Shown here: positions 1 to 64,000 of the stretch, piece after piece
How positions within the stretch are numbered: the stretch's first letter is position 1
How the letters are laid out: every line of letters starts with the position of its first letter
Notes under the pieces: generated by a model
What the model saw: only the letters and a program-made list of their open reading frames with translations
What the model was told of the DNA's origin: nothing
The model's database searches: none
Source: Chitinophagaceae bacterium
GTDB taxonomy: Bacteria > Bacteroidota > Bacteroidia > Chitinophagales > Chitinophagaceae
Assembly: GCA_027484165.1 (NCBI GenBank)
Contig: JAIXWH010000014.1
Coordinates: forward strand, 1 to 64,000
Direction: 5' to 3'
DNA: 64,000 nucleotides
Position numbers and translations under genes: made by a program

Positions 1-31
1 ACAGAAATCAAACGTTGTAATTGTAATTTCC

Positions 32-39
32 TACCTTAG
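32..39 (+). promoter_or_regulatory. Putative accBC promoter, -7 element
   Basis: TACCTTAG resembles the Bacteroidota -7 consensus TAnnTTTG and its common TAnnTTCG variant. A TTG lies about 15 bp upstream, a little close for a -33 element. It is 45 bp from the accB start and is the only candidate seen in the 83 bp before the gene. Confidence 0.4.
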
Positions 40-83
40 CGCTTCAATTTGATTTTCTATTTTTTATCATTCAAATTATTCAC

Positions 84-560
84 ATGGATATCAAACAAAT
101 TCAAGAGCTGGTAAAGCTCATCAACAAAACATCAATCGGAGAAATCACTATCGAAGAAAACGGAAAGAAAATAACGATCAAGCAGAAAAACGATCCGGTT
201 CAAAATATTATAGCTGCTCCTGCCCCAACCTATAATCAGACAGCTGCAGCTGTTCCCGCACCTCAGGCTGCACCATCAAATACGACTGCTGCTCCAAAAA
301 CTGAAGCTAAAACAGATAACTACATCACAATAAAAAGTCCAATGATTGGCACATTTTACCGTCAATCAGGACCAGGTAAGCCCATTTTTGCAAGTGTTGG
401 AGATGAAGTTACTCCAGGTAAAGTAGTATGCATTATCGAAGCCATGAAACTATTCAATGAAATAGAAAGCGAAATAAAAGGTAGAATTGTTAAGGTTTTA
501 GTAGATGATGCAAGTCCTGTTGAATACGACCAACCTTTATTTTTGGTAGACCCTGCATAA
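84..560 (+). CDS. accB: Biotin carboxyl carrier protein of acetyl-CoA carboxylase
   Basis: Carries the biotin that shuttles carboxyl groups between biotin carboxylase and carboxyltransferase in the first step of fatty acid synthesis. The 158 residues fit the family: an N-terminal region (1-40), an Ala/Pro-rich flexible linker (about 44-75) and a C-terminal biotinyl domain (about 80-157). The biotinylation motif EAMKL is present, with the acceptor lysine at residue 122. accC follows 62 bp downstream on the same strand, so this is the usual accBC pair. The carboxyltransferase subunits are not in the window. Confidence 0.96.
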
Positions 561-622
561 TTCAGCTTAGCTATAAAGCTGATTTATTTTCTTATTATTT
601 CTACAACTACATTCTAACAGAT

Positions 623-1960
623 ATGTTTAAAAAAATATTAATTGCAAACAGAGGTGAAATCGCTCTTCGTGTAATCAGAACTTGCAGAGAAATGGGTATC
701 AAAACTGTAGCGGTTTACTCTACTGCAGATAAAGACAGTTTACATGTAAAATTTGCAGATGAAGCCGTTTGCATTGGTAAGCCTTCAAGTTTGGATAGTT
801 ATTTGAATATCCCTCATATTATAGCCGCAGCTGAAATTACTAATGCTGATGGTATTCATCCGGGTTATGGATTTCTTGCTGAGAACAGCAAGTTTGCAAA
901 GATTTGTGGTGATCATGGTATAAAGTTTATTGGACCCACACCTGAAATGATCAATTCAATGGGTGATAAAATCACTGCAAAAGAAACAATGATAAAAGCA
1001 GGAGTACCTGTAGTTCCAGGAGTTGAAGGATTACTTGAAAGTGTAGCTCATGCAAAAAAATCTGCGAAAGAGGTGGGATATCCGGTAATATTAAAAGCTA
1101 CTGCTGGTGGAGGTGGAAAAGGAATGCGTGTGGTGTGGCAAGAAAGTGAAATTGAAAAAGCTTTTGAAACAGCAAAAACTGAAGCAGCTGCATCATTCAA
1201 AAATGATGGAATCTATATGGAGAAATTCGTTGAAGAACCTCGTCATATTGAAATTCAGGTTGCAGGTGATCAATACGGAAATGTTTGTCACTTAAGCGAA
1301 AGAGACTGTTCTATACAACGTCGTCATCAGAAACTGGTTGAAGAATCTCCCTCTCCTTTCATGACTGATGAACTCAGAGAGAAAATGGGTAACGCAGCTA
1401 TCAAAGCTGCTAAAGCCATCAACTATGAAAGCGTTGGCACCATTGAATTCCTGGTTGACAAGCATCGTAATTTCTATTTCATGGAAATGAATACACGTAT
1501 TCAGGTTGAACATTGTGTAACAGAAGAAGTGATTAACTACGATTTAATTAAAGAACAAATAAAAATAGCAGCTGGAGAAAAAATTTCCGGAACCTCATAC
1601 TATCCAAAAATGCATGCTATTGAATGCAGAATAAATGCCGAAGATCCTTACAATGATTTCAGACCTAGTCCAGGGAAAATAACTGTATTACATACTCCAG
1701 GTGGACATGGTGTTCGTGTAGACAGCCATGTTTACGCAGGATATGTGATTCCTCCTTATTACGACAGCATGATTGCAAAGTTGATTGCTGTTGCTCAAAC
1801 CAGAGAAGAAGCAATTGATACTATGCACAGGGCGTTAAGTGAATATGTGATTGAAGGAATTAAAACCACCATTCCATTCCATTTACAACTGATGCAGAAT
1901 GAAGATTTCAGAAAAGGTAACTTTACCACAAAATTCATGGAATCTTTTAAAATGAAATAA
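623..1960 (+). CDS. accC: Acetyl-CoA carboxylase, biotin carboxylase subunit
   Basis: ATP-dependent carboxylation of the biotin on AccB using bicarbonate. At 445 residues it is close to the E. coli length. The N-terminal lobe begins with the typical [13 protein letters not shown]; the ATP-grasp glycine loop GGGGKGMR is near residue 165. The active-site region with [10 protein letters not shown] is near residue 290, and a C-terminal biotin carboxylase domain follows. It is probably co-transcribed with accB and ends at a strong terminator (1970-2000). A short carboxylase of this type could also serve propionyl- or pyruvate-directed enzymes, but the adjacent accB makes the acetyl-CoA role most likely. 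Confidence 0.95.
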
Positions 1961-1969
1961 AAAAATTAA

Positions 1970-2000
1970 AATCTCTCCACAAAAAAGAGAGATTTTTTTT
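1970..2000 (+). terminator. Intrinsic terminator after accC
   Basis: AATCTCTC pairs with GAGAGATT (8 bp) around an A-rich loop and runs into eight T residues. It sits 10 bp after the accC stop and separates accBC from the E1 gene that starts at 2017. Confidence 0.85.
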
Positions 2001-2016
2001 ATACAATTGCACCTGA

Positions 2017-4077
2017 ATGTCAAAACTCTCTAACGATATATTACTCAAAGCATACAGGCACATGTGTACTGCAAAAGCGATGGCGGATACCTACGAATCT
2101 AACAGAGCGATTTGCAAATATGTTCACAGCACTTCGAGAGGACATGAAGCTATTCAATTGGCTACTGCGTTTAATTTATTGCCCTGCGATTATGTGAGCC
2201 CTTATTACCGCGATGAAAGCATCATGCTTGGATTAGGATTCAGTCCTTATCAACTGATGTTGCAATTATTAGCAAAGGGCGATGACATCTTTACTGGAGG
2301 GAGAGAATACTACAATCATCCTAATTATCGCGGCAGCGACAAGCCAACCATCATTCATCAAAGCAGTGCAACAGGGATGCAAGCTATACCCACAACAGGC
2401 ATTGCTCAGGGCGTTCAGTATTTGGAAAAAATAAATCATCATTCAACCAATAACCTCTCGCCTGTTATTGTATGCTCACTTGGAGATGCATCAGTAACTG
2501 AAGGTGAAGTAAGCGAAGCTTTTCAATTTGCAGCATTACATCAACTACCCATCATTTATTTGGTACAGGATAATGACTGGGGCATCAGTGTTACATCAGC
2601 AGAAGCAAGAACAAACAATGCTTTTGAATTCATAAAAGGTTTTAAAGGAATTAATAGTGTAAGCATTAACGGTAGTGACTTCTCTGAATCTTATCAAACC
2701 ATGAAAAAGGTAATTGATGAGGTTAGAGAAAAACGTCAGCCTTGGCTAGTTCATGCCAAAGTTCCTTTACTTGGACATCATACGAGTGGCGTTAGAAAAG
2801 AGTTTTATAGAAAAGAAGATGAACTTGCAAGCTCTTACAAAAATGATCCTGGACCTCTACTTAAAATAGTTTTGATAAAAAGCGGAGTCACAGAATCAGA
2901 CTTACTTCAAATTGAAAAAGAAGAATTAGAAAAAGTGCTTGCTGATTTTGAAAAAGCGGCGAATGCTGTTGAGCCTGATCCATTAAAAGTAGAGGAACAT
3001 GTATTTGCACCTACTCCCATCATTTCAGAAAAAGGAAACAGATCTCCATCCAACAAAGAAAAAATCTTAATGGTAGATGCGGCTTTGTTTGCCATTCGTG
3101 AAATCATGGAGGATTTTCCTGAGGCCATTTTATATGGTCAGGATGTTGGAAAGAGATTAGGAGGCGTGTTTAGAGAAGCTGCTACATTAGCTGACCAGTT
3201 TGGCGACCATAGAGTATTCAATACTGCTATACAAGAGGCCTATATTATTGGTTCCACAGTGGGCATGAGTGCTGTTGGAGTGAAACCCATAGTTGAGGTA
3301 CAATTTGCAGATTATATTTACCCAGGATTCAATCAATTAGTTACAGAAATTTCAAAAAGTGCTTATTTAAGTTGCGGAAAATTTCCAGTACAAACTTTAA
3401 TTAGAGTTCCCATTGGCGCCTATGGTGGTGGCGGACCTTATCATAGTGGAAGTGTTGAAAGCACGTTGCTAACCATTAAGGGAATCAAAGTAGTTTATCC
3501 TTCAAATGCTGCGGACATGAAGGGTTTGATGAAGGCTGCATTTTTAGACCCGAATCCGGTGGTAATGCTGGAACATAAAGGTCTATACTGGAGCAAAGTT
3601 CCGGGTACAGAAGAAGCAAAGAACACAGAGCCCGACAGAGATTATATTGTACCTCTAGGAAAAGCTTGCATCGTTAATGAAGCTAGTGATGAAGCCATTG
3701 AAAATGGTGAAAGTTGTTGCATTATCACCTATGGTATGGGTGTTTATTGGTCAAAAGCAGCGGCTAAACAATTCAACAATCAAATTGAAGTCATAGATTT
3801 AAGAACATTATTCCCTCTTGATGAAACTTTAATTTTTGAAAGAGTAAAACTTCATGGTAAATGTTTAATTGTAACTGAAGAGCAACAAAACAATTCATTT
3901 GCTGAAGCACTTTCCGGAAGAATATCAAAAACTTGTTTCAGGTATTTAGATGGGCCTGTAGAGGTTATGGGGGCACTTAATTTACCTGCAGTACCTATGA
4001 ATATGATATTAGAAAAAGCAATGTTGCCTAATGCTGAAAAAGTAGCTGCCAAATTAAAAGAAATATTAGAACATTAA
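2017..4077 (+). CDS. Fused alpha-beta E1 subunit of a 2-oxoacid dehydrogenase complex
   Basis: Thiamine-diphosphate-dependent decarboxylase (E1) of a 2-oxoacid dehydrogenase complex, most like the branched-chain 2-oxoacid or pyruvate type. Residues 1 to about 330 match the alpha subunit, with the ThDP/Mg segment starting GDASVTEGE and ending about 30 residues later at QDNDWG. Residues from about 350 to 686 match the beta (transketolase-like) subunit, with DVGKRLGGVFREA, the FNTAIQEAYIIG region and a C-terminal transketolase domain. In many bacteria these are two genes; here they form one reading frame with no internal stop. No E2 or E3 gene is nearby, so substrate specificity cannot be set from context. 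Confidence 0.9.
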   Translation: MSKLSNDILLKAYRHMCTAKAMADTYESNRAICKYVHSTSRGHEAIQLATAFNLLPCDYVSPYYRDESIMLGLGFSPYQLMLQLLAKGDDIFTGGREYYNHPNYRGSDKPTIIHQSSATGMQAIPTTGIAQGVQYLEKINHHSTNNLSPVIVCSLGDASVTEGEVSEAFQFAALHQLPIIYLVQDNDWGISVTSAEARTNNAFEFIKGFKGINSVSINGSDFSESYQTMKKVIDEVREKRQPWLVHAKVPLLGHHTSGVRKEFYRKEDELASSYKNDPGPLLKIVLIKSGVTESDLLQIEKEELEKVLADFEKAANAVEPDPLKVEEHVFAPTPIISEKGNRSPSNKEKILMVDAALFAIREIMEDFPEAILYGQDVGKRLGGVFREAATLADQFGDHRVFNTAIQEAYIIGSTVGMSAVGVKPIVEVQFADYIYPGFNQLVTEISKSAYLSCGKFPVQTLIRVPIGAYGGGGPYHSGSVESTLLTIKGIKVVYPSNAADMKGLMKAAFLDPNPVVMLEHKGLYWSKVPGTEEAKNTEPDRDYIVPLGKACIVNEASDEAIENGESCCIITYGMGVYWSKAAAKQFNNQIEVIDLRTLFPLDETLIFERVKLHGKCLIVTEEQQNNSFAEALSGRISKTCFRYLDGPVEVMGALNLPAVPMNMILEKAMLPNAEKVAAKLKEILEH

Positions 4078-4080
4078 CTA

Positions 4081-4731
4081 CTACTCCATTTTACCATCTT
4101 TCATCTGAAGAATTCTGTCACTTTTCTTTGCTAAATCCTGATTATGTGTAACAATCAAAAAAGTTTGATGGAATTCACCTCTTAAATTGATGAATAGTTG
4201 ATGTAAATCATTTGCATTTGTTGAATCCAGATTCCCGGTGGGTTCATCTGCTAAAACTATCGAAGGATTATTAACAAGCGCTCTTGCTACGGCTACTCTT
4301 TGTTGTTCTCCTCCGGATAACTGTCCGGGTTTGTTTTCAAATTTTTTATTCAACCCCAGATAATCAAGTAATTCTTTAGCTCTATTTTCTGTATTTGATT
4401 TATTTTTTCCACCAATCCATCCAGGAATACAAACATTTTCTAGTGCTGTAAATTCCGGCAGCAAATGATGAAACTGAAAAACAAATCCTATATGATCATT
4501 TCTGAATTTTGCCAATGATTTTCCTGATAGTTTTTCTACTTCAATATCATTGAGCGAAATACTGCCAGAATCAGGCTTATCAAGGGTTCCAAGTATATGT
4601 AGCAGCGTGCTTTTCCCTGCACCTGAAGCACCAATGATACTCACAATTTCACCCTTGGATATTTTAATATCCACGCCTTTTAATACCTCTACATCACTGT
4701 ATTTTTTATGAATATTTTTTGCTTCTAACAT
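4081..4731 (-). CDS. lolD: ABC transporter ATP-binding protein, LolD/MacB type
   Basis: 216-residue nucleotide-binding subunit of the LolD/MacB/FtsE class, which drives release of lipoproteins from the inner membrane or related mechanotransmission exporters. Walker A GASGAGKS is near residue 34, the signature LSGGEQQR near 138, and Walker B LADEPTGNLD follows directly, with the switch histidine in THNQD. Its stop lies 3 bp from that of the convergent E1 gene. No permease (LolC/E-like) is adjacent, so assignment to lipoprotein release is by family only; it could serve a MacB-type exporter. Confidence 0.85.
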   Translation of the reverse strand: MLEAKNIHKKYSDVEVLKGVDIKISKGEIVSIIGASGAGKSTLLHILGTLDKPDSGSISLNDIEVEKLSGKSLAKFRNDHIGFVFQFHHLLPEFTALENVCIPGWIGGKNKSNTENRAKELLDYLGLNKKFENKPGQLSGGEQQRVAVARALVNNPSIVLADEPTGNLDSTNANDLHQLFINLRGEFHQTFLIVTHNQDLAKKSDRILQMKDGKME

Positions 4732-4858
4732 AGGTTAAAAATAACAAATTATGACCTGAATTTGTTAATAAATCACATAAAGTCATCAGAAGTGAAAAAA
4801 CACTTTTGGTAATTTCGCAGTAACCTATACATTTGCAAAAAATAAACCCTTAAAGAAG

Positions 4859-5080
4859 ATGTTCTGGACACTAGAATTAGCCTCGCATTTAGAAGATGCT
4901 CCTTGGCCTGCAACAAAAGATGAATTGATTGATTACAGCATTCGTAGTGGTGCACCCATTGAAGTAATCGAAAACCTACAGGAATTAGAAGATGAAGGAG
5001 AAATCTATGAAGGTCTTGAAGACATATGGCCAGATTATCCAAGTCAGGATGATTTTTTCTTCAACGAAGACGAATATTAA
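4859..5080 (+). CDS. DUF2795 family small acidic protein
   Basis: 73-residue acidic protein of unknown function. It has a short helical domain rich in Asp/Glu (ELIDYSIRSGAP, ENLQELEDEGE) and ends in DDFFFNEDEY, a tail I associate with a small protein family widely conserved in Bacteroidota. No signal peptide or membrane segment. It stands alone between two minus-strand genes and ends at a bidirectional terminator. An unrelated ORF on the opposite strand (4773-5042) is rejected in its favour because this frame shows the conserved family sequence. Confidence 0.8.
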   Translation: MFWTLELASHLEDAPWPATKDELIDYSIRSGAPIEVIENLQELEDEGEIYEGLEDIWPDYPSQDDFFFNEDEY

Positions 5081-5105
5081 ACTCCTATGGTTTTACCATA
5101 CAAAT

Positions 5106-5136
5106 AAAAAGGCTGTTCCAAAAGAACAGCCTTTTT
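5106..5136. terminator. Bidirectional intrinsic terminator
   Basis: AAAAAGGCTGTTC and GAACAGCCTTTTT form a perfect 13-bp stem with a 5-nt loop and have A/T tracts on both sides. It therefore ends both the DUF2795 gene (+) and the convergent SemiSWEET gene (-), whose stop codon it overlaps. Confidence 0.9.
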
Positions 5137-5395
5137 ATTTGTCGGAGTATTTCAATTTAAAATAGATCATGATGGTGGAAAGAAAACAAATGAAACTGTT
5201 GCAAATGATTACTGGCAGTAATCCCTTCATTGATCCATATATCACCCATATGATTGTACTGAAAAAAACAATCAATATCATATACAAATTAAGATCTCTG
5301 ACACTTTTTGTTTTCCAGATATGATATACTTGAGGTATAAATGTTAAGCTGCTTATTACAGAAGCTATGTGTCCTATAATTTCTGCTGAATCCAT
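5135..5395 (-). CDS. SemiSWEET-type sugar transporter
   Basis: 86 residues with three hydrophobic helices and the FIPQ (PQ-loop) motif followed by VYHIWKTKS in the first helix hairpin. This is the layout of bacterial SemiSWEET proteins (MtN3/saliva family), which dimerise to make a facilitative sugar pore in the inner membrane. The substrate cannot be read from the sequence. The start is 24 bp from the stop of fabI, so it may be the last gene of the fabI transcript. Confidence 0.85.
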   Translation of the reverse strand: MDSAEIIGHIASVISSLTFIPQVYHIWKTKSVRDLNLYMILIVFFSTIIWVIYGSMKGLLPVIICNSFICFLSTIMIYFKLKYSDK

Positions 5396-5419
5396 TGTAA
5401 AATGATATGAGGAAGAAAA

Positions 5420-6232
5420 TTATTTTTCCATCTGCTCAATGACAGCGTTAGTAACCCCAGTAAATGAGAATCCTCCATCGTGGAAAAGATTTTGCATTGT
5501 TACCATTCTGGTATGATCACTAAACATTACTACACAATAGTTTGCGCAATCTTCAGCACTTGCATTTCCTAACGGACTCATTTTTTCAGCGTAATTGATA
5601 AATCCGTCGAAGCCTTTCACTCCGCTACCTGCAGTTGTTCTAGTTGGAGATTGTGAAATCGTATTTACTCTTACATGCTTTTTAACTCCATAATGATAAC
5701 CAAAGCTACGAGCAACACTTTCAAGCAATGCTTTAGCATCAGCCATTTCATTATAATCAGGAAAAATTCTTTGTGCAGCAATATAACTTAGGGCGATAAC
5801 ACTACCCCATTCGTTGATTGCATCTTTCTTCATACAACAAGCCAAAACTCTGTGCAGACTCATAGAAGAAATTTCAAAAGTTTTTAGATTATGAGTATAA
5901 TCAATATCAGTATAATGTTTTCCCTTACGAACATTCAAACTCATTCCGATAGAATGCAAAATAAAATCGAATCCGCCACCAAAATGCTCCATTGATTTGG
6001 TGATTAAATTTTCTACATCATCTCCATTACTAACATCGCAAGCAATCACAGGCGCACTAATCTTTTCAGCAAGCTTGTTGATTTCACCCATTCTCATTGC
6101 TACAGGTGCATTGGTTAAAACAATTTGAGCTCCTTCTTCATGACATTTCAAAGCTGTAATCCACGCAATAGATTTTTCATCTAAAGCTCCAAAAATGATA
6201 CCCTTTTTTCCTTTTAGCAAATTGTTTCCCAT
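5420..6232 (-). CDS. fabI: Enoyl-[acyl-carrier-protein] reductase (NADH)
   Basis: Reduces trans-2-enoyl-ACP in the last step of each fatty acid elongation cycle. The 270-residue short-chain dehydrogenase fold has the FabI-type N-terminus GIIFGALDEKSIAW for nucleotide binding. The ACDVSN and HSIGM segments follow, and the catalytic Tyr-(X)6-Lys arrangement appears in DYNEMADAK near residue 160. It lies between recN (upstream, 43 bp) and SemiSWEET (downstream) on the same strand. Confidence 0.93.
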   Translation of the reverse strand: MGNNLLKGKKGIIFGALDEKSIAWITALKCHEEGAQIVLTNAPVAMRMGEINKLAEKISAPVIACDVSNGDDVENLITKSMEHFGGGFDFILHSIGMSLNVRKGKHYTDIDYTHNLKTFEISSMSLHRVLACCMKKDAINEWGSVIALSYIAAQRIFPDYNEMADAKALLESVARSFGYHYGVKKHVRVNTISQSPTRTTAGSGVKGFDGFINYAEKMSPLGNASAEDCANYCVVMFSDHTRMVTMQNLFHDGGFSFTGVTNAVIEQMEK

Positions 6233-6275
6233 AGCTTTAATAGTTTTTTTAGATTGTAAAATTACTTCTTCTTAC

Positions 6276-7931
6276 TCAATTTTCTATCATCTCTTTTGCA
6301 TTCTCTATAGCAGCAGCACTGGGTGTTTCACCACCAAGCATTTTGGCAACAGCAATTACCCTTTCTTCCTTGCTGAGAATACTCACTTTTGTTGCTACTT
6401 TATTGGATTTGGTTTCCTTGTAAACATAATAATGATGATTAGCCCTTGCAGCAATTTGAGGCTGATGGGTAATAGAAATCAACTGAATGCTTGACGACAA
6501 ATCTTTCATGATGATGCCGACTTGCTTTGCAGCTTCTCCGCTGATACCGGTGTCAATCTCATCAAAAATCAAAGTAGGTAATGCTAATTTTTGAGCTACC
6601 AGTGACTTTATGCTCAACATTAATCTGCTTAGCTCACCGCCACTTGCAACCTTTCCAATCGATTCGAATTTATTGCTTTTATTGGCATCAAATAGAAAAT
6701 CAATCGTATCAATACCAGACGAATTGAGCTCCACAATATCCATCTGAACTTTAATTCTTGCATTCGGCATTCCAACTTGATATAGCAATTGATTTACTTT
6801 ACTTACAAAACCATCTACCTGCCCGACTCTTTTTTTGGAAATTTGTTTTGCCAATGTCAAGCACTCGTTATATAATTGATCCAGTTCTTTTTCCAATCTT
6901 TCTATTGAGCTTGAAATGTTGGTATAACCCTCAAGTTTAAGTTGCAGTTTATTCTTCACTTCTATTAAATCAGCTGTTGAATTCACTCCGTGTTTTTTCA
7001 TCAACTTGTATCCTGAAGAAATACGCTCATTGATCAAAGCAATTTTATCAGGATCATATTTCACCGCACTTTCCAATCGATTCAATTCATCTGCGATATC
7101 TTCCAATTCAATAGTTGTGCTGTTTAATCTTTTTGAAATTTCTTCAATATTGGTATGAAGTGATTCAAGTGATTTTAATTTTTGTAATAATGATTTCAGT
7201 TGCTGAACTATTGGTTGTTCGCTTCCATTCAGAGTTGAATAAAGCAATTCCAGTTGATGCTTGATGTGTTCAGCATTGTTTAAAACTTTTACTTCTTGAT
7301 CAAGACCTTCCAACTCATTTTCTTTTAACTGAAGCTCCTCTAATTCATCAAACAAAAATTGATTATAATCCAATTCTTTATTTGCTGATTCCTGCTGATG
7401 CTTAAGTTGACTCAGCTCTTTCCTGACATTAGAAAGTGATTCAAATTGGAGTTTCAATTTTTTTATACCAGATATATTGTCTGCTAATGCATCAAGTACT
7501 TCTCTTTGAAAGTTTTCTGAACTAATTTCAAGTGTATCAAATTGTTGATGCAAGTCGACAAGAAATAAACTCAATTGTTTTACAACAGATAAATTAACTG
7601 GAGTATCATTAATAAAACTTCTTGACTTGCCATTTGATGAAATCTCACGTCTGATAATAATTTCATCATCCCAATCCAATTCGTTATCATCGAAAAAAGC
7701 AGCAATAGTACCTGTATTTTTTAATTGAAATCTTCCTTCAATGATGCATTTTTTTTGAGCATCCATCAATACACTGCTGTCTGCTCTTTGTCCTAAAATC
7801 AAATTCAATGCCCCCATCAAAATACTCTTCCCTGCGCCTGTTTCGCCTGTAATAATGTTGAACCCTGAAGAAAATTTGATTTCCAAATCTTCTATAATAG
7901 CATAGTTGTGTATAAATAGTTTGGATAACAT
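6276..7931 (-). CDS. recN: DNA repair ATPase RecN
   Basis: SMC-like ATPase that acts at DNA double-strand breaks. Walker A GETGAGKS is near residue 30; a long two-part coiled coil spans about 150-370. The ABC signature SGGELSRLML and Walker B LIFDEIDTGISGE lie near 440-470. I place the start at the ATG at 7931, giving 551 residues and the usual LSKLFIHNYAII N-terminus; the frame can be extended by four codons to a TTG at 7943. It probably leads a recN-fabI-SemiSWEET transcript. Confidence 0.93.
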   Translation of the reverse strand: MLSKLFIHNYAIIEDLEIKFSSGFNIITGETGAGKSILMGALNLILGQRADSSVLMDAQKKCIIEGRFQLKNTGTIAAFFDDNELDWDDEIIIRREISSNGKSRSFINDTPVNLSVVKQLSLFLVDLHQQFDTLEISSENFQREVLDALADNISGIKKLKLQFESLSNVRKELSQLKHQQESANKELDYNQFLFDELEELQLKENELEGLDQEVKVLNNAEHIKHQLELLYSTLNGSEQPIVQQLKSLLQKLKSLESLHTNIEEISKRLNSTTIELEDIADELNRLESAVKYDPDKIALINERISSGYKLMKKHGVNSTADLIEVKNKLQLKLEGYTNISSSIERLEKELDQLYNECLTLAKQISKKRVGQVDGFVSKVNQLLYQVGMPNARIKVQMDIVELNSSGIDTIDFLFDANKSNKFESIGKVASGGELSRLMLSIKSLVAQKLALPTLIFDEIDTGISGEAAKQVGIIMKDLSSSIQLISITHQPQIAARANHHYYVYKETKSNKVATKVSILSKEERVIAVAKMLGGETPSAAAIENAKEMIEN

Positions 7932-8006
7932 TTGGAGGAGCAAATTACTGAAAACTTTGTTTCATCTTAGAAGAAAAATATCAAAATAAAAGTTGAAATC
8001 AACAAA

Positions 8007-8030
8007 AAAGCCCGGGATTATCCGGGCTTT
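8007..8030 (-). terminator. Intrinsic terminator downstream of the zinc-ribbon gene
   Basis: AAAGCCCGG and CCGGGCTTT make a 9-bp GC-rich stem with a 6-nt loop. Read on the minus strand it is followed by a T run, and it lies 19 bp beyond the stop of the 8049-8804 gene. It separates that gene from recN. Confidence 0.9.
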
Positions 8031-8048
8031 CAATTATTTAGGTAAAAA

Positions 8049-8804
8049 TTATTTCACAACAACAGATTCTGCTAAATCTGCATCAGCTAAAATTCGTCCG
8101 CAATTTTCGCAAACCATGATTTTTTTACGCAATTTTATCTCACTTTGTTTTTGAGGAGGAATTGCATGAAAACAACCACCACAACTATCTCGGTCAACTG
8201 GAACTACTGCTAATCCGTTACGATAATTATTACGAATACGATCATAACTAGCCAACAAACGATCATCAACATGACTTCTTGCTTCGTCAGCTGATTTATT
8301 GTAATGAGTTTCTTCTTTCTCTGTTTCTTTAATAATCTTTTCTAACTCTCCTTTTTTTCCAGTAAGATTACTTTCTTTAGTTGCTACTGCTTTTTTAGCC
8401 AAATCGAGTTGACGAACTTTGTCAGCTATTTCTTCAGTTGCATCTTTGATGTGTTTTTCACAAAGCTTTTCTTCCAATTGCTGCATTTCAATTTCTTTAT
8501 TGATTGCTTCAAACTCACGATTGTTTTTTACATTATCGCTTTGCTTCTCATATTTTTTTAACAAAGCCTGAGCTTCTTTAATCCCTTCTTGCTTTTGTGC
8601 AATGAATTCCTGAATACCATTGATTTCTTCCTCAATACGAGTTTGACGCGCATGAAGACCTTCAATTTCATCTTCTAAATCTTTAACTTCAATTGGTAAC
8701 TCACCTTTTAAAATCTGGATTTCATCCAGTTTACTGTCAATTTTTTGTAAACGAACAAGTGAAGACAATTTTTCTTCAACCGAAAATTCTTTTACTGCAG
8801 CCAT
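8049..8804 (-). CDS. C4-type zinc ribbon coiled-coil protein
   Basis: 251 residues. Residues about 30-185 form a long charged coiled coil. The C-terminus has a zinc ribbon with CGGC and CENC pairs about 24 residues apart (near 208-235). This is the layout of the widespread C4-type zinc-ribbon family found next to Nif3-like proteins in many bacteria. The Nif3-like gene is indeed immediately upstream on the same strand with an 84-bp gap, so the two are probably co-transcribed. The molecular function is not settled; a nucleic-acid or ribosome-associated role has been considered for relatives. Confidence 0.85.
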   Translation of the reverse strand: MAAVKEFSVEEKLSSLVRLQKIDSKLDEIQILKGELPIEVKDLEDEIEGLHARQTRIEEEINGIQEFIAQKQEGIKEAQALLKKYEKQSDNVKNNREFEAINKEIEMQQLEEKLCEKHIKDATEEIADKVRQLDLAKKAVATKESNLTGKKGELEKIIKETEKEETHYNKSADEARSHVDDRLLASYDRIRNNYRNGLAVVPVDRDSCGGCFHAIPPQKQSEIKLRKKIMVCENCGRILADADLAESVVVK

Positions 8805-8888
8805 TTTTGTTGATTTGTTTTTTGATTGCTTAATGCTAACTCCAAGTTTAGTTCCATTTTTATTGGTAAGATTTCTTTGAATATAAAA

Positions 8889-9989
8889 TCAACTAACAAA
8901 ATAACGAACAGGATTGGTGTTAACCCTCGTTTTAAGGACTGCGAAGTTAGGGAAATTTTGCCTTAAAACATAATCAAAAAGTTCGATTGTATATTGTTCA
9001 CTTTCAAAATGACCCACATCTGCAATTACGATTCTACCATCTGCATCAAAAAACTCGTGGTATTTGACATCAGAGGTGATAAAAAAATCAGCTCCTGAAC
9101 TAATTGCATTTGGGGTTAAAAAGCTACCCGCACCGCCACATAATGCTATTTTTTTTACGTTTTTACCCAATAAAGGGGTGTGCTTCACTACAGTTACATT
9201 AAATATTTCTTTTATTTTAATCAGAAAATCGGACTCGGCCATCGCTTCTGGTAATTCTCCAACAATTCCTGCCCCAACTTCTTGGTAATCATTGGTTAAA
9301 TTAACAATTTCATATGCCACTTCTTCATACAAATGAGCTGATTTCATCGCCTTTACAACCTGATTTTTTAGCCATGCAGGAAAAACAACCTCAAGTTTAA
9401 ACTCCTTATCAGAATTTCTTGTGCCTATATTTCCAACTTTGGGATTGGCCCCAATTTCGGGCTTAAAACTACCCATGCCTTCTGAAACAAAACTGCATTC
9501 ACTGTAATTACCAATATTACCTGCTCCGGCAGAAAAAACGGCATCTTCTACTTTTTTTAGATGAGAATCGGGCACATAAACAACAAGTTTTTGTAAAATA
9601 TCTGATTTTGTTTGAAGTATTTGTCGATTAATTAATCCTAATTGATCAGCAATTTTGCCATTTACCCCTTGTATTACATTATCAAGATTAGTGTGACAAG
9701 CATAGATAGCGATGTCATTTTTTATGGCAAGCACGATTGCACGTTCAACATAATTATTACCGTTAAATCTTTTAAGTCCTTTAAAAACTATAGGATGGTG
9801 TGCAATTACGAGATTACATTTTTGAGCTATTGCATCTTTTATTACATCTTCAGTTGCATCCAATGCCAACAAAACACCAAAGCATTCTGTATCAGGATTA
9901 CCAACAATCAATCCTGAGTTATCGTATGACTCCTGTAATTTCAGAGGAGCTATTTTTTCTAAAGTTGAAATGAGATTTGAGATTTGCAT
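8889..9989 (-). CDS. Nif3-like dinuclear metal centre protein (YbgI/DUF34 family)
   Basis: 366 residues. The two Nif3 halves carry expected metal ligands: AHHPIVFKGLKRF and CHTNLD near residues 65-105, and DVGHFESEQ near 325-335. Between them is an inserted domain of about 100 residues with VVYVPDSHL at its start, as in the long CutA/PII-like insert form of Bacillota and Bacteroidota. The family is annotated in places as GTP cyclohydrolase I type 2, but its enzymatic role remains uncertain. It pairs with the zinc-ribbon gene downstream. Confidence 0.9.
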   Translation of the reverse strand: MQISNLISTLEKIAPLKLQESYDNSGLIVGNPDTECFGVLLALDATEDVIKDAIAQKCNLVIAHHPIVFKGLKRFNGNNYVERAIVLAIKNDIAIYACHTNLDNVIQGVNGKIADQLGLINRQILQTKSDILQKLVVYVPDSHLKKVEDAVFSAGAGNIGNYSECSFVSEGMGSFKPEIGANPKVGNIGTRNSDKEFKLEVVFPAWLKNQVVKAMKSAHLYEEVAYEIVNLTNDYQEVGAGIVGELPEAMAESDFLIKIKEIFNVTVVKHTPLLGKNVKKIALCGGAGSFLTPNAISSGADFFITSDVKYHEFFDADGRIVIADVGHFESEQYTIELFDYVLRQNFPNFAVLKTRVNTNPVRYFVS

Positions 9990-10056
9990 GATTAAAAATA
10001 GATATTTTTTTTGTCATGAATGCTCATTTATATTGCATAATCAATAAAATCAAAAA

Positions 10057-11565
10057 ATGAAATCATCAAGTCAATATTTATACGATTCCTACAAAAAACA
10101 TTTTCAGGAAATAGCCGATATTAAATATGCATCTGCTGTTTTACAATGGGACCAGGAAACCTATTTACCTCAAAAAGGTAACGATACCAGAGGCAGACAA
10201 ATTGCAACTTTAAGTGAACTTGCACATGAAAAATTCACATCTGAACAAACAGGTCACTTACTGAATGAATTGATGATGCGAGATGATTTAAGCAGTAAAC
10301 AAAAGCGCAACATTGAATTAAGCTTTGAAGATTATAAAAAAAACAAAAAACTTCCTTCTGCATTTGTAAGAAAATCCACAGAAGCTATCAATAAAAGTTT
10401 TCATGCCTGGGTAAGTGCGAGAAAAGAAAACAACTTCAAGATATTTGAACAACCATTACAAGAGGTAATAGACATAAAAAAAGAAGAGACAGAACTACTT
10501 GGTTATGTCTCACACCCTTATGATGCATTGATGAATGAATATGACAAAGGGCTTACTGTAAAATTTACAGACGTGTTATTCTCGGCACTAATTCCTCACC
10601 TAACTGTTATATTAAATAGAATAAAAGAAGTGCCTCAAATTGAAAATGATTTTCTGTCTCAGTTTTTTGATAAAAATTCACAATGGGATTTTAGTATTGA
10701 TTTATTGAAAAGTATACATTTTGATTTTGAAGCTGGTAGACAGGACATCAGTGAACATCCTTTCACCACAAACTTTAGTAGCAGAGATGTAAGACTTACA
10801 ACAAGAATTGACGAATACGACTTCGGGAATATGACTTGGAGTTGCATTCACGAAGGTGGACATGGATTGTATGAACAGGGTTTGCCTTATGAAGAATATG
10901 GTTTACCCCTCGGTGAATACTGCAGTTTGAGTATTCATGAAAGTCAAAGTAGAATATGGGAAAATTGCATTGGAAGAAGTTTAGCTTTTTGGGAACATCA
11001 ATTTCCTAACTTGAAAAAATATTTCCCTAACCAACTAAAAAATATCTCTACAGTAGATTTTTACAGGGGAATTAACAAAGTAACACCATCGCTTATACGA
11101 ACAGAAGCTGATGAATTGACTTATCATTTTCATGTGTTGATCAGATATGAAATCGAAAAACAATTAATTGAAGGGACAATAAATAGTAATGATATTCCGT
11201 TTGTGTGGAACGAATTATATCTAAAACATTTGGGAGTAAAAGTACCCGATGATAAAAGTGGATGTTTACAAGACGTTCATTGGAGTCATGGAAGCTTTGG
11301 TTATTTTGCAACCTACAGTATTGGCAGCTTATACGCTGCACAGATGTGGAATGCAATTCAAAATAATCAACCCGATGTGTTAGAACAATTAAAAATTGGA
11401 AATTCAAGTAGTATTTTTTCATGGTTAAAGAGCAACATTTATCCATGGGGAAGGTTTTATAATTCAAATGAACTATGTAAAAAAGTAACGGGAGAAGTTC
11501 TCAATGCCGAACACTTTATAAATTATATTAATAGCAAGTGTAAAACAATTTATAAATATAAATGA
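10057..11565 (+). CDS. M32 family carboxypeptidase (Taq-type)
   Basis: 502-residue zinc metallocarboxypeptidase that removes C-terminal residues from peptides in the cytoplasm. The zinc site HEGGH (HExxH form) is near residue 270 in SCIHEGGHGLYEQG. The family blocks SIHESQSRIWENCIGRS and IRTEADELTYHFHVLIRYE, which carry the third zinc ligand region and substrate-binding residues, follow. Length matches the family. No signal peptide. It stands alone: divergent from the Nif3 gene and separated from the adhesin downstream by 185 bp of AT-rich DNA. Confidence 0.93.
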   Translation: MKSSSQYLYDSYKKHFQEIADIKYASAVLQWDQETYLPQKGNDTRGRQIATLSELAHEKFTSEQTGHLLNELMMRDDLSSKQKRNIELSFEDYKKNKKLPSAFVRKSTEAINKSFHAWVSARKENNFKIFEQPLQEVIDIKKEETELLGYVSHPYDALMNEYDKGLTVKFTDVLFSALIPHLTVILNRIKEVPQIENDFLSQFFDKNSQWDFSIDLLKSIHFDFEAGRQDISEHPFTTNFSSRDVRLTTRIDEYDFGNMTWSCIHEGGHGLYEQGLPYEEYGLPLGEYCSLSIHESQSRIWENCIGRSLAFWEHQFPNLKKYFPNQLKNISTVDFYRGINKVTPSLIRTEADELTYHFHVLIRYEIEKQLIEGTINSNDIPFVWNELYLKHLGVKVPDDKSGCLQDVHWSHGSFGYFATYSIGSLYAAQMWNAIQNNQPDVLEQLKIGNSSSIFSWLKSNIYPWGRFYNSNELCKKVTGEVLNAEHFINYINSKCKTIYKYK

Positions 11566-11706
11566 TGAATTATTAATAATTAATTACTATATAAAGCTTA
11601 ATTTCAATTATTTAAATATTATTTTTAAAATATTATACTATTTTAAAAAAATACTTCTATTTCAAGGCAATAAAATGGCTTTTTTTCAGTTTAAATGAAA
11701 GTTAGG

Positions 11707-11720
11707 TTGACGCAAGTCAA
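11707..11720. promoter_or_regulatory. TTGAC-N4-GTCAA palindrome before the giant adhesin gene
   Basis: TTGACGCAAGTCAA is a perfect 5-bp inverted repeat with the TGA-N6-TCA core of CRP/FNR-type sites, 30 bp before the start of the 1606-residue adhesin gene. There is no second box and no -7 element 22 bp downstream, so it differs from the island promoters. The rest of the 11566-11750 gap is AT-rich with nothing else recognised. Confidence 0.35.
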
Positions 11721-11750
11721 TTTGATTCGTAAAAACCAAAAGCCAATCCT

Positions 11751-14700
11751 ATGAAATTATCTAACTTGATCTTATCAAGTTGCATTATGGTCTTCGGAGC
11801 CATGATCAGCCTTAACACTCAGGCGCAACTTTCAGCAAATTTTACAGCAAGCACCACTTCAGGTTGTTCTCCATTGCTAGTGAATTTCACTGATCAATCA
11901 ACGGGTAACCCCACTTCTTGGAACTGGACTTTGGGTAATGGCGCTACTTCGGTTTTGAAGAATCCATCTGTGGTATATATTAATCCAGGGCAATACACAG
12001 TAAAACTTGTTGTAAAAAGTACATCAGGTAAAGATTCAATAGTAAAAACAAATTACATCACTGTATATGCAAAGCCTACAGTGAGTTTTACTGCTTCAAA
12101 TTACAGTGGTTGCGCTCCTACAACAATAACTTTTACAGACTTCAGCAATCCTGTTAATGGAACAATAGCTAACAGAAGATGGGATTTTGGAGATGGAACA
12201 TTTAGTAATTTGGCAAATCCTACACATATTTATACCTCTTCAGGAAATTTCAATGTATCTCTACAAGTAACAAATAGCTTTGGTTGTATTGAATCATTAA
12301 CTAGATTGAATTTTATTAGCATAAAACAAGCCCCTGTTGCTGCTTTTACAAATGGAGCTACTACCAGTTGTAGTGTGCCATTTAGAGTTAGTTTTCAAAA
12401 TACATCAGACACAACAATGTCAATTGTAAATGGCAACACTTCAAGTTTGAACTTTTTCTGGGATTTTGGCGACAGCAGCTCATCTACTCTAGCAAATCCA
12501 ACTCACTTTTATACAAGTTCCGGTGTTTATACTGTAAAATTAATTGTAACAAACTCATTAGGATGTTCAGACACATTGATTAAAACAAACTTGATCAATA
12601 TTGGAAATTTAAGCGATTCATTTTACATGCCTGATACGGTTTGTGTGAACTCTCCAGTTTTAATTACCAACTACTCAACAACGACTCAAAGTCTATGGAA
12701 TTTTGGAGATGGTACAACATCAACTGTTTTCAGTCCCACAAAAACCTATACAGCACCGGGAGTTTATCAGGTAAAATTGATAAGCAGCTTAGGGACTTGT
12801 AAAGATTCTATCTCAAAACCAATTGTTGTAATGGCCCCACCAATTGCAAATTTCAGAGGAGATCATTTAACTTCTTGTAGCGCACCGTTGTCAGTTCAAT
12901 TTACAAATTTGAGCACTAATGCATATAGTTATGTATGGAGTTTTGGAGACAGTTCCAACTCTTCTCTTCAAAATCCAAATCATACATACACATCAGAAGG
13001 ATCTTTCACTGTTACTCTAATTGCTACAAGCAGATTTGGATGTTCAGCTACCACTAGTAAGAATGAATACATAAAAATTAAATTTCCTGTTGCTTCAGTT
13101 TTGAATATGCCTCACAGAGGTTGCGCGCCATTAATCTGCGACTTCACTCCTAGTGTCGTAACAAGCGACACTGTTTTATCTTATTTGTGGTATTTTGGTG
13201 ATGGAGACACATCAACCTCTATGAATCCTTCTCATACCTATAATGCAGGTGTTTATGATGTAAAATTAATTATTACAACTACTAATGGATGTACAGACAC
13301 TGTTACTTATGTTGGTGGAGTAAAAGCAGGTGCTAAACCTCATCCTGATTTTACTGCAACTCCTGCTGATGCATGTGCAGTTACTCCTATAGTTTTTACC
13401 AATTTAACTCCCCTTGCTGATTCAGTAGACCAATGGCTATGGATTTTTGGTGATGGAACAACATCAAATCAACAAAACCCAAGTCATCTTTATGTTGATA
13501 CAGGACTCATGACAGTTCAACTTGTTGCCTATAATTATGGTTGCGCAGATACATTTAAAATTGTAGACTTCATTCAAATAAATTCTCCAATTGCAAAATT
13601 CACAACTATTAAAAGTTGTACAACCAGATTAACAAAAACGTTTGTGAATTCTTCAATTGGGGCTGATTACTGCACTTGGGATTTCGGTGATGGAGAAACT
13701 TCAACTGAATATAGCCCAGTCCATACCTACAGCAATACTGGTGTTTACATCGTTACACTAACTGTTTTCAATAACACTAGTGGTTGTTCTTATACAAAAA
13801 CAAGCACTATATATGTTATCGATCAACATCCGAACTTTGTATCCATAGACACTAATATTTGCAAAGGAAGTTCTAGTACTTTCAATGTAGTTGGAATCGA
13901 TTCAATTTACTTTAGTTCGTTTAATTGGAATTTCGGAGATAATATCACTGGTACTGGATCTCCAATTACTAAGATTTACTACAATGCTGGAATGTATAAT
14001 ATCAGATTGATTTCTATAGATAAAAATGGATGCAGAGATACTATTCTAAAAAATAAATATATTGTCGTAAATGGCCCAACTGCTTATTTCAGAACAGTAG
14101 CAACAGCTAATTGCAGGAATAGTGTTGTTACTTTTACTGATAGTTCGATCAGCGATGGAAGAAATCAAATTCAGCAATGGATTTGGAATTATGGAGATGG
14201 AACTTCTGATACTTTGAATCATGGGAATACGACACATTCATATACAAGAACAGGAATATTCAACGTTTCACTTACTGTATTAGATGGCAAAGGATGTAGC
14301 CATAAGCTTACAAAATACAATTTCATTAATATTTCTAATCCAAAAGCTTTGTTTACAAGTCTTGACACCATTGCTTGTCCTAGCAGTATAGTGCGTTTCA
14401 CAAATAACTCAACAGGTTCAAACCTAACTTACAACTGGAATTTTGGTGACGGAACAACATCAACTCAACAAAATCCAACGCACCAATTTGCTAATAATGG
14501 TAGGTTTAACATAAGACTAATTGTTGTTAGCCAAATAGGCTGTACTGATACTGTTATTAAAAATGGATTAATCAATGTAATCAATCCAACTGCAAGCTTT
14601 ACAGTTAGTGATTCTGTTGGAACTTGCCCTCCATTAATTGTATCATTTACAAATACTTCAACAAATTATGTGTCACAATTATGGGAATTTGGAGACAACA

Positions 14701-16571
14701 CATCTACAACAACTGAGAACCCATCTCACTTCTATTCTATAAGTGGTACATTTTATGCAAAACTAACGGTTACCAGTATAGGTGGATGTAAAGCAACATA
14801 CATCAAAAAAATTGTGGTAAATGGTCCAACAGGTACTATAGCTTATGGTGGATTATCAGGATGCACACCATTTAATGTGAATTTCTTTGCAACTACTCAA
14901 GGAACCAACTCTATCGTATGGGATTTCAGTGATGGAAATACAACTATTACAACTGATACTTCTATCTCTCATATTTATACTATTGCAGGATCTTATATAC
15001 CCAGAGTTATTTTAAGAGATACTGCCGGATGTACCATTTCAATTTCAGGATTAGATACTATAAAAGTTTATGATTTGAAGGCTGGATTTAGTTTGAATAA
15101 CAGAAACATATGTGATGCTGGTGTTGTAAACTTTACAAATACAAGTACTTCAACTGATGTAATCAACTCTATTAAATGGAACTTTGGTGATGGAAATACA
15201 ACAAGTTTAAACAACCCAACACATACCTATAATTTAAACGGAAACATTATCCCAAGTTTGATTGTAACTACTGTTCATGGTTGTGTTGATACAGTTTTAA
15301 GCAGCTTACCCATTAAAATCATGCCTACACCTCAGGCAAGAACTTCACAAACTCCAAATGGATGTGCAGGTGTTATCGTAACTTTTACAGGTGCTTTGGC
15401 TGTTCCTGATACCTCAAATCTATCTTGGAATTGGAATTTCGGAAATGGAACTATTTCTAATCTTAAAAATCCAACTCCACAAACCTATAATGTTGCTGGT
15501 GTTTACCCAGTACAGTTAATCGTTGCTAATTCAATCGGTTGTGCCGACACCGTAAATACATCAGTTGAGGCTTATGCTTTTCCTAATGTAAATGCAAGTA
15601 TTGATACTTTTGTTTGTAAAGGAAAAGGCGTAAATCTAAACGTAACAGGTGCTAACACTTATAATTGGAGTCCTTCGATAGGATTAAATTGCACAACATG
15701 CGCAAATCCAAAAGCGAATCCTGATTCAGCAATCAAATATTATGTTACTGGTAAAACTATTCATGGTTGCGCAGGAACTGACTCTGTTAATGTTATTGTG
15801 AAATATCCATTTATCATGACAGCAAGCAAAGGTGATACGCTATGTAGTGGAAGCAGCAGTAGACTTTTTGCAACTGGAGCAGAAAGATATTCTTGGACTC
15901 CATCAACAGGTTTAAATAATTCAAGCTCTGCAAATCCTGTTGCATCGCCATCTAGAACTACTTACTATCAAGTTATTGGATACGATGACAAACATTGTTT
16001 TGCTGACACTTCAATTGTACCAATAATAGTTTATGGAATTCCAACTGTAGATGCAGGTCCAGATAGAATAATCAATGTGGGTCAAACTATCGAATTGATT
16101 CCTACAATTTCTGCTGATGTCATAGAAGCTAAATGGTCACCAACTGGATCTCTTACAAGAAACAGTTTCCCAGGAGTTACTGTAAAGCCAAGAGAAACTA
16201 CTACTTATAAAGTTGATGTTAAAAATGCCGGAGGTTGCACCGCTTCTGATCAACTTACAGTAAATGTATTGTGTGATGGTGCTAATTTATTCATTCCAAA
16301 TACTTTTTCTCCAAATGGAGATGGTTCTAATGATATCTTCTATCCTCGTGGATCTGGCATCTTTAGCATTAAAAGAATAAAAATATTTACAAGATGGGGA
16401 GAAGTTATTTATGAAAAGAGTAATATCAAAGCTAATGATGCTTCAACAGGCTGGGATGGAAGATTCAAAGGAGCTAAATTAAATCCAGATGTTTATGTTT
16501 ATATCGTTGAGGTTTCTTGTGACAATAATACCACACTTAGTTTCAAAGGCAATGTAGCCTTGATAAAATAA
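11751..16571 (+). CDS. Giant PKD-repeat surface adhesin with T9SS type-B sorting domain
   Basis: 1606 residues, exported by type IX secretion and probably cell-surface attached or released. A signal peptide ends near residue 26 at TQAQ. About fifteen PKD domains of roughly 80-95 residues follow, each with a WDFGDG-like motif (variants WNFGDG, WYFGDG, WNYGDG, WDFSDG). Three shorter Ig/PKD-like units with Y/W-SP-S/T-GL motifs span about 1280-1500. The last 90 residues are a gliding-motility-associated C-terminal domain: NTFSPNGDGSNDIF, RWGEVIYE and GWDGRFKG. No catalytic domain is recognisable, so adhesion or matrix formation is inferred. A PorP/SprF gene follows, as is usual for type-B CTD cargo. 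Confidence 0.92.
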   Translation: MKLSNLILSSCIMVFGAMISLNTQAQLSANFTASTTSGCSPLLVNFTDQSTGNPTSWNWTLGNGATSVLKNPSVVYINPGQYTVKLVVKSTSGKDSIVKTNYITVYAKPTVSFTASNYSGCAPTTITFTDFSNPVNGTIANRRWDFGDGTFSNLANPTHIYTSSGNFNVSLQVTNSFGCIESLTRLNFISIKQAPVAAFTNGATTSCSVPFRVSFQNTSDTTMSIVNGNTSSLNFFWDFGDSSSSTLANPTHFYTSSGVYTVKLIVTNSLGCSDTLIKTNLINIGNLSDSFYMPDTVCVNSPVLITNYSTTTQSLWNFGDGTTSTVFSPTKTYTAPGVYQVKLISSLGTCKDSISKPIVVMAPPIANFRGDHLTSCSAPLSVQFTNLSTNAYSYVWSFGDSSNSSLQNPNHTYTSEGSFTVTLIATSRFGCSATTSKNEYIKIKFPVASVLNMPHRGCAPLICDFTPSVVTSDTVLSYLWYFGDGDTSTSMNPSHTYNAGVYDVKLIITTTNGCTDTVTYVGGVKAGAKPHPDFTATPADACAVTPIVFTNLTPLADSVDQWLWIFGDGTTSNQQNPSHLYVDTGLMTVQLVAYNYGCADTFKIVDFIQINSPIAKFTTIKSCTTRLTKTFVNSSIGADYCTWDFGDGETSTEYSPVHTYSNTGVYIVTLTVFNNTSGCSYTKTSTIYVIDQHPNFVSIDTNICKGSSSTFNVVGIDSIYFSSFNWNFGDNITGTGSPITKIYYNAGMYNIRLISIDKNGCRDTILKNKYIVVNGPTAYFRTVATANCRNSVVTFTDSSISDGRNQIQQWIWNYGDGTSDTLNHGNTTHSYTRTGIFNVSLTVLDGKGCSHKLTKYNFINISNPKALFTSLDTIACPSSIVRFTNNSTGSNLTYNWNFGDGTTSTQQNPTHQFANNGRFNIRLIVVSQIGCTDTVIKNGLINVINPTASFTVSDSVGTCPPLIVSFTNTSTNYVSQLWEFGDNTSTTTENPSHFYSISGTFYAKLTVTSIGGCKATYIKKIVVNGPTGTIAYGGLSGCTPFNVNFFATTQGTNSIVWDFSDGNTTITTDTSISHIYTIAGSYIPRVILRDTAGCTISISGLDTIKVYDLKAGFSLNNRNICDAGVVNFTNTSTSTDVINSIKWNFGDGNTTSLNNPTHTYNLNGNIIPSLIVTTVHGCVDTVLSSLPIKIMPTPQARTSQTPNGCAGVIVTFTGALAVPDTSNLSWNWNFGNGTISNLKNPTPQTYNVAGVYPVQLIVANSIGCADTVNTSVEAYAFPNVNASIDTFVCKGKGVNLNVTGANTYNWSPSIGLNCTTCANPKANPDSAIKYYVTGKTIHGCAGTDSVNVIVKYPFIMTASKGDTLCSGSSSRLFATGAERYSWTPSTGLNNSSSANPVASPSRTTYYQVIGYDDKHCFADTSIVPIIVYGIPTVDAGPDRIINVGQTIELIPTISADVIEAKWSPTGSLTRNSFPGVTVKPRETTTYKVDVKNAGGCTASDQLTVNVLCDGANLFIPNTFSPNGDGSNDIFYPRGSGIFSIKRIKIFTRWGEVIYEKSNIKANDASTGWDGRFKGAKLNPDVYVYIVEVSCDNNTTLSFKGNVALIK

Positions 16572-16603
16572 TTATAATCTAGCTTTTGTTTTTATGAAAT
16601 GAA

Positions 16604-16636
16604 GAAAGGGCCTTTATTCTTATTGGCCCTTCTTTT
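16604..16636 (+). terminator. Intrinsic terminator after the adhesin gene
   Basis: AAGGGCC pairs with GGCCCTT around an 11-nt AT-rich loop and is followed by TCTTTT. It lies about 35 bp after the adhesin stop, so the PorP gene at 16728 probably has its own promoter; TTGGCA at 16665-16670 is a possible -33 element. Confidence 0.7.
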
Positions 16637-16727
16637 ATTGAAATAATTTTGATTTTCATTGATTTTGGCACAATAAAACAATCTCATAATCGTTTTATAA
16701 AGTAGAATCCTACTAATATCCAAACCT

Positions 16728-17756
16728 ATGAAAAAGACAACCAAACGACTATTGATGTCGATACTATGGATGCAATCATTTGTTGCATTCTCACAAGATG
16801 TTCATTTCTCTCAAATATTTGAAACTCCATTATTAAGAAACCCTTCACTTGCTGGTATATTCAAAGGCGATATCAGATTCCAGTCTGTTTACAGAACACA
16901 ATGGAACTCTGTTACCACACCCTATCAAACTACCTCAGTGAGTGGAGAATTCAAACAACAGGTTGGAAACCATTATGATTACATTACAATTGGAGGCCAA
17001 ATCGTATATGACAAGGCGGGAACAGTTGCATTAACAACAACACAAATCTTACCAGCTATAAACTATCAAAAATCGTTGAGTGAATTCAGAAATATGTACT
17101 TGTCATTAGGATTTATGGGAGGATTGATTCAAAGAAAACTTGATAGAAATAAAATGACTACCAATAGCCAGTACGATGGCACCTCATTTAATGGATCATT
17201 GGCAGACGGAGAAACCTTCAATAGTCCGAATTACTCCTATTTTGATGCAAGTGTTGGCATGAGCTTCAATGCTCAAATTGGCGAAAATGAAGATGATAAT
17301 TTATATGTTGGAGCAGCATATCATCATTTCAACAAAGCTAAAAAAATATCTTTTTACAGCGTTTCTGAAGAAATAATGACACCCAAAATGATTGGATCTA
17401 TTGGATTGAGAATGGGTATGACAAGCAGTTCATTCTTTACATTACAAGCAGATTATTCAACACAAGGGAAATATAGAGAAGTAGTTGGAGGTGTTCTTTA
17501 TTCTATGAAGTTAGACAATGATGAAGATCCAAAGTACGTATTTCACACAGGTGCATATTTTAGATGGAAAGACGCAATCATTCCAGTAGCAAAATTAGAA
17601 TTCCAGCCTTTGTCGGTTGCTGTTAGCTATGATGCCAACATCTCGCAACTAAAACAATCAAGTAAAGGCCAGGGTGGATTTGAAGTGTCTCTTGTATATC
17701 AAAAAGCAAAAAAAGACAATAGCAGTATCGATGCTGTTCGTTGTCCAAAATTCTAA
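16728..17756 (+). CDS. PorP/SprF family type IX secretion membrane protein
   Basis: 342 residues. An N-terminal signal peptide ends near AFSQ and is followed by the family hallmark DVHFSQIFETPLLRNPSLAGIF and the YRTQWNSV block. The remainder is a predicted outer-membrane beta barrel with alternating aromatic strands and ends in VRCPKF. SprF-like proteins help move or anchor specific type-B CTD cargo. Because it directly follows the 1606-residue adhesin, it is probably that adhesin's dedicated partner. Confidence 0.9.
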   Translation: MKKTTKRLLMSILWMQSFVAFSQDVHFSQIFETPLLRNPSLAGIFKGDIRFQSVYRTQWNSVTTPYQTTSVSGEFKQQVGNHYDYITIGGQIVYDKAGTVALTTTQILPAINYQKSLSEFRNMYLSLGFMGGLIQRKLDRNKMTTNSQYDGTSFNGSLADGETFNSPNYSYFDASVGMSFNAQIGENEDDNLYVGAAYHHFNKAKKISFYSVSEEIMTPKMIGSIGLRMGMTSSSFFTLQADYSTQGKYREVVGGVLYSMKLDNDEDPKYVFHTGAYFRWKDAIIPVAKLEFQPLSVAVSYDANISQLKQSSKGQGGFEVSLVYQKAKKDNSSIDAVRCPKF

Positions 17757-17839
17757 ACTATCCCCTATTCAATCATAAAAACTAGTCCTTGAATCAGTAA
17801 ACCGAAATAATTGTTTTTATGGATTGTTTGGATACAAAA

Positions 17840-17867
17840 AAGACCCCTATTTTTTATGGGGGTCTTC
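17840..17867 (+). terminator. Intrinsic terminator after the first PorP/SprF gene
   Basis: AAGACCCC and GGGGTCTT form an 8-bp stem with a loop of about 11 nt; the trailing T tract is short and interrupted. It lies 84 bp after the PorP stop. Confidence 0.6.
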
Positions 17868-17943
17868 TGTTTATAATAAAAATGGATTTATTGACAAAAA
17901 ATTGAAAAAAGAAATTTAATTTGCACTCTAAAATAATTTACAC

Positions 17944-18414
17944 ATGTTAAATGGTACAATAGCTCCAAATTTCAGTTTATATTCTTCTGATAAAGAAAAA
18001 GTTACTTTATCAGATTTAATTGGGAATGAAAACATTCTAATCCTATTCTTTCCTCAAGCTTTTACAGGTGTTTGTACCAAAGAGCTTTGTTCAGTAAGAG
18101 ACCATATTAAAGATTATCAGAATTTAAGTGCCACAGTAATTGGAATATCTGTTGATTCTGTTTTTACTTTAGCAAAATATAAGCAAGATGAAGACCTCAA
18201 TTTTATGTTACTGAGTGACTTCAACAAAGAAGTTTCATCTATGTATGGAAGTATATATGAATCTTTTACAGATATGGGAATGAAAGGGGTAAGTAAAAGA
18301 TCTGCATTTATAATTGATAAACAAGGGGTTATACAATATGAGGAAATATTGGAAAGTGCTGGAGATATCCCAAATTTCGATGCAATCAATGAAAAATTGA
18401 AATCATTGAAATAA
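17944..18414 (+). CDS. Peroxiredoxin of the AhpC/TSA superfamily, BCP/PrxQ-like
   Basis: 156-residue thiol peroxidase that reduces hydrogen peroxide or organic peroxides. The peroxidatic cysteine is in FTGVCTKELC near residue 44, and a second cysteine five positions later gives the C-X4-C spacing used for an intramolecular disulfide in BCP/PrxQ enzymes. The thioredoxin-fold segments IGISVDSVF and RSAFIIDKQGVI are clear. No signal peptide, so cytoplasmic. A TTG (17891) and TTAATTTG (17916-17923) just upstream could be its promoter. Confidence 0.9.
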   Translation: MLNGTIAPNFSLYSSDKEKVTLSDLIGNENILILFFPQAFTGVCTKELCSVRDHIKDYQNLSATVIGISVDSVFTLAKYKQDEDLNFMLLSDFNKEVSSMYGSIYESFTDMGMKGVSKRSAFIIDKQGVIQYEEILESAGDIPNFDAINEKLKSLK

Positions 18415-18498
18415 TTTTTAGTTTCTATTATTTTTGATAAATACTATTCTAGAATAAATTTATTTGCTATCTTCATATACGACGAATTTTAAAACAAA

Positions 18499-18831
18499 TT
18501 GAAAAGATTTTTTCTCATATCGATTCTATTTTTTGGGCTAGGAATATATTCTTATGCTCAAAATAAGACTTTTGGGGAAACAAATCGTATTGTAAAATTA
18601 TACCCCAATCCAGCGTCAACCTTTATAAATCTTGATTTTCAAAAGAATTTTGACCCAACATCTGTTTTGGTTGTTTATAATTTTATGGGAAGAAAGGTAT
18701 TTGAATTTAGAAACACATCATACAGAAACAATATTAATCTTTCCAATTTTTACAGAGGCGTTTACATTTATCAACTCAGAGATAAAAATGGTGCTGTTAT
18801 TGAATCTGGAAAATTTCAGGTCTTAAAATAA
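18499..18831 (+). CDS. Minimal secreted protein: signal peptide plus T9SS type-A sorting domain
   Basis: 110 residues beginning at a TTG codon (no ATG fits the signal peptide). After a signal peptide ending near SYAQ only about 10 residues remain before a complete type-A T9SS C-terminal domain: KLYPNPAS, VVYNFMGRKVFE, LSNFYRGVYIYQL and GKFQVLK. There is no recognisable passenger. It may be a very small secreted protein or the remnant of a larger one that lost its cargo. TATTTTTG at 18429-18436 is a possible -7 element. A repeat array begins at its stop codon. Confidence 0.75.
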   Translation: MKRFFLISILFFGLGIYSYAQNKTFGETNRIVKLYPNPASTFINLDFQKNFDPTSVLVVYNFMGRKVFEFRNTSYRNNINLSNFYRGVYIYQLRDKNGAVIESGKFQVLK

Positions 18832-19100
18832 TTCCACCCTTACAGGGTTTGGTTTCCTTCCTTTTACGTTAGAATAATGTCACCCTTACAGGGTTTGGAT
18901 GATGTGGTTTGTGTTTTTAAAATAATTTCACCCCTACGGGGTTCTGGATTTCCTCCTTTTTACTTTATAATAATTTCACCCATAAGGGTTCTGGATTTCC
19001 TCCTTTTTACTTTATAATAATTTCACCCCTAAGGGGTTCTGGATTTCCTCCTTTTTACTTTATAATAATTTCACCCATAAGGGGTTTGGATTTCTTTAAT
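18827..19100. repeat. Array of six ~47-bp palindromic intergenic repeats
   Basis: Six units begin near 18827, 18873, 18921, 18969, 19016 and 19064, with a period of 46-48 bp. Each has a short hairpin core: ACCC(C/T) ... (A/G)GGGT with a 3-4 nt centre. The arms vary together in part, as in ACCCCTACGGGGT versus ACCCTTACAGGGT. The hairpin is followed in the middle units by TCTGGATTTCCTCC and a T/A-rich tail. The central four are nearly identical and the ends have drifted. The array occupies most of the 385-bp gap between the small T9SS gene and grpE and may act as a terminator or RNA-stability element. Confidence 0.85.
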
Positions 19101-19186
19101 CTTGGCTGTTCTTTCAACTATCTCGCCCCTATTTTAATGTGTCAAAATGACTGCAATTAAAATATTGGCAAAATGTTTGACTATAT

Positions 19187-19194
19187 TACTTTTG
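19187..19194 (+). promoter_or_regulatory. Putative grpE-dnaJ promoter, -7 element
   Basis: TACTTTTG matches TAnnTTTG exactly, with TTGGCA 16-17 bp upstream as a -33 element. The predicted transcript starts near 19200, just before the grpE ATG at 19217. The region 22 bp upstream has no TGA-N6-TCA box, so it serves as an in-window contrast to the island promoters. Confidence 0.6.
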
Positions 19195-19216
19195 TGAACT
19201 AAAAAAGTAATACATC

Positions 19217-19762
19217 ATGGAAGAAAAGAAAATGGATTTTGAAGAAAATGAAATAAACCCAAATAAAGAAATGACCGAAGAAGAGGTAAATACAACTGAA
19301 AAAGCCAACGATAACTCTGAATTGGATAAAGTTAAGTCTGAACTGCAGGAACAAAAAGATAAATTCTTAAGACTATCTGCCGAATTTGACAACTACAAAC
19401 GCAGAAATGCAAAGGAAAGAATTGAGTTAATGCAAACAGCAGGTAAAGAAATTATTGTTTCTCTTCTGGATGTTCTTGATGACAGTGAAAGAGCAGAAAA
19501 ACAGCTCAAATTATCAAATGAAAAAAATGAAAATATTGAAGGGACTTTATTAGTTTTTAATAAACTTAAAAATATCCTTCAACAAAAGGGGCTGACTCCA
19601 ATGGAAAGTATTAATACTGATTTTGATGTTGAAAAACACGAAGCCATTTCTGAATTTGAAGTTTCGGATGATAAAAAAGGAAAAGTAATTGATGAAATGG
19701 TGAAAGGTTACTACCTAAATGAAAAAATCATCAGATTTGCCAAAGTTGTTGTTGGAAAATAA
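19217..19762 (+). CDS. grpE: Nucleotide exchange factor GrpE
   Basis: 181 residues. Opens the nucleotide pocket of DnaK so that ADP is released. The acidic N-terminal stretch (1-40) leads into a long dimerisation helix (about 40-110) with the conserved FLRLSAEFDNYKRRNAKE. A C-terminal beta domain follows with EAISEFE and GYYLNEKIIRFAKVVVGK. dnaJ follows 51 bp later; dnaK itself is not in the window. Confidence 0.95.
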   Translation: MEEKKMDFEENEINPNKEMTEEEVNTTEKANDNSELDKVKSELQEQKDKFLRLSAEFDNYKRRNAKERIELMQTAGKEIIVSLLDVLDDSERAEKQLKLSNEKNENIEGTLLVFNKLKNILQQKGLTPMESINTDFDVEKHEAISEFEVSDDKKGKVIDEMVKGYYLNEKIIRFAKVVVGK

Positions 19763-19813
19763 TTAAAAAAAAGAAATCAGTCAAGATATTTAATGTCTTA
19801 ACTCCATAAGTAT

Positions 19814-20977
19814 ATGTCAAACAAAAGAGATTACTACGAAATACTTGGTGTATCAAAGAATGCATCACAAGATGAAATAAAAAAAGCTTACCGAAAAGTA
19901 GCGATGCAATTTCATCCCGACAGAAATCCAGGTGATAAAGCAGCAGAAGATAAATTCAAAGAAGCAGCAGAAGCATACGAAATTTTAAATGACTCAGAAA
20001 AGAAATCTCAATACGACCGATTTGGTCATAATGCCTTCTCACAGGGAAGAGGTGGTGGTGGCGGTTTTAGTGGTGGTGGGATGAACATGGATGATATCTT
20101 TAGTCAATTTGGCGATATTTTTGGTGATGAAAGCTTCGGTAGTTTCTTTGGTAACAGAGGTAGAGGTGGAAGACAAGCTGGTGGTGCCAGAGGAAGCAAT
20201 CTAAGAGTTAAGATGAAATTGAATTTTGAGGAAATGGCAAAAGGGGCAAACAAAACCATCAAAATCAAAAAGTATGTGAAGTGTAACACCTGCAGCGGAA
20301 GTGGTGCCAAAGATAAAAATAGTGTTCAAACCTGTGGAACATGTAGTGGAAGCGGTCAGGTAAAAAGAGTTCAAAACACTTTTTTGGGACAAATGCAAAC
20401 GGTTACTACTTGCCCAAGTTGTAATGGAGACGGAACAACCATAACGGTTAAATGTACAAGCTGTAAAGGTGATGGTAGAGTATTTGGAGAAGAGACGATC
20501 AACATAGATATTCCTGCAGGAGTTCAAGATGGAATGCAATTAAGCATCAATGGAAAAGGGAATATTGGAGAAAGAGGTGGTAGCAGTGGAGATTTGATTG
20601 TACTGGTAGAGGAAGAACCGCATCCACAGCTACAAAGAGATGGATTAAATGTTGCTTTTGATTTGCATATATCATTCCCGGATGCTGTTTTTGGAACACA
20701 AGTTGAAGTGCCAACTATTGATGGAAGAGCCAAAATAAAAATACCAGCAGGAACTCAAAGTGGTAAGATTTTCAGATTAAAAGGCAAAGGATTTCCACAC
20801 GTGAATAGTTATGAAAAAGGCGATCAATTAATTCATGTAAACATATGGACACCACAAAATATATCTGCTGAAGAAAAAACGACTTTGGAAAAATTATCAA
20901 AGTCTCCCAACTTTGAACCTAAGCCTGAAAAAAATGAAAAGTCATTTTTTGATAAAGTAAGAGAAATGTTTAGTTAG
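19814..20977 (+). CDS. dnaJ: Chaperone DnaJ
   Basis: 387-residue type-I J protein that stimulates DnaK ATPase and delivers unfolded clients. J domain 1-70 with HPD in FHPDRNPG; Gly/Phe-rich region about 75-125. The zinc domain has four CxxCxGxG-type repeats: [24 protein letters not shown] and CTSCKGDG, about 155-225. Two C-terminal beta domains follow. All key motifs are intact. Co-transcribed with grpE. Confidence 0.97.
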
Positions 20978-20994
20978 TAAACCATTTGATGGAG

Positions 20995-22728
20995 TTAAAA
21001 CTTTCCATAGATTTTTTGAGCTCTTGAAATAAGAGACAAAAATTCTTTCTGTAAATAATTAGTCTTATCAGCTGACGAATTTGATAAATACTTGATTTGA
21101 CTCCACGATATATTTTTATAAGAATCATATTGTTTAAGCTTTAAGGAAAACATGGTTATTGCTGTTGCAAATTTGTATTCTTTGTTAAGGCTATCAAATG
21201 ATGTAAAATTATTGGGTAAAGAATATTGCATTTTATTTGATACTGTATCTTTATTTATTTTATAATTCAATTCCAAATCACCAAAAACTTGAGTTTTCAT
21301 GTCTGCATTTTTTAGAGTAGAATTGGGTATAATTTCAAAAATAGCCAATACTGAACTTCCGCTTCCTACCTCCCCGCCCTCCAAAATATTTGCGGAATCT
21401 TTAAGTGCCTCTTTTTTATTATCGAAGCCAAGTAATTTATATCGACTTATCAGATTAGGATTGAATTTGACATTCATAAAAACATCATCTGCAACAGCAT
21501 ATAAATTCTGCGAAATCTCTTTTACCAATACTCTTTCGGCTTCTTTAATATCATCAAGATAAGCATAATTTCCATTGCCCTTTTTGGCTAGAACCTGCAA
21601 TTTAGAATCTTTTAAATTACCCATTCCAACACCAAGACAAGTAAGATATATGCCAGTTTGTCTTTGTTTTGTTATCAATTCTTCTAGTGCTTTTTCACTT
21701 GTTTCACCAACATTGAAATCTCCGTCTGTTGCTAAAATAATTCTGTTATTACCATTTTTTATGAAGCTGCGTTTTGCCAGTTGATATGCTACTCGAATAG
21801 CAGACTCACCTGGAGTATCTCCATCGGCTTCGAGTGATTCAATTGAAGTGAGTATTTTTTCTTTATTGCTTCCGGATGTAGGTCTCAGCCAAATTTGCAC
21901 ATAACCTCCGTAGGTTACAATTGAGACGGTATCAATGGATCGTAAGTTTTTTACAAAAAGTTGAAACGCTGCCTTTAATAACGGAAGACGATTAGGCATA
22001 TCCATACTCCCTGATACGTCTATTAAAAAAACAAAATTACTTGGAGGGACACTATCAGATTTAATTTGCTTTGCGTTGATATTCAAATACAATAATTGAT
22101 TTTTTTTATTCCAAGGGCAACTACTGATTTTAGATTCAAATCTAAAAAGATTGTCATTTTCTGGAGACTTATAAGCAAGATTAAAATAATTAACCATCTC
22201 TTCTGTTCTAACCGCATCTGGAGGTACAATACTATTTGTATTTAAAAATCTTCTCACATTGCTATAGGAGGCTTTATTGACGTTCAATGAAAATCCAGTG
22301 CTTGGATATTGATTAGCAGAAATAAATTGGTTTTCTACTAATTGAAAATAGGTTTCATCCCCAGTATAAAATTTTTCTCCGGAAGACTGATGAAAATCTT
22401 TTGTTACAGAAACAAGTCGTGTTTGACTTTTGTTAGAAGCATCTGTATTTGATTTTAATAAAATATCCTGCCATTCATTGGTCTTAATAAAAATCGTCTT
22501 TGATTCATACCCATCTATATTAATTGAAAGTGTATCATACAAACTCCTTTCAACAAATCCAAAACTTCCTTCTGGTCCTGTGTAATAATAAGCTCTTATG
22601 GAATGAGAGAAAATCCTTGCATTTGAAACCGGCTTATTGTTTTGATCTTTGATACTTCCACGAAGATAATACTGACTAAATACCGGCAGTGAAAAAAACA
22701 ATAGGCAGTATGTAATAAACTTTTTCAA
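20995..22728 (-). CDS. Secreted VWA-domain protein, YfbK-like
   Basis: 577 residues from a TTG start. A signal peptide (ending near VFSQ) is followed by a carboxypeptidase-regulatory-like beta domain (about 20-90, LRGSIKDQNNKPVSNARI). A YfbK-type N-terminal module follows (PSTGFSLNVNKASYSNVRRFL, near 140). The VWA domain has an intact MIDAS motif DVSGSMD (near 238) and ATDGDFNVG. The C-terminal region about 400-577 matches the domain that follows VWA in YfbK. Such proteins bind ligands through a metal ion at the surface or in the periplasm; the partner is unknown. It converges with dnaJ. Confidence 0.85.
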   Translation of the reverse strand: MKKFITYCLLFFSLPVFSQYYLRGSIKDQNNKPVSNARIFSHSIRAYYYTGPEGSFGFVERSLYDTLSINIDGYESKTIFIKTNEWQDILLKSNTDASNKSQTRLVSVTKDFHQSSGEKFYTGDETYFQLVENQFISANQYPSTGFSLNVNKASYSNVRRFLNTNSIVPPDAVRTEEMVNYFNLAYKSPENDNLFRFESKISSCPWNKKNQLLYLNINAKQIKSDSVPPSNFVFLIDVSGSMDMPNRLPLLKAAFQLFVKNLRSIDTVSIVTYGGYVQIWLRPTSGSNKEKILTSIESLEADGDTPGESAIRVAYQLAKRSFIKNGNNRIILATDGDFNVGETSEKALEELITKQRQTGIYLTCLGVGMGNLKDSKLQVLAKKGNGNYAYLDDIKEAERVLVKEISQNLYAVADDVFMNVKFNPNLISRYKLLGFDNKKEALKDSANILEGGEVGSGSSVLAIFEIIPNSTLKNADMKTQVFGDLELNYKINKDTVSNKMQYSLPNNFTSFDSLNKEYKFATAITMFSLKLKQYDSYKNISWSQIKYLSNSSADKTNYLQKEFLSLISRAQKIYGKF

Positions 22729-22776
22729 GAATTTACGTTTTCCTAAGTTACAGAAATAATGTCAGAAACTAAATTT

Positions 22777-23310
22777 CTATACGAGTTGATATATCTGTTT
22801 TAGATTTCTACCCAACCCATCATAATCCAATCCATAACCCAATAGGAATTTATTTGGCACTTCAAAGCCTATGTAATCCAATTTCACAGGATGCTTTAAA
22901 GCCTCAGGCTTAGACAAAAGAGTAGCTATTTTTAATGATGCAGGATTCTGATTATTTAACTGTGGTAAAAATTCGAATAAAGTTTTTCCTGTATCAACAA
23001 TATCTTCTATAACAATAACATCTCTTCCAGTAATAGTGGCTTCTAAACCAATTGCAGTAACTACTTGACCTGTACTTTTTATTCCTTGATACGAAGCCAA
23101 TTTTACAAAGCAAATTTCTGCATCAATGGTAAGTTCTTTAAACAAATCTGAAGCGAACATAAAACATCCATTCAAAACAGCTATAAAAATTGGCGTTTTG
23201 CCATTATAATCTTTATTTATTTCTCCAGCCAGTCGTTTTATTTGCTCATCTATTTGATTCGCTGATAAATAAGTTTCAAAGTGCTTGTCATGAACTTGTA
23301 TTTGTGTCAT
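22777..23310 (-). CDS. hpt: Hypoxanthine phosphoribosyltransferase
   Basis: Purine salvage: transfers phosphoribose from PRPP to hypoxanthine or guanine. The PRPP-binding signature VIVIEDIVDTGKT is near residue 100, with the flexible-loop region LASYQGIKSTG and the C-terminal DYIGFEVPNKFLLGYGLDYDG block. I choose the ATG at 23310 (177 residues) because the longer frame needs a TTG and would overlap the upstream gene's end. It follows the glucosaminidase gene by only a few bases. Confidence 0.93.
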   Translation of the reverse strand: MTQIQVHDKHFETYLSANQIDEQIKRLAGEINKDYNGKTPIFIAVLNGCFMFASDLFKELTIDAEICFVKLASYQGIKSTGQVVTAIGLEATITGRDVIVIEDIVDTGKTLFEFLPQLNNQNPASLKIATLLSKPEALKHPVKLDYIGFEVPNKFLLGYGLDYDGLGRNLKQIYQLV

Positions 23311-23314
23311 ACCA

Positions 23315-24046
23315 TTATTTTTTTGATACAATTAATTTTTGTCCAATATACAGATCATTTGAATTTAAGTTGTTCCATTTTTTCAAATCTGCTATTGTAG
23401 TTTTATATCTTACTGAGATTGCATAGAGGTTATCTTTCTTTTTTACTTCATGAATAGTTTGTTCTCTATATTTTTCATCATTATTATCCTCATCATTCTT
23501 TGCATTTACAATAATATTATCATTTATATTTGATTTGCTCAGTGTTATTAAAGTATATTCATTCAGACCATTATCTTCAATGACTTTGATTAACATTTGA
23601 GGGTATTTAGGATTAGTTGCATATCCAGCTTTTTTTAATCCTTTTGCCCAACTTTTATAGTTAGTAGGATCCAGTTCAAATAGAGAAGAGTAATGTGATC
23701 TAGACTTTAAAAAATTGCTATGGTCGATATAGCTTTCAACCGCGCTGTCGTATTTTCTGAAACATTCTCCAGTTGCGTCATCATCATGATATACCTTTTC
23801 ACCTGCCCAATCGAGCTTACATTTTATTCCAAAATGATTGTTTGATTTTTTTACTAGCTCTCCATTTCCACTTTCAGATTCTAAAATACCTTGAGCAAGT
23901 GTAATTGCCGCCGGGACTCCTGTCCTTCTCATCTCACTCATTGCAATGTCCTTGTAGGTTGATATATATTGTTGGACAGTTAATCTCTGAGTAAAAGCGA
24001 TAAATGAAATTAAACACAATAAAATAGTCGAACCTGTTTTTTTCAT
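23315..24046 (-). CDS. Secreted glucosaminidase-domain peptidoglycan hydrolase with LysM
   Basis: 243 residues. A signal peptide (to about 20) is followed by a FlgJ/GH73-type glucosaminidase domain with the catalytic-region motif AQGILESESGNGELVKKSNNHFG, and aromatic GYATNPKYPQML. A C-terminal LysM domain follows (about 195-243, HEVKKKDNLYAISVRYKT to GQKLIVSK), which binds peptidoglycan. Likely cleaves glycan strands during growth or division. It is part of a tightly packed minus-strand run from the symporter to hpt. Confidence 0.88.
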   Translation of the reverse strand: MKKTGSTILLCLISFIAFTQRLTVQQYISTYKDIAMSEMRRTGVPAAITLAQGILESESGNGELVKKSNNHFGIKCKLDWAGEKVYHDDDATGECFRKYDSAVESYIDHSNFLKSRSHYSSLFELDPTNYKSWAKGLKKAGYATNPKYPQMLIKVIEDNGLNEYTLITLSKSNINDNIIVNAKNDEDNNDEKYREQTIHEVKKKDNLYAISVRYKTTIADLKKWNNLNSNDLYIGQKLIVSKK

Positions 24047-24048
24047 AA

Positions 24049-24687
24049 TTATATTTTTCTAACCAGTGTTAAGCCATCTCTCATGGTTAGCATCAATTGT
24101 TCAACTCTGAGGTCGGCTGAAACATGTTTATTGAAGGCATCGATTGCTTTTGCGTTTTTTCCGGTAATATTATCTTCCAATACCTGACCATGGAAAAGCA
24201 CATTATCAACTATCATCCAACCTCCCCGATTCAATTTGGGCAAAGTTAATTCGTAGTAATCAATATAACTTACTTTATCAGCATCAATAAATATCAAATC
24301 CCAATTTTCATCCAAATTCGGAATAATTTCTAATGCATTTCCGACGTGCAATTTGATTTGCTGTTCTTTATTGCCTTTTTTAAAATATTTTAAAGCAGTT
24401 TGCGCATCCTCTTCCCTCAATTCGATTGTATGTAAAATTCCATCTTCAGACATTCCCTTTGCCATTGACAAAGCACTATACCCTGTGAATGTCCCAATCT
24501 CTAAAACTTTTTTGGGGTTAATCATTCTGCAAATCATTTCCAAGAATTTGCCTTGCAATGGTCCACTTAACATATGGGCATGAGGATGTGATTCATTTAT
24601 TAATCGTTCTAATTCATTAATAACCGAGTCAAGTGAAGACGAATGAATGCTGCAATACGATTCAGCAAGAGGATTTATCAATTCCAT
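24049..24687 (-). CDS. Class I SAM-dependent O-methyltransferase
   Basis: 212 residues of the catechol/caffeoyl-CoA O-methyltransferase-like family. The SAM-binding motif VLEIGTFTGYSALSMA is near residue 60; DLIFIDADKVSYIDYYE carries the metal-ligand region and IVDNVLFHGQV follows. The natural substrate is not predictable. Its ATG overlaps the symporter stop by one base (TAATG), showing translational coupling, and its stop is 2 bp before the glucosaminidase start. Confidence 0.88.
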   Translation of the reverse strand: MELINPLAESYCSIHSSSLDSVINELERLINESHPHAHMLSGPLQGKFLEMICRMINPKKVLEIGTFTGYSALSMAKGMSEDGILHTIELREEDAQTALKYFKKGNKEQQIKLHVGNALEIIPNLDENWDLIFIDADKVSYIDYYELTLPKLNRGGWMIVDNVLFHGQVLEDNITGKNAKAIDAFNKHVSADLRVEQLMLTMRDGLTLVRKI

Positions 24688-26201
24688 TAAGTTGATGCCT
24701 TTTGAGATTTGTTGGTGATGATTGACAACCCTAAGAATGTAACTAATCCATTTATTAAAATCAATTCATTACCAATTTTATACCCATTAAAAATAGTATT
24801 AGATATTTCATTAAGTCCAAGTGTTAGATGTAATTTCTTTTCGTACCATTCTGGACTACTCAAAATGTCGAGTCCTAAAACCAATGCAGGAGCAAAAATA
24901 CAAACAGTCCAGATCCACTCTTTTTTTATTGTCTTTTTAGTTAAGATGCCAAATGCGAATAACCCAAGTAATGGACCGTAAGTTATTCCTGCGAATTTCA
25001 AAATGAAATCAATAATGAGTTTATCATTAATTGCTTTAAAAACGAGTACCAAAAGAAAAAATAAGACTGCAAATGCCAGATGCACTTTAAGACGTTTGTT
25101 TTTCTTTACACTTTCATCATCATTAGTTTTGTTAATATTGATAATATCGATACAAAAACAAGAGGTCAGTGAAGTGATTGCGCCGTCTACACTTGGAAAA
25201 AGAGCTGAAATTAATGCAATAATGAACAATACACCTATTGTGCCGCTGAATGCGTCACTTAATGCGATAGTTGGAAACAAATCGTCGGGAGCAGCTTGAA
25301 TGTTCATCTTTTGTGCATACAAATAAAGTATTCCGCCAAGGAAGAGAAATAAAAAATTAACAACCATCAATACTGCAGTAAAACTCATCATGTTTTTTTG
25401 AGAGTCTTTTAAATTCTTTACACTTATATTTTTTTGCATCATCTCCTGATCTAAGCCCGTCATAGCAATAGCAATAAACATACCTCCGAGAATATGCTTC
25501 ATAAAAAATGAACCGGCTTTGATATCGGTATTGAAAATCTGCGTATACCCCTTGTCGTTCAACATACTAAGTGCCCCTGAAAAATCTGTACCTAATGATT
25601 TAATAATTACAAATATGCAAACTACTAATCCCAGCAACATTCCTGATGTTTGAAGTGTATCTGTATATATAATCGTTTTTACACCTCCTTCAAAAGTATA
25701 GAGTAATATCATCAGTAAAATGACGAACGTAGTAACAACAAATGGGATTCCTAATTTATTTAAAATAAAGATTTGAAGAATATTAATAACAAGGTAGAGT
25801 CTTGCTGTGGCTCCTACAACTCTCGATAAAATAAAAAAAGATGCTCCTACTTTATGTGCTTCAACGCCAAACCGTTGTTCGAGATAACTATAAATACTGG
25901 TTACATTCAATCTGTAATAAAGGGGTAAAAGCACAAAAGCAATCACCAAATAACCAAGCAGATAACCCAAAACAATTTGAAAATAGAAAAAATTACCACT
26001 ACCTACACCTCCCGGAACACTTACGAAAGTAACTCCGCTTAAAGAGGTGCCAATCATGCCAAAAGCAACTAACATCCAATTACTTTTTTTGTTTCCAATA
26101 AAAAAAGACTCGTTATCTGAGCCTCTTGATGTAAACCAAGCAACAGTCAGTAAAATAAGGAAGTAACCGATTACAAAAGAAAACAAAATGATTGGCGACA
26201 T
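24687..26201 (-). CDS. Sodium:solute symporter family protein
   Basis: 504 residues with about 13 hydrophobic segments, typical of the SSS (LeuT-fold) family that imports sugars, amino acids, carboxylates or vitamins with sodium. Family motifs include GTSLSGVTFVSVPGGVGSGNFFYFQ near 55-75, ATARLYLVINILQ near 130 and DGAITSLTSCFCIDI near 340. The solute cannot be assigned. It heads the run symporter, methyltransferase, glucosaminidase, hpt. Confidence 0.88.
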   Translation of the reverse strand: MSPIILFSFVIGYFLILLTVAWFTSRGSDNESFFIGNKKSNWMLVAFGMIGTSLSGVTFVSVPGGVGSGNFFYFQIVLGYLLGYLVIAFVLLPLYYRLNVTSIYSYLEQRFGVEAHKVGASFFILSRVVGATARLYLVINILQIFILNKLGIPFVVTTFVILLMILLYTFEGGVKTIIYTDTLQTSGMLLGLVVCIFVIIKSLGTDFSGALSMLNDKGYTQIFNTDIKAGSFFMKHILGGMFIAIAMTGLDQEMMQKNISVKNLKDSQKNMMSFTAVLMVVNFLFLFLGGILYLYAQKMNIQAAPDDLFPTIALSDAFSGTIGVLFIIALISALFPSVDGAITSLTSCFCIDIININKTNDDESVKKNKRLKVHLAFAVLFFLLVLVFKAINDKLIIDFILKFAGITYGPLLGLFAFGILTKKTIKKEWIWTVCIFAPALVLGLDILSSPEWYEKKLHLTLGLNEISNTIFNGYKIGNELILINGLVTFLGLSIITNKSQKAST

Positions 26202-26248
26202 GTAGTTGATTTGATATTGAAAAAAGTATCTATTAAATGATTGCCAAT

Positions 26249-26890
26249 TTAATCTCTATATCGCCCCCTTCTTCTTTCACCAGATTCACTTTGGCGTTGA
26301 CGACCCTGAAATAAAGCAATATTGTATCCAGCTCTAATAATTGGCAATGCTCTTTGTAAACCATCCTTGTATGGAGAATTCATAGACTCTCCAATATCCC
26401 ACATGATTGAAAAATAATAGTAAGATTTCTGACCATTAAAATCACGACCGCTTGCGATTCCACCTCCTACTAATAAGCTGTGTGAATCTGATTGATATTT
26501 TTCATCAACTCCAGATGGATAAATGTATCTGATTTTCATGAGATTAAATTCATACTGAGCTTGTGCAAATAAGAACTTTACAGGAAATAATCTCACAAAA
26601 CAACCCGGCCCATAAATGGTTTGTCGCAGTTTATCCCCAACCTCATTATAATCTCTCATTGAAATATAATTAATCCCAGGAGATACAGCAAAGTCAATGT
26701 ACTTATTGAAGCTATATCCTATAAAGGGAGAGATTCCCAATGTAGTAGATTGATTTCCAAATCCAAGATCCAATGATCCTCCGGTAAAAATATTTTCTTT
26801 TTTGAAGAAGGGCTCAGCGCTTTCGGATTCCTGTGCTTTTAATTGAGTTGAAATCGCAATGACAACAAAAAATAAAAAAACTTTTTTCAT
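26249..26890 (-). CDS. Outer-membrane beta-barrel protein of unknown role
   Basis: 213 residues from the ATG at 26890, chosen because it gives a clean signal peptide (KKVFLFFVVIAISTQLKAQ) and avoids overlap with the upstream oxidase gene. The mature part has alternating aromatic/glycine strands (GGSLDLGFGNQSTTLGISPFIGYSF) typical of a small beta barrel, and ends in the basic tail RRRGRYRD. No specific family was recognised. The oxidase gene upstream ends 5 bp away, so the two may be co-transcribed. Confidence 0.7.
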   Translation of the reverse strand: MKKVFLFFVVIAISTQLKAQESESAEPFFKKENIFTGGSLDLGFGNQSTTLGISPFIGYSFNKYIDFAVSPGINYISMRDYNEVGDKLRQTIYGPGCFVRLFPVKFLFAQAQYEFNLMKIRYIYPSGVDEKYQSDSHSLLVGGGIASGRDFNGQKSYYYFSIMWDIGESMNSPYKDGLQRALPIIRAGYNIALFQGRQRQSESGERRRGRYRD

Positions 26891-26894
26891 TCCG

Positions 26895-28292
26895 TTAAGC
26901 TTTAAAAATTTTACCTGCATTTAAAATATTATTGGGGTCGAATACTTTTTTGATTCCTTTCATTAGTTCAATTTCTGCAGAGGAATAAACAATGTCTATA
27001 AACTCTTTCTGAATAAGCCCAATCCCATGTTCGGCACTGATTGTTCCTCCTAAAGATTTAACCAATTTGAACAAAGCTTTCAGCGCGGGAATAACATCAG
27101 GATTATTAAGACTATAAATACTTCCTGGTTTTTTTATTCTGACATGCAGATTCCCATCTCCAGCATGACCATAGCAAACCACATCAAAATGATACTCTTT
27201 TCCTAATTCTTTTACTCCTCTTATCAACTTTGGCAACTCAGCTCTTGGCACTACTGTATCTTCTTCAATGGTATATCCATCAATTTTAACGGCTTCGGAT
27301 ACACGACGTCTTAATTTCCACAAGGCCTCTTTTTGTTGTGCATCATCAGCAAAAAATACTTCCCCACATTCATATTCAACCAATAAATTAGCAATGGATT
27401 CCATTTCTGCCATCAACGTATCCAAATGATTGCCATCAACTTCAATAATTAAATGCGCTTCCATTTCATCGGTAACCGGCACAATAGAACTGTCAACAAA
27501 TTTACTCACAATTTTCAATGCATTGATCTCTACCAATTCCAAAGCGCTTGGTGTAAAACCTGCTCTGAATATTGCGCTTACAGCTTCGCCTGCTTTTTCC
27601 AGATTATTAAATGGCACCAACATGAGTAAATCATGTTTAGGTAGTGGTATTAATTTCAAAACAATTTTTGTCACCAAGCCTAATGTGCCTTCGCTGCCTA
27701 CCATCAATTGTGTGAGATTATATCCTGTTGCATTTTTCAATACATTCGCTCCTGTCCAGATAATTTCTCCGTTAGGCAAAACCACTTCCAAATTCAATAC
27801 GTAATCTTTGACAACTCCATATTTAACTGCTTTTGGACCTCCGCTATTTTCTGCAATATTTCCTCCAATGAAACAGCTTCCTTTGCTGCTTGGATCAGGT
27901 GGATAAAACAATCCTTTTTCTTTAACTGCGTTTTGTAAAGTTTCGGTAATTACACCGGGCTCTGTTATTACTTGTAGATTTCTTTCATCAATTTCCAAAA
28001 TGGAATTCATCCTTTCGAATGAAATTAAAACGCCACCAAATTGGGGCAATGCTCCTCCGCTCAAACCAGTTCCTGCTCCTCTCGGTGTAACAGGTATCTT
28101 GTGGTGATTACATAATTTCATCGCTTCGCTGATTTCCTGAGCTGTTCTTGGCTTTATAACAACATCCGGCAAAAAATGTAGGTTTTCAGTTTCATCATGG
28201 GCATACTTATTTCTGTTTTCATCATCGATAAAAACAAAATCATCGCCAACAATTTTCTTTAAATCAGGAAGTAGAGAATGAACAGGTACCAT
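26895..28292 (-). CDS. FAD-linked oxidase of the GlcD/lactate dehydrogenase type
   Basis: 465 residues from the ATG at 28292 (a TTG two codons earlier is possible). N-terminal FAD-binding domain of the PCMH type with PRGAGTGLSGGALPQFGG near 75-92 and GGNIAENSGGPKAVKYG near 140. A C-terminal FAD-oxidase cap carries CYGHAGDGNLHVRI and SAEHGIGLIQKEF. These enzymes oxidise glycolate or D-lactate and pass electrons to the respiratory chain. Without glcE/glcF partners the exact substrate is open; oxidation of the D-lactate made by the dehydrogenase at 49051-50067 is one possibility. Confidence 0.88.
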   Translation of the reverse strand: MVPVHSLLPDLKKIVGDDFVFIDDENRNKYAHDETENLHFLPDVVIKPRTAQEISEAMKLCNHHKIPVTPRGAGTGLSGGALPQFGGVLISFERMNSILEIDERNLQVITEPGVITETLQNAVKEKGLFYPPDPSSKGSCFIGGNIAENSGGPKAVKYGVVKDYVLNLEVVLPNGEIIWTGANVLKNATGYNLTQLMVGSEGTLGLVTKIVLKLIPLPKHDLLMLVPFNNLEKAGEAVSAIFRAGFTPSALELVEINALKIVSKFVDSSIVPVTDEMEAHLIIEVDGNHLDTLMAEMESIANLLVEYECGEVFFADDAQQKEALWKLRRRVSEAVKIDGYTIEEDTVVPRAELPKLIRGVKELGKEYHFDVVCYGHAGDGNLHVRIKKPGSIYSLNNPDVIPALKALFKLVKSLGGTISAEHGIGLIQKEFIDIVYSSAEIELMKGIKKVFDPNNILNAGKIFKA

Positions 28293-28361
28293 ATCCAATT
28301 GGATTGCAATTTTTAATGGCGTAAAATTAATTGATATTGACTAGAATAGCGCAATTGAAGG

Positions 28362-29450
28362 CTAAAACCTTGGACAAATAGTTTGCCTATCAGAATGATC
28401 TCTGTAAAACCCACTATTAATGATGCTAAGCTCATTTGCTCCGGCAGCATTATTGAATTTGTTTAATGGTGAAACGGTAGCATCGTAACTAAACAAAATT
28501 TTAATTTGCTTATACTTCAAGCCCAGCATAGGTATTATCGCATCCTGATTTCTATAATAGATGCCTGCAATCAATTCATTTTCGTCAAATTCTGAAAGAT
28601 TATAATTCAACAATAAACCTCCAACCAAGGAAGATGCTTTGGATTGATTGGTATAAAAAATATTGGGTTCAAGGATAACCCGCTTTCCTACTTTAAAAAT
28701 ACCATTTATAAACGCGATATGTCGAACTGAAAGTTTTCCTTCTTCTGATTGATCATTAAAAAACGACTCCCGAGGTTGATTAACGTGATGGATAGAATAT
28801 CCTATGTTGAAATATATATTCTCTGAAGGAAAATAGGCATAATTGATCCCTGCCTGCAAATCAAAATAACTAACAGCAGTATTCGACAATACAACATTTG
28901 TTGGCAATGAATTGTCAAAAAACTTACCATCAAACTGATCAGGAAATTTCAATTTAGAAGGATCGATTCTTTTACTAACATACCCCAAATTGAATCCTCC
29001 ACTAATTAAACTGCTGTTGGCTATCATTTGATGATAAGCTAGAGAACCATACATCTTTGTTGATTGTAACGAGCCTGCTCCAGCAACATCATTCAACAAT
29101 AATCCGCCCAAGCCCATCCACCCATTTTCAAACAGATTTCTGAATATTTGAGCATCTCCAAAAACACTGAATGTTTTGTAAGGAGAAGACATGATATTGC
29201 TGAATTGTTTTCTGTATTGTATTCCTAAACGATAGTCAGCATCCGGAATAAATCCAGTATTGGCGGGGTTTGTACTTAAAGGTGATTTGAAAAACTGTGA
29301 AAAATGTAGATCTTGAGAAGATACAGAGTTGAATAAAAAACAACTTAAAATAACAGCACCCAAAAATCGATTTCGCAAAATTGCGAAATCACAAAATTGA
29401 ATACCAATTTTCTTTTTGAGTTTTGATATGTTCGATTTGTTATTTAACAT
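28362..29450 (-). CDS. PorP/SprF family type IX secretion membrane protein
   Basis: 362 residues. The hallmark QDLHFSQFFKSPLSTNPANTGF and the IQYRKQFSNI block follow a signal peptide ending at VSSQ; the rest is a predicted beta barrel ending in ICPRF. Unusually, about 27 residues precede the signal peptide, and part of this extension is encoded by a 22-bp palindrome (29369-29390), so the palindrome may have been inserted near the start. Its ATG abuts the stop of the 1190-residue adhesin, so the two form a cargo-partner pair. Confidence 0.87.
   Translation of the reverse strand: MLNNKSNISKLKKKIGIQFCDFAILRNRFLGAVILSCFLFNSVSSQDLHFSQFFKSPLSTNPANTGFIPDADYRLGIQYRKQFSNIMSSPYKTFSVFGDAQIFRNLFENGWMGLGGLLLNDVAGAGSLQSTKMYGSLAYHQMIANSSLISGGFNLGYVSKRIDPSKLKFPDQFDGKFFDNSLPTNVVLSNTAVSYFDLQAGINYAYFPSENIYFNIGYSIHHVNQPRESFFNDQSEEGKLSVRHIAFINGIFKVGKRVILEPNIFYTNQSKASSLVGGLLLNYNLSEFDENELIAGIYYRNQDAIIPMLGLKYKQIKILFSYDATVSPLNKFNNAAGANELSIINSGFYRDHSDRQTICPRF
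29369..29390. repeat. 22-bp palindrome inside the PorP/SprF coding region
   Basis: GATTTCGCAA and TTGCGAAATC are perfect 10-bp arms with an AA centre. It is followed on the plus strand by ACAAAATTG, a partial echo of the right arm's AAATTGCGAAATC. It encodes part of the odd N-terminal extension (QFCDFAILR) and is base-composition-distinct from the surrounding gene. It is possibly a small mobile palindromic element. Confidence 0.6.
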
Positions 29451-32400
29451 CTATCTTATTAACGTTATATCGCCTGTTTTTCTTGTTTTTTTGCCATCGG
29501 TAAACTCAACATCCAAAGTATATGTATATACATCTATTGGTTGCAATTTACCTTTAAATGTTCCATCCCATCCTTCATTATAATTTTGAGATTGAAATAC
29601 CATCTGTCCCCATCTGTTGTATATTTTCCAATCCATTTTAGCAATACCAAATCCGCGTACTTTAACGATGCTATTTACACCGAATTTTCCGGGAGTAAAG
29701 GCGTTGGGCACATCCAGTATGGGATCTACAGAAGTTATAACCCTCAATGAAAATGTGTCAGTACAATTATATTGATTAAAAGTTATCAGAACTGCATTAT
29801 AATTTCCCGTAGCATTATATTGGTGTACCGGATTTACATCAGTTGAACTTGCTCCATCTCCAAAATCCCATTGATACCTTACGGCTCCGATTGACAAATT
29901 TGTAAATCTTGTTGGTGTATTTTTTTCTGGTGGATTAGGCTGCCATGCAAATTCAGCATTAGGCCTTTCTGAAACCACAATCGTGAAATAATCAGAAGTG
30001 TCTATTTTATTACAAGTGTTGGGGTCTCGCGCGATTAATCTGACTGTATATGTTCCAGGGATATTGTAAAGCTTGGTTGGATTTTCGAGATTACTTGTTG
30101 TGCCATCACTGAATTCCCATGTCACATCAGGTGTTCCAGATTGATTGAAGAATGATGCGAGATATGGAGCGCAACCTAATGGAGATGTATTGAATCTAGC
30201 TTTGACTAAATCATTAACATTTAACGAAAAGGTTTTAAATGCCGGTGAATTACAAAAACTAGAGTCGTTTAATTTTAAAGTAACCGTGTATGTTCCAATA
30301 GCAGGAAAAATATGAGTTGCATTAAATGAAATCTGTTCGGGAGATCCATCTCCAAAATTCCAGGTAAAACTCGATGGACTAAAATTGCCTCTTGTAGGGG
30401 TTGACAGATTATTAAAATTAAAACTAAGATTGGTGCAAGGAAGATTTTTGATTGCATTGAATGCTAAGTTTGCCAGATTATCACCAGCTTTGATTTTCAA
30501 AAAAACAGTATCTCTGATATTGCAGGTTAATGAATCTTCAGCTATCACTCTTACTATATAATTCCCAACAGAATTGTAAGTGGTAAAAGTGCTGAAGTTG
30601 GGGGCAAAAGTTGTATCTTTTTTTCCATTACCAAAATCCCAGTACATTTTCTTCCCTTTCTGAAGCGTATCAATGAAATCCACTCTGAAAGGCACACAAT
30701 CCATTGAATCGTTGATTACGGTGTTAATTGAAGGACGAACAGCAGCTGCAACACCTGAAAAGTTCATTTCTATCTTTACTACAGCCTGATTACAATCGAC
30801 ACTTCCATTATTTCTGCTCCATACTCCTGCAGTTGTTGGAAAAACTGCACCTCCGTTACAATTGGCACAAATAGCTTGATAAATAACCCCATTTTCATCA
30901 AATCTGCTGGTTCCTCCATCAACATGATCACCAACAGTTCCTCTGAACTGACCAAAATTTGATCCAAACAATTGGGCAGATGCATTTTTCTTTAAAACAA
31001 AAAAATACAAATCCTCGCCATCTGGAGCATTAATTCCAGAAAGCGAATTAACTAAGGGCAAGCCGTTGGTTGTTCCAAATGTATATCTTTTAAACACGTT
31101 TATTCCGCCACCCCAACCAGAAAAATATACATTTTCACATCTGTCAACCATAAAACCAATCGGAGAGAGATTAGTTATATTAGATCCTGTACCGAAAACA
31201 GTAGAATAGTTAAAAGAAGAAAAATCGGGATTTAATTTACTGATGAACTGTGAACTTCCCGGATTACTGAATGCTGCATTTAAAACGGGCCAAGCTCCTG
31301 TTGTTGTACCCATGATGTATGGATAACCATTTTTGTCGAATTTCAAACCATAAACAATATCGATCCCCGAAGTACCCATGTAAGAGGTTCTGATAATTCC
31401 TGAGCCATCGAGTCGAAGTTGAGTCACAAAACCATCTGTTGTACCACCCATGTAATTTGGATATAGCACACCAGCTTTATTGCCGGGTAAATCAGTACTT
31501 GTTGTTCCTCCTGCAATATAAATATCATTTGTGAGGGGACTAATACTGTTAACAAAACAAGCATCATCACCAGAGCCACCGAAATAACTTCCATACAAAT
31601 AAGAAGATAAGTCCGGATTGAATTTTAAAATCAATCCATCCTGAAATCCTCCACCAAATCCACCGGTTACGTTCAAAGGTGCTCCTGCTACCGGGAAATT
31701 CCTCGATTGGGTACACGAAGCAAGTAAAACATTTTCATTTGCATCAAGAATCAATTCACTTCTGGCGTCATCACCATAATTTCTCCTCAAACGATCGGCA
31801 CCATCAGGCAATTCGTATTTTGAACGGATATTAATTCCATCATTCGAAGAACCTCCAATTTTTATTGATCCAATTAATGCTGTACCGTTAGCATTGAATT
31901 TTGAAATAATAATATCATGCCCACCACCGGTTCCAATTCTTGCAATTGTAGTTGGGAAATTAGTAGAAGAAGCTCTTCCTGCAACAATAAGATTTCCTAG
32001 CTTATCTGAAATCATACTATGGGGTTGTTCGTTGCCACTACCACCAAGAAAGGTTGAATAAAGTCTTGAAGCGCCATCGGCACTAAATTTGAATATTGCA
32101 ATATCATGACCTCTTAAGTCACCTTCTATAACTCCACTTGAATAACTACTTTGAAATGCACCAACAGAAATAGGATACCCATCACCAAACACAATACCAC
32201 CTGCAAACAAACTTCCATCAGGGGCGGGTGTTGCTGCGTATCCCCAATTATCAGAAGTGCTTCCTGTAAAAGACGAAAAGATAATAGCAGGATCAATAAT
32301 GATTGGCTTTTTAACATCATAATTACCTAACTGAAATCTAACAACATTATTTACAAGTACATATTTACAAGATATTTTTTCTCTTTCCCCTTTTTCGTTT

Positions 32401-33023
32401 TGCTGATAACAAAAGGGTTGCAATTCTTTTATTACTCCAACTGAGGTTTTAATTATAAGTTCATTATTTATCACTTCAATTTTATCTGCTCCATCAAACT
32501 GCAATGCAATATTTGTTGCATTGCCATTAGGATTAACAATAAAGTCATATTTCAATTGATTATAACTACTGTAATACCTTACATCAATATTAGTGTATAT
32601 GTCTTTATAGATGATGCTTTGATAAATCTTACATCCACTTTTCCATTTAGAATTATCATCGCCTATATAATAGTTGTTATAGGTATTCATGGGCTTTTCA
32701 GCATAAACTATATTTTTTGGATTACTGCCTAAAAAGTTAACTCTGTAGGCATGTGAATGAAGGATTGTATTATCATTCTCAACTGCAGTGCTATCACTTC
32801 CGCCATGCATTAATTTTGCAATCTTATTTAAATCTTTCCCATCATGAATTAAAACGGAAAATCCTTGTTGTTCTAAAAAGAAAGAACCAGTTGAAAAGGA
32901 TCCTTTGTATTTGATGTTTTTATCCCACTGGCCTTTATTTTCAATGAATTCCATTTGAGAAAACCCTATCAAACTAGTATTCAGTGAAATGAAAAGTAAT
33001 GTTATTTTTTTTATGAGATTCAA
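29451..33023 (-). CDS. Large T9SS adhesin with beta-propeller-like repeats and PKD domains
   Basis: 1190 residues from a TTG start with signal peptide ending near IGFSQ. The N-terminal region has the FIENKGQWDKNIKYKG motif common in Bacteroidota secreted proteins. About 240-720 holds SBBP-like repeats (YSTFLGGSGNEQPHSM, YGSYFGGSGDDACF, RTSYMGTSGID). Four PKD domains follow with WDFGNG, WNFGDG, WEFSDG and WDFGDG. The C-terminus is a type-B gliding-motility CTD (NAFTPGKFGVN, YNRWGQMVFQ, GWDGTFKG). Likely surface exposed; binding target unknown. The PorP/SprF gene immediately downstream is its probable partner. Confidence 0.9.
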   Translation of the reverse strand: MNLIKKITLLFISLNTSLIGFSQMEFIENKGQWDKNIKYKGSFSTGSFFLEQQGFSVLIHDGKDLNKIAKLMHGGSDSTAVENDNTILHSHAYRVNFLGSNPKNIVYAEKPMNTYNNYYIGDDNSKWKSGCKIYQSIIYKDIYTNIDVRYYSSYNQLKYDFIVNPNGNATNIALQFDGADKIEVINNELIIKTSVGVIKELQPFCYQQNEKGEREKISCKYVLVNNVVRFQLGNYDVKKPIIIDPAIIFSSFTGSTSDNWGYAATPAPDGSLFAGGIVFGDGYPISVGAFQSSYSSGVIEGDLRGHDIAIFKFSADGASRLYSTFLGGSGNEQPHSMISDKLGNLIVAGRASSTNFPTTIARIGTGGGHDIIISKFNANGTALIGSIKIGGSSNDGINIRSKYELPDGADRLRRNYGDDARSELILDANENVLLASCTQSRNFPVAGAPLNVTGGFGGGFQDGLILKFNPDLSSYLYGSYFGGSGDDACFVNSISPLTNDIYIAGGTTSTDLPGNKAGVLYPNYMGGTTDGFVTQLRLDGSGIIRTSYMGTSGIDIVYGLKFDKNGYPYIMGTTTGAWPVLNAAFSNPGSSQFISKLNPDFSSFNYSTVFGTGSNITNLSPIGFMVDRCENVYFSGWGGGINVFKRYTFGTTNGLPLVNSLSGINAPDGEDLYFFVLKKNASAQLFGSNFGQFRGTVGDHVDGGTSRFDENGVIYQAICANCNGGAVFPTTAGVWSRNNGSVDCNQAVVKIEMNFSGVAAAVRPSINTVINDSMDCVPFRVDFIDTLQKGKKMYWDFGNGKKDTTFAPNFSTFTTYNSVGNYIVRVIAEDSLTCNIRDTVFLKIKAGDNLANLAFNAIKNLPCTNLSFNFNNLSTPTRGNFSPSSFTWNFGDGSPEQISFNATHIFPAIGTYTVTLKLNDSSFCNSPAFKTFSLNVNDLVKARFNTSPLGCAPYLASFFNQSGTPDVTWEFSDGTTSNLENPTKLYNIPGTYTVRLIARDPNTCNKIDTSDYFTIVVSERPNAEFAWQPNPPEKNTPTRFTNLSIGAVRYQWDFGDGASSTDVNPVHQYNATGNYNAVLITFNQYNCTDTFSLRVITSVDPILDVPNAFTPGKFGVNSIVKVRGFGIAKMDWKIYNRWGQMVFQSQNYNEGWDGTFKGKLQPIDVYTYTLDVEFTDGKKTRKTGDITLIR

Positions 33024-33062
33024 GCCATTTTGATTTATGCGATATTAAATATAGGGATAAAT

Positions 33063-35153
33063 TTAAGATATTTTACTCCACTTGGTTTTCCCCTTTTGAC
33101 TCTGTAAAAATGCTTTCAAAGGCTGATTTTCTTCAGCAGTCAAATCATAATCTTCATCTAAAATTTTAGAAACCGCATTTCTTGCTGCTTCGAGCATTGG
33201 CTTATCATCAACAATACTCGCCAACTTAAATTGCAATGCTCCGCTTTGTCTTGTTCCCTCCATTTCACCAGGGCCTCTAAGTTCTAGATCTTTTTCTGCA
33301 ATTTTAAAACCATCGTTAGTTTCCTCCATGATTTTGATACGTTCACGTGCATCATGAGATAATTTATGACTAGTTAAAAGGATGCAATAACTTTTTTCAG
33401 CACCTCTTCCTACTCTACCCCTCAATTGATGCAATTGCGATAAACCGAATTTTTCTGTACTCTCGATAACCATCACACTTGCATTAGGAACATTTACACC
33501 AACTTCTATAACAGTTGTTCCTACCAAAATGTTCGTATCTCCCGACGAAAATTTTTGCATATTTGATTCTTTTTGCTCAGGAGTTTGTTTGCCATGAACC
33601 ATACTGATCCAATACTTCGGTTCGGGAAAGAAAGATTTTACTTCTTCGTAGCCTTTCATCAGATTTTCATAATCCAATTTACTACTTTCTTCAATCAACG
33701 GATAAATAATGTATGCTTGTCGGCCTAGTGCAATTTCTTTTTTTATGAAATCCATCACTTGTGGACGTGAATTTTCAAAACGATGAAAAGTAGAAATGGG
33801 TTTTCTTCCTGGAGGTAATTCATCAATTGCGCTATAATCTAAATCTCCATAAACAGTCAATGCCAATGTTCTTGGTATAGGCGTTGCCGTCATCACCAAT
33901 ATATGGGGAGGTATTATACTTTTTTTCCAAAGCTTTGCACGCTGAGCCACTCCAAATTTATGTTGCTCGTCCACAACTGCAAACCCCAAATTTTTAAAAT
34001 TGACATTATCTTCAATTACAGCATGGGTACCAATTAATATTTGAATAGTCCCTTCTTCACAACCTTCTAAAATCGGCTTTCTTTGTTTTGCTTTAGTTGA
34101 ACCGGTGAGGAGCTGAACGTTAACTGGCAAATTTTTCAATTGTTCTGCTATGGTATTATAATGCTGTTGGGCTAATATTTCTGTAGGCGCCATCAACACA
34201 CTTTGAAATCCATTGTCTGCAGCAATAAGCATAGAAAGCAAAGCCACCATTGTTTTTCCACTTCCCACATCACCCTGTAACAATCGATTCATTTGGTGAC
34301 CGCTAGCGGTATCCTTTCTGATTTCCTTCAACACTCTTTTCTGCGCATTCGTTAATTCAAAAGGCAAATCCTTTTCATAAAACTGATTGAATAGATCTCC
34401 GACTTTTTCAAAACTCAATCCTCTACTAAATTGATTTCGACTAATTTTTACCGATTGTATTGCGAATTGTGCAAAAAAGAATTCTTCAAATTTTAATCTT
34501 CTTAGTGCTTGCTGGTAATTTTTTTCATTTGCGGGTAAGTGAATTTGTTGAAAGGCATAAAACCGCTTCATCAATTTATAATCTTCTAAAATCGAGATTG
34601 GCAAATTTTCTGGTAAATCTTTTTCACTTAATCGTAAAATCAAATCCTTGGTAATTTTTCCTATCGCTTTTCCATTAAGTCCTCTTGCTTTTAATTTTTC
34701 TGTTGAGGGATAGATAGGCTCCAGATAAGACTTCCCCATTGCATTTTGTGGTGAATAAGTTTCGATTTCGGGATGTGCGATCTGTGGTTTGTTCATGAAA
34801 AAACTCACCTTACCAAAAACAACATATTGATGACCAACTTCAAGTAGTTTTTCAGCCCAAGTAATTCCCTGAAACCAAACCAATTCGATTATACCGGTAT
34901 TGTCTTGCAAATGAGCAACCAGTCTTTTACTTCTTTTCTCTCCTAGCATTTGCATACCGATTAATTTACCGGCAACCTGAGCATAATCTATTGCAGTTGA
35001 CAACGAAGCGATGGTATCTATTTTTGTTTTATCAACATGTCGAAGCGGATAATGCTCAAGCAAATCTTTGAAGGTGAAAATATTCAGTTCTTTGCGCAAT
35101 AAATCACCTCTTATAGCACTTACTCCTGTTAGATATTCAACAGGGCTCGACAA
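33063..35153 (-). CDS. recG: ATP-dependent DNA helicase RecG
   Basis: 696 residues. Unwinds branched DNA to rescue stalled forks. The N-terminal wedge/OB-fold domain (about 1-200) is followed by helicase motifs: Walker A GDVGSGKT near 285, APTEILAQQH, motif II DEQH (VVDEQHKFGVAQR), MTATPIPRTLA and the TRG region GRVGRGAEKSYC with QLHQLRGR. The start codon is TTG with no in-frame ATG nearby. All helicase motifs are intact. Confidence 0.95.
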   Translation of the reverse strand: MSSPVEYLTGVSAIRGDLLRKELNIFTFKDLLEHYPLRHVDKTKIDTIASLSTAIDYAQVAGKLIGMQMLGEKRSKRLVAHLQDNTGIIELVWFQGITWAEKLLEVGHQYVVFGKVSFFMNKPQIAHPEIETYSPQNAMGKSYLEPIYPSTEKLKARGLNGKAIGKITKDLILRLSEKDLPENLPISILEDYKLMKRFYAFQQIHLPANEKNYQQALRRLKFEEFFFAQFAIQSVKISRNQFSRGLSFEKVGDLFNQFYEKDLPFELTNAQKRVLKEIRKDTASGHQMNRLLQGDVGSGKTMVALLSMLIAADNGFQSVLMAPTEILAQQHYNTIAEQLKNLPVNVQLLTGSTKAKQRKPILEGCEEGTIQILIGTHAVIEDNVNFKNLGFAVVDEQHKFGVAQRAKLWKKSIIPPHILVMTATPIPRTLALTVYGDLDYSAIDELPPGRKPISTFHRFENSRPQVMDFIKKEIALGRQAYIIYPLIEESSKLDYENLMKGYEEVKSFFPEPKYWISMVHGKQTPEQKESNMQKFSSGDTNILVGTTVIEVGVNVPNASVMVIESTEKFGLSQLHQLRGRVGRGAEKSYCILLTSHKLSHDARERIKIMEETNDGFKIAEKDLELRGPGEMEGTRQSGALQFKLASIVDDKPMLEAARNAVSKILDEDYDLTAEENQPLKAFLQSQKGKTKWSKIS

Positions 35154-35220
35154 TATGTTAGATACATTGGAAATACCTGAATTGTTTATACAAATATATT
35201 TAACGAAAGGCAGTATTCAA

Positions 35221-36435
35221 CTAACGTTGATTACGATTTTTAGGGTAAAATTTCTTTTGAGGAGATTTTGATCTTTGAGGGAGAGGATTATATTCAGGTG
35301 TTTCTCCTAATACTTCAGGCACAAACCCTTTAGGGACTGAATATTCTAAAAGTTGTTCAATTGAACTGAATTTTTTCTGTTCAGAAACACTAACCAAGGT
35401 GTAAGCTGTTCCTTCGGCTTTAGCCCTTGCCGTTCTTCCTATGCGATGTACATAATCTTCACCATCATGCGGAACGTCATAATTGATTACCAATTCAATA
35501 TTATCGATATCAATTCCCCTGCTTAAAATATCTGTTGCTATTAAAACAGTCAATTTTCCGCTTCTGAAATTGCTTAATACTTCTTCTCTTTTGTCCTGTT
35601 CTAAATCGCTATGTATCTCATCAGCATTGAAGCCTGCTCTTTTTAAATCTCTGGTTAACTGTTTAACACTGAGTTTACTACTGCAAAAAATTAAGGTATT
35701 ATTAAACTGCTGGTCTTTAAGCAAAAAAGTAACTAATGGAATTTTTTGAGTATCATAAACAAAAAAAGCAAATTGTTTAATTTTTTCTGGAGGCTTACTG
35801 ATTGCAATGTTCACTTCTATGGGCTGATACAAAATCTTTCTTGCTAATTCTCTAATCTTATGTGGCATCGTTGCAGAAAAAAGCAGATTTTGTCTTTTTA
35901 CAGGTAAATGCTTAATCACAAACATGATATCGTCATAAAAGCCCATATCTAGCATACGGTCAGCTTCATCCAATACCAGATATTTCAAATCATGAAGTTT
36001 AACATAACCCATTTTAATATGCGACATCATTTTCCCTGGTGTACAAACAACAATATCTGCGCCTAAGCTTAACGCTTTCTTCTCCTGAATAAATGCGTTA
36101 CCATCTCCACCGCCATAAACTGCAATCGAGCTGATGCCTGCGAAATATGAAAATCCTTCCAAATGCTGAGAGATTTGAATAGCCAATTCTCTTGTTGGCA
36201 CTATTACCAGAGATGTAATAGAATCTCGATTGTGATTATTAGAAATAATTTTGTGAATCAATGGAAGCAAGAATGCAGCAGTTTTTCCTGTGCCTGTTTG
36301 TGCTGAAGCAATAATATCTTTTCCGGATAATATATGAGGAATCACTTGTTCCTGAACAGGTGTTGCATCGGTGTAACCTGCGGCATCAATACCTTCCATC
36401 AACCTGTCGTCAAAACCAAAATCTGTAAATTTCAA
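35221..36435 (-). CDS. DEAD-box RNA helicase, RhlE-like
   Basis: 404 residues from a TTG start. Helicase core motifs in order: Q-motif region DATPVQEQVIPHIL, Walker A AQTGTGKT near 47, PTRELA, DEAD in LDEADRMLDMG, SAT, and HRIGRTARAKAEGTAY. A short basic tail (QRSKSPQKKFYPKNRNQR) could contact RNA. RhlE/DeaD-type helicases act in ribosome assembly, mRNA decay and cold adaptation. It is divergent from the S1-domain gene. Confidence 0.92.
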   Translation of the reverse strand: MKFTDFGFDDRLMEGIDAAGYTDATPVQEQVIPHILSGKDIIASAQTGTGKTAAFLLPLIHKIISNNHNRDSITSLVIVPTRELAIQISQHLEGFSYFAGISSIAVYGGGDGNAFIQEKKALSLGADIVVCTPGKMMSHIKMGYVKLHDLKYLVLDEADRMLDMGFYDDIMFVIKHLPVKRQNLLFSATMPHKIRELARKILYQPIEVNIAISKPPEKIKQFAFFVYDTQKIPLVTFLLKDQQFNNTLIFCSSKLSVKQLTRDLKRAGFNADEIHSDLEQDKREEVLSNFRSGKLTVLIATDILSRGIDIDNIELVINYDVPHDGEDYVHRIGRTARAKAEGTAYTLVSVSEQKKFSSIEQLLEYSVPKGFVPEVLGETPEYNPLPQRSKSPQKKFYPKNRNQR

Positions 36436-36511
36436 AAGAAAATAATTTTTGTGAAGATAGTCTATTTCTGCATTGAAGGGTTATAGTGTATCTTGCAAAC
36501 AAATAATTAAG

Positions 36512-37366
36512 ATGATAAAAGTTGGCGAATACAACGATTTAACAATATCAAGGGCTGTTGATTTTGGTTTCTATCTGGATGATGGAAAAGATGGCATTTT
36601 ATTACCCAAACGATTTATTCCCGAAGGCGCAAAAGTTGGTGATACAATCCGTGTATTTATTTATCATGATGGCGAAGAAAGATTGATTGCGACCACACAA
36701 AAACCAAAAGGAGTTTTAGGCGATATCGTAAAATTAAATGTGGTGAGTGTTACTCCGCAAGGTGCGTTTATGGATTGGGGATTGATGAAAGATATCTTCG
36801 TTCCTAAATCTCAACAACTCCAAAAAATGATCCCCAATGGTTCTTATCTGGTAAAAATTGTTTTGGATGAGCAGACCGGAAGAATTGCTGCAACAGAAAA
36901 AATTGATAGCTTCTTAAGTAATGAAGAGTTGACAGTAAAAGAATTAGAAGAAGTAAGTCTCACCGTTTACAGAAGAACTGATATTGGTTATGTTGTAATC
37001 ATCAACAACAAACATACTGGAGTGATTCATCACAATGAAATCTTCAGAAATATTACATCTGGCGATACTTTTAACGGCTTTATCAAAAAGATTTATCCAA
37101 GAGAAAATAAAATTGATGTGGTTGCCGGAAAGCCTGGATATAAAAAAGTAGAAGATGAAACAACAAAAATCTTGCGATTATTAGATGAAAACAATGGGCA
37201 TCTATCCTACAACGACAAAAGCGATCCTGATGAAATTTACGATGTGTTTGGCATGAGTAAAAAAACATTCAAAATGACTATTGGCAATCTCTATAAGCAA
37301 CGAATAATCAGTATAGAAAAAACAGGAATTAAAAAATTAGATACCAATGGGCAGAATCAAGCTTGA
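36512..37366 (+). CDS. S1 RNA-binding domain protein, CvfB-like
   Basis: 284 residues from the ATG at 36512; a TTG 39 bp earlier is in frame but less likely. S1-like modules cover about 1-210 (GFYLDDGKDGILLPKRFIPEGAKVGD, GAFMDWGLMKDIFVPKSQQ, HTGVIHHNEIFRNI). A C-terminal winged helix covers about 220-284 (LSYNDKSDPDEIYDVFGMSKKTFK). This is the CvfB/YitL layout, an RNA-binding regulator family. The Smr gene overlaps its last 20 bp, so the two are translationally coupled. Confidence 0.88.
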   Translation: MIKVGEYNDLTISRAVDFGFYLDDGKDGILLPKRFIPEGAKVGDTIRVFIYHDGEERLIATTQKPKGVLGDIVKLNVVSVTPQGAFMDWGLMKDIFVPKSQQLQKMIPNGSYLVKIVLDEQTGRIAATEKIDSFLSNEELTVKELEEVSLTVYRRTDIGYVVIINNKHTGVIHHNEIFRNITSGDTFNGFIKKIYPRENKIDVVAGKPGYKKVEDETTKILRLLDENNGHLSYNDKSDPDEIYDVFGMSKKTFKMTIGNLYKQRIISIEKTGIKKLDTNGQNQA

Positions 37367-37601
37367 TCTTCATGACATATACAATAACAGCAAAGCCATA
37401 GACGAAGCACTTGAGGAAGCTTTCAACGATGCTATCGACAAAAAAATAAAGGAAGTTGAAATCATTCCGGGAAAAGGCAGTGGACAATTGAGAAAAAAAG
37501 TGGAACGATTTTTACAACAACCCCACATCAAACCATTGTATCACAGAATTGAAAATGATAGTAAAAACTTCGGGAGATTATTTGTCTATTTTAAATTCTA
37601 A
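37347..37601 (+). CDS. Small Smr-domain protein
   Basis: 84 residues forming a stand-alone Smr domain: KLDLHDIYNNSKAIDEAL at the start, then EVEIIPGKGSGQLRKKVERFL, matching the LDLH and H/PGKGxG signature of the family. Smr domains are nucleases or nucleic-acid binders; in MutS2 they act at stalled ribosomes or recombination structures. It starts inside the S1 gene by 20 bp, and its stop shares CTAA with the stop of the convergent baeRF gene. Confidence 0.85.
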   Translation: MGRIKLDLHDIYNNSKAIDEALEEAFNDAIDKKIKEVEIIPGKGSGQLRKKVERFLQQPHIKPLYHRIENDSKNFGRLFVYFKF

Positions 37602-38701
37602 GCCCTGTAATATTCAATCAATGCAATCTTATTGTAGTTTTGAAGCACGCCTTCATCTACAAATTCCACATCTCCTCCGCTTGAAAGAACTTTTTCTATA
37701 ACATCGTCAACAGCATCTTTAATATAGAATGCATTATTATTGATTTCCTCTCTTTTATAAATCACGTTGGCATCTGCACCATGCTGCGCAGGATAAATAA
37801 AATTCTTCTCAACCACCAATAATCGACCTCTTCTCAAGGATGCAGCTTTCCATACTTCGCTGATGCCTGATACTAATTTTTTATTACCCATCGACTCATC
37901 AATTTGACTGAGCAATCTTTTTTGCTGAACCGATTTCCAATCAGAAATGTACGGATGCATGATTGTGCTGAATTCCGCTTCTGTGCAATCTTCAAAATTA
38001 CCTGGAATATAATCTATCACATGCTTAAGATTATGACTTATTGATTTGAAATGACCAATCGTTTTTGCAGTGCCCATAACAAACAATGGCAATTTATAAG
38101 ATTGAAGCAAGATGCTTAAACCATTATCGGTATGAAGGAGAAACTTATTCAATAATATTTCCTTTCTCTTGTTTTCATCACTGAAATTCGCAATTTTTTC
38201 ATTTACATCATTTTTATATGCTTCAATGTTATCCGGAACATTGGAAGTTATTTTTATAAAATGATTGGTATTTCCTAAAAATATTTTTGCAGACTTCCCG
38301 CTAAGAACTGCGAGTAAGTATTTATGAATTTCTTTTTTACAATAAATCAAATCTCTGATTTCAAAAGATTCATCAATAATGACTTTTTCTTCGATTTGTA
38401 TATCTAGATAATATACCTTTTCAATAATTGGTGAAATGAAAATAGCAATACTTTTCTTATGAGTATAATAATTCAACTCACCTAAAACTTTATTCATTTT
38501 ATTGATAACAGGAATTGCTTTTTCGGGAGGATACGTTTCATTTAATTCTCTCTCGATTTTGTCTGATGCCATTTTAAGTCGATAATCCAATTCTTTCTTC
38601 AATCCCATCTTAGGTTCGAAAGGCATAAGAATGGAAACACATGGAAGATACTTAGGTGCATTGAGAATTTCTGAAAATTGTTCGGTTAGTTGTAATTGCA
38701 T
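37598..38701 (-). CDS. baeRF-type (archaeo-eukaryotic release factor-like) protein
   Basis: 367 residues. N-terminal helical part (PYLPCVSILMPFEPKMG-like segment near 20, then KKELDYRLKMASDKIEREL), a central region with SGKSAKIFLGNTNHFIKI, and a C-terminal eRF1 domain-3-like region (GISEVWKAASLRRGRLLVVEKNF). This resembles the bacterial baeRF families related to eRF1/Dom34 and proposed to act on stalled or hibernating ribosomes. No GGQ peptide-release motif is visible. It carries a variant of the island promoter and ends the minus-strand run that begins at 40893. Confidence 0.65.
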   Translation of the reverse strand: MQLQLTEQFSEILNAPKYLPCVSILMPFEPKMGLKKELDYRLKMASDKIERELNETYPPEKAIPVINKMNKVLGELNYYTHKKSIAIFISPIIEKVYYLDIQIEEKVIIDESFEIRDLIYCKKEIHKYLLAVLSGKSAKIFLGNTNHFIKITSNVPDNIEAYKNDVNEKIANFSDENKRKEILLNKFLLHTDNGLSILLQSYKLPLFVMGTAKTIGHFKSISHNLKHVIDYIPGNFEDCTEAEFSTIMHPYISDWKSVQQKRLLSQIDESMGNKKLVSGISEVWKAASLRRGRLLVVEKNFIYPAQHGADANVIYKREEINNNAFYIKDAVDDVIEKVLSSGGDVEFVDEGVLQNYNKIALIEYYRA

Positions 38702-38721
38702 AAAAGTTGATTTAATTAAAT

Positions 38722-38787
38722 TAAAAATATTTTTTTATGATTGGAATTTATATGATCATAAATGGCAGGACAAATGATTTTCCTTAC
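38722..38787 (-). promoter_or_regulatory. Candidate island promoter for the baeRF gene (two boxes plus -7)
   Basis: Read on the minus strand: distal box GTAAGGAAAATCAT (38774-38787), proximal box CCATTTATGATCAT (38752-38765), 22 bp, then TATTTTTA (38722-38729). Spacing equals that of the better sites, and both right half-sites are perfect ATCAT, but both left halves are poor. Listed as a weaker member. Confidence 0.45.
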
Positions 38788-38797
38788 TATCAATTTC

Positions 38798-39100
38798 TCA
38801 ATTCACGTTTTGTGCAATGCAGCGTATGATTTCGGTTTTTGAAACACCCCCACTCTTTCGCAATAAAAGTTTTCCTCTTTTAAAAATGATTATTGTTGGC
38901 ACAGCGTAAACTTTGTATTTATCTCGATAAAACTTATTACTCTCAATATTCATTTTTAATATTGTTGCAGATGCCCCAACAATACTTTTAATATCCTTTA
39001 GGAGAAGATCGACTTTGTCGCAAGAATCAGTAAAATCGTCGAAAAAATCGACAACAACTGGGATGTTACCATGTATATACTCTTCAAATTTTTGGTTCAT
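38798..39100 (-). CDS. Thioredoxin-fold protein with degenerate active site
   Basis: 100 residues with a thioredoxin fold: a strand-loop VVVDFFDDFTDSCDKV where WCGPC normally lies, then LKMNIESN, and the cis-proline motif AVPTIIIFKRGK followed by SGGVSKTE. Only the second active-site cysteine is kept (TDSC instead of CGPC), so ordinary dithiol reduction is unlikely; a monothiol or scaffold role is possible. No signal peptide. It lies 2 bp after the preceding gene in the island operon. Confidence 0.75.
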   Translation of the reverse strand: MNQKFEEYIHGNIPVVVDFFDDFTDSCDKVDLLLKDIKSIVGASATILKMNIESNKFYRDKYKVYAVPTIIIFKRGKLLLRKSGGVSKTEIIRCIAQNVN

Positions 39101-39102
39101 AA

Positions 39103-39516
39103 TTACATGGATTTTTCTTTTTCAAATTGCAGATCATTTCCGTGCATAAAATTGTACGTTGCATTACGACCAATTTCATTCTGTTCTTCCAGCGTCAATT
39201 CATCTGTTCCTACTGTTTGCACCCATTCATCACCATGCAATCTGAATATCTGAGCATTTAAGCCGAATCTGTTTTTTAAATACCTTTCAATAACTCCAGT
39301 TTTTTGCCAAAAATGAATTTCCATATAACCAGTATGATTTTTTTTCTTGCTTATTTCTGAAACAGTCAAATTGAGATCAAGTTGATTTGCAATTGAAGAT
39401 TCCTCCTGCCATAAATGAGGCTTTTTATAAAATTCAATTTTAAGAAACGGATAGATATTGTTAAACAAATTACTGATTTCGTTTAAGGATTGAGAGTCGT
39501 AGATTTCTATAATCAT
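39103..39516 (-). CDS. Hypothetical protein of the stress island
   Basis: 137 residues, not recognised. It begins MIIEIYDSQSLNEIS and has no signal peptide or membrane helix. Aromatic and charged residues alternate (EIHFWQKTGVIERYLKNRFGLNAQIFRLHGDEWVQT), suggesting a compact alpha/beta fold. It may have stress-cluster relatives in other Bacteroidota, which I cannot confirm. It sits directly between a 55-residue ORF and the thioredoxin-like gene. Confidence 0.7.
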   Translation of the reverse strand: MIIEIYDSQSLNEISNLFNNIYPFLKIEFYKKPHLWQEESSIANQLDLNLTVSEISKKKNHTGYMEIHFWQKTGVIERYLKNRFGLNAQIFRLHGDEWVQTVGTDELTLEEQNEIGRNATYNFMHGNDLQFEKEKSM

Positions 39517-39520
39517 TGCT

Positions 39521-39688
39521 TTAAATTTTATTGGTTAATAATAAATCGTAGAGTTCCATTAACAAATTTTGAAACAGATTTTGTAGTTGATGATGAATTG
39601 CAATCAATGTAAAAACAGTAAGCAACCATGAAACATTGGTTAATGATATATTTGGAAATGCATGTCTTGAAAATTCAATTATTTGCAT
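39521..39688 (-). CDS. Possible 55-residue membrane-associated small protein
   Basis: An ATG-started frame of 55 codons with a hydrophobic stretch TNVSWLLTVFTLIAI near its middle and an amphipathic C-terminal half (QLQNLFQNLLMELYDLLL). It fills the 217-bp gap between its neighbours, starts 45 bp after the upstream gene and ends 4 bp before the next start. Both its start and the next one follow an AACCAA(A/T)AAA-like stretch. No family is recognised; conservation would decide whether it is real. Confidence 0.4.
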   Translation of the reverse strand: MQIIEFSRHAFPNISLTNVSWLLTVFTLIAIHHQLQNLFQNLLMELYDLLLTNKI

Positions 39689-39733
39689 TATTTTATTTTT
39701 TGGTTAGTGATAAGCCCCAATATTTTATAGCTG

Positions 39734-40120
39734 CTACATTAAATATTTACCTTTCAATTGTAATGAAATAAAGATTACAGACAATCCAACAAGCACATAT
39801 ACTAAATCCAACCAAAAAGCTTGTTGTATAATTGAGTACTGAATCACCATCCAAACCAAAATCATCGCACCACCAGCAATTGATAAATTATATTTTAGTT
39901 TATGGTTTATTAAATTGTAAAAAAGCGCAAGCAAATTAATTACTCCAACAAAAATCATCAACAATAAACCAGGCAATACAAAATCTTTGAAAACTGAGCC
40001 TTTTAAAATGTCGGTAGTTAAACTTAACAAGCTTCCATCAGGAACACTCATCAAAAGCAATGCAGCAACAACAGTACTAAGTGCTAAAAAAGCTACTAAA
40101 ATGAATAAGATTGTTTTCAT
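39734..40120 (-). CDS. Small integral membrane protein of the stress island
   Basis: 128 residues with four predicted membrane helices (about 3-23, 46-68, 76-96 and 103-121) and very few charges. No catalytic motif and no recognised family. It follows the PEBP gene by 26 bp, so it is probably in the 40893-38798 operon. Confidence 0.7.
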   Translation of the reverse strand: MKTILFILVAFLALSTVVAALLLMSVPDGSLLSLTTDILKGSVFKDFVLPGLLLMIFVGVINLLALFYNLINHKLKYNLSIAGGAMILVWMVIQYSIIQQAFWLDLVYVLVGLSVIFISLQLKGKYLM

Positions 40121-40146
40121 ATCATAAATTATTAAGTGAAAAGAAA

Positions 40147-40674
40147 TTAATGCTCAATTTTAATTTTGGAGGTAAACGCTTTGGATACCTCTTCATTTAG
40201 ATGCTTGATGGGTTTGCCGTAAGTGCAAACAAGCTCTCCATAAGCAAGAACATGGCCAACAATTGCTTTATTCAAATCATCAACTTTATAGGATTCATTT
40301 AAATATAATTTGACATCCAAAGCATACACTTTAAAAATGTAGTGATGAATACCTTTTTGCGGACAAGGGCCACAATAATATTTTGCTTGAAAATCATTTA
40401 ATCCTGATGTCCCCCTTTTAGAATTTTCGGCAATATGATGTGTTGCTGGAATATCCCAGACTAACCAATGAATCCAAGGCTTTATAGGCGCATCAGGATC
40501 TTCCATAACAATAGCCATACTTAAAGTTTCATCTGGCAAATTTTTAATCCACAAATCTGGATTAACATTCTTTCCATCACAAGTATATTTAGAAGGCAAT
40601 GAAGAATTATCAAAGAAGGATTCGCTTTCTATTTTTAATGTTTTAATAGACTTTTCAAAATCAAGATGTATCAT
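40147..40674 (-). CDS. YbhB/YbcL family PEBP-like protein
   Basis: 175 residues of the phosphatidylethanolamine-binding / Raf-kinase-inhibitor-like family. Hallmarks: KYTCDGKNVNPDLWI, AIVMEDPDAPIKPWIHWLVWDIP, and the ligand-pocket segment KYYCGPCPQKGIHHYIFKVYALD. There is no signal peptide, so it is cytoplasmic like YbhB. The ligand is unknown. It lies 24 bp after the small acidic gene in the island operon. Confidence 0.9.
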   Translation of the reverse strand: MIHLDFEKSIKTLKIESESFFDNSSLPSKYTCDGKNVNPDLWIKNLPDETLSMAIVMEDPDAPIKPWIHWLVWDIPATHHIAENSKRGTSGLNDFQAKYYCGPCPQKGIHHYIFKVYALDVKLYLNESYKVDDLNKAIVGHVLAYGELVCTYGKPIKHLNEEVSKAFTSKIKIEH

Positions 40675-40698
40675 AAACTATTAATTTGATTTTAATTA

Positions 40699-40893
40699 TT
40701 ATTGACCTGCAAATTCATCATCCTCATCTGTAGCTTCATTATATTGATCTAGAAAACCTAAATCGTCATACACATCATCCATTTCAGCTTTGGGGTTTAA
40801 AAGCAATTCATCTTCAACTTTATCAGTATTGAATTCCATGTTTGTATCTGAATTACTGTAACTCAAGTCGATATTTATTTTTTTCTTTTTCAT
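40699..40893 (-). CDS. Small acidic hypothetical protein
   Basis: 64 residues from the ATG at 40893. A lysine-rich start (KKKKINIDLSYSN) is followed by a strongly acidic remainder ending in DEDDEFAGQ; no hydrophobic segment. A longer reading from 40917 would cover the proposed -7 element (40906-40913), so the shorter start is preferred. First gene of the minus-strand island operon. Confidence 0.65.
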   Translation of the reverse strand: MKKKKINIDLSYSNSDTNMEFNTDKVEDELLLNPKAEMDDVYDDLGFLDQYNEATDEDDEFAGQ

Positions 40894-40905
40894 AGACGAC
40901 AAATA

Positions 40906-41001
40906 CGAAATAAACAAATGAGAATACTAAATAAAATGAGTGAAATTATTTTTTGGAATGATTTTTATCATTTCAAAGGCATGTCTAAGATTTTACTTTT
41001 G
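40906..41001. promoter_or_regulatory. Divergent island promoter pair (acidic-PEBP operon / DUF892 gene)
   Basis: Two boxes: ATGAGTGAAATTAT (40936-40949) and the perfect palindrome ATGATTTTTATCAT (40958-40971), centres 22 bp apart. Plus strand: 22 bp after the second box lies TACTTTTG (40994-41001) for the DUF892 gene. Minus strand: 22 bp after the first box lies TTATTTCG (40906-40913) for the acidic-protein operon. The plus-strand part is strong; the minus-strand part is weaker. Confidence 0.65.
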
Positions 41002-41016
41002 ATAAAATTTAATTTT

Positions 41017-41547
41017 ATGTCTGAAATACACCCCGTTGAGAATCTTAATCATTTGTTAGATCACGATTCCAGAAAATTTACCATAGCAGAAATTCAATTG
41101 CAAAATGTATTACCCAGCTGGATACAGAAGGCAAATTCATTGAAATTAAAGTCAATATTGCAGAAGTATTTTGAACTGGTAAAAATGCATGTATCCAAAT
41201 TAGAAACCTTTTTCGAGGAGGAAAGCTATAGTTATTTAAACTCTAATAACAGAATTATGCACATACTTATTGAGGAGGCCGAAGAAAAAATAAACAATTG
41301 CACAAATCCATTCCTTAAAGATGCTTGTTTGTTATCAACAATTCAAAACATCAACCATTATAAAATCAGCACTTATGGAACAGCAGCAGCTTTTGCAAAT
41401 ACGTTAGGTAAATCTAAAACTGCAGTATTGTTTCATGAATGCGAGGTTAATGAAAAACAAATAGATGACAGACTGTCTCAATTGGCAGAATTTGAAATCA
41501 ACAAAAAAGCAAGAAATGCAGTTGAAATTCCGAGATACATTAAATAA
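41017..41547 (+). CDS. DUF892 (YciE/YciF-like) ferritin-fold protein
   Basis: 176 residues from the ATG at 41017, which lies 15 bp after the -7 element; the open frame extends to 40918 but that part overlaps the promoter. Predicted four-helix bundle with FTIAEIQLQNVLPSWIQKA, HVSKLETFFEEESY and CEVNEKQIDDRLSQLAE. This matches the DUF892/YciE family, whose members have a ferritin-like fold and occur in stress or biofilm operons. Metal binding is plausible from the Glu residues but not proven. Confidence 0.8.
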   Translation: MSEIHPVENLNHLLDHDSRKFTIAEIQLQNVLPSWIQKANSLKLKSILQKYFELVKMHVSKLETFFEEESYSYLNSNNRIMHILIEEAEEKINNCTNPFLKDACLLSTIQNINHYKISTYGTAAAFANTLGKSKTAVLFHECEVNEKQIDDRLSQLAEFEINKKARNAVEIPRYIK

Positions 41548-41613
41548 TTGATTGGTATCAATAAATGTGTTGACCAAACTCATTTTATATAATTAGATTT
41601 TTTTATTTTTTTG
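41548..41613 (+). promoter_or_regulatory. Island promoter of the BON-domain gene
   Basis: Distal box TTGATTGGTATCAA (41548-41561) equals the E. coli FNR consensus TTGAT-N4-ATCAA. Proximal box TTGACCAAACTCAT (41570-41583) has its centre 22 bp downstream. After a further 22 bp lies TTTTTTTG (41606-41613), a near match to TAnnTTTG. The distal box begins immediately after the DUF892 stop codon. Confidence 0.65.
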
Positions 41614-41655
41614 ATACATACAAAATTCATTTATAACTATTAAAACAAATTAACT

Positions 41656-42330
41656 ATGAAAAGTGACATTGAAATTCAAAAAGACGTAATAGAGCAATTA
41701 AAATGGGAGCCCTTTTTAAATGCTGCTCAAATTGGCGTTTCAGTAAAAAATGCAATAGTTACACTATCCGGCCAGGTAGATACCTATTCTAAAAAAATGC
41801 TTGCAGAAAAAGCTGCTAAAAAAGTTGCAGGAGTAAAAGCTATTGCTGAAGATATTCAGGTTGGCATCTCTCCTTCTTACAAAAGAAGCGATGCAGAAAT
41901 TGCAGAAGCAGTTGTGAATGCTTTAAAATGGCATACTATGATTCCTGAAGATAAAATCAAGGTTAGTGTTGAAGAAGGAAATGTAAAAATGGAAGGTGAT
42001 GTTGAATGGGAATATCAGAGAAGTCAAGCAAAAACTACGGTTGAGAATTTAATGGGAGTAAGATTTGTAACTAATCTTATTGCTGTTAAACCCAAAATTA
42101 CACCCTATGAATTACAACAAAAAATAACAGCAAGTTTTCAACGTAGCGCAAACATTGATGCTGGAAAGGTATCTGTTGATGTTACAGGCTCAAGAGTAAC
42201 TTTAAGAGGCAAGGTTAGATCTTTCGCTGAAAAAGAAGATGCAGAAAATGCAGTTTGGGCTGCTCCCGGAATAGTTTCTGTTGAAAACAAGTTATTAATT
42301 GAAGAGCCAGAATATGCTTTTGAAGACTAA
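41656..42330 (+). CDS. Triple BON-domain protein
   Basis: 224 residues made of three BON domains (about 5-70, 77-145 and 150-217), each with the GV/NVxLxGxV pattern ([40 protein letters not shown]). BON domains bind membranes or envelope components and recur in osmotic and stress proteins such as OsmY. OsmY is periplasmic, but no signal peptide is visible here, so this one may be cytoplasmic. Preceded by one of the best island promoters. Confidence 0.9.
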
Positions 42331-42364
42331 GATTAAAACTGAATTGCTGATTGTTGTTTTTTTG

Positions 42365-42389
42365 TCCCGCTGAAAAGCGGGATTTTTTT
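42365..42389. terminator. Bidirectional intrinsic terminator
   Basis: TCCCGCT and AGCGGGA form a 7-bp stem with a GAAA tetraloop and T/A tracts on both sides. It ends the BON gene and the convergent coiled-coil gene. Confidence 0.9.
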
Positions 42390-42390
42390 A

Positions 42391-42780
42391 TTACTTTTTC
42401 AACATATCAATCAAAAAGGAATTACAGAAATACTTGATGTCAATATATTCTTTTTCTGTTTGGGTATAATTAAGTGAAGCCATCTTCATTTTTAATTCTA
42501 TTTCTTCAGTGATTTTTTCATTAGTTAATGGCTGATCGTTTTCCGTTAACTCGTTTCTTTGTTTGAGTAAATCCTCTTTCAATTTATTGAACTTTCCAGT
42601 CATTTTATCCAACATCAATTGATGTACTTCAACTTTTGCTGCAATATCTACTATCGTATTTCTTTTAACAATGTCTTCAAGTCTTTGCTCAATCACTATT
42701 ATTTCATCAAGATAAGAAGATGCTGATTTTATCCAATCTGATAATTCATTGATGTAATATTCTGCAATTTTCTTTGCCAT
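42391..42780 (-). CDS. Coiled-coil hypothetical protein of the stress island
   Basis: 129 residues, almost entirely helical and charged (EIIVIEQRLEDIVKRN, KLKEDLLKQRNELTEN), with no signal peptide or membrane helix and no recognised family. Divergent from Hsp20 across an intergenic region that has the island box geometry, so probably co-regulated with it. Confidence 0.7.
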   Translation of the reverse strand: MAKKIAEYYINELSDWIKSASSYLDEIIVIEQRLEDIVKRNTIVDIAAKVEVHQLMLDKMTGKFNKLKEDLLKQRNELTENDQPLTNEKITEEIELKMKMASLNYTQTEKEYIDIKYFCNSFLIDMLKK

Positions 42781-42798
42781 GTCTTTTAAATTTAAAAA

Positions 42799-42894
42799 TC
42801 AAGTTATTATCTATTTTAAGGATAAGAGATGAGTTGAATTAGCTTGTGCCCTATTTAAAATCAGTAAAACAAGGAGCTTCAACATGTAATTTGA
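42799..42894. promoter_or_regulatory. Candidate divergent island promoter (coiled-coil gene / Hsp20 operon)
   Basis: Boxes ATGAGTTGAATTAG (42829-42842) and CTATTTAAAATCAG (42851-42864) have centres 22 bp apart. On the minus strand 22 bp leads to TAACTTGA (42799-42806); on the plus strand 22 bp leads to TAATTTGA (42887-42894). Every spacing matches the strong sites, but boxes and -7 elements each carry mismatches. Confidence 0.4.
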
Positions 42895-42915
42895 CAGAGA
42901 TAAAATTTAAAATAA

Positions 42916-43362
42916 ATGAAAAATACAACTCAAAATAAATACGAATGCAAAATTTATCCAGGAGAGTTTATTCCTACTCTTGATTTTAAAAATTTAAAGC
43001 ATCGAATAAAATCTTCAAAATCAATTAGGTTAAAAAGACCTGATGCCAATCTTATTGTAACTGATAACACCATTATTGTAGAAATATCAATACCCGGGGT
43101 TAACAAAGAAGATTTTCATATTGAAGTGAACGAAAATATTTTGTCTGTATTTGTTTTTAAAACCGAGCAAAGAGAGCCAGAGAACAAACAATTCAAATTA
43201 CATGAATTTGAATGTATAAGATATGAAAGGCACTTACCTCTTCCAAAGAACGCAGATCCAAGCTTTGTAAGTGCCAATTATAATCAAGGAATTCTCAAAT
43301 TATTGATTTCAAAATCAAACATAAATTCAAATAATAAATGTAACAAAATAGCTGTTTATTAA
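42916..43362 (+). CDS. Hsp20 family small heat-shock protein
   Basis: 148 residues with an alpha-crystallin domain (about 48-140): IVEISIPGVNKEDFHIEVNENILSVFV, YERHLPLPKNADPSFVSANYNQGILKLLI. ATP-independent holdase that binds unfolding proteins. The usual C-terminal I-x-I motif is not obvious; the protein ends KCNKIAVY. First gene of a three-gene run with the GT35 protein (10 bp gap) and the PLD enzyme. Confidence 0.92.
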   Translation: MKNTTQNKYECKIYPGEFIPTLDFKNLKHRIKSSKSIRLKRPDANLIVTDNTIIVEISIPGVNKEDFHIEVNENILSVFVFKTEQREPENKQFKLHEFECIRYERHLPLPKNADPSFVSANYNQGILKLLISKSNINSNNKCNKIAVY

Positions 43363-43372
43363 ATTAATCAAT

Positions 43373-45034
43373 ATGGGTTTCCAATTTGATCATGGTTATG
43401 AAATAGACAAATCATACAGTAGTCGTGTTGCATATGTTTGTATGGAATTTGGGATTGATCAATCCTTGAAAACATACGCTGGAGGATTAGGTTTTTTAGC
43501 TGGCTCCTTTATGAGAAGTGCATATGAATTAAAACAAAACGTTATTGGCATTGGCATTCTTTGGAAATATGGCTATTACAATCAAGGACGAAAGCAGGAT
43601 TTGACCATGAGTGTGTTATTTGAAGAAAAGAATTATGGATTCTTAATCCCCACTGGAATAAAGTTTTCGTTAAAGATTACAAAGCATGATGTTTGGGTTA
43701 GCGCTTTTTATTTGCCACCGGAAGTTTTTAAAACTGCTCCATTATTTTTATTATCAACGGATTTACCTGAAAATGATTATTTAGCAAAGACAATAACACA
43801 TAAATTATACGATGCAAATCCTGAAACATCAATTGCTGCATCTATCATTTTAGGAGAAGGGAGTGCAAAATTATTGGAAGAATTGAAATGGCAGCCTGAT
43901 TTATTTCATCTCAATGAGTCTCATGCTCTGCCACTTGCCTTTTATTTATATCAGAAATACAAAAATATAAATGAAGTAAAAAGTAAAATAGTTTACACAA
44001 ATCATACACCAGAAGAGGCTGGAAATCTAAAAACAAATATTGCCTTACTCGAAAAAATGAGTTATTTCTGTGATGTTCCCATATCAGAAATCATTGCAAT
44101 TGCAAAAATTGAGCAGGATAAATTAGACCACACAGAAACTTGTTTAAACTTATCAAGAAAATCAAACGCTGTTTCCTTATTGCATAAAAATACACTTATA
44201 AAGAATTGCAAAAACAAGGATAATCTTTGCAATATCATTTCTATAACAAATGCTCAGAATTATAATTATTGGCATGACGAAGAGTTGTTTAAAAATATAA
44301 AAGATAAGCCTATTGAAAATATTTCAATAAGAAAAGAGTCATTAAAAAGTGTACTGTTTGAAATCGTAGCAGATCAATGCGGAGAGATTTATGATCCAAA
44401 AGTTTGTACAATCGTATTTGCAAAAAGATTTGCAGGATACAAAAGAGCCGATATATTTTTTCATAATATGGAGCGATTTGAAAAACTCGTTACAAACAAA
44501 GAAAAGCCAGTACAAATAATTTGGGCTGGGAAACCTTATCCTATGGATTACAATGGAATTGGCGTTTATGATAAAATTGTTGACATCTGTAAAAAGTACG
44601 GCAATTGTTCTATTCTAACAGGATATGAAATGAAATTATCAAAAGTATTGAAAGGTGGTGCAGATGTATGGCTTAATATGCCCAGACTTTTTCATGAAGC
44701 TTCGGGAACAAGCGGCATGGCTGCAGCAATGAACGGGGCTGTAAATGTGGGCATTCCGGATGGATGGTTCCCTGAATTTGCAAAAGACAAAAAAAATGCA
44801 TTTGTAATTCCTTCAAGCGACACTAATCTGCCTGAGCATATTCAGGATGATTTAGATTGCGAATCCTTGTATGACGTAATTGAAAAAGAAATACTGCCTA
44901 TTTATTATGACTATCCTAACAGATGGTTTGAAATTATAAGAAGTGCAGCACTTGATATCATACCCTATTTTGACAGCAACAGAATGAATAAAGAGTATTA
45001 TGACAAACTTTATAATTCTAATTCAAATGAATAA
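43373..45034 (+). CDS. GT35 alpha-glucan phosphorylase-like protein lacking the PLP lysine
   Basis: 553 residues of the short alpha-glucan phosphorylase group: N-terminal AYVCMEFGIDQSLKTYAGGLGFLAGSF, middle HLNESHALPLAFYLY and TNHTPEEAGN, C-terminal FAKRFAGYKRADIFF, IIWAGKPYP and EASGTSGMAAAMNGAVNVG. In active relatives the segment after GTSGM has the lysine that binds pyridoxal phosphate; here that position is Ala (residue 450). Phosphorolysis by the normal mechanism is therefore doubtful, although the rest of the fold looks intact. It may be a divergent glucosyltransferase or a glycogen-binding protein. Its stop overlaps the next start (ATGAATAA). Confidence 0.8.
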   Translation: MGFQFDHGYEIDKSYSSRVAYVCMEFGIDQSLKTYAGGLGFLAGSFMRSAYELKQNVIGIGILWKYGYYNQGRKQDLTMSVLFEEKNYGFLIPTGIKFSLKITKHDVWVSAFYLPPEVFKTAPLFLLSTDLPENDYLAKTITHKLYDANPETSIAASIILGEGSAKLLEELKWQPDLFHLNESHALPLAFYLYQKYKNINEVKSKIVYTNHTPEEAGNLKTNIALLEKMSYFCDVPISEIIAIAKIEQDKLDHTETCLNLSRKSNAVSLLHKNTLIKNCKNKDNLCNIISITNAQNYNYWHDEELFKNIKDKPIENISIRKESLKSVLFEIVADQCGEIYDPKVCTIVFAKRFAGYKRADIFFHNMERFEKLVTNKEKPVQIIWAGKPYPMDYNGIGVYDKIVDICKKYGNCSILTGYEMKLSKVLKGGADVWLNMPRLFHEASGTSGMAAAMNGAVNVGIPDGWFPEFAKDKKNAFVIPSSDTNLPEHIQDDLDCESLYDVIEKEILPIYYDYPNRWFEIIRSAALDIIPYFDSNRMNKEYYDKLYNSNSNE

Positions 45035-46190
45035 TAAAGAATACAGCCATAAAAATAATGTTACTTTAATCAAAGGAGGAAAATCGTATTTTGATTTATT
45101 AACCAATCTCATTGATGAGGCGAAAGAAACGATTTTTATCCAAAGTTATATTTTCAATGAGGATGACACAGGAATACATATTGCTATATCTCTTAGGAAA
45201 GCCGCAAAGCGAAATGTAAAAACATATGTGTTGGTTGACGGGATTGCTTCGCAGTCACTTAGCAAGAACTTTATTCAATCTCTTTTAAATGATGGAATTA
45301 ACTTCAAGCCATTTATGCCCTTATTTCAATGCAATGACTACTATTTTGGAAGAAGAATGCACCAGAAAGTAGTATGTATAGATCAGGTGCACTCTTTAGT
45401 AGGAGGATTAAATATTGCAGACCGATACAATGATTTACCAAACAAAACCGCTTGGCTAGATTTTGCAGTGTATGTTCAGGGAGAAGTGTCTGTTATAGTT
45501 GCAGATTATTGCAGAAGAATTTGGAATGGATATCCTTATGATGACGAAAAATACAACTTTGAGAATCTGACAACTAACATAAATTTAAATAGTGATGAAT
45601 TTTGTGACGTGAGAATGCGAAGAAATGATTGGGTGTGGCATAAAAATGAAATTTCCAATTCCTACATCGAAATGATGCATCATGCGAAAAACAATATTAC
45701 CATTTTATGCAGCTATTTTATTCCGGGAAAAACATTGCGAAGATTAATGGCAAATGCAGTTAAAAGAGGCATTTCAATTAAAGTAATCACCACGAACAAA
45801 TCTGATGTTAAAATTGCAAAATATGCTGAGAGATGGCTTTACGATTGGTTGCTTAGAAATAAAATTGAGCTTTATGAATATAAAACAAGAATCCTTCATG
45901 GCAAACTTGCTATATGTGATGATGATTGGTTCACCATTGGATCATACAATATCAATAATATCAGCACTTATGCCGCACTGGAATTAAATCTAGACATAAA
46001 AAACAAAAACAAAACAATAGAATTACTTCAGTTTGTAAATGAGATTATCAATGTTGATTGTATAAAAATCACAAAAGAGTATCACCGCAATTCAAAAAAT
46101 ATCATTAAACAATTTTCCAGATGGCTATCGTATCAGTTCATCAGGATTGTATTCAAATTATTTACTTTCTATTTTAAAAGAAAAAACTAA
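45027..46190 (+). CDS. Phospholipase D-like / cardiolipin synthase family enzyme
   Basis: 387 residues from the ATG at 45027, which overlaps the upstream stop as ATGAATAA; an earlier in-frame ATG at 45000 is less likely. Two HKD motifs are intact: HQKVVCID near residue 115 and HGKLAICD near 290, each followed by a conserved GG/GS-N turn (GGLNIADRY, GSYNINN). Closest in layout to cardiolipin synthase without the N-terminal membrane helices; a short hydrophobic C-terminus (FIRIVFKLFTFYF) could attach it to the membrane. Likely phospholipid remodelling in the stress island. Confidence 0.85.
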   Translation: MNNKEYSHKNNVTLIKGGKSYFDLLTNLIDEAKETIFIQSYIFNEDDTGIHIAISLRKAAKRNVKTYVLVDGIASQSLSKNFIQSLLNDGINFKPFMPLFQCNDYYFGRRMHQKVVCIDQVHSLVGGLNIADRYNDLPNKTAWLDFAVYVQGEVSVIVADYCRRIWNGYPYDDEKYNFENLTTNINLNSDEFCDVRMRRNDWVWHKNEISNSYIEMMHHAKNNITILCSYFIPGKTLRRLMANAVKRGISIKVITTNKSDVKIAKYAERWLYDWLLRNKIELYEYKTRILHGKLAICDDDWFTIGSYNINNISTYAALELNLDIKNKNKTIELLQFVNEIINVDCIKITKEYHRNSKNIIKQFSRWLSYQFIRIVFKLFTFYFKRKN

Positions 46191-47197
46191 CCTCCTGTTG
46201 CTCTGTGATAAAATACTTTTACAGCATCCCAATCCCAATTAGAAAATCGTCCTTTCTGAATAATTAATTCATTGTTTTTTGGATGATTAATGTAATAATG
46301 AAATACAAAATTATTTTTTAAAGAAGTCCATCCAAAGGACTGACCGAATCTCAAATCATTAAAAACAATAGTATTATCAAACTTTTCAGCAGTGTAATAT
46401 CCCTTTGAAAATCTTTTTAATTTTTGAATTTCTTCATGATCACCAGTGTTACTCAACAAGGAATCATTTTTATAAAAATAATTGAATCTTATTGCCTTAT
46501 TTTTTTCTAAAATAGACTTATATCCCACATAAAATCCGTTTTTGTCGGAGACGACAACATACCACAATAAGTTTTGGAGTGGCGCTGGAGTTGTAAAATA
46601 ATCTATTGCATTTATGTTTTGACTCTTTATGTTAGATAAAACCCAATTGTCAATTTTATTTTTATTTATTAAACAATAACCCAAATAAAAAAACGGAATA
46701 AAAAGTGCAATTTTCCACCAGAAACTTCTTCTCAAATGGTGTTTATTTAACACAATCAAAGCAACAAACGAAATACCAGGTACAATTGAAAACAAAGGAT
46801 CTGCGACATAAATAGTGTTGAACGAAAATCTGAAATGACTGAAAGGCTCAAACCAACCTATCCCATAATTATTAAAAGCATCAAGAAACAGATGAAACAA
46901 CAATTCTACCAAAAAGAAAATATTCCATTTTTTAAAGCTGATATTATGAGGACGATGAATTTTTTCTGCTATAAGTGAAAAAATGGGGACAATTAAAAAA
47001 GTAAAAAATATGGAGTGAGTAAATCCTCTGTGTGCAAGTAAAGTGTCGGGACTATTTAACCATAGATTTGAAACGAAATCAATGTCAGGTATACTTTGGG
47101 CCAATACTCCCCACACCATTGCTTTTTTGCCAAAGCCTTTTTCAAAAAATGCCTCTCCAATACAAGCCCCTACCACAATATGCGTAAGTGTATCCAT
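46187..47197 (-). CDS. YdjM/DUF457-type membrane-bound metal-dependent hydrolase
   Basis: 336 residues. N-terminal MDTLTHIVVGACIGEA, then QSIPDIDF and LAHRGFTHSIFF, the metal-binding histidine pattern of this family, with about six membrane helices in residues 1-170. The C-terminal half is soluble (FNYFYKNDSLL, YYTAEKFDNTIVFNDLRFG). Substrate unknown. It follows the universal stress genes by 15 bp, so it probably belongs to their transcript, and its stop overlaps that of the convergent PLD gene in CTAA. Confidence 0.85.
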   Translation of the reverse strand: MDTLTHIVVGACIGEAFFEKGFGKKAMVWGVLAQSIPDIDFVSNLWLNSPDTLLAHRGFTHSIFFTFLIVPIFSLIAEKIHRPHNISFKKWNIFFLVELLFHLFLDAFNNYGIGWFEPFSHFRFSFNTIYVADPLFSIVPGISFVALIVLNKHHLRRSFWWKIALFIPFFYLGYCLINKNKIDNWVLSNIKSQNINAIDYFTTPAPLQNLLWYVVVSDKNGFYVGYKSILEKNKAIRFNYFYKNDSLLSNTGDHEEIQKLKRFSKGYYTAEKFDNTIVFNDLRFGQSFGWTSLKNNFVFHYYINHPKNNELIIQKGRFSNWDWDAVKVFYHRATGG

Positions 47198-47212
47198 GAT
47201 ATTGAAGCGATT

Positions 47213-48052
47213 TTATTTGTTGTGGGAAATAAATAAAGGCGCGTTGAATGATTTTATTATAGCATCTGCCAAACTCGACTTAAACCATCTTGACAACATT
47301 GTTCTTCTGTATGCACCTAAAATAAGCATGAAATTACTTTTGTCCTTATTCAAATGATTGATGATTTCTACCTCAGGTATGCCTTTAAGAATGGTAAACT
47401 CTATATTATTGTAATGTCTTTTTAGAAGCTCCTTAATCAATTTATTATCAGGAAGATGTAAATTATCTTCCAAGGGTTTTACACAAATCAATTCTAGTGG
47501 CAGCGACTTAAAATTCGGCATTAATAAATTTGCCATTTTCAACGTATAAATAGAGGCGGGCTTGCCATCATAAAGAAACACAATCTTATTAATTTCGCTA
47601 TATATCTCAGGTGTCAATAAAACAGAACACTGGGTATTACTCAAAACATCTCTTATAAATCTTGTAGGAAATTGCTCCACATGATGTGTAAATGATTCGC
47701 CACTATTGATAACCAATAAATCCGAAAACAGAGTTTCATGTAAAAGTTCAGGAAGAGCAACATCTCTGTCGTGATGTATATTATATTCAATTTTATGGCT
47801 GATACAATCAGACTCAAATTCAATTGATGCATTCCGTCTTCTTTCGTTGTCTTGCTCCTTAAATTTTCTTAACCTGTGTTCTGATACACCATCTTCAATT
47901 ACCATATCATAAATCTTGTAACTGGTATAGGTTTGATCATCTAAAAATACACCAGTCAAGTGCGATTGGGTTGTTGAAGCAATTGCCATTGCATATTGTT
48001 TTGTAGATGTTGCAAATTTCAAACCATCAAATGCTGCAATTATTTTATTCAT
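47213..48052 (-). CDS. Universal stress protein, two-domain
   Basis: 279 residues comprising two UspA-like halves (about 1-150 and 160-279), beginning MNKIIAAFDGLKFATSTKQYA and ending in MLILGAYRRTMLSRWFKSSLAD. The second half keeps a G-x-x-R-R motif resembling the ATP-binding G-2x-G-9x-G(S/T) loop, but it is degenerate. Such proteins accumulate in growth arrest and low oxygen or energy. Second gene of the usp-usp-DUF457 operon (22 bp after the first). Confidence 0.88.
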   Translation of the reverse strand: MNKIIAAFDGLKFATSTKQYAMAIASTTQSHLTGVFLDDQTYTSYKIYDMVIEDGVSEHRLRKFKEQDNERRRNASIEFESDCISHKIEYNIHHDRDVALPELLHETLFSDLLVINSGESFTHHVEQFPTRFIRDVLSNTQCSVLLTPEIYSEINKIVFLYDGKPASIYTLKMANLLMPNFKSLPLELICVKPLEDNLHLPDNKLIKELLKRHYNNIEFTILKGIPEVEIINHLNKDKSNFMLILGAYRRTMLSRWFKSSLADAIIKSFNAPLFISHNK

Positions 48053-48074
48053 GGTTATTAATTTTAAATGAACA

Positions 48075-48899
48075 CTATTTATGACAAATGAAAATGGGAA
48101 TTTTATGATCTTTTATGACGTCTAAAACAAAACTTCTGCTGAACAGTTGTGATACTGCAGTTCTGCCAAACGAACCGGCTACTATGATAGATGCCTTCTT
48201 ATCAGCAACCCAGGTAGCAAATTGACTTTTAGATTCTATATTGACTTTTGAAATGGTCAAATCAGGAAAATGTCTCGCAGCTAACTCCTCTATGTATGCC
48301 TCATTAGGAATACGTCCTGCACCATCAATATTCGCATAAGTCAAAAATGTGGGATTAGTACAAAATTCCGGCAACAAGTAGATAAATTGCTTAATTGCAA
48401 AAACAGAAGACTCGCTTCCATCATAGGTAAGTACATTTAATGTTGGGAATGTGTATTTTTCAGGAACAAGAATTACCGAACATTCAATACTGTGGAGCGT
48501 TTCTCTCAAATAATTATTAGGATTTCCTGATCCCATGTTCTCATAAAACTTCTCTTCACCGATGATCATTAAATCAGCAAAACGGGATTCTTTCTTTAAT
48601 TCAGGAAGTGCTAAATCACTGAAATCTTTACGAACCCTGAATTCGATATCATTTCTCATACATAAGTCTTCAAACTTTTTGATATTCTCTTCAATAAGCT
48701 GGGTTTCGTTATCATCTATCGCAGGAACAAACATGGGGGTACCTACACCATCTGCGTAAGTCCACAAATTGGCATAACTCACTTGTGGCAAAAACACTCC
48801 AGTAAGTAAGATCTTATTTTTTTCATTCAATTGCTTTGCAAAATTGAATGAACCTTCTGAAAAATGTACTCCATCGAATGCCAATAATATTGTTCTCAT
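48075..48899 (-). CDS. Universal stress protein, two-domain
   Basis: 274 residues with two UspA-like halves, beginning MRTILLAFDGVHFSEGS. The second half ends SIIVAGSFGRTAVSQLFSRSFVLDVIK, close to the canonical nucleotide-binding loop GxxGRxxxxxxxxGS, suggesting possible ATP binding. It is the first gene of a three-gene operon and has one of the clearest island promoters, 17 bp before its ATG. Confidence 0.88.
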   Translation of the reverse strand: MRTILLAFDGVHFSEGSFNFAKQLNEKNKILLTGVFLPQVSYANLWTYADGVGTPMFVPAIDDNETQLIEENIKKFEDLCMRNDIEFRVRKDFSDLALPELKKESRFADLMIIGEEKFYENMGSGNPNNYLRETLHSIECSVILVPEKYTFPTLNVLTYDGSESSVFAIKQFIYLLPEFCTNPTFLTYANIDGAGRIPNEAYIEELAARHFPDLTISKVNIESKSQFATWVADKKASIIVAGSFGRTAVSQLFSRSFVLDVIKDHKIPIFICHK

Positions 48900-48915
48900 A
48901 ATTTTTAAATTTCAA

Positions 48916-49011
48916 CAAACCTATTAACTGAAGCTATTAATTAGTATGACACTAATCAATATAACAAATGAAAATAGTCATGATCATTTTTAAAGAAGAA
49001 ACCAACTTTTG
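48916..49011. promoter_or_regulatory. Divergent island promoter pair (usp operon / ldhA-mla operon)
   Basis: Boxes ATGACACTAATCAA (48946-48959) and ATGAAAATAGTCAT (48968-48981), centres 22 bp apart. On the minus strand 22 bp leads from the first box to TAGGTTTG (48916-48923), a perfect TAnnTTTG, for the usp operon. On the plus strand 22 bp leads from the second box to AACTTTTG (49004-49011), one mismatch, for the dehydrogenase operon. This is the clearest symmetric example in the window. Confidence 0.75.
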
Positions 49012-49050
49012 AACATTAAAGAAATCGATTATCTAAATAAATTAACTGTT

Positions 49051-50067
49051 ATGAAAGTTTTATTCTATAGTATAAAAAACTACGAAAGAAAAATACTGCA
49101 GGAGGCAAACAAAAACAGATTTCATTTAACCTTTAAAGAAGAGGTGCTAAACTTAGAAACGGCCTTTTTAGCAAGGGGATTCGAAGCCATTTCTATATTT
49201 ACGAATGACAATGCGAGTGAAGACATTTTGAGAATACTACATTCCGTTGGTATAAAATACATAACAATAAGATCAACCGGATATGACAATATAGATTTGA
49301 TTATGGCAAAAGAACTGGGCATTACAGTATCTAACGTTCCTGATTATTCGCCAGAATCAATAGCAGAACACACAGTTATGCTATTACTTAATCTTTTGAA
49401 AAAAAATAAAATGGTACAAAACCAATTAGCACATCAAAACTTTTCTTTGGACAATATCATCGGCGAAACTATTCATAATAAAACTATTGGAATTATTGGA
49501 ACAGGTAAAATTGGCTCTATAGTTGCAAAAATACTTTCAGCATTTGGCGCAAATATTATAGCATGTGATACTGTTATGAATAAAACCCTCGAAAAAAATT
49601 ATAATGTCAAATATGTAAGCTTGATTAATATGGCTTACAATTCCGATATCATCAGCATCCACACGCCCTTAAATGAGTATACCCATTACATGATAAATCA
49701 CGACCTGATGAGCAGAATGAAAAATAATGTTCTTATAATTAATACAGCAAGGGGTAGTATCGTAAACACAAAAGAAATCATTGAAAATCTTAATAAAAAA
49801 AACATTGGTGGTTATGCAACTGATGTATATGAATTTGAAAAAGGAATATTCTTTTATAATCATTCACAATCAAGAATAAAAGATAAAATGCTGACTGAGT
49901 TAATGAATATGGATAACGTAATAATAACTCCTCATCAGGCATTCGCAACAAAAGAGGCACTCTCAAGAATTACAGAAATAACTTTTGAAAATTTAACCTC
50001 ATGGTATCTCAGAAAAGAAATAAAAAATAAAATAAGTGATGTTGAATACAAATTGATGACTATTTAA
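49051..50067 (+). CDS. ldhA: D-lactate dehydrogenase (2-hydroxyacid dehydrogenase family)
   Basis: 338 residues from the ATG at 49051; an earlier TTG (49009) would overlap the -7 element. NAD-binding GTGKIGSIVAKILSAFGA, the catalytic arginine in NTARGSIVNT, and the catalytic histidine in ITPHQAFATKEAL are present; VSNVPDYSPESIAEHTV matches the D-LDH branch. It would reduce pyruvate to D-lactate and reoxidise NADH in fermentation. The mlaE gene begins 12 bp after its stop, so lactate fermentation and lipid transport appear to share one transcript. Confidence 0.88.
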   Translation: MKVLFYSIKNYERKILQEANKNRFHLTFKEEVLNLETAFLARGFEAISIFTNDNASEDILRILHSVGIKYITIRSTGYDNIDLIMAKELGITVSNVPDYSPESIAEHTVMLLLNLLKKNKMVQNQLAHQNFSLDNIIGETIHNKTIGIIGTGKIGSIVAKILSAFGANIIACDTVMNKTLEKNYNVKYVSLINMAYNSDIISIHTPLNEYTHYMINHDLMSRMKNNVLIINTARGSIVNTKEIIENLNKKNIGGYATDVYEFEKGIFFYNHSQSRIKDKMLTELMNMDNVIITPHQAFATKEALSRITEITFENLTSWYLRKEIKNKISDVEYKLMTI

Positions 50068-50079
50068 AAATCCAACTAT

Positions 50080-50850
50080 ATGAGTCAAGCCATATTATTA
50101 AAATCATTTTTTGAAGAAACAGGCAAGACGTTTCGTTTTATATTAAGATTCCTGCTTCAATGGTTTAAACCAAGATATGAAGTTGCTGAGTTTTTCAGAC
50201 AATGTTATGTGATTGGATACAAATCGCTTCCGTTGATTGGATTAACAGGCTTTATCATGGGGTTGGTTTTGACTATGCAATTAAGACCTACCATGATTGA
50301 GTATGGTGTTGAGTCTCAAATTCCCATCATCGTTGCCATTTCAATTGTGAGAGAAATTGGACCGGTGATAACCGCATTAATATTTGCAGGCAAAATAGGA
50401 TCGAGTATTGGTGCCGAATTGGGATCCATGAAAGTAACAGAACAAATAGATGCAATGGAAGTTAGTGGTACTAATCCATTCAAGTATTTAGTAGTGAGTA
50501 GAGTTATGGCAACCACTTTAATGTTGCCTATATTGGCATTATTAAGTGATGCCATCTCACTTTATGGGGCTTATTTAGGTGTTAATATCAAAGGCGATAC
50601 AAGTTTTACCTTATTTTGGACACAAATTTTTGACTCTTTATCCTTCAACGATGTTTTACCTGCTTTTATCAAAACTTATTTTTTTGGTTTTGCTGTAGGA
50701 ATTATCGGATGTTATAAGGGATACAATAGCAACAAAGGAACGGAAGGTGTTGGAAAAAGTGCAAACTCTGCAGTTGTACTTTCTTCTATTCTGATTTTCA
50801 TACTTGATTTACTTGCGGTTCAAATAACTGATTTATTGGGATTTAATTAA
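50080..50850 (+). CDS. mlaE: MlaE-type ABC lipid transporter permease
   Basis: 256 residues with about five membrane helices. Family motifs: GLTGFIMGLVLTMQ, IPIIVAISIVREIGPVITALIFAGKIGSSIGAELGSMKVTEQIDAMEVSGTNP-type core (about 80-125) and KTYFFGFAVGIIGCYKG. Permease of the Mla system, which moves phospholipids between the membranes. Followed by the ATPase (7 bp) and the MCE protein (14 bp). Confidence 0.92.
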   Translation: MSQAILLKSFFEETGKTFRFILRFLLQWFKPRYEVAEFFRQCYVIGYKSLPLIGLTGFIMGLVLTMQLRPTMIEYGVESQIPIIVAISIVREIGPVITALIFAGKIGSSIGAELGSMKVTEQIDAMEVSGTNPFKYLVVSRVMATTLMLPILALLSDAISLYGAYLGVNIKGDTSFTLFWTQIFDSLSFNDVLPAFIKTYFFGFAVGIIGCYKGYNSNKGTEGVGKSANSAVVLSSILIFILDLLAVQITDLLGFN

Positions 50851-50857
50851 TCTAACA

Positions 50858-51607
50858 ATGAAATTAGAAGAAAACATAACCCTTCCCGTTATAGCAATCA
50901 ACAATCTGAGTAAATCGTTTGGAAGCAATATTGTATTAAAAGATTTCAATCTGAATTTATACAAAAAACAAAATCTTGTTGTGCTAGGCAAATCAGGATC
51001 AGGAAAATCAGTGTTGATAAAATGCATAATCGGATTATTAAAACCTGATAAAGGAAGCATCGAAGTATTTGATAAAAACCTACCGGATTTAAACGATTTG
51101 GAATTGGATAAGATTAGAGCAAAAGTTGGATTTCTGTTTCAAAGTAATGCGCTGTATGACTCAATGACCGTAAGAGAAAATCTGGAATTCCCATTAAGAA
51201 GACATTGGATAAAACACAATCAAGGAGAAGTAGAACAATTGGTTACTGAAGCATTAAATGATGTAGGATTATTACACACAATAGAAATGATGCCTTCTGA
51301 ACTTTCCGGAGGAATGAGAAAAAGAATAGCATTAGCAAGGACTTTGATTCTAAAACCCGATATTATTCTTTATGACGAACCTACAACAGGCTTAGACCCT
51401 ATCACCGGAAAAGAAATTATTAAACTTATGATTGATATCAAAAAGAAATACGGAACTGCTGCATTGATTATTTCGCATGATATGAATTGTGTAAAAATGG
51501 CTGCCGATAAGATCGTGATCTTATACGAAGGCAAATGCTATGCAGAAGGAACATACAATGAACTTACAGAAAACAATGACCCAAATGTGAAGCAGTTTTT
51601 TGAATAA
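50858..51607 (+). CDS. mlaF: MlaF-type ABC transporter ATP-binding protein
   Basis: 249 residues. Walker A GKSGSGKS near 47, Q-loop region FLFQSNALYDSMTV, signature LSGGMRKRIALART and Walker B LYDEPTTGLDP. The LSGGMRKR form and the downstream MCE gene mark it as the Mla-type ATPase. It energises lipid movement through MlaE. Confidence 0.93.
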   Translation: MKLEENITLPVIAINNLSKSFGSNIVLKDFNLNLYKKQNLVVLGKSGSGKSVLIKCIIGLLKPDKGSIEVFDKNLPDLNDLELDKIRAKVGFLFQSNALYDSMTVRENLEFPLRRHWIKHNQGEVEQLVTEALNDVGLLHTIEMMPSELSGGMRKRIALARTLILKPDIILYDEPTTGLDPITGKEIIKLMIDIKKKYGTAALIISHDMNCVKMAADKIVILYEGKCYAEGTYNELTENNDPNVKQFFE

Positions 51608-51621
51608 TAAATTCAGATATT

Positions 51622-52605
51622 ATGAAAGATAAAACACTAAATAATTTCAAACTAGGAATATTTGTTTTAGCAGGACTTTTATTCTTAATCGTACTGTTAT
51701 ACATGATTGGCAAAAACAGAAACATGTTTGGCTTTAATTATGTAATCAAAGCCAGATTTGAAAATGTACAGGGCTTAAAAACAGGCAACAACGTAAGATT
51801 TGCCGGAATAGACATTGGAACTGTTTCAAATATTTCAATGATAAATGACACGATTATGGAAGTTGAAATGTCTATAGACCATAAAGTAAAAAACATCATA
51901 AGAACAAATGCCATCGCATCTATTGGAACAGATGGTTTAGTAGGCAACAAAGTAGTCAATATCATATCATTAAAAAAGTCTGCTCCTCTTGCTAAAAATA
52001 ATGACATTTTAAATACTAAAAAGCCTATTGATACAGATGAAATGTTGAGGACGTTCTACAAAACAAACAACGATATCAGTATTATCGCTCAACAACTTAA
52101 GATTACAATGGCAAAAATAAACGACAGTAATAAATTATGGGAAGTGATTAATAATAAAGACTTTGCAAACAATTTAAAGTCTTCTGCAAATCAAATCAAA
52201 AACGCATCATCACATCTCAATGAATTAACAACTCAAGCAAATAATATAGTCAAGGAGGTAAACGAAGGAAAAGGCACTTTAGGATTAATTTTAAAAGACA
52301 CTGCTTTTTCAAAATCAATTTCGAATAGCATGAAAAGTATAAATAACATAGCAATAAAAGCAAATGAGCTATCTGTTCAATTAAAAGAAATCATGGAAGA
52401 AATTAATCATGACATCAAAAATGGAGATGGTATAGCCAATAAAATATTAAAAGATAGTCAAATTGTAAATAAAATAAATAACGCTCTAACAAACATAGAA
52501 AATGGCACGAATGGCTTTAATCAAAATATGGAAGCTTTAAAACATAATTTCTTATTCAGAGGATATTTCAAAAAGCTGGAAAAACAAAATGCAAAAAAAC
52601 AATAA
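51622..52605 (+). CDS. mlaD: MlaD-like MCE-domain substrate-binding protein
   Basis: 327 residues. One N-terminal membrane helix (about 9-27) anchors an MCE domain (about 35-115) with ENVQGLKTGNNVRFAGIDIGTVSNI. A long C-terminal helical tail (about 135-327) is rich in Asn/Lys, consistent with a shaft or hexameric channel extension. Binds phospholipids in the periplasm. MlaA, MlaB and MlaC are not present nearby, so the system is minimal. Last gene before the triplicated repeat. Confidence 0.9.
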   Translation: MKDKTLNNFKLGIFVLAGLLFLIVLLYMIGKNRNMFGFNYVIKARFENVQGLKTGNNVRFAGIDIGTVSNISMINDTIMEVEMSIDHKVKNIIRTNAIASIGTDGLVGNKVVNIISLKKSAPLAKNNDILNTKKPIDTDEMLRTFYKTNNDISIIAQQLKITMAKINDSNKLWEVINNKDFANNLKSSANQIKNASSHLNELTTQANNIVKEVNEGKGTLGLILKDTAFSKSISNSMKSINNIAIKANELSVQLKEIMEEINHDIKNGDGIANKILKDSQIVNKINNALTNIENGTNGFNQNMEALKHNFLFRGYFKKLEKQNAKKQ

Positions 52606-52624
52606 ACATCAATCAGTATAATTT

Positions 52625-52668
52625 ATGCCTACCGTCATTTTTTAGTACTAATAAACACTCTACTTTCG
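52625..52668 (+). promoter_or_regulatory. Island promoter of repeat copy 1
   Basis: Proximal box ATGCCTACCGTCAT (52625-52638; a diverged left half), 22 bp, then TACTTTCG (52661-52668). A distal half-site ATCAG lies at 52612-52616, at the expected 22-bp offset. Weaker than copies 2 and 3. Confidence 0.55.
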
Positions 52669-52731
52669 ATTCAGGTTTTTCATATAGGATATTGGATAAA
52701 GAACGAGCCGGATTTCTATCCGGCTTTTTTT
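52668..52731 (+). ncRNA. Putative small RNA, copy 1
   Basis: A non-coding core with no ATG, identical in all three copies (transcript probably from about 52674). It ends in a perfect terminator: AGCCGGAT (52706-52713), UUCU loop, AUCCGGCU (52718-52725) and a T run. Alternative pairing of GGAUAAAGA (52694-52702) with UUUCUAUCC (52713-52721) would disrupt the terminator. Predicted length about 55-60 nt. Not matched to a known family by me. Confidence 0.5.
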
Positions 52732-52736
52732 ATTGA

Positions 52737-52802
52737 TTTAAAACAATCATAAGTTAAGATGACTGTCATCATATTTTAAAGACTATTACAGCCCTACTTT
52801 TG
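52737..52802 (+). promoter_or_regulatory. Island promoter of repeat copy 2
   Basis: Distal box TTTAAAACAATCAT (52737-52750), proximal box ATGACTGTCATCAT (52759-52772), 22 bp, then TACTTTTG (52795-52802), an exact TAnnTTTG. The proximal box overlaps the inverted repeat GATGAC-T-GTCATC. Confidence 0.65.
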
Positions 52803-52865
52803 ATTCAGGTTTTTCATATAGGATATTGGATAAAGAACGAGCCGGATTTCTATCCGGCTTTTTTT
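52802..52865 (+). ncRNA. Putative small RNA, copy 2
   Basis: Same core as copy 1 without a single change. Terminator stem AGCCGGAT/ATCCGGCT at 52840-52859 followed by six T residues. Preceded by the complete two-box promoter. Confidence 0.55.
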
Positions 52866-52870
52866 ATTGA

Positions 52871-52936
52871 TTTAAAACAATCATAAGTTAAGATGACTGC
52901 CATCATATTATATAGACCATTACCACCCTACTTTTG
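52871..52936 (+). promoter_or_regulatory. Island promoter of repeat copy 3 (pfkB leader)
   Basis: Distal box TTTAAAACAATCAT (52871-52884), proximal box ATGACTGCCATCAT (52893-52906), 22 bp, then TACTTTTG (52929-52936). It is the closest promoter to pfkB, whose ATG is at 53015. Confidence 0.65.
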
Positions 52937-52999
52937 ATTCAGGTTTTTCATATAGGATATTGGATAAAGAACGAGCCGGATTTCTATCCGGCTTTTTTT
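52936..52999 (+). ncRNA. Putative small RNA copy 3 or pfkB attenuator leader
   Basis: Same core as the other copies; terminator stem 52974-52993 with T run to 52999, only 15 nt before the pfkB start. Transcripts from this promoter must read through the terminator to express pfkB, unless pfkB has another promoter that I cannot see. The alternative pair 52962-52970 with 52981-52989 could act as antiterminator. Confidence 0.5.
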
Positions 53000-53014
53000 A
53001 ATTAACTTAACAAA

Positions 53015-53953
53015 ATGACTAACATAATAACCATCACCTTTAATCCAGCTATTGACAAAAGTGTTTCAATCGACGCTTTAGTACCTGAAAAAAAATTAAA
53101 ATGCTCTAAAGCAAAATATGAGCCAGGTGGCGGTGGCATTAATGTTTCTAGGGTTATTAAACGATTGGGCGGTAATACCAATGCACTTTATTTGGGTGGA
53201 GGATTTAATGGACATCTATTACAAGAGCTCTTGAATAAAGAAAACGTAAGCTCTCATTTGATTCAATGTAAAAACAATACCAGAGAGAATTTAATTGTTT
53301 TCGAAAATAAATCCAAGCAGCAATACAGATTTGGTATGACCTCAGAAGATTTTTATGAAAATGAATGCTTGATGCTTCTTGATTTTTTGGAAAAAGAAAA
53401 TGATAATCAATACTGGGTTATCAGTGGTAGTATTCCCAACTCAATCCCTCTAAGTGTCATTGAATCTGTTATTAAAATTGGCAAAAAGAAAAAAATAAAA
53501 ATCATTGCCGACACTTCAGGCGATGCGCTTAAATCGATAATAAACGAAGGTATGTTTTTGATCAAACCAAACATCAATGAACTTAGTAACATTGCAGGTA
53601 TTGAATTAATGAATCAAAATGATATCATTCAATTTGCTCAAAATAAAATCTCAAATAAACACCTTCAACATTTAGTAGTTTCATTAGGTCCTGAAGGCGC
53701 GTTATTGATTACAGATGAAATTGTTTACAAAATCACTCCACCCTCTGTAAAAAAAATAAGCACTGTTGGTGCTGGTGATAGTATGGTTGGTGCAATTGCA
53801 TACTCATTAGCCAATGGAAAAAATATACTGGAAGCCGTACAATACGGTGTTGCTTCAGGAACTGCTGCAACCATGAATCCAGGAACTGAGTTGTGTCACC
53901 TATCTGATGTAGAAATCCTACTTAAGCAAATAATTACCACAAAACTGAATTGA
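53015..53953 (+). CDS. pfkB: 6-phosphofructokinase, PfkB (ribokinase) family
   Basis: 312 residues. Phosphorylates fructose 6-phosphate in glycolysis (or a related phosphosugar). The N-terminus TFNPAIDKSVSIDALVPEKKLKCSKAKYEPGGGGINVSR-type region resembles E. coli Pfk-2, and the C-terminal anion-hole/catalytic motif STVGAGDSMVGA with its Asp base is intact; VASGTAATMNPGTELC follows. 1-Phosphofructokinase activity cannot be excluded. Expression would pass through the leader terminator just upstream. PfkB fits the low-oxygen, fermentative theme of the island. Confidence 0.88.
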   Translation: MTNIITITFNPAIDKSVSIDALVPEKKLKCSKAKYEPGGGGINVSRVIKRLGGNTNALYLGGGFNGHLLQELLNKENVSSHLIQCKNNTRENLIVFENKSKQQYRFGMTSEDFYENECLMLLDFLEKENDNQYWVISGSIPNSIPLSVIESVIKIGKKKKIKIIADTSGDALKSIINEGMFLIKPNINELSNIAGIELMNQNDIIQFAQNKISNKHLQHLVVSLGPEGALLITDEIVYKITPPSVKKISTVGAGDSMVGAIAYSLANGKNILEAVQYGVASGTAATMNPGTELCHLSDVEILLKQIITTKLN

Positions 53954-54015
53954 TCATCATCAGTAATTGAATTGAGCATTGTCATTTTGTATTGATAGCA
54001 TTGAACTTATTTTTG
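53950..54015 (+). promoter_or_regulatory. Island promoter of the YtxH operon
   Basis: Distal box TTGATCATCATCAG (53950-53963, overlapping the pfkB stop), proximal box TTGAGCATTGTCAT (53972-53985), centres 22 bp apart, then 22 bp and TATTTTTG (54008-54015), an exact TAnnTTTG. One of the best sites. Confidence 0.72.
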
Positions 54016-54051
54016 ACTCGTTACAATATTATCAAATCAAAATTTACAATC

Positions 54052-54297
54052 ATGGAAAATTACACGAAAATTGCAATCGGTGTTGCAGGAGGATTTCTTG
54101 CTGGCGCTATCTTAGGAATTTTATTTGCACCTGACAAGGGAACTGAAACTAGAGCAAAAATAAAAAATGCAGGCACGAATCTTTCAGACAATATTCAAGA
54201 AACAATAAATAAGGGGAAAGACAGTTTGAGCACAATGAAATCAAATCTCAAAGAAAGAGTTGATGGTGTTGAAAAAAGAGTTGGCGACTTGTTGTAA
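54052..54297 (+). CDS. YtxH domain-containing small membrane protein
   Basis: 81 residues from the ATG at 54052; an upstream TTG would overlap the promoter. A Gly/Ala-rich membrane helix (AIGVAGGFLAGAILGILFAP, about 7-26) is followed by an amphipathic charged helix, the YtxH layout seen in general stress proteins. Likely anchored in the inner membrane with a cytoplasmic tail. First gene of the YtxH, holin-X, hypothetical, dodecin, lipoprotein run. Confidence 0.85.
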   Translation: MENYTKIAIGVAGGFLAGAILGILFAPDKGTETRAKIKNAGTNLSDNIQETINKGKDSLSTMKSNLKERVDGVEKRVGDLL

Positions 54298-54319
54298 TAT
54301 TTTAAATTAACCAATACAA

Positions 54320-54667
54320 ATGGAAAATTCAGCTCAAATATTTGATGAATTAATTGAGAAAATAAAAAAATACATTTCGAGCAAAGCCAGCTTGTTGAAG
54401 ATTGAATTTGCTGATTTAGTATCGAAATTAATAAGCAGATGTGTAATATGGTTGATTGTTTCTTTTTTTCTATGTTTCAGCATCTTGTTTTCCTGTATTG
54501 GTTTAGCCATGATCATAGGTCAAATATTGGGAGAGCCATTCATGGGCTTCTTGATTTTAGGACTATTGTTTTGGCTAACTGGAATTTTAATTTGGAAATT
54601 CAGAAGAGAAAAAATTAGAAAACATATTTTAAACCAATTGCTGGGTCAGCTTTTTAAAAATGAATAA
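54320..54667 (+). CDS. Holin-X/phage-holin family-like membrane protein
   Basis: 115 residues: an N-terminal amphipathic helix (EKIKKYISSKASLLKIEFAD), two membrane helices (about 43-66 and 72-92) and a basic tail. This is the layout of the DUF1469/holin-X family that is usually chromosomal and paired with YtxH proteins; despite the name there is no phage gene nearby. Function unknown, possibly envelope stress. Confidence 0.75.
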   Translation: MENSAQIFDELIEKIKKYISSKASLLKIEFADLVSKLISRCVIWLIVSFFLCFSILFSCIGLAMIIGQILGEPFMGFLILGLLFWLTGILIWKFRREKIRKHILNQLLGQLFKNE

Positions 54668-54941
54668 ATACAGCAACTATAATAACATTGAAGCCTTTGA
54701 AAACGACAAGCAAAGACTAAAATTGGAATGTGAAAGTTTAGAAATGCAGATAGATCAAAAATGGCATTCTTTTAAAATCAGTTTACGTCCAAAAAACATT
54801 GGCAATCAATTGCTTTCAAATTGGATAGAATCCAAAAAAAACAATATGCTTTCTGATTTTCTTGCTCCTCAAAAACTGATTCAATTATTTTCTTCAAAAA
54901 CAGCTCCCTTTTTTAAAAAATTGAAGTCTTTATTCAATTAG
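54660..54941 (+). CDS. Small hypothetical protein coupled to the holin-X gene
   Basis: 93 residues, soluble and basic, without a recognised domain. Segment FENDKQRLKLECESLEMQIDQKWHSFK suggests a helix; the C-terminus is rich in Ser/Lys/Phe. Its start overlaps the preceding stop by 8 bp (ATGAATAA), showing translational coupling, so it probably works with the YtxH/holin-X membrane proteins. Confidence 0.65.
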   Translation: MNKYSNYNNIEAFENDKQRLKLECESLEMQIDQKWHSFKISLRPKNIGNQLLSNWIESKKNNMLSDFLAPQKLIQLFSSKTAPFFKKLKSLFN

Positions 54942-55007
54942 TTTAATTCCAACATCCACTTGCATTTGAAATAACGCTATTCAATCAATCATTTAATATT
55001 AAATAAC

Positions 55008-55223
55008 ATGAGTATAATTAAAGTAATAGAAGTAATGGCCAATTCAACCAAAAGTTGGGAAGACGCTACCCAGAATGCAGTTCATCATGCCTCTAAAAGT
55101 TTACACAATATTCGCTCTGTATGGATTCAAGAACAAAGTGCAGTGGTCAATGAAAACAAAGTGATTGAATACAGAGTCAATGCAAAAATCAGTTTTGAAA
55201 TTGATTTAACAGAAAATAAATAA
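55008..55223 (+). CDS. Dodecin (flavin-binding protein)
   Basis: 71 residues matching the dodecin fold: KVIEVMANSTKSWEDATQNAVHHASKSLHNIRSV, the flavin-stacking tryptophan in SVWIQEQSAVV, and C-terminal EYRVNAKISFEIDL. Dodecins form a hollow dodecamer that stores FMN/FAD or related flavins and limits flavin photo- and redox damage. Part of the island's YtxH run. Confidence 0.93.
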   Translation: MSIIKVIEVMANSTKSWEDATQNAVHHASKSLHNIRSVWIQEQSAVVNENKVIEYRVNAKISFEIDLTENK

Positions 55224-55227
55224 TTTC

Positions 55228-55854
55228 ATGAATATCAGATTCGTAAAATTTATTTTTTGGGCCTTATTAATAACAGGCTGCTACACTTCTGTAATTACAA
55301 ATACATGGAAGAGTAAATCTATTAAACCTAAAAAGTTTGAAAAGATTTTAGTAATTGCCTTGGTAAAACAAAAAGATAGGTCTTTACGTGAGAGCATGGA
55401 AAATCATTTAGTTGGCGATTTAGTTGAGAAAGGCATTACGGCAATCTCTTCATTGAAAGAATACGGCCCAAAATCTTTTGAAGCTTTAAGTGAAAATGAA
55501 GTCATCCAAAAATTAGACAATTCTGGTATCGATGCAGTAATCACTATTGTACTTCTTGATAAAGAAAAAGAAAAGTACTACGTGCCTGGCAGAGTATACT
55601 ACTCGCCATACACTATCTATCATCGAAGATTTTGGGGTTACTACACCACTATGTATGATCGAATATACGAACCGGGATATTACTCAGAAAACACTAACTA
55701 TTTTTGGGAGAGCAATTTTTTTGACGCTAAAACAAAAGAGCTGATCTATTCGGTTCAAACCAAAAGCTTTAACCCTAACTCATCAAATGCATTGGCGAAT
55801 GAGTATGGAAAATTGATTTGTAACGACTTATTTAAAAAAGATATTTTGAAATGA
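55228..55854 (+). CDS. Predicted lipoprotein of unknown function
   Basis: 208 residues. Lipobox ALLITGC near residue 18 predicts lipid attachment. The mature part has NTWKSKSIKPKKFEKILVIALVKQKDRSL and a Tyr-rich section (YYVPGRVYYSPYTIYHRRFWGYYTTMYDRIYEPGYY), then TKELIYSVQTKSFNPNS. The overall pattern recalls the DUF4136-like family, but this is not certain. It starts 4 bp after dodecin and is the last gene of the run. Confidence 0.7.
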   Translation: MNIRFVKFIFWALLITGCYTSVITNTWKSKSIKPKKFEKILVIALVKQKDRSLRESMENHLVGDLVEKGITAISSLKEYGPKSFEALSENEVIQKLDNSGIDAVITIVLLDKEKEKYYVPGRVYYSPYTIYHRRFWGYYTTMYDRIYEPGYYSENTNYFWESNFFDAKTKELIYSVQTKSFNPNSSNALANEYGKLICNDLFKKDILK

Positions 55855-55861
55855 CTCAGTT

Positions 55862-56941
55862 CTATTTTTGAGACTTCTTAATTCTGTTTTTAAATATTTT
55901 TTCAAACTTTTCAAGCTTAGGCTGGATTACCATTTTGCAATAAGGTTTGTTTTTATTTATTGCATAATAGTCTTGATGATAATCTTCTGCTTTGTAAAAA
56001 GCTTTAAATGGATTAAGTTGTGTTATTACAGGATCGGGATAAACTTTATTCTTGTTTAATTCATCAATTATAGACTTTGCAACATCATACTGCTTTTGAT
56101 TTCTGTAGAATATAACTGAACGATATTGCTCACCTTCATCTGCGCCTTGTCTGTTATAAGTTGTAGGGTCATGCACTGTAAAAAACACTTTAAGTATTTC
56201 TTCCAATGAGGTTTTTTGATTATCAAAAATAATCTGTGCAACTTCTGCATGTCCGGTATTACCCATGCAAACCTCTTTGTATGAAGGGTTCACAACTTTG
56301 CCGCCTGAGTAACCCGACTCCACAGTTTTTACTCCATCCAGCATTTCATATACAGCTTCTACACACCAAAAGCAACCGCCGCCCAATGTTATTGTATCAA
56401 TATTTGAATTTTTATTGATTAAAACAGCATCCTTCTCTTGCACATCCTGTAAACGCTGAAATTCAAGAGAAAGTGAATTCACGCAATAGCGTTTACCCGT
56501 TTCAGTTGGACCATCATCAAATAAATGACCTAAATGGCCTCCGCATTTAGCGCATATTATCTCAGTCCGATGCATTCCAAGGGAATTATCTTCATGAGTT
56601 TTTATTTTTCCTCCTGCAATTTCTCTATCAAAACTTGGCCATCCACAATGAGAATCAAACTTCATTTCATCAGTAAACAATTCATTGCCACAAGCCGCAC
56701 ATTTATAAATTCCTTTATCTTTATTCAACAATAACTTTCCGGAAAAAGGTGCTTCTGTACCTTTTTGACGAAGAACATAATACTGCTCTTTTGAAAGTTG
56801 CTGCTTCCATTCTGCATCTGATTTATTTAACAAAGTTGAATCTGAATTTTCGATCTTTTTGTTGGATTGACCACAGGCTGTAAAAGAAATCAAAAAAAGA
56901 AAAAGTAATAGTCGACAATTAAAACTGAAGATCTGTATCAT
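55862..56941 (-). CDS. Lipoprotein MsrB-MsrA fusion methionine sulfoxide reductase
   Basis: 359 residues. A lipobox (ISFTACGQS, near residue 23) is followed by an MsrB domain (about 40-165) with zinc-binding CAACG and CAKCGGHLGHLF and catalytic RYCVNSLSL. An MsrA domain follows (about 180-345) with GGGCFWCVEA. Repairs both diastereomers of methionine sulfoxide in envelope proteins. The order B then A is the reverse of the better known Neisseria MsrAB arrangement. A separate promoter seems likely: TAGTTTTG lies on the minus strand upstream without island boxes. Confidence 0.92.
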   Translation of the reverse strand: MIQIFSFNCRLLLFLFLISFTACGQSNKKIENSDSTLLNKSDAEWKQQLSKEQYYVLRQKGTEAPFSGKLLLNKDKGIYKCAACGNELFTDEMKFDSHCGWPSFDREIAGGKIKTHEDNSLGMHRTEIICAKCGGHLGHLFDDGPTETGKRYCVNSLSLEFQRLQDVQEKDAVLINKNSNIDTITLGGGCFWCVEAVYEMLDGVKTVESGYSGGKVVNPSYKEVCMGNTGHAEVAQIIFDNQKTSLEEILKVFFTVHDPTTYNRQGADEGEQYRSVIFYRNQKQYDVAKSIIDELNKNKVYPDPVITQLNPFKAFYKAEDYHQDYYAINKNKPYCKMVIQPKLEKFEKIFKNRIKKSQK

Positions 56942-57034
56942 AAAATTATTTATAAAAAAATGAATAGCGATAATACGCTATAAAAACAAAACTATTATAG
57001 AATGTTCTGTTAATTGTAAGTCTTGAAATTTGAA

Positions 57035-58369
57035 TTATGGTCTTTTGCCCATCATGCCCATTCCAGGCATTCTGCCCATAGGCATTTTATTCATCATCTT
57101 CATCATGTCCTTCATTTGCTCAAATTGCTTGATAAACTGATTTAACTCTGCGATATCTTTACCGCTTCCTTTTGCAATTCTGTTTTTTCTGCTTGGATTA
57201 ATGATATCGGGGTTTCTTCTTTCTTCCATGGTCATTGAATTAATCATGGCTTCTATACCTTTGAAAGCATCATCATTGATATCAAGATCTTTTATTTGCT
57301 TTCCAACACCAGGAATCATTCCCATTAAGTCTTTAAGATTACCCATTTTTTTGATTTGCTGAAGCTGAGTTTTAAAATCTTCAAAATCAAATTGATTTTT
57401 TCTGATTTTCTTTTCCAACTTAGCCGCTTCCGCTTCATCAAACTGTTGCTGTGCTCTTTCAACTAAACTCACAATATCACCCATTCCCAAAATACGCTGA
57501 GCCATTCTATCAGGATAGAACACATCAAGTGTTTCCATCTTCTCTCCACTGCTGCTGAACTTGATCGGTTTATTTACCGTGTACTTGATCGATAAAGCCG
57601 CACCACCTCTAGTATCTCCATCTAACTTTGTAAGCACCACCCCACTAAAATCCAATCGCTCATTAAATGCAGCTGCAGTGTTTACTGCATCCTGACCTGT
57701 CATACTATCCACGACAAATAATATCTCCTGAGGATTTAAGGTAGACTTGATGTTTGCTACTTCTGTCATCATCACTTCATCTACGGCCAAACGACCAGCA
57801 GTATCTATGATGATTACATTTTTATTATTTGCCTTCGCAGCAGCAATTGCATTTTTTGCAATTGAAACCACATCTTTATTTTCTCTTTCACTATATACTT
57901 CAACACCGATCTGAGAACCTAAAACTTCAAGCTGATCTATCGCTGCTGGTCTGTAAATATCTCCTGCAACCAGTAATGGCGATTTACCTTTTTTTGTTTT
58001 TAAATAGTTGGCCAACTTCCCACTGAATGTAGTTTTACCACTACCCTGAAGGCCTGCTATCAATATGATTGCAGGATTTCCAGAGATATTAAATTCGCTC
58101 TCATTACCACCCATCAATTCAGTCAATTCATCCTGAACGATTTTAACCATTTGCTGACCTGGGTTAACAGATGAAAGCACTTTTGACCCTAATGCCTTTT
58201 CTTTAACCTTATCTGTAAACTCTTTGGCTATTTTATAACTTACATCTGCATCAACCAAAGCTCTTCGTATATCCTTTACCGTATTGGCAATATTCAGATC
58301 TGTAATTCTTGCCTGACCTTTTATATTCTTGAATGCGCTTTCTAAGCGTTCACTTAAATTTTGAAACAT
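57035..58369 (-). CDS. ffh: Signal recognition particle protein Ffh (SRP54)
   Basis: 444 residues. Targets nascent membrane proteins to the translocon. N domain about 1-85; G domain with GLQGSGKTTF (near 107), DTAGR, TKLDGDTRGG; Met-rich M domain about 300-444 with MKMMNKMPMGRMPGMGMMG at the end, which binds the SRP RNA and signal sequences. It follows sucA by 18 bp, so the two are probably co-transcribed. Confidence 0.97.
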   Translation of the reverse strand: MFQNLSERLESAFKNIKGQARITDLNIANTVKDIRRALVDADVSYKIAKEFTDKVKEKALGSKVLSSVNPGQQMVKIVQDELTELMGGNESEFNISGNPAIILIAGLQGSGKTTFSGKLANYLKTKKGKSPLLVAGDIYRPAAIDQLEVLGSQIGVEVYSERENKDVVSIAKNAIAAAKANNKNVIIIDTAGRLAVDEVMMTEVANIKSTLNPQEILFVVDSMTGQDAVNTAAAFNERLDFSGVVLTKLDGDTRGGAALSIKYTVNKPIKFSSSGEKMETLDVFYPDRMAQRILGMGDIVSLVERAQQQFDEAEAAKLEKKIRKNQFDFEDFKTQLQQIKKMGNLKDLMGMIPGVGKQIKDLDINDDAFKGIEAMINSMTMEERRNPDIINPSRKNRIAKGSGKDIAELNQFIKQFEQMKDMMKMMNKMPMGRMPGMGMMGKRP

Positions 58370-58387
58370 AAGTAACTAATTTATTGC

Positions 58388-61126
58388 TTACATACTAAAT
58401 GCAGCGTTGATGATTTCTGTTTGTTCTTTTGCGTGGATTTTTGCATATCCGGTAGCAGTGGCGGCGCTGGCTTGTCTGCTGATCATATAGAAATTGATGT
58501 TTTTCAAATTCATTCTCAAATAAGTAGCAGCTCCCATATTCAATGGTTCTTCTTGAACCCAATACCATATTGCTTTTGAGTACTTCTGGTATAAAGCATC
58601 AAGCTGATTTTGTGGCAATGGGTACAATTGTTCAACCCTAACTATTGCTACATCTTTTCTATTTTCTTTCTGACGTCTTTCCTCCAAATCAAAATAAACC
58701 TTACCGCTGCACATCAAAACCTTTTTCACTTTTGATGCGTCTTCAATTGCGGCGTCATCTATCACTTCCTTAAAACCACCTTCTGTAAATTCACTAATAT
58801 CACTGTAACTGCCGGGATGACGAAGATTGGCTTTGGGTGAAAAATTTATTAATGGTTTTCTGAATTCCCAAGTTAATTGCCTGCGTAGCGCATGAAACAA
58901 ATTTGATGCAGTTGTAATATTTGTAACAACCATATTCAATTCCGCACATTGCTGTAAAAATCTCTCCAGTCTTGCACTACTGTGTTCAGGCCCCTGCCCT
59001 TCGTATCCGTGAGGCAACAGCATAACTAAACCACTCATCGTTTGCCATTTCGTTTCGGCTGCAGAGATGAATTGATCTATCATGATCTGCGCTCCGTTAA
59101 CGAAATCGCCAAATTGAGCTTCCCATAACACCAAGGTATTTGGATTAGCTAACGCATAACCATATTCGAAGCCAAGTACAGCATACTCACTCAGCAAAGA
59201 ATTGAATATTCTGAATTGGGCATTATCTTTACATGCTGATTGTATTCTGCTGAACTGCTCATTTGTTTTTTCATCAAACAATATTGCATGTCTGTGACTG
59301 AAAGTTCCTCTCTTTACATCCTGACCACTCATTCTCACATCCTTACCTTCATTTACGATACTTGCATACGCCAATAGCTCTGCAGTTGCCCAATCTACTT
59401 TTTGCTGATCTTCAAATAGCTTGATTTTATCCTGGATTAATTTTTCTACTTTTTTCAATGGCTTAAACTCATCTGGCCATTTCATAATGCCATCAAGAAG
59501 AGAATTCAATAATTCGATTTTCAAAGCTGTAACAGGAGATGCATTAAAATCTTCTGCAGTTGCTTTCCTTAAACTTTGCCACCACAATTCAGGCTTTTGG
59601 TATTTATAGGGAAGTGGGTGTTGTTTCACTTCATCAAGTCTGTCCTGCAAATCTTTTAAAAATGCTTGCTCCATTTCTTTTGCAAGTGTTTTTGCATCTG
59701 GAGTTCCGTTTTCAATCAGATATTGTGTATAAACTTCTCTTGGGTTAAGATGCTTATCAATTATCGCATATAATTGTGGCTGGGTAAACTTCGGCTCATC
59801 TCCCTCGTTATGTCCATGCCTACGATAACAAACCATATCAATAAAAACATCCGAATTAAATTCCTGACGATATCTGGTTGCGATTTCAGCAACTTTTACC
59901 ACAGCTTCAGGATCATCGCCATTAACATGAAAGACAGGCGCCTGAACCATTGCAGCAATGGATGTACAATAGTTTGAACTTCTTGCATCATCAAAATCTG
60001 TTGTAAAACCAATCTGATTATTGATTACATAATGAATTGTTCCACCGGTTCTGTAACCTTTCAAATTACTCATCTGTAATACTTCATAAACAATACCTTG
60101 TCCAGCAACAGAAGCATCACCATGAATTAAAATCGGCAATATTTTTTCGTATTTACTTTCATACATCACATCCGCCTTACTTCTTGAATAGCCGATTACC
60201 AAAGGATTCACAGCTTCGAGATGAGAGGGATTAGGACATAATTTCAAATGAATTTTGTTTCCACTTGTTGTATCAACATCACTGCTGAAACCAAGATGGT
60301 ATTTTACATCTCCTGTTCCCATTGTGGTATCAGGCATTGCATTCCCTTCAAATTCATTAAAAATCTCTTCGTATGTTTTGCCTAAAATATTTGCCAATAC
60401 ATTTAATCTTCCTCTGTGAGCCATGCCAATCACAACCTCTTTCACATTATTTTCTGATGCAGTGTTTAAAATTGCATCCAAAGCTGCGATAGTTGTTTCA
60501 CCTCCTTCCAAACTGAATCTTTTTTGTCCGATATATTTTGTGTGCAAAAACTTTTCAAACATTACCCCTTCATTCAACTTTTGCAGGATTCTTTTTTTCT
60601 GGTCAAGAGATACAGGTGCTTGCAAAGTTTTTTCATTTGCATTGATTAACCATTCTATTTTTTTGGAATCAGTGATGTGACCATATTCAAGGCCAACGTG
60701 AGAAGTATATGCTTTTTGTAAGTAAGTAAGAATATTTTTAAGCGATGCTTTTCCTAATCCAACAAACTGCCCTACTTCAAAATTGGTATTCAAGTCGGCA
60801 TCTGACAAACCGAAACATTGCAAATCCAAATTCGCGTTTCTGTCCTTTCTTTCTCTGATTGGATTTGTTTTAGCCACTAAATGACCTTTTTTCCTGTAGG
60901 CATCGATTAATTGGTATACGGCAAATTCTTTATTTAAGTTCGAAGAAGAAGTTGTGCTGATATTAGAACTAACAGCCGAAACTTGTCCTGAACTCAAAGC
61001 AAAATCAAACCCTTCAAAAAACTTTCGCATTTCTATGTCAACACTTTCAGGATCCTTTATAAAATCATTGTATAAATTTTCAATATAGCTGGGATGAGAA
61101 TTGGTGATGTACTGAAAGTCCTTCAT
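58388..61126 (-). CDS. sucA: 2-oxoglutarate dehydrogenase E1 component
   Basis: 912 residues. Thiamine-diphosphate-dependent oxidative decarboxylation of 2-oxoglutarate in the TCA cycle. N-terminal YIENLYNDFIKDPESVD, then the E1o motifs EKFLHTKYIGQKRFSLEGGE, GMAHRGRLNVLANILGK, GDASVAGQGIVYEV (ThDP region), FTQPQLYAIID, and a C-terminal transketolase part with RGTFSHRHAILFDE and QAQ-type E-A-Q-FGDF block. Full length. sucB is not in the window. Confidence 0.96.
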   Translation of the reverse strand: MKDFQYITNSHPSYIENLYNDFIKDPESVDIEMRKFFEGFDFALSSGQVSAVSSNISTTSSSNLNKEFAVYQLIDAYRKKGHLVAKTNPIRERKDRNANLDLQCFGLSDADLNTNFEVGQFVGLGKASLKNILTYLQKAYTSHVGLEYGHITDSKKIEWLINANEKTLQAPVSLDQKKRILQKLNEGVMFEKFLHTKYIGQKRFSLEGGETTIAALDAILNTASENNVKEVVIGMAHRGRLNVLANILGKTYEEIFNEFEGNAMPDTTMGTGDVKYHLGFSSDVDTTSGNKIHLKLCPNPSHLEAVNPLVIGYSRSKADVMYESKYEKILPILIHGDASVAGQGIVYEVLQMSNLKGYRTGGTIHYVINNQIGFTTDFDDARSSNYCTSIAAMVQAPVFHVNGDDPEAVVKVAEIATRYRQEFNSDVFIDMVCYRRHGHNEGDEPKFTQPQLYAIIDKHLNPREVYTQYLIENGTPDAKTLAKEMEQAFLKDLQDRLDEVKQHPLPYKYQKPELWWQSLRKATAEDFNASPVTALKIELLNSLLDGIMKWPDEFKPLKKVEKLIQDKIKLFEDQQKVDWATAELLAYASIVNEGKDVRMSGQDVKRGTFSHRHAILFDEKTNEQFSRIQSACKDNAQFRIFNSLLSEYAVLGFEYGYALANPNTLVLWEAQFGDFVNGAQIMIDQFISAAETKWQTMSGLVMLLPHGYEGQGPEHSSARLERFLQQCAELNMVVTNITTASNLFHALRRQLTWEFRKPLINFSPKANLRHPGSYSDISEFTEGGFKEVIDDAAIEDASKVKKVLMCSGKVYFDLEERRQKENRKDVAIVRVEQLYPLPQNQLDALYQKYSKAIWYWVQEEPLNMGAATYLRMNLKNINFYMISRQASAATATGYAKIHAKEQTEIINAAFSM

Positions 61127-61298
61127 TTTTTAGTAGCGATTGATTTTGAGTGATTAATACTTATAATTGCATGCAAATATCGGTTTAAAACTTAAGAAAT
61201 TAAGCCATTTATTTGAAAAAAGAAGCACACTTTTATCAGAAACGATTTCGTTTGAAATAAAAAAATTAAAAAAAAATAGAATTATTAAAGTGATTCAT

Positions 61299-61306
61299 TA
61301 TCTTTG
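61299..61306 (+). promoter_or_regulatory. Putative rpsT promoter, -7 element
   Basis: TATCTTTG is an exact TAnnTTTG, 20 bp before the rpsT ATG; no clear -33 TTG was found. The rest of the 61127-61326 gap between sucA and rpsT is AT-rich with no gene seen. Confidence 0.5.
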
Positions 61307-61326
61307 CATCCCTAAAAAAAGAATAA

Positions 61327-61584
61327 ATGGCAAATCATTCAGCTACAAAAAAAGATGTTCGTCAGAGTGCAAAGCGTAATGAGCGTAATCGTTACTATGG
61401 CAAAACTACTCGTAATGCTATTCGTGACATTAGAAGTTTAGATGAGAAAAAAGCAGCATCAGATAAATTACCTGAAGTTTCTTCAATGATCGACAAATTA
61501 GCTAAGCGTGGAACCATTCACAAGAACAAGGCTTCAAACCTGAAGAGAAAATTAGCTTTGAAAGTGAATGCTTTAAATAAATAA
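61327..61584 (+). CDS. rpsT: 30S ribosomal protein S20
   Basis: 85 residues, basic, all-helical. Starts MANHSATKKDVRQSAKRNERNRYYGKT and keeps the SMIDKLAKRGTIHKNKASNLKRKLAL block that contacts 16S rRNA. An upstream overlapping frame (61167-61379) is a shadow. Followed by a strong terminator. Confidence 0.96.
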   Translation: MANHSATKKDVRQSAKRNERNRYYGKTTRNAIRDIRSLDEKKAASDKLPEVSSMIDKLAKRGTIHKNKASNLKRKLALKVNALNK

Positions 61585-61609
61585 CTAATACATCAACCGA
61601 TTTATACTG

Positions 61610-61636
61610 AAAGCCTGCAATTATGCGGGCTTTTTT
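61610..61636 (+). terminator. Intrinsic terminator after rpsT
   Basis: AAGCCTGC and GCGGGCTT form an 8-bp stem (one G-T pair) with an AATTAT loop, followed by TTTTTT. Confidence 0.88.
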
Positions 61637-61705
61637 GTTGATTTTAAATTTGAAAAGATATTTGAAAAAAATCAGCATTTATTCTGTTTTCCTACAAATT
61701 TTACT

Positions 61706-61713
61706 TACCTTCG
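61706..61713 (+). promoter_or_regulatory. Putative rpsF-rpsR-rplI promoter, -7 element
   Basis: TACCTTCG matches the TAnnTTCG variant and is followed by CACCCCCG, with the rpsF ATG 56 bp away. The 5' leader contains a CCCCCG...CAGGG pair that could form the S6:S18 autoregulatory leader stem; only the local pairing is visible here. Confidence 0.5.
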
Positions 61714-61768
61714 CACCCCCGAAATAAAATCAGGGAAAAAATTTTTTAATCACAAAAAAAACAGGAAA

Positions 61769-62122
61769 ATGAGCAACTACGAATTGATGGTGATTTTCAC
61801 TCCTGTGCTTTCTGAAGAAGACTACAAGTCAGCTCAGAAAAAATACGAAAAGCTTGTTACAGACAATGGCGGAGTAGTAATGCACACAAAACCATGGGGA
61901 CTAAAATCACTGGCGTATCCAATTGCCAAGAAGACCACAGGTCTTTACTGGGTAATGGAATACAGCGCGCCAACCAGCTTCAATGAAAAGTTGAAAATTC
62001 AACTTTTACGTGACGAAAACGCGATGCGTCACATGTTCACTGTACTCGATAAATACGCCGTTGAGTACAATGCCAAAAAGAGAAGTGGTGTACATTCATC
62101 AACAACTAAAGCGGAGGCATAA
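61769..62122 (+). CDS. rpsF: 30S ribosomal protein S6
   Basis: 117 residues. Starts [20 protein letters not shown] and keeps [22 protein letters not shown]. Binds S18 before joining the 30S platform. First gene of the rpsF-rpsR-rplI operon; rpsR begins 2 bp after its stop. Confidence 0.96.
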
Positions 62123-62124
62123 TC

Positions 62125-62391
62125 ATGGCAAAAGCAAATGAAATCAAGTACTTAACAGCGATTAAAGCTGAGAAGCGTCCAAAGAAATACTGTCGCTTTA
62201 AGAAAATGGGCATCCATTATATTGATTATAAGGATGGAGATTTTTTAAAGAAGTTTTTGAATGAGCAAGGGAAATTATTGCCTCGTCGTATTACGGGTAA
62301 CTCTTTGAAGTTCCAGCGTAAAGTAAGCGAAGCAGTAAAAAAAGCTCGCCAAATGGCAATTCTTCCTTACGTAACAGATCTTTTAAAATAG
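62125..62391 (+). CDS. rpsR: 30S ribosomal protein S18
   Basis: 88 residues, basic; [33 protein letters not shown] is the family signature, with [17 protein letters not shown] at the end. Partner of S6. Confidence 0.96.
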
Positions 62392-62472
62392 AACTTTTTT
62401 TTCACCACCCTAACCTCGATTACTCGGGGGAAAGTCTTCCACTTAGTGGGATTGGGTAAAAATGCAAAAATC

Positions 62473-62919
62473 ATGCAGGTAATTTTAATTCAGGATGTAA
62501 ACAATCTTGGCGGAGCCAACGAGTTGGTAACCGTAAAAAATGGCTATGGTCGTAACTATCTAATTCCAAAGAAATTGGCAGTAGAAGCTAGTCCTAGCAA
62601 TATGAAGCAATTGAACGAGAAAATGAAGCAGCAAGCTAAGAAAGAAGCTAAACTTTTAGCTGAAATCAACAATGTTATTGCTGTTTTGAAAGAAGGAGTT
62701 TTGAAAATTGGCGCCAAGACTGGTACTAGTGGTAAAATCTTCGGAAGCGTTACCACAGTTCAGATTGCAAGAGCTATTAAAGAGCAAAAAGGTTATGAAA
62801 TTGATCGTCGTCGTATCCAAATTATCGATGATGTGAAGGAATTAGGCACTTATAAAGCAAAAATCGACTTCAGTAACGGAAACGAAACAGAAGTAGAATT
62901 TGAAGTAGTGGCTGAATAG
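62473..62919 (+). CDS. rplI: 50S ribosomal protein L9
   Basis: 148 residues from the ATG at 62473; a longer frame (from 62446) is not needed. Starts MQVILIQDVNNLGGANELVTVKNGYGRNYLIPKK, with a long connecting helix and the C-terminal domain GAKTGTSGKIFGSVT. The 81-bp gap after rpsR holds small hairpins (CCACTTAGTGG at 62437-62447). Confidence 0.95.
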   Translation: MQVILIQDVNNLGGANELVTVKNGYGRNYLIPKKLAVEASPSNMKQLNEKMKQQAKKEAKLLAEINNVIAVLKEGVLKIGAKTGTSGKIFGSVTTVQIARAIKEQKGYEIDRRRIQIIDDVKELGTYKAKIDFSNGNETEVEFEVVAE

Positions 62920-62942
62920 TCAAACCTCTTAATATTTAATGA

Positions 62943-62969
62943 AAAGCCACCTTTTAGGGTGGCTTTTTT
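62943..62969 (+). terminator. Intrinsic terminator after rplI
   Basis: AAAGCCACC and GGTGGCTTT pair perfectly (9 bp) around TTTTAG and run into T residues, 23 bp after the rplI stop. Confidence 0.9.
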
Positions 62970-63011
62970 ATTAAATTACTCAATATTAGTTGGAATTAAA
63001 GTTAAACCCCT

Positions 63012-63019
63012 TATCTTTA
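63012..63019 (+). promoter_or_regulatory. Possible -7 element with a long leader before the RRM gene
   Basis: TATCTTTA (TAnnTTTG with one mismatch), with TTGG about 20 bp upstream, would give a leader of about 110 nt before the RRM ATG at 63132, long for this genome. Long leaders are common in cold-shock and RNA-binding protein genes, but nothing structural is proven here. Confidence 0.35.
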
Positions 63020-63131
63020 TACTGAAGTAATGGTTCTTAGGTTTTAGATTTGCTTGATAAGTTTTACTCTTCAGCTTTTTTAAATCTCTGATTCATTAAT
63101 ATTTTTTAATTTTTTTAAACAGTTTCTCACA

Positions 63132-63518
63132 ATGAACATTTATGTTGGAAATCTTAGTTGGTCTATGACGGACGAAGATTTAACGAATCTATTCACTCAG
63201 TACGGTACCGTAACCAGTGGTAAAATCTTAAAGGACAAAATGAACGGCCGCAGTAAAGGCTTTGGTTTTGTTGAAATGGAAGACGATGAAGCAGCTAAAA
63301 CTGCAATCGCAAACCTTAACGAAACAGAAGTTCAAGGTCGTAAATTAATCGTTAACGAATCTCAACCACGCAAAGAAGGCGAATACAAAAAGCGTCCAAG
63401 TGGTGGTGGTGGTTACGGCGGAAATCGTGGCGGCGGTAGTCGTGGCGGTTACGGCGGCGGTGGAAACCGTGGCGGTTATGGCGGTGGTAACGGCGGTGGA
63501 TATAACAGAGATTTTTAA
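63132..63518 (+). CDS. RRM RNA-binding protein with Gly-rich tail
   Basis: 128 residues. An RRM domain (about 1-80) has intact RNP2 (IYVGNLSW) and RNP1 (KGFGFVEM). The tail (about 95-128) is made of GGG/GGYGG and Arg-Gly (RGG-like) repeats, resembling eukaryotic and cyanobacterial glycine-rich RNA-binding proteins; the first part of the linker is Lys/Arg rich. It probably binds single-stranded RNA as a chaperone, perhaps in the cold. Ends at a strong terminator. Confidence 0.9.
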   Translation: MNIYVGNLSWSMTDEDLTNLFTQYGTVTSGKILKDKMNGRSKGFGFVEMEDDEAAKTAIANLNETEVQGRKLIVNESQPRKEGEYKKRPSGGGGYGGNRGGGSRGGYGGGGNRGGYGGGNGGGYNRDF

Positions 63519-63547
63519 TTTCTAACTTATATACCTAATCGTATTAA

Positions 63548-63578
63548 TCCTCTAATTTAAAATTAGAGGATTTTTTTT
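63548..63578 (+). terminator. Intrinsic terminator after the RRM gene
   Basis: TCCTCTAATTT and AAATTAGAGGA are perfect 11-bp arms followed by eight T residues, 30 bp after the RRM stop. The symmetric stem could also serve the convergent Sua5 gene on the minus strand. Confidence 0.88.
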
Positions 63579-63603
63579 GCAGTTTTCTTTAAAATAAAAT
63601 TGA

Positions 63604-64000
63604 TTAAGGTTTCGTAGCTCTTAGTAGTCGGTCATTTATACTCCTTCCCAATCCGAAATCTGGAAATTTTTCTGCGATGATAATATCCAAATTCAAATGA
63701 TCCAATCTATGTAATGATGCATAAAGCTTATGAGCAGACTCATTTAAATCCCCCAATTCTGATAGAACTTCCTGAGCAATAATTTTTGTATTGGTAATTT
63801 TATTCTCAAACATAAGAAGTCCAATTCTTTTGTTTAAAAATTGATTTATTGATTTTTCTACATCATCAACAAGCACAGTTTTTGTTTTAGGTGCATAATG
63901 ACGGGATAGCATACCGGGTGACATTATTTCATTGGATTCACTATGAAAGACTTCAATATTTCCAATCACTTGCTTTATTTCTTCAATTGAAACAGAACCC
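63604..64000 (-). CDS. Sua5/YrdC-type threonylcarbamoyl-AMP synthase, truncated by the window
   Basis: 132 codons of the C-terminal part; the frame stays open to the window edge, so the gene starts outside. SPGMLSRHYAPKTKTVLV is the hallmark linker before the Sua5 domain, followed by a Rossmann-like Sua5 C-terminal domain (NKRIGLLMFENKI to LGRSINDRLLRATKP). The upstream catalytic YrdC domain is not in view. It makes threonylcarbamoyl-AMP for t6A modification of ANN-decoding tRNAs. Confidence 0.85.
   Translation of the reverse strand, partial: GSVSIEEIKQVIGNIEVFHSESNEIMSPGMLSRHYAPKTKTVLVDDVEKSINQFLNKRIGLLMFENKITNTKIIAQEVLSELGDLNESAHKLYASLHRLDHLNLDIIIAEKFPDFGLGRSINDRLLRATKP

Follow-up and report, generated by a model that had tools for sequence, protein, structure and literature searches.

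The two-box promoters and their genes

The window analysed here is a stretch of 64,000 nucleotides from a Chitinophagaceae genome, and it contains a stress island in which predicted promoters share one layout. In full, this layout consists of two TGA-N6-TCA boxes 22 bp apart, followed by 23 nt and then by TAnnTTTG. The promoters were scored with a PWM that was trained on other genomes only and then run on the window; they are listed below with the genes that they would regulate.

38722–38786, minus strand: two-box promoter upstream of the baeRF family 3 gene (37598–38701); PWM 14.0, probable, not firm
40906–40970, minus strand: two-box promoter of the acidic protein-PEBP operon; PWM 27.2, 3 mismatches, both boxes common with the DUF892 promoter
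40937–41001, plus strand: two-box promoter of the DUF892 gene; PWM 26.4, 1 mismatch
41549–41613, plus strand: two-box promoter of the BON-domain gene (41656–42330); PWM 26.9, 1 mismatch
42799–42863, minus strand: weak two-box promoter candidate of the coiled-coil gene (42391–42780); PWM 11.9, marginal
42830–42894, plus strand: weak two-box promoter candidate of the Hsp20 operon (42916–46190); PWM 9.2, marginal
47213–48899, minus strand: two universal stress protein genes (usp operon), regulated; Pfam Usp, weak
48916–48980, minus strand: two-box promoter of the usp operon; PWM 24.5, 0 mismatches
48947–49011, plus strand: two-box promoter of the ldhA-mla operon; PWM 21.4, 1 mismatch, both boxes common with usp
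49052–50067, plus strand: ldhA, D-2-hydroxyacid/lactate dehydrogenase, regulated; Pfam 2-Hacid_dh
52604–52668, plus strand: two-box promoter of small RNA copy 1; PWM 18.1
52738–52802, plus strand: two-box promoter of small RNA copy 2; PWM 28.1, 1 mismatch
52872–52936, plus strand: two-box promoter of small RNA copy 3; PWM 28.8, 1 mismatch
53015–53953, plus strand: pfkB-family kinase behind the three small RNAs; Pfam PfkB
53951–54015, plus strand: two-box promoter of the YtxH operon; PWM 35.1, the best in the window, 0 mismatches

Random 64-kb windows from a Markov model contain about 0.4 sites with a PWM score of at least 10 and about 0.1 with at least 14, and the top score among 20 such windows was 17.7. 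Against this background nine promoters are firm and that of baeRF is probable, whereas these scores do not separate the coiled-coil and Hsp20 promoters from chance. The shared layout of the original prediction is therefore borne out, and its list of downstream genes stands for the nine and probably for baeRF, with the coiled-coil and Hsp20 entries left marginal. It had also proposed three divergent regions in which the same boxes serve both directions: two are firm (40906–41001 and 48916–49011) and one is marginal (42799–42894). The acidic protein-PEBP direction, which had been called weak, is in fact strong. The ORF starts of three genes are to be moved downstream of their promoters, to the ATGs at 41017 (DUF892), 49052 (ldhA) and 54052 (YtxH).

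The spacing itself stands out within the window. Seven core pairs with at most 1 total mismatch are spaced at 22 bp, whereas no other spacing between 14 and 59 has more than 4 such pairs; 3 of the pairs at 22 bp match TGA-N6-TCA exactly. In six of these seven, the 14-bp box is followed after exactly 22 bp by TAnnTTTG or a sequence close to it. The seventh, at 55847, has a PWM score of 7.2, which is chance level, and was set aside.

Enrichment and geometry of the layout

The host genome has 19 layout matches at up to 3 mismatches, compared with 2 when the pattern is reversed, and every match with no more than 1 mismatch is located in the stress island. An order-wide scan of 199 genomes gave 1190 matches, against 42 for the reversed control. 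Among 80 named Bacteroidota loci, spanning 1.44 Mb, there were 137 matches at a spacing of 22/23 and 0 in the reversed control; neighbouring spacings gave 29 matches at most, so that the peak is at exactly 22/23. The condition set beforehand for rejecting the prediction, no enrichment over shuffled DNA, did not apply: the enrichment is large in the host genome, in the order and in the named genomes. Within the flanks covered, 25 of the 80 loci had no match at up to 2 mismatches, and of the 71 loci that exceed 12 kb, 21 had none; Winogradskyella and Salinimicrobium are among those without a match. The scans confirm that the predicted two-box promoter pattern is real and common to hundreds of genes in aerobic Bacteroidia.

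A layout of this kind could also reflect duplicated intergenic DNA or chance in AT-rich sequence. The three RNA repeats are genuine copies of one another, and their promoters are consequently not independent. However, all other promoters differ in sequence outside the fixed positions, the matrix came from other genomes, and the reversed controls of 42 and 0 stand against 1190 and 137. Such an origin was already refuted by the order-wide and named-loci scans, and we give it practically no weight.

TAnnTTTG is enriched at one fixed spacing, and its position relative to the transcription start is taken from PMC9723704, which places the Bacteroidota −7 box at −12 to −5. With the −7 box in this position, the box centres would fall at −41.5 (proximal) and −63.5 (distal), in agreement with the class II proximal site of a CRP/FNR-type regulon that had been predicted. 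The layout would be a fixed-geometry, activator-dependent promoter, in which TGAY-N4-RTCA dimer sites at −63.5 and −41.5 are followed by the −7 box TAnnTTTG; this is one component of the explanation given below, which as a whole we regard as likely.

A small RNA family under predicted two-box promoters

Three of the predicted promoters precede short repeats, each ending in an intrinsic terminator.

52672–52731, plus strand: small RNA copy 1 and intrinsic terminator; fold z −3.5, family homologues
52806–52865, plus strand: small RNA copy 2 and intrinsic terminator; fold, family homologues
52940–52999, plus strand: small RNA copy 3 and intrinsic terminator, just before pfkB; fold, family homologues

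Of the 197 genomes in the host's family, 116 carry homologues. A search of Rfam gave 15 matches at E ≤ 1, none of which came near the gathering score, and by sequence and predicted fold the repeats are a small-RNA family absent from Rfam. Several roles were considered and rejected. A CsrA sponge, suggested by GGA motifs, fails as none of the 197 family genomes has CsrA. Pairing in antisense to ATGAAAAA start regions gave 143 matches in the host genome and 130 with the reversed pattern; three exact ATGAAAAA-antisense matches are probably further RNA copies on the opposite strand. A leader or attenuator was dismissed because, in relatives, no gene is consistently downstream on the same strand.

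A REC-CRP fusion as the candidate regulator

TGA-N6-TCA is the core that is read by CRP/FNR proteins. As had been noted, no regulator gene lies within the window; the candidate is encoded on another contig (G000:C21:73305-74360). It is the sole protein with a cNMP-binding domain, and hence of the CRP/FNR family, in a host genome called 100% complete, and HTH_Crp_2 likewise has one match over the cut-off there. A receiver domain (REC) stands in front of an FNR-like (CRP) DNA-binding module, in which the cNMP-binding fold (PF00027, 83 bits) is followed in one reading frame by HTH_Crp_2 (PF13545, 51.8 bits); these two domains place the protein in the CRP/FNR family. The output domain is CRP-type and not LuxR/GerE, the type that defines FixJ. 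In the recognition helix, GTATESLIR, E317 and R321 are invariant in 21 sequences, and this E-x3-R pair presumably comprises the residues that read TGA in the CRP/FNR family.

The receiver residues D52, the expected phospho-acceptor Asp, and K104 are invariant and a kinase gene adjoins, which mark the protein as a two-component response regulator; the neighbour encodes a PAS histidine kinase and overlaps the regulator gene by 23 bp. The cysteine cluster that holds the FNR-type [4Fe-4S] centre is absent. As the host regulator has cysteines only at 51 and 229 and no cluster motif, it should hold no cluster of this kind. Judged from the sequence, the stretch that seems to correspond to the cAMP phosphate-binding cassette, which contains Arg-Ser in the cAMP receptor protein, is YKETAEA and lacks an arginine. 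The predicted structure comprises receiver, linker, beta-rich domain, long helix and winged helix, with a mean pLDDT of 78 and a pTM of 0.40. In the tree, the fusion forms one clade (98/86) that groups with FNR and three long-branch proteins (90/88); a strict sister relation of fusion and stand-alone FNR is not favoured, though that tree is not rejected (p-AU 0.165).

Genomes with the regulator are also rich in the motif. Mean counts per genome, which ignore phylogeny and rest on a fusion search that scored ten candidates per genome, are 7.8 with the fusion only (n = 106), 9.7 with fusion and FNR (n = 21), 3.5 with FNR only (n = 34) and 1.1 with neither (n = 38). Motif-bearing genomes that lack the fusion mostly have an FNR with a CxxC-x8-10-C cluster. 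In the named loci the motif is densest less than 2 kb from the regulator gene; 21 of the 137 matches lie directly behind it. In the host genome two promoters (PWM 22.8 and 23.1) lie within 1.1 kb behind the regulator gene, one of them before a second Hsp20 gene, and in two genomes (G068 and G169) the motif is 18–27 bp behind the FNR gene. By these sequence matches, the putative regulator/motif system is spread across the class Bacteroidia.

The only protein in the host genome that could plausibly read the layout appears to be a two-component version of FNR, and the layout there is most likely read by this REC-CRP regulator. Phylogeny could inflate the co-occurrence, and as binding by the regulator is deduced from sequence, a transcription factor of another family might read the boxes, with the REC-CRP gene a mere neighbour that co-occurs through the aerobic Bacteroidia. 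This is highly improbable given one CRP/FNR protein in the genome, the motif directly behind its gene in 21 loci, and a box core of CRP/FNR type that resembles the rhizobial FixK/FnrN box TTGAT-N4-ATCAA (PMC7888657).

A probable low-oxygen survival programme

Since the only plausible reader is a two-component version of FNR, the stress island is most likely a survival programme that is switched on at low oxygen. The PAS domain of the kinase matches structures of FixL (E 9e-11 to 8e-10) and DosP (E 3e-11), and the presumed haem histidine, as aligned with FixL, is kept in 65 of 67 kinases. The host kinase has Met at the position of FixL Arg220, which we take to be the oxygen-binding residue; the Pedobacter and Mucilaginibacter kinases have a fuller FixL signature. 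In other genomes the first genes downstream of the layout are usp (16), ldhA-like genes (16), cbb3 oxidase (9), the PAS kinase itself (9), copper-type P-ATPase (5) and radical SAM (3), and ScdA/hemerythrin and YceI proteins are also among the targets. The cbb3 oxidase subunit II was not found in the host genome, which rules this oxidase out as a target there and removes the clearest oxygen-linked one.

When oxygen falls, the PAS kinase, with its FixL/DosP-like PAS and putative haem, would phosphorylate the REC-CRP regulator, two dimers of which would then occupy the boxes. Contact with RNA polymerase would be made by the proximal dimer in the class II CRP/FNR manner, and activation would switch on the genes for stress proteins and lactate dehydrogenase, together with a sugar kinase gene and the three small RNAs. 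The motif, its spacing and span, the single cNMP-binding-domain protein of the genome, the co-occurrence and linkage of motif and regulator, and the gene content are read from the DNA, and from these we infer binding, phosphotransfer, haem, the oxygen signal and activation. This explanation as a whole, a REC-CRP read-out of low oxygen through two-box promoters, is in our judgement probably correct.

The same regulator and promoters could instead serve a general stress regulon, in which the PAS kinase responds to some other cue, for instance nitric oxide, the redox state or a metabolite of the cell. The window genes are stress genes, the host lacks cbb3 subunit II and the FixL arginine, and the ScdA/hemerythrin and YceI targets may reflect nitrosative or redox stress. 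However, genomes that have only the FNR carry these operators too, and elsewhere the operators precede cbb3 oxidase and ldhA; the conserved histidine and the fuller signature in Pedobacter and Mucilaginibacter also point to oxygen, making a different signal unlikely.

With low oxygen as the favoured signal, a broader proposal has slightly better than even chances: across Bacteroidia, one low-oxygen regulon would have kept its geometry unchanged under two interchangeable sensors, either an iron-sulphur FNR or a clusterless receiver-FNR under a haem kinase, and would also drive multi-copy, non-Rfam small RNAs, sibling copies of which would be under other promoters. If true, this would be a clear case in which the sensing part of a transcription factor was exchanged and the operators were kept. 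Low-oxygen sensing is little described in aerobic Bacteroidia such as Chitinophaga, Pedobacter, Mucilaginibacter, Spirosoma and Flavobacterium. In Flavobacterium, a transcriptome study found strong induction of cbb3 oxidase at oxygen limitation, and the part of its text available does not name the regulator (PMC9723704). The present analysis names a candidate regulator and an operator, together with the promoter geometry and a list of genes, and adds a small-RNA family to a phylum with few known; searches of the open-access literature found neither the regulator nor the layout described.

Comparison with known systems

The rhizobial FixL-FixJ-FixK and hFixL-FxkR-FixK systems likewise combine a FixL-kind PAS kinase with an FNR-like activator and a box of the TTGAT-N4-ATCAA type, which is found before cbb3 oxidase genes (PMC7888657). 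Here, in contrast, the receiver and the FNR-like activator are fused, with no separate FixJ (LuxR-type) and no fixK transcription step, and two boxes at a fixed spacing of 22 bp belong to a Bacteroidota promoter. Enterobacterial FNR and FnrN share the box core, the predicted class II position and a related DNA-binding module. Some of the host's relatives combine this promoter layout with a stand-alone FNR whose N-terminus contains a cysteine cluster; the clusterless host regulator differs from enterobacterial FNR in its cysteines.

Class II/class III CRP-dependent promoters resemble the layout in the predicted proximal activator dimer at −41.5 and a second dimer upstream. They differ in that the distal dimer here would be at −63.5, two helical turns off, with a spacing fixed across Bacteroidia, and in that the sequence logo has no −33 or −35 element. 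In Mycobacterium, haem-containing sensor kinases control the DosR dormancy regulon, which includes universal stress proteins, Hsp20 and a pfkB-type kinase. With the same kinds of stress genes it would be a functional analogue, although DosR is a LuxR-type protein that reads a different box and its output domain is not homologous.

Geometry and enrichment of the motif

The layout consists of two TGA-N6-TCA boxes at 22 bp spacing, a gap of 23 nt and a TAnnTTTG element, the -7 box. Allowing a pair of TGA-N6-TCA cores up to one mismatch overall, a direct scan of the window found seven pairs at 22 bp spacing and at most four at each of the other spacings from 14 to 59 bp. The layout is enriched in the host genome and in its relatives. 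When up to three mismatches are allowed, the full layout has 19 matches in the host genome (2.5 Mb in 158 contigs, of which C98 is the window) vs two for the reversed pattern, and at up to two mismatches the counts in 199 genomes of the order are 1190 vs 42. Seven host-genome matches have at most one mismatch, and all seven lie inside the stress-gene island, 38722-54015.

In 1.44 Mb surrounding 80 regulator loci of named genomes, a box spacing of 22 combined with a gap of 23 forms a peak of 137 matches, with 0 for the reversed pattern and at most 29 for each neighbouring spacing. The boxes are mutually dependent, because 134 exact double boxes were observed and approximately one is expected. 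On the scanned side, 57 of these 134 have a -7 box within one mismatch, for which the background rate is below 1%. Each box has the logo TGAY-N4-RTCA. The TAnnTTTG box of Flavobacterium psychrophilum is positioned at -12 to -5 (PMC9723704). Applied to the layout, this position would place the box centres at -41.5 and -63.5, in agreement with the predicted proximal centre near -41.

Promoters in the window

The window was scored with a position weight matrix (PWM) built from other genomes only. Ranks 1-9 are occupied by nine of the promoters in the original prediction (scores 18.1-35.1), followed by baeRF at 14.0 and the coiled-coil gene at 11.9; the Hsp20 promoter is fourteenth at 9.2. Random windows matched in dinucleotide composition contain approximately 0.4 sites scoring at least 10 and 0.1 scoring at least 14, and the highest random score, 17.7, occurred in one of 20 windows. 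Consequently, of the seven intergenic regions thought to share one layout, six hold, with baeRF less certain, while coiled-coil/Hsp20 is marginal. Both promoters are weak in that stretch, 42391-42894; a strong one precedes a second Hsp20 gene, which adjoins the regulator gene.

Candidate regulator

The conserved CRP/FNR-family gene that was sought exists once in the host genome. The only cNMP-binding-domain protein and the only HTH_Crp_2 match over the cut-off are the same 352-residue protein (contig C21, 73305-74360), in which a receiver domain is followed by a CRP/FNR module (REC-CRP). Its gene overlaps by 23 bp with that of a 552-residue PAS histidine kinase. Host-genome sites outside the window are as follows, the last three scoring 18 to 21 and named by sequence inspection:

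Behind the REC-CRP gene, opposite strand: small gene, two-box promoter, PWM 22.8
Behind the REC-CRP gene, opposite strand: second Hsp20 gene, two-box promoter, PWM 23.1
C3:1430 (L054 1430-1597): large repeat-containing protein
C107:40349 (L055 5553-6350): beta-barrel-like protein
C92:26012 (L016 1397-1565): OmpR-type regulator

The last three genes are probable extra members of the regulon.

Motif number follows regulator content in the same 199 genomes, as raw counts uncorrected for phylogeny: the mean is 9.7 with fusion and FNR (21 genomes) and 7.8 with the fusion alone (106), against 3.5 in the 34 genomes that have only FNR and 1.1 in the 38 that have neither. Four genomes have at least three matches despite having neither regulator; the completeness of three of these is 72-83%. 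Where the motif is present and the fusion is absent, most genomes have a stand-alone FNR of approximately 235 residues. This FNR carries a CxxC-x8-10-C cluster at its N-terminus and in most cases another cysteine near 112, the pattern that would be expected of an iron-sulphur FNR. Its recognition helix is nearly identical to that of the fusion. Two genomes, G068 and G169, encode both proteins, and in these the motif lies 27 and 18 bp behind the FNR gene and 16 and 5 bp behind the fusion gene, respectively. In the tree, the fusions form one clade (support 98/86), and fusions, FNRs and three long-branch proteins group together (90/88); strict fusion-FNR pairing is neither rejected nor shown (p-AU 0.165).

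The sequences establish a unique candidate regulator, its linkage to the motif and the target content. We infer that REC-CRP binds the boxes and activates through the proximal dimer, with phosphotransfer, haem and oxygen as the probable input.

Sensor kinase

A kinase gene lies directly upstream of the regulator at 70 of 80 loci. The first PAS domain of the kinase resembles structures of DosP and FixL, with E-values between 3e-11 and 8e-10. Among 67 alignable kinases, 65 have histidine at the FixL haem-ligand position and 46 have arginine at the Arg220 position, where the host kinase has Met. This makes haem binding likely in the group as a whole and less certain in the host kinase.

Small RNAs

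52672-52999: three repeats of the same sequence in units of ~60 nt, every unit having a two-box promoter of its own and an intrinsic terminator
C92:21088-21103: probable further copy, host genome
C92:27238-27253: probable further copy, host genome
C156:19977-19992: probable further copy, host genome

Of the family's 197 genomes, 116 have homologues, and multiple copies per genome are common; a search of Rfam found no family. The small RNAs stand alone between genes. Conservation is almost complete in the 5' part, GGTTTTTCATAGGATATTGGATT, to which the window copies add two bases, and four pairs of the terminator stem keep pairing through changes on both sides. Of 53 matches checked for promoters, some from loci fetched twice, five (L209, L210, L220, L221, L229) have a two-box score of at least 18 and the rest are below. 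By eye, ATGCAGCGTTTT...TGCATCTTTG lies upstream of several other sibling small RNAs (L207, L208, L212, L213, L219), and is possibly another promoter class of the ECF-sigma type. Sibling copies within a genome are under different promoters. CsrA sequestration is excluded in the host's family, as its 197 genomes have no CsrA. Separately, a divergent copy (L232, on G136:C30) is ~30 bp behind a REC-CRP gene, on the opposite strand.

Reach and content of the regulon

In the phylum sample, 54 of 395 genomes match within one mismatch, nearly all within the same class. Two genomes from one family of another class (G620 and G653) have 10 and 11 such matches and 0 for the control. Layout, spacing and spread are established at the sequence level.

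Target content was read from 132 proteins in other genomes whose genes come first after the motif. Among these, Usp and D-lactate dehydrogenase-like proteins account for 16 each, the cbb3 oxidase CcoNO and PAS kinases (own operon) for nine each, YceI for six, copper-kind P-type ATPases and pyridoxamine-oxidase-like proteins for five each, and BON, Hsp20, radical SAM and ScdA/hemerythrin for three each. In the host genome, where CcoO was looked for and not found, the stress set is kept. Overall, the targets look like an FNR/FixK oxygen regulon together with a dormancy-type stress set.
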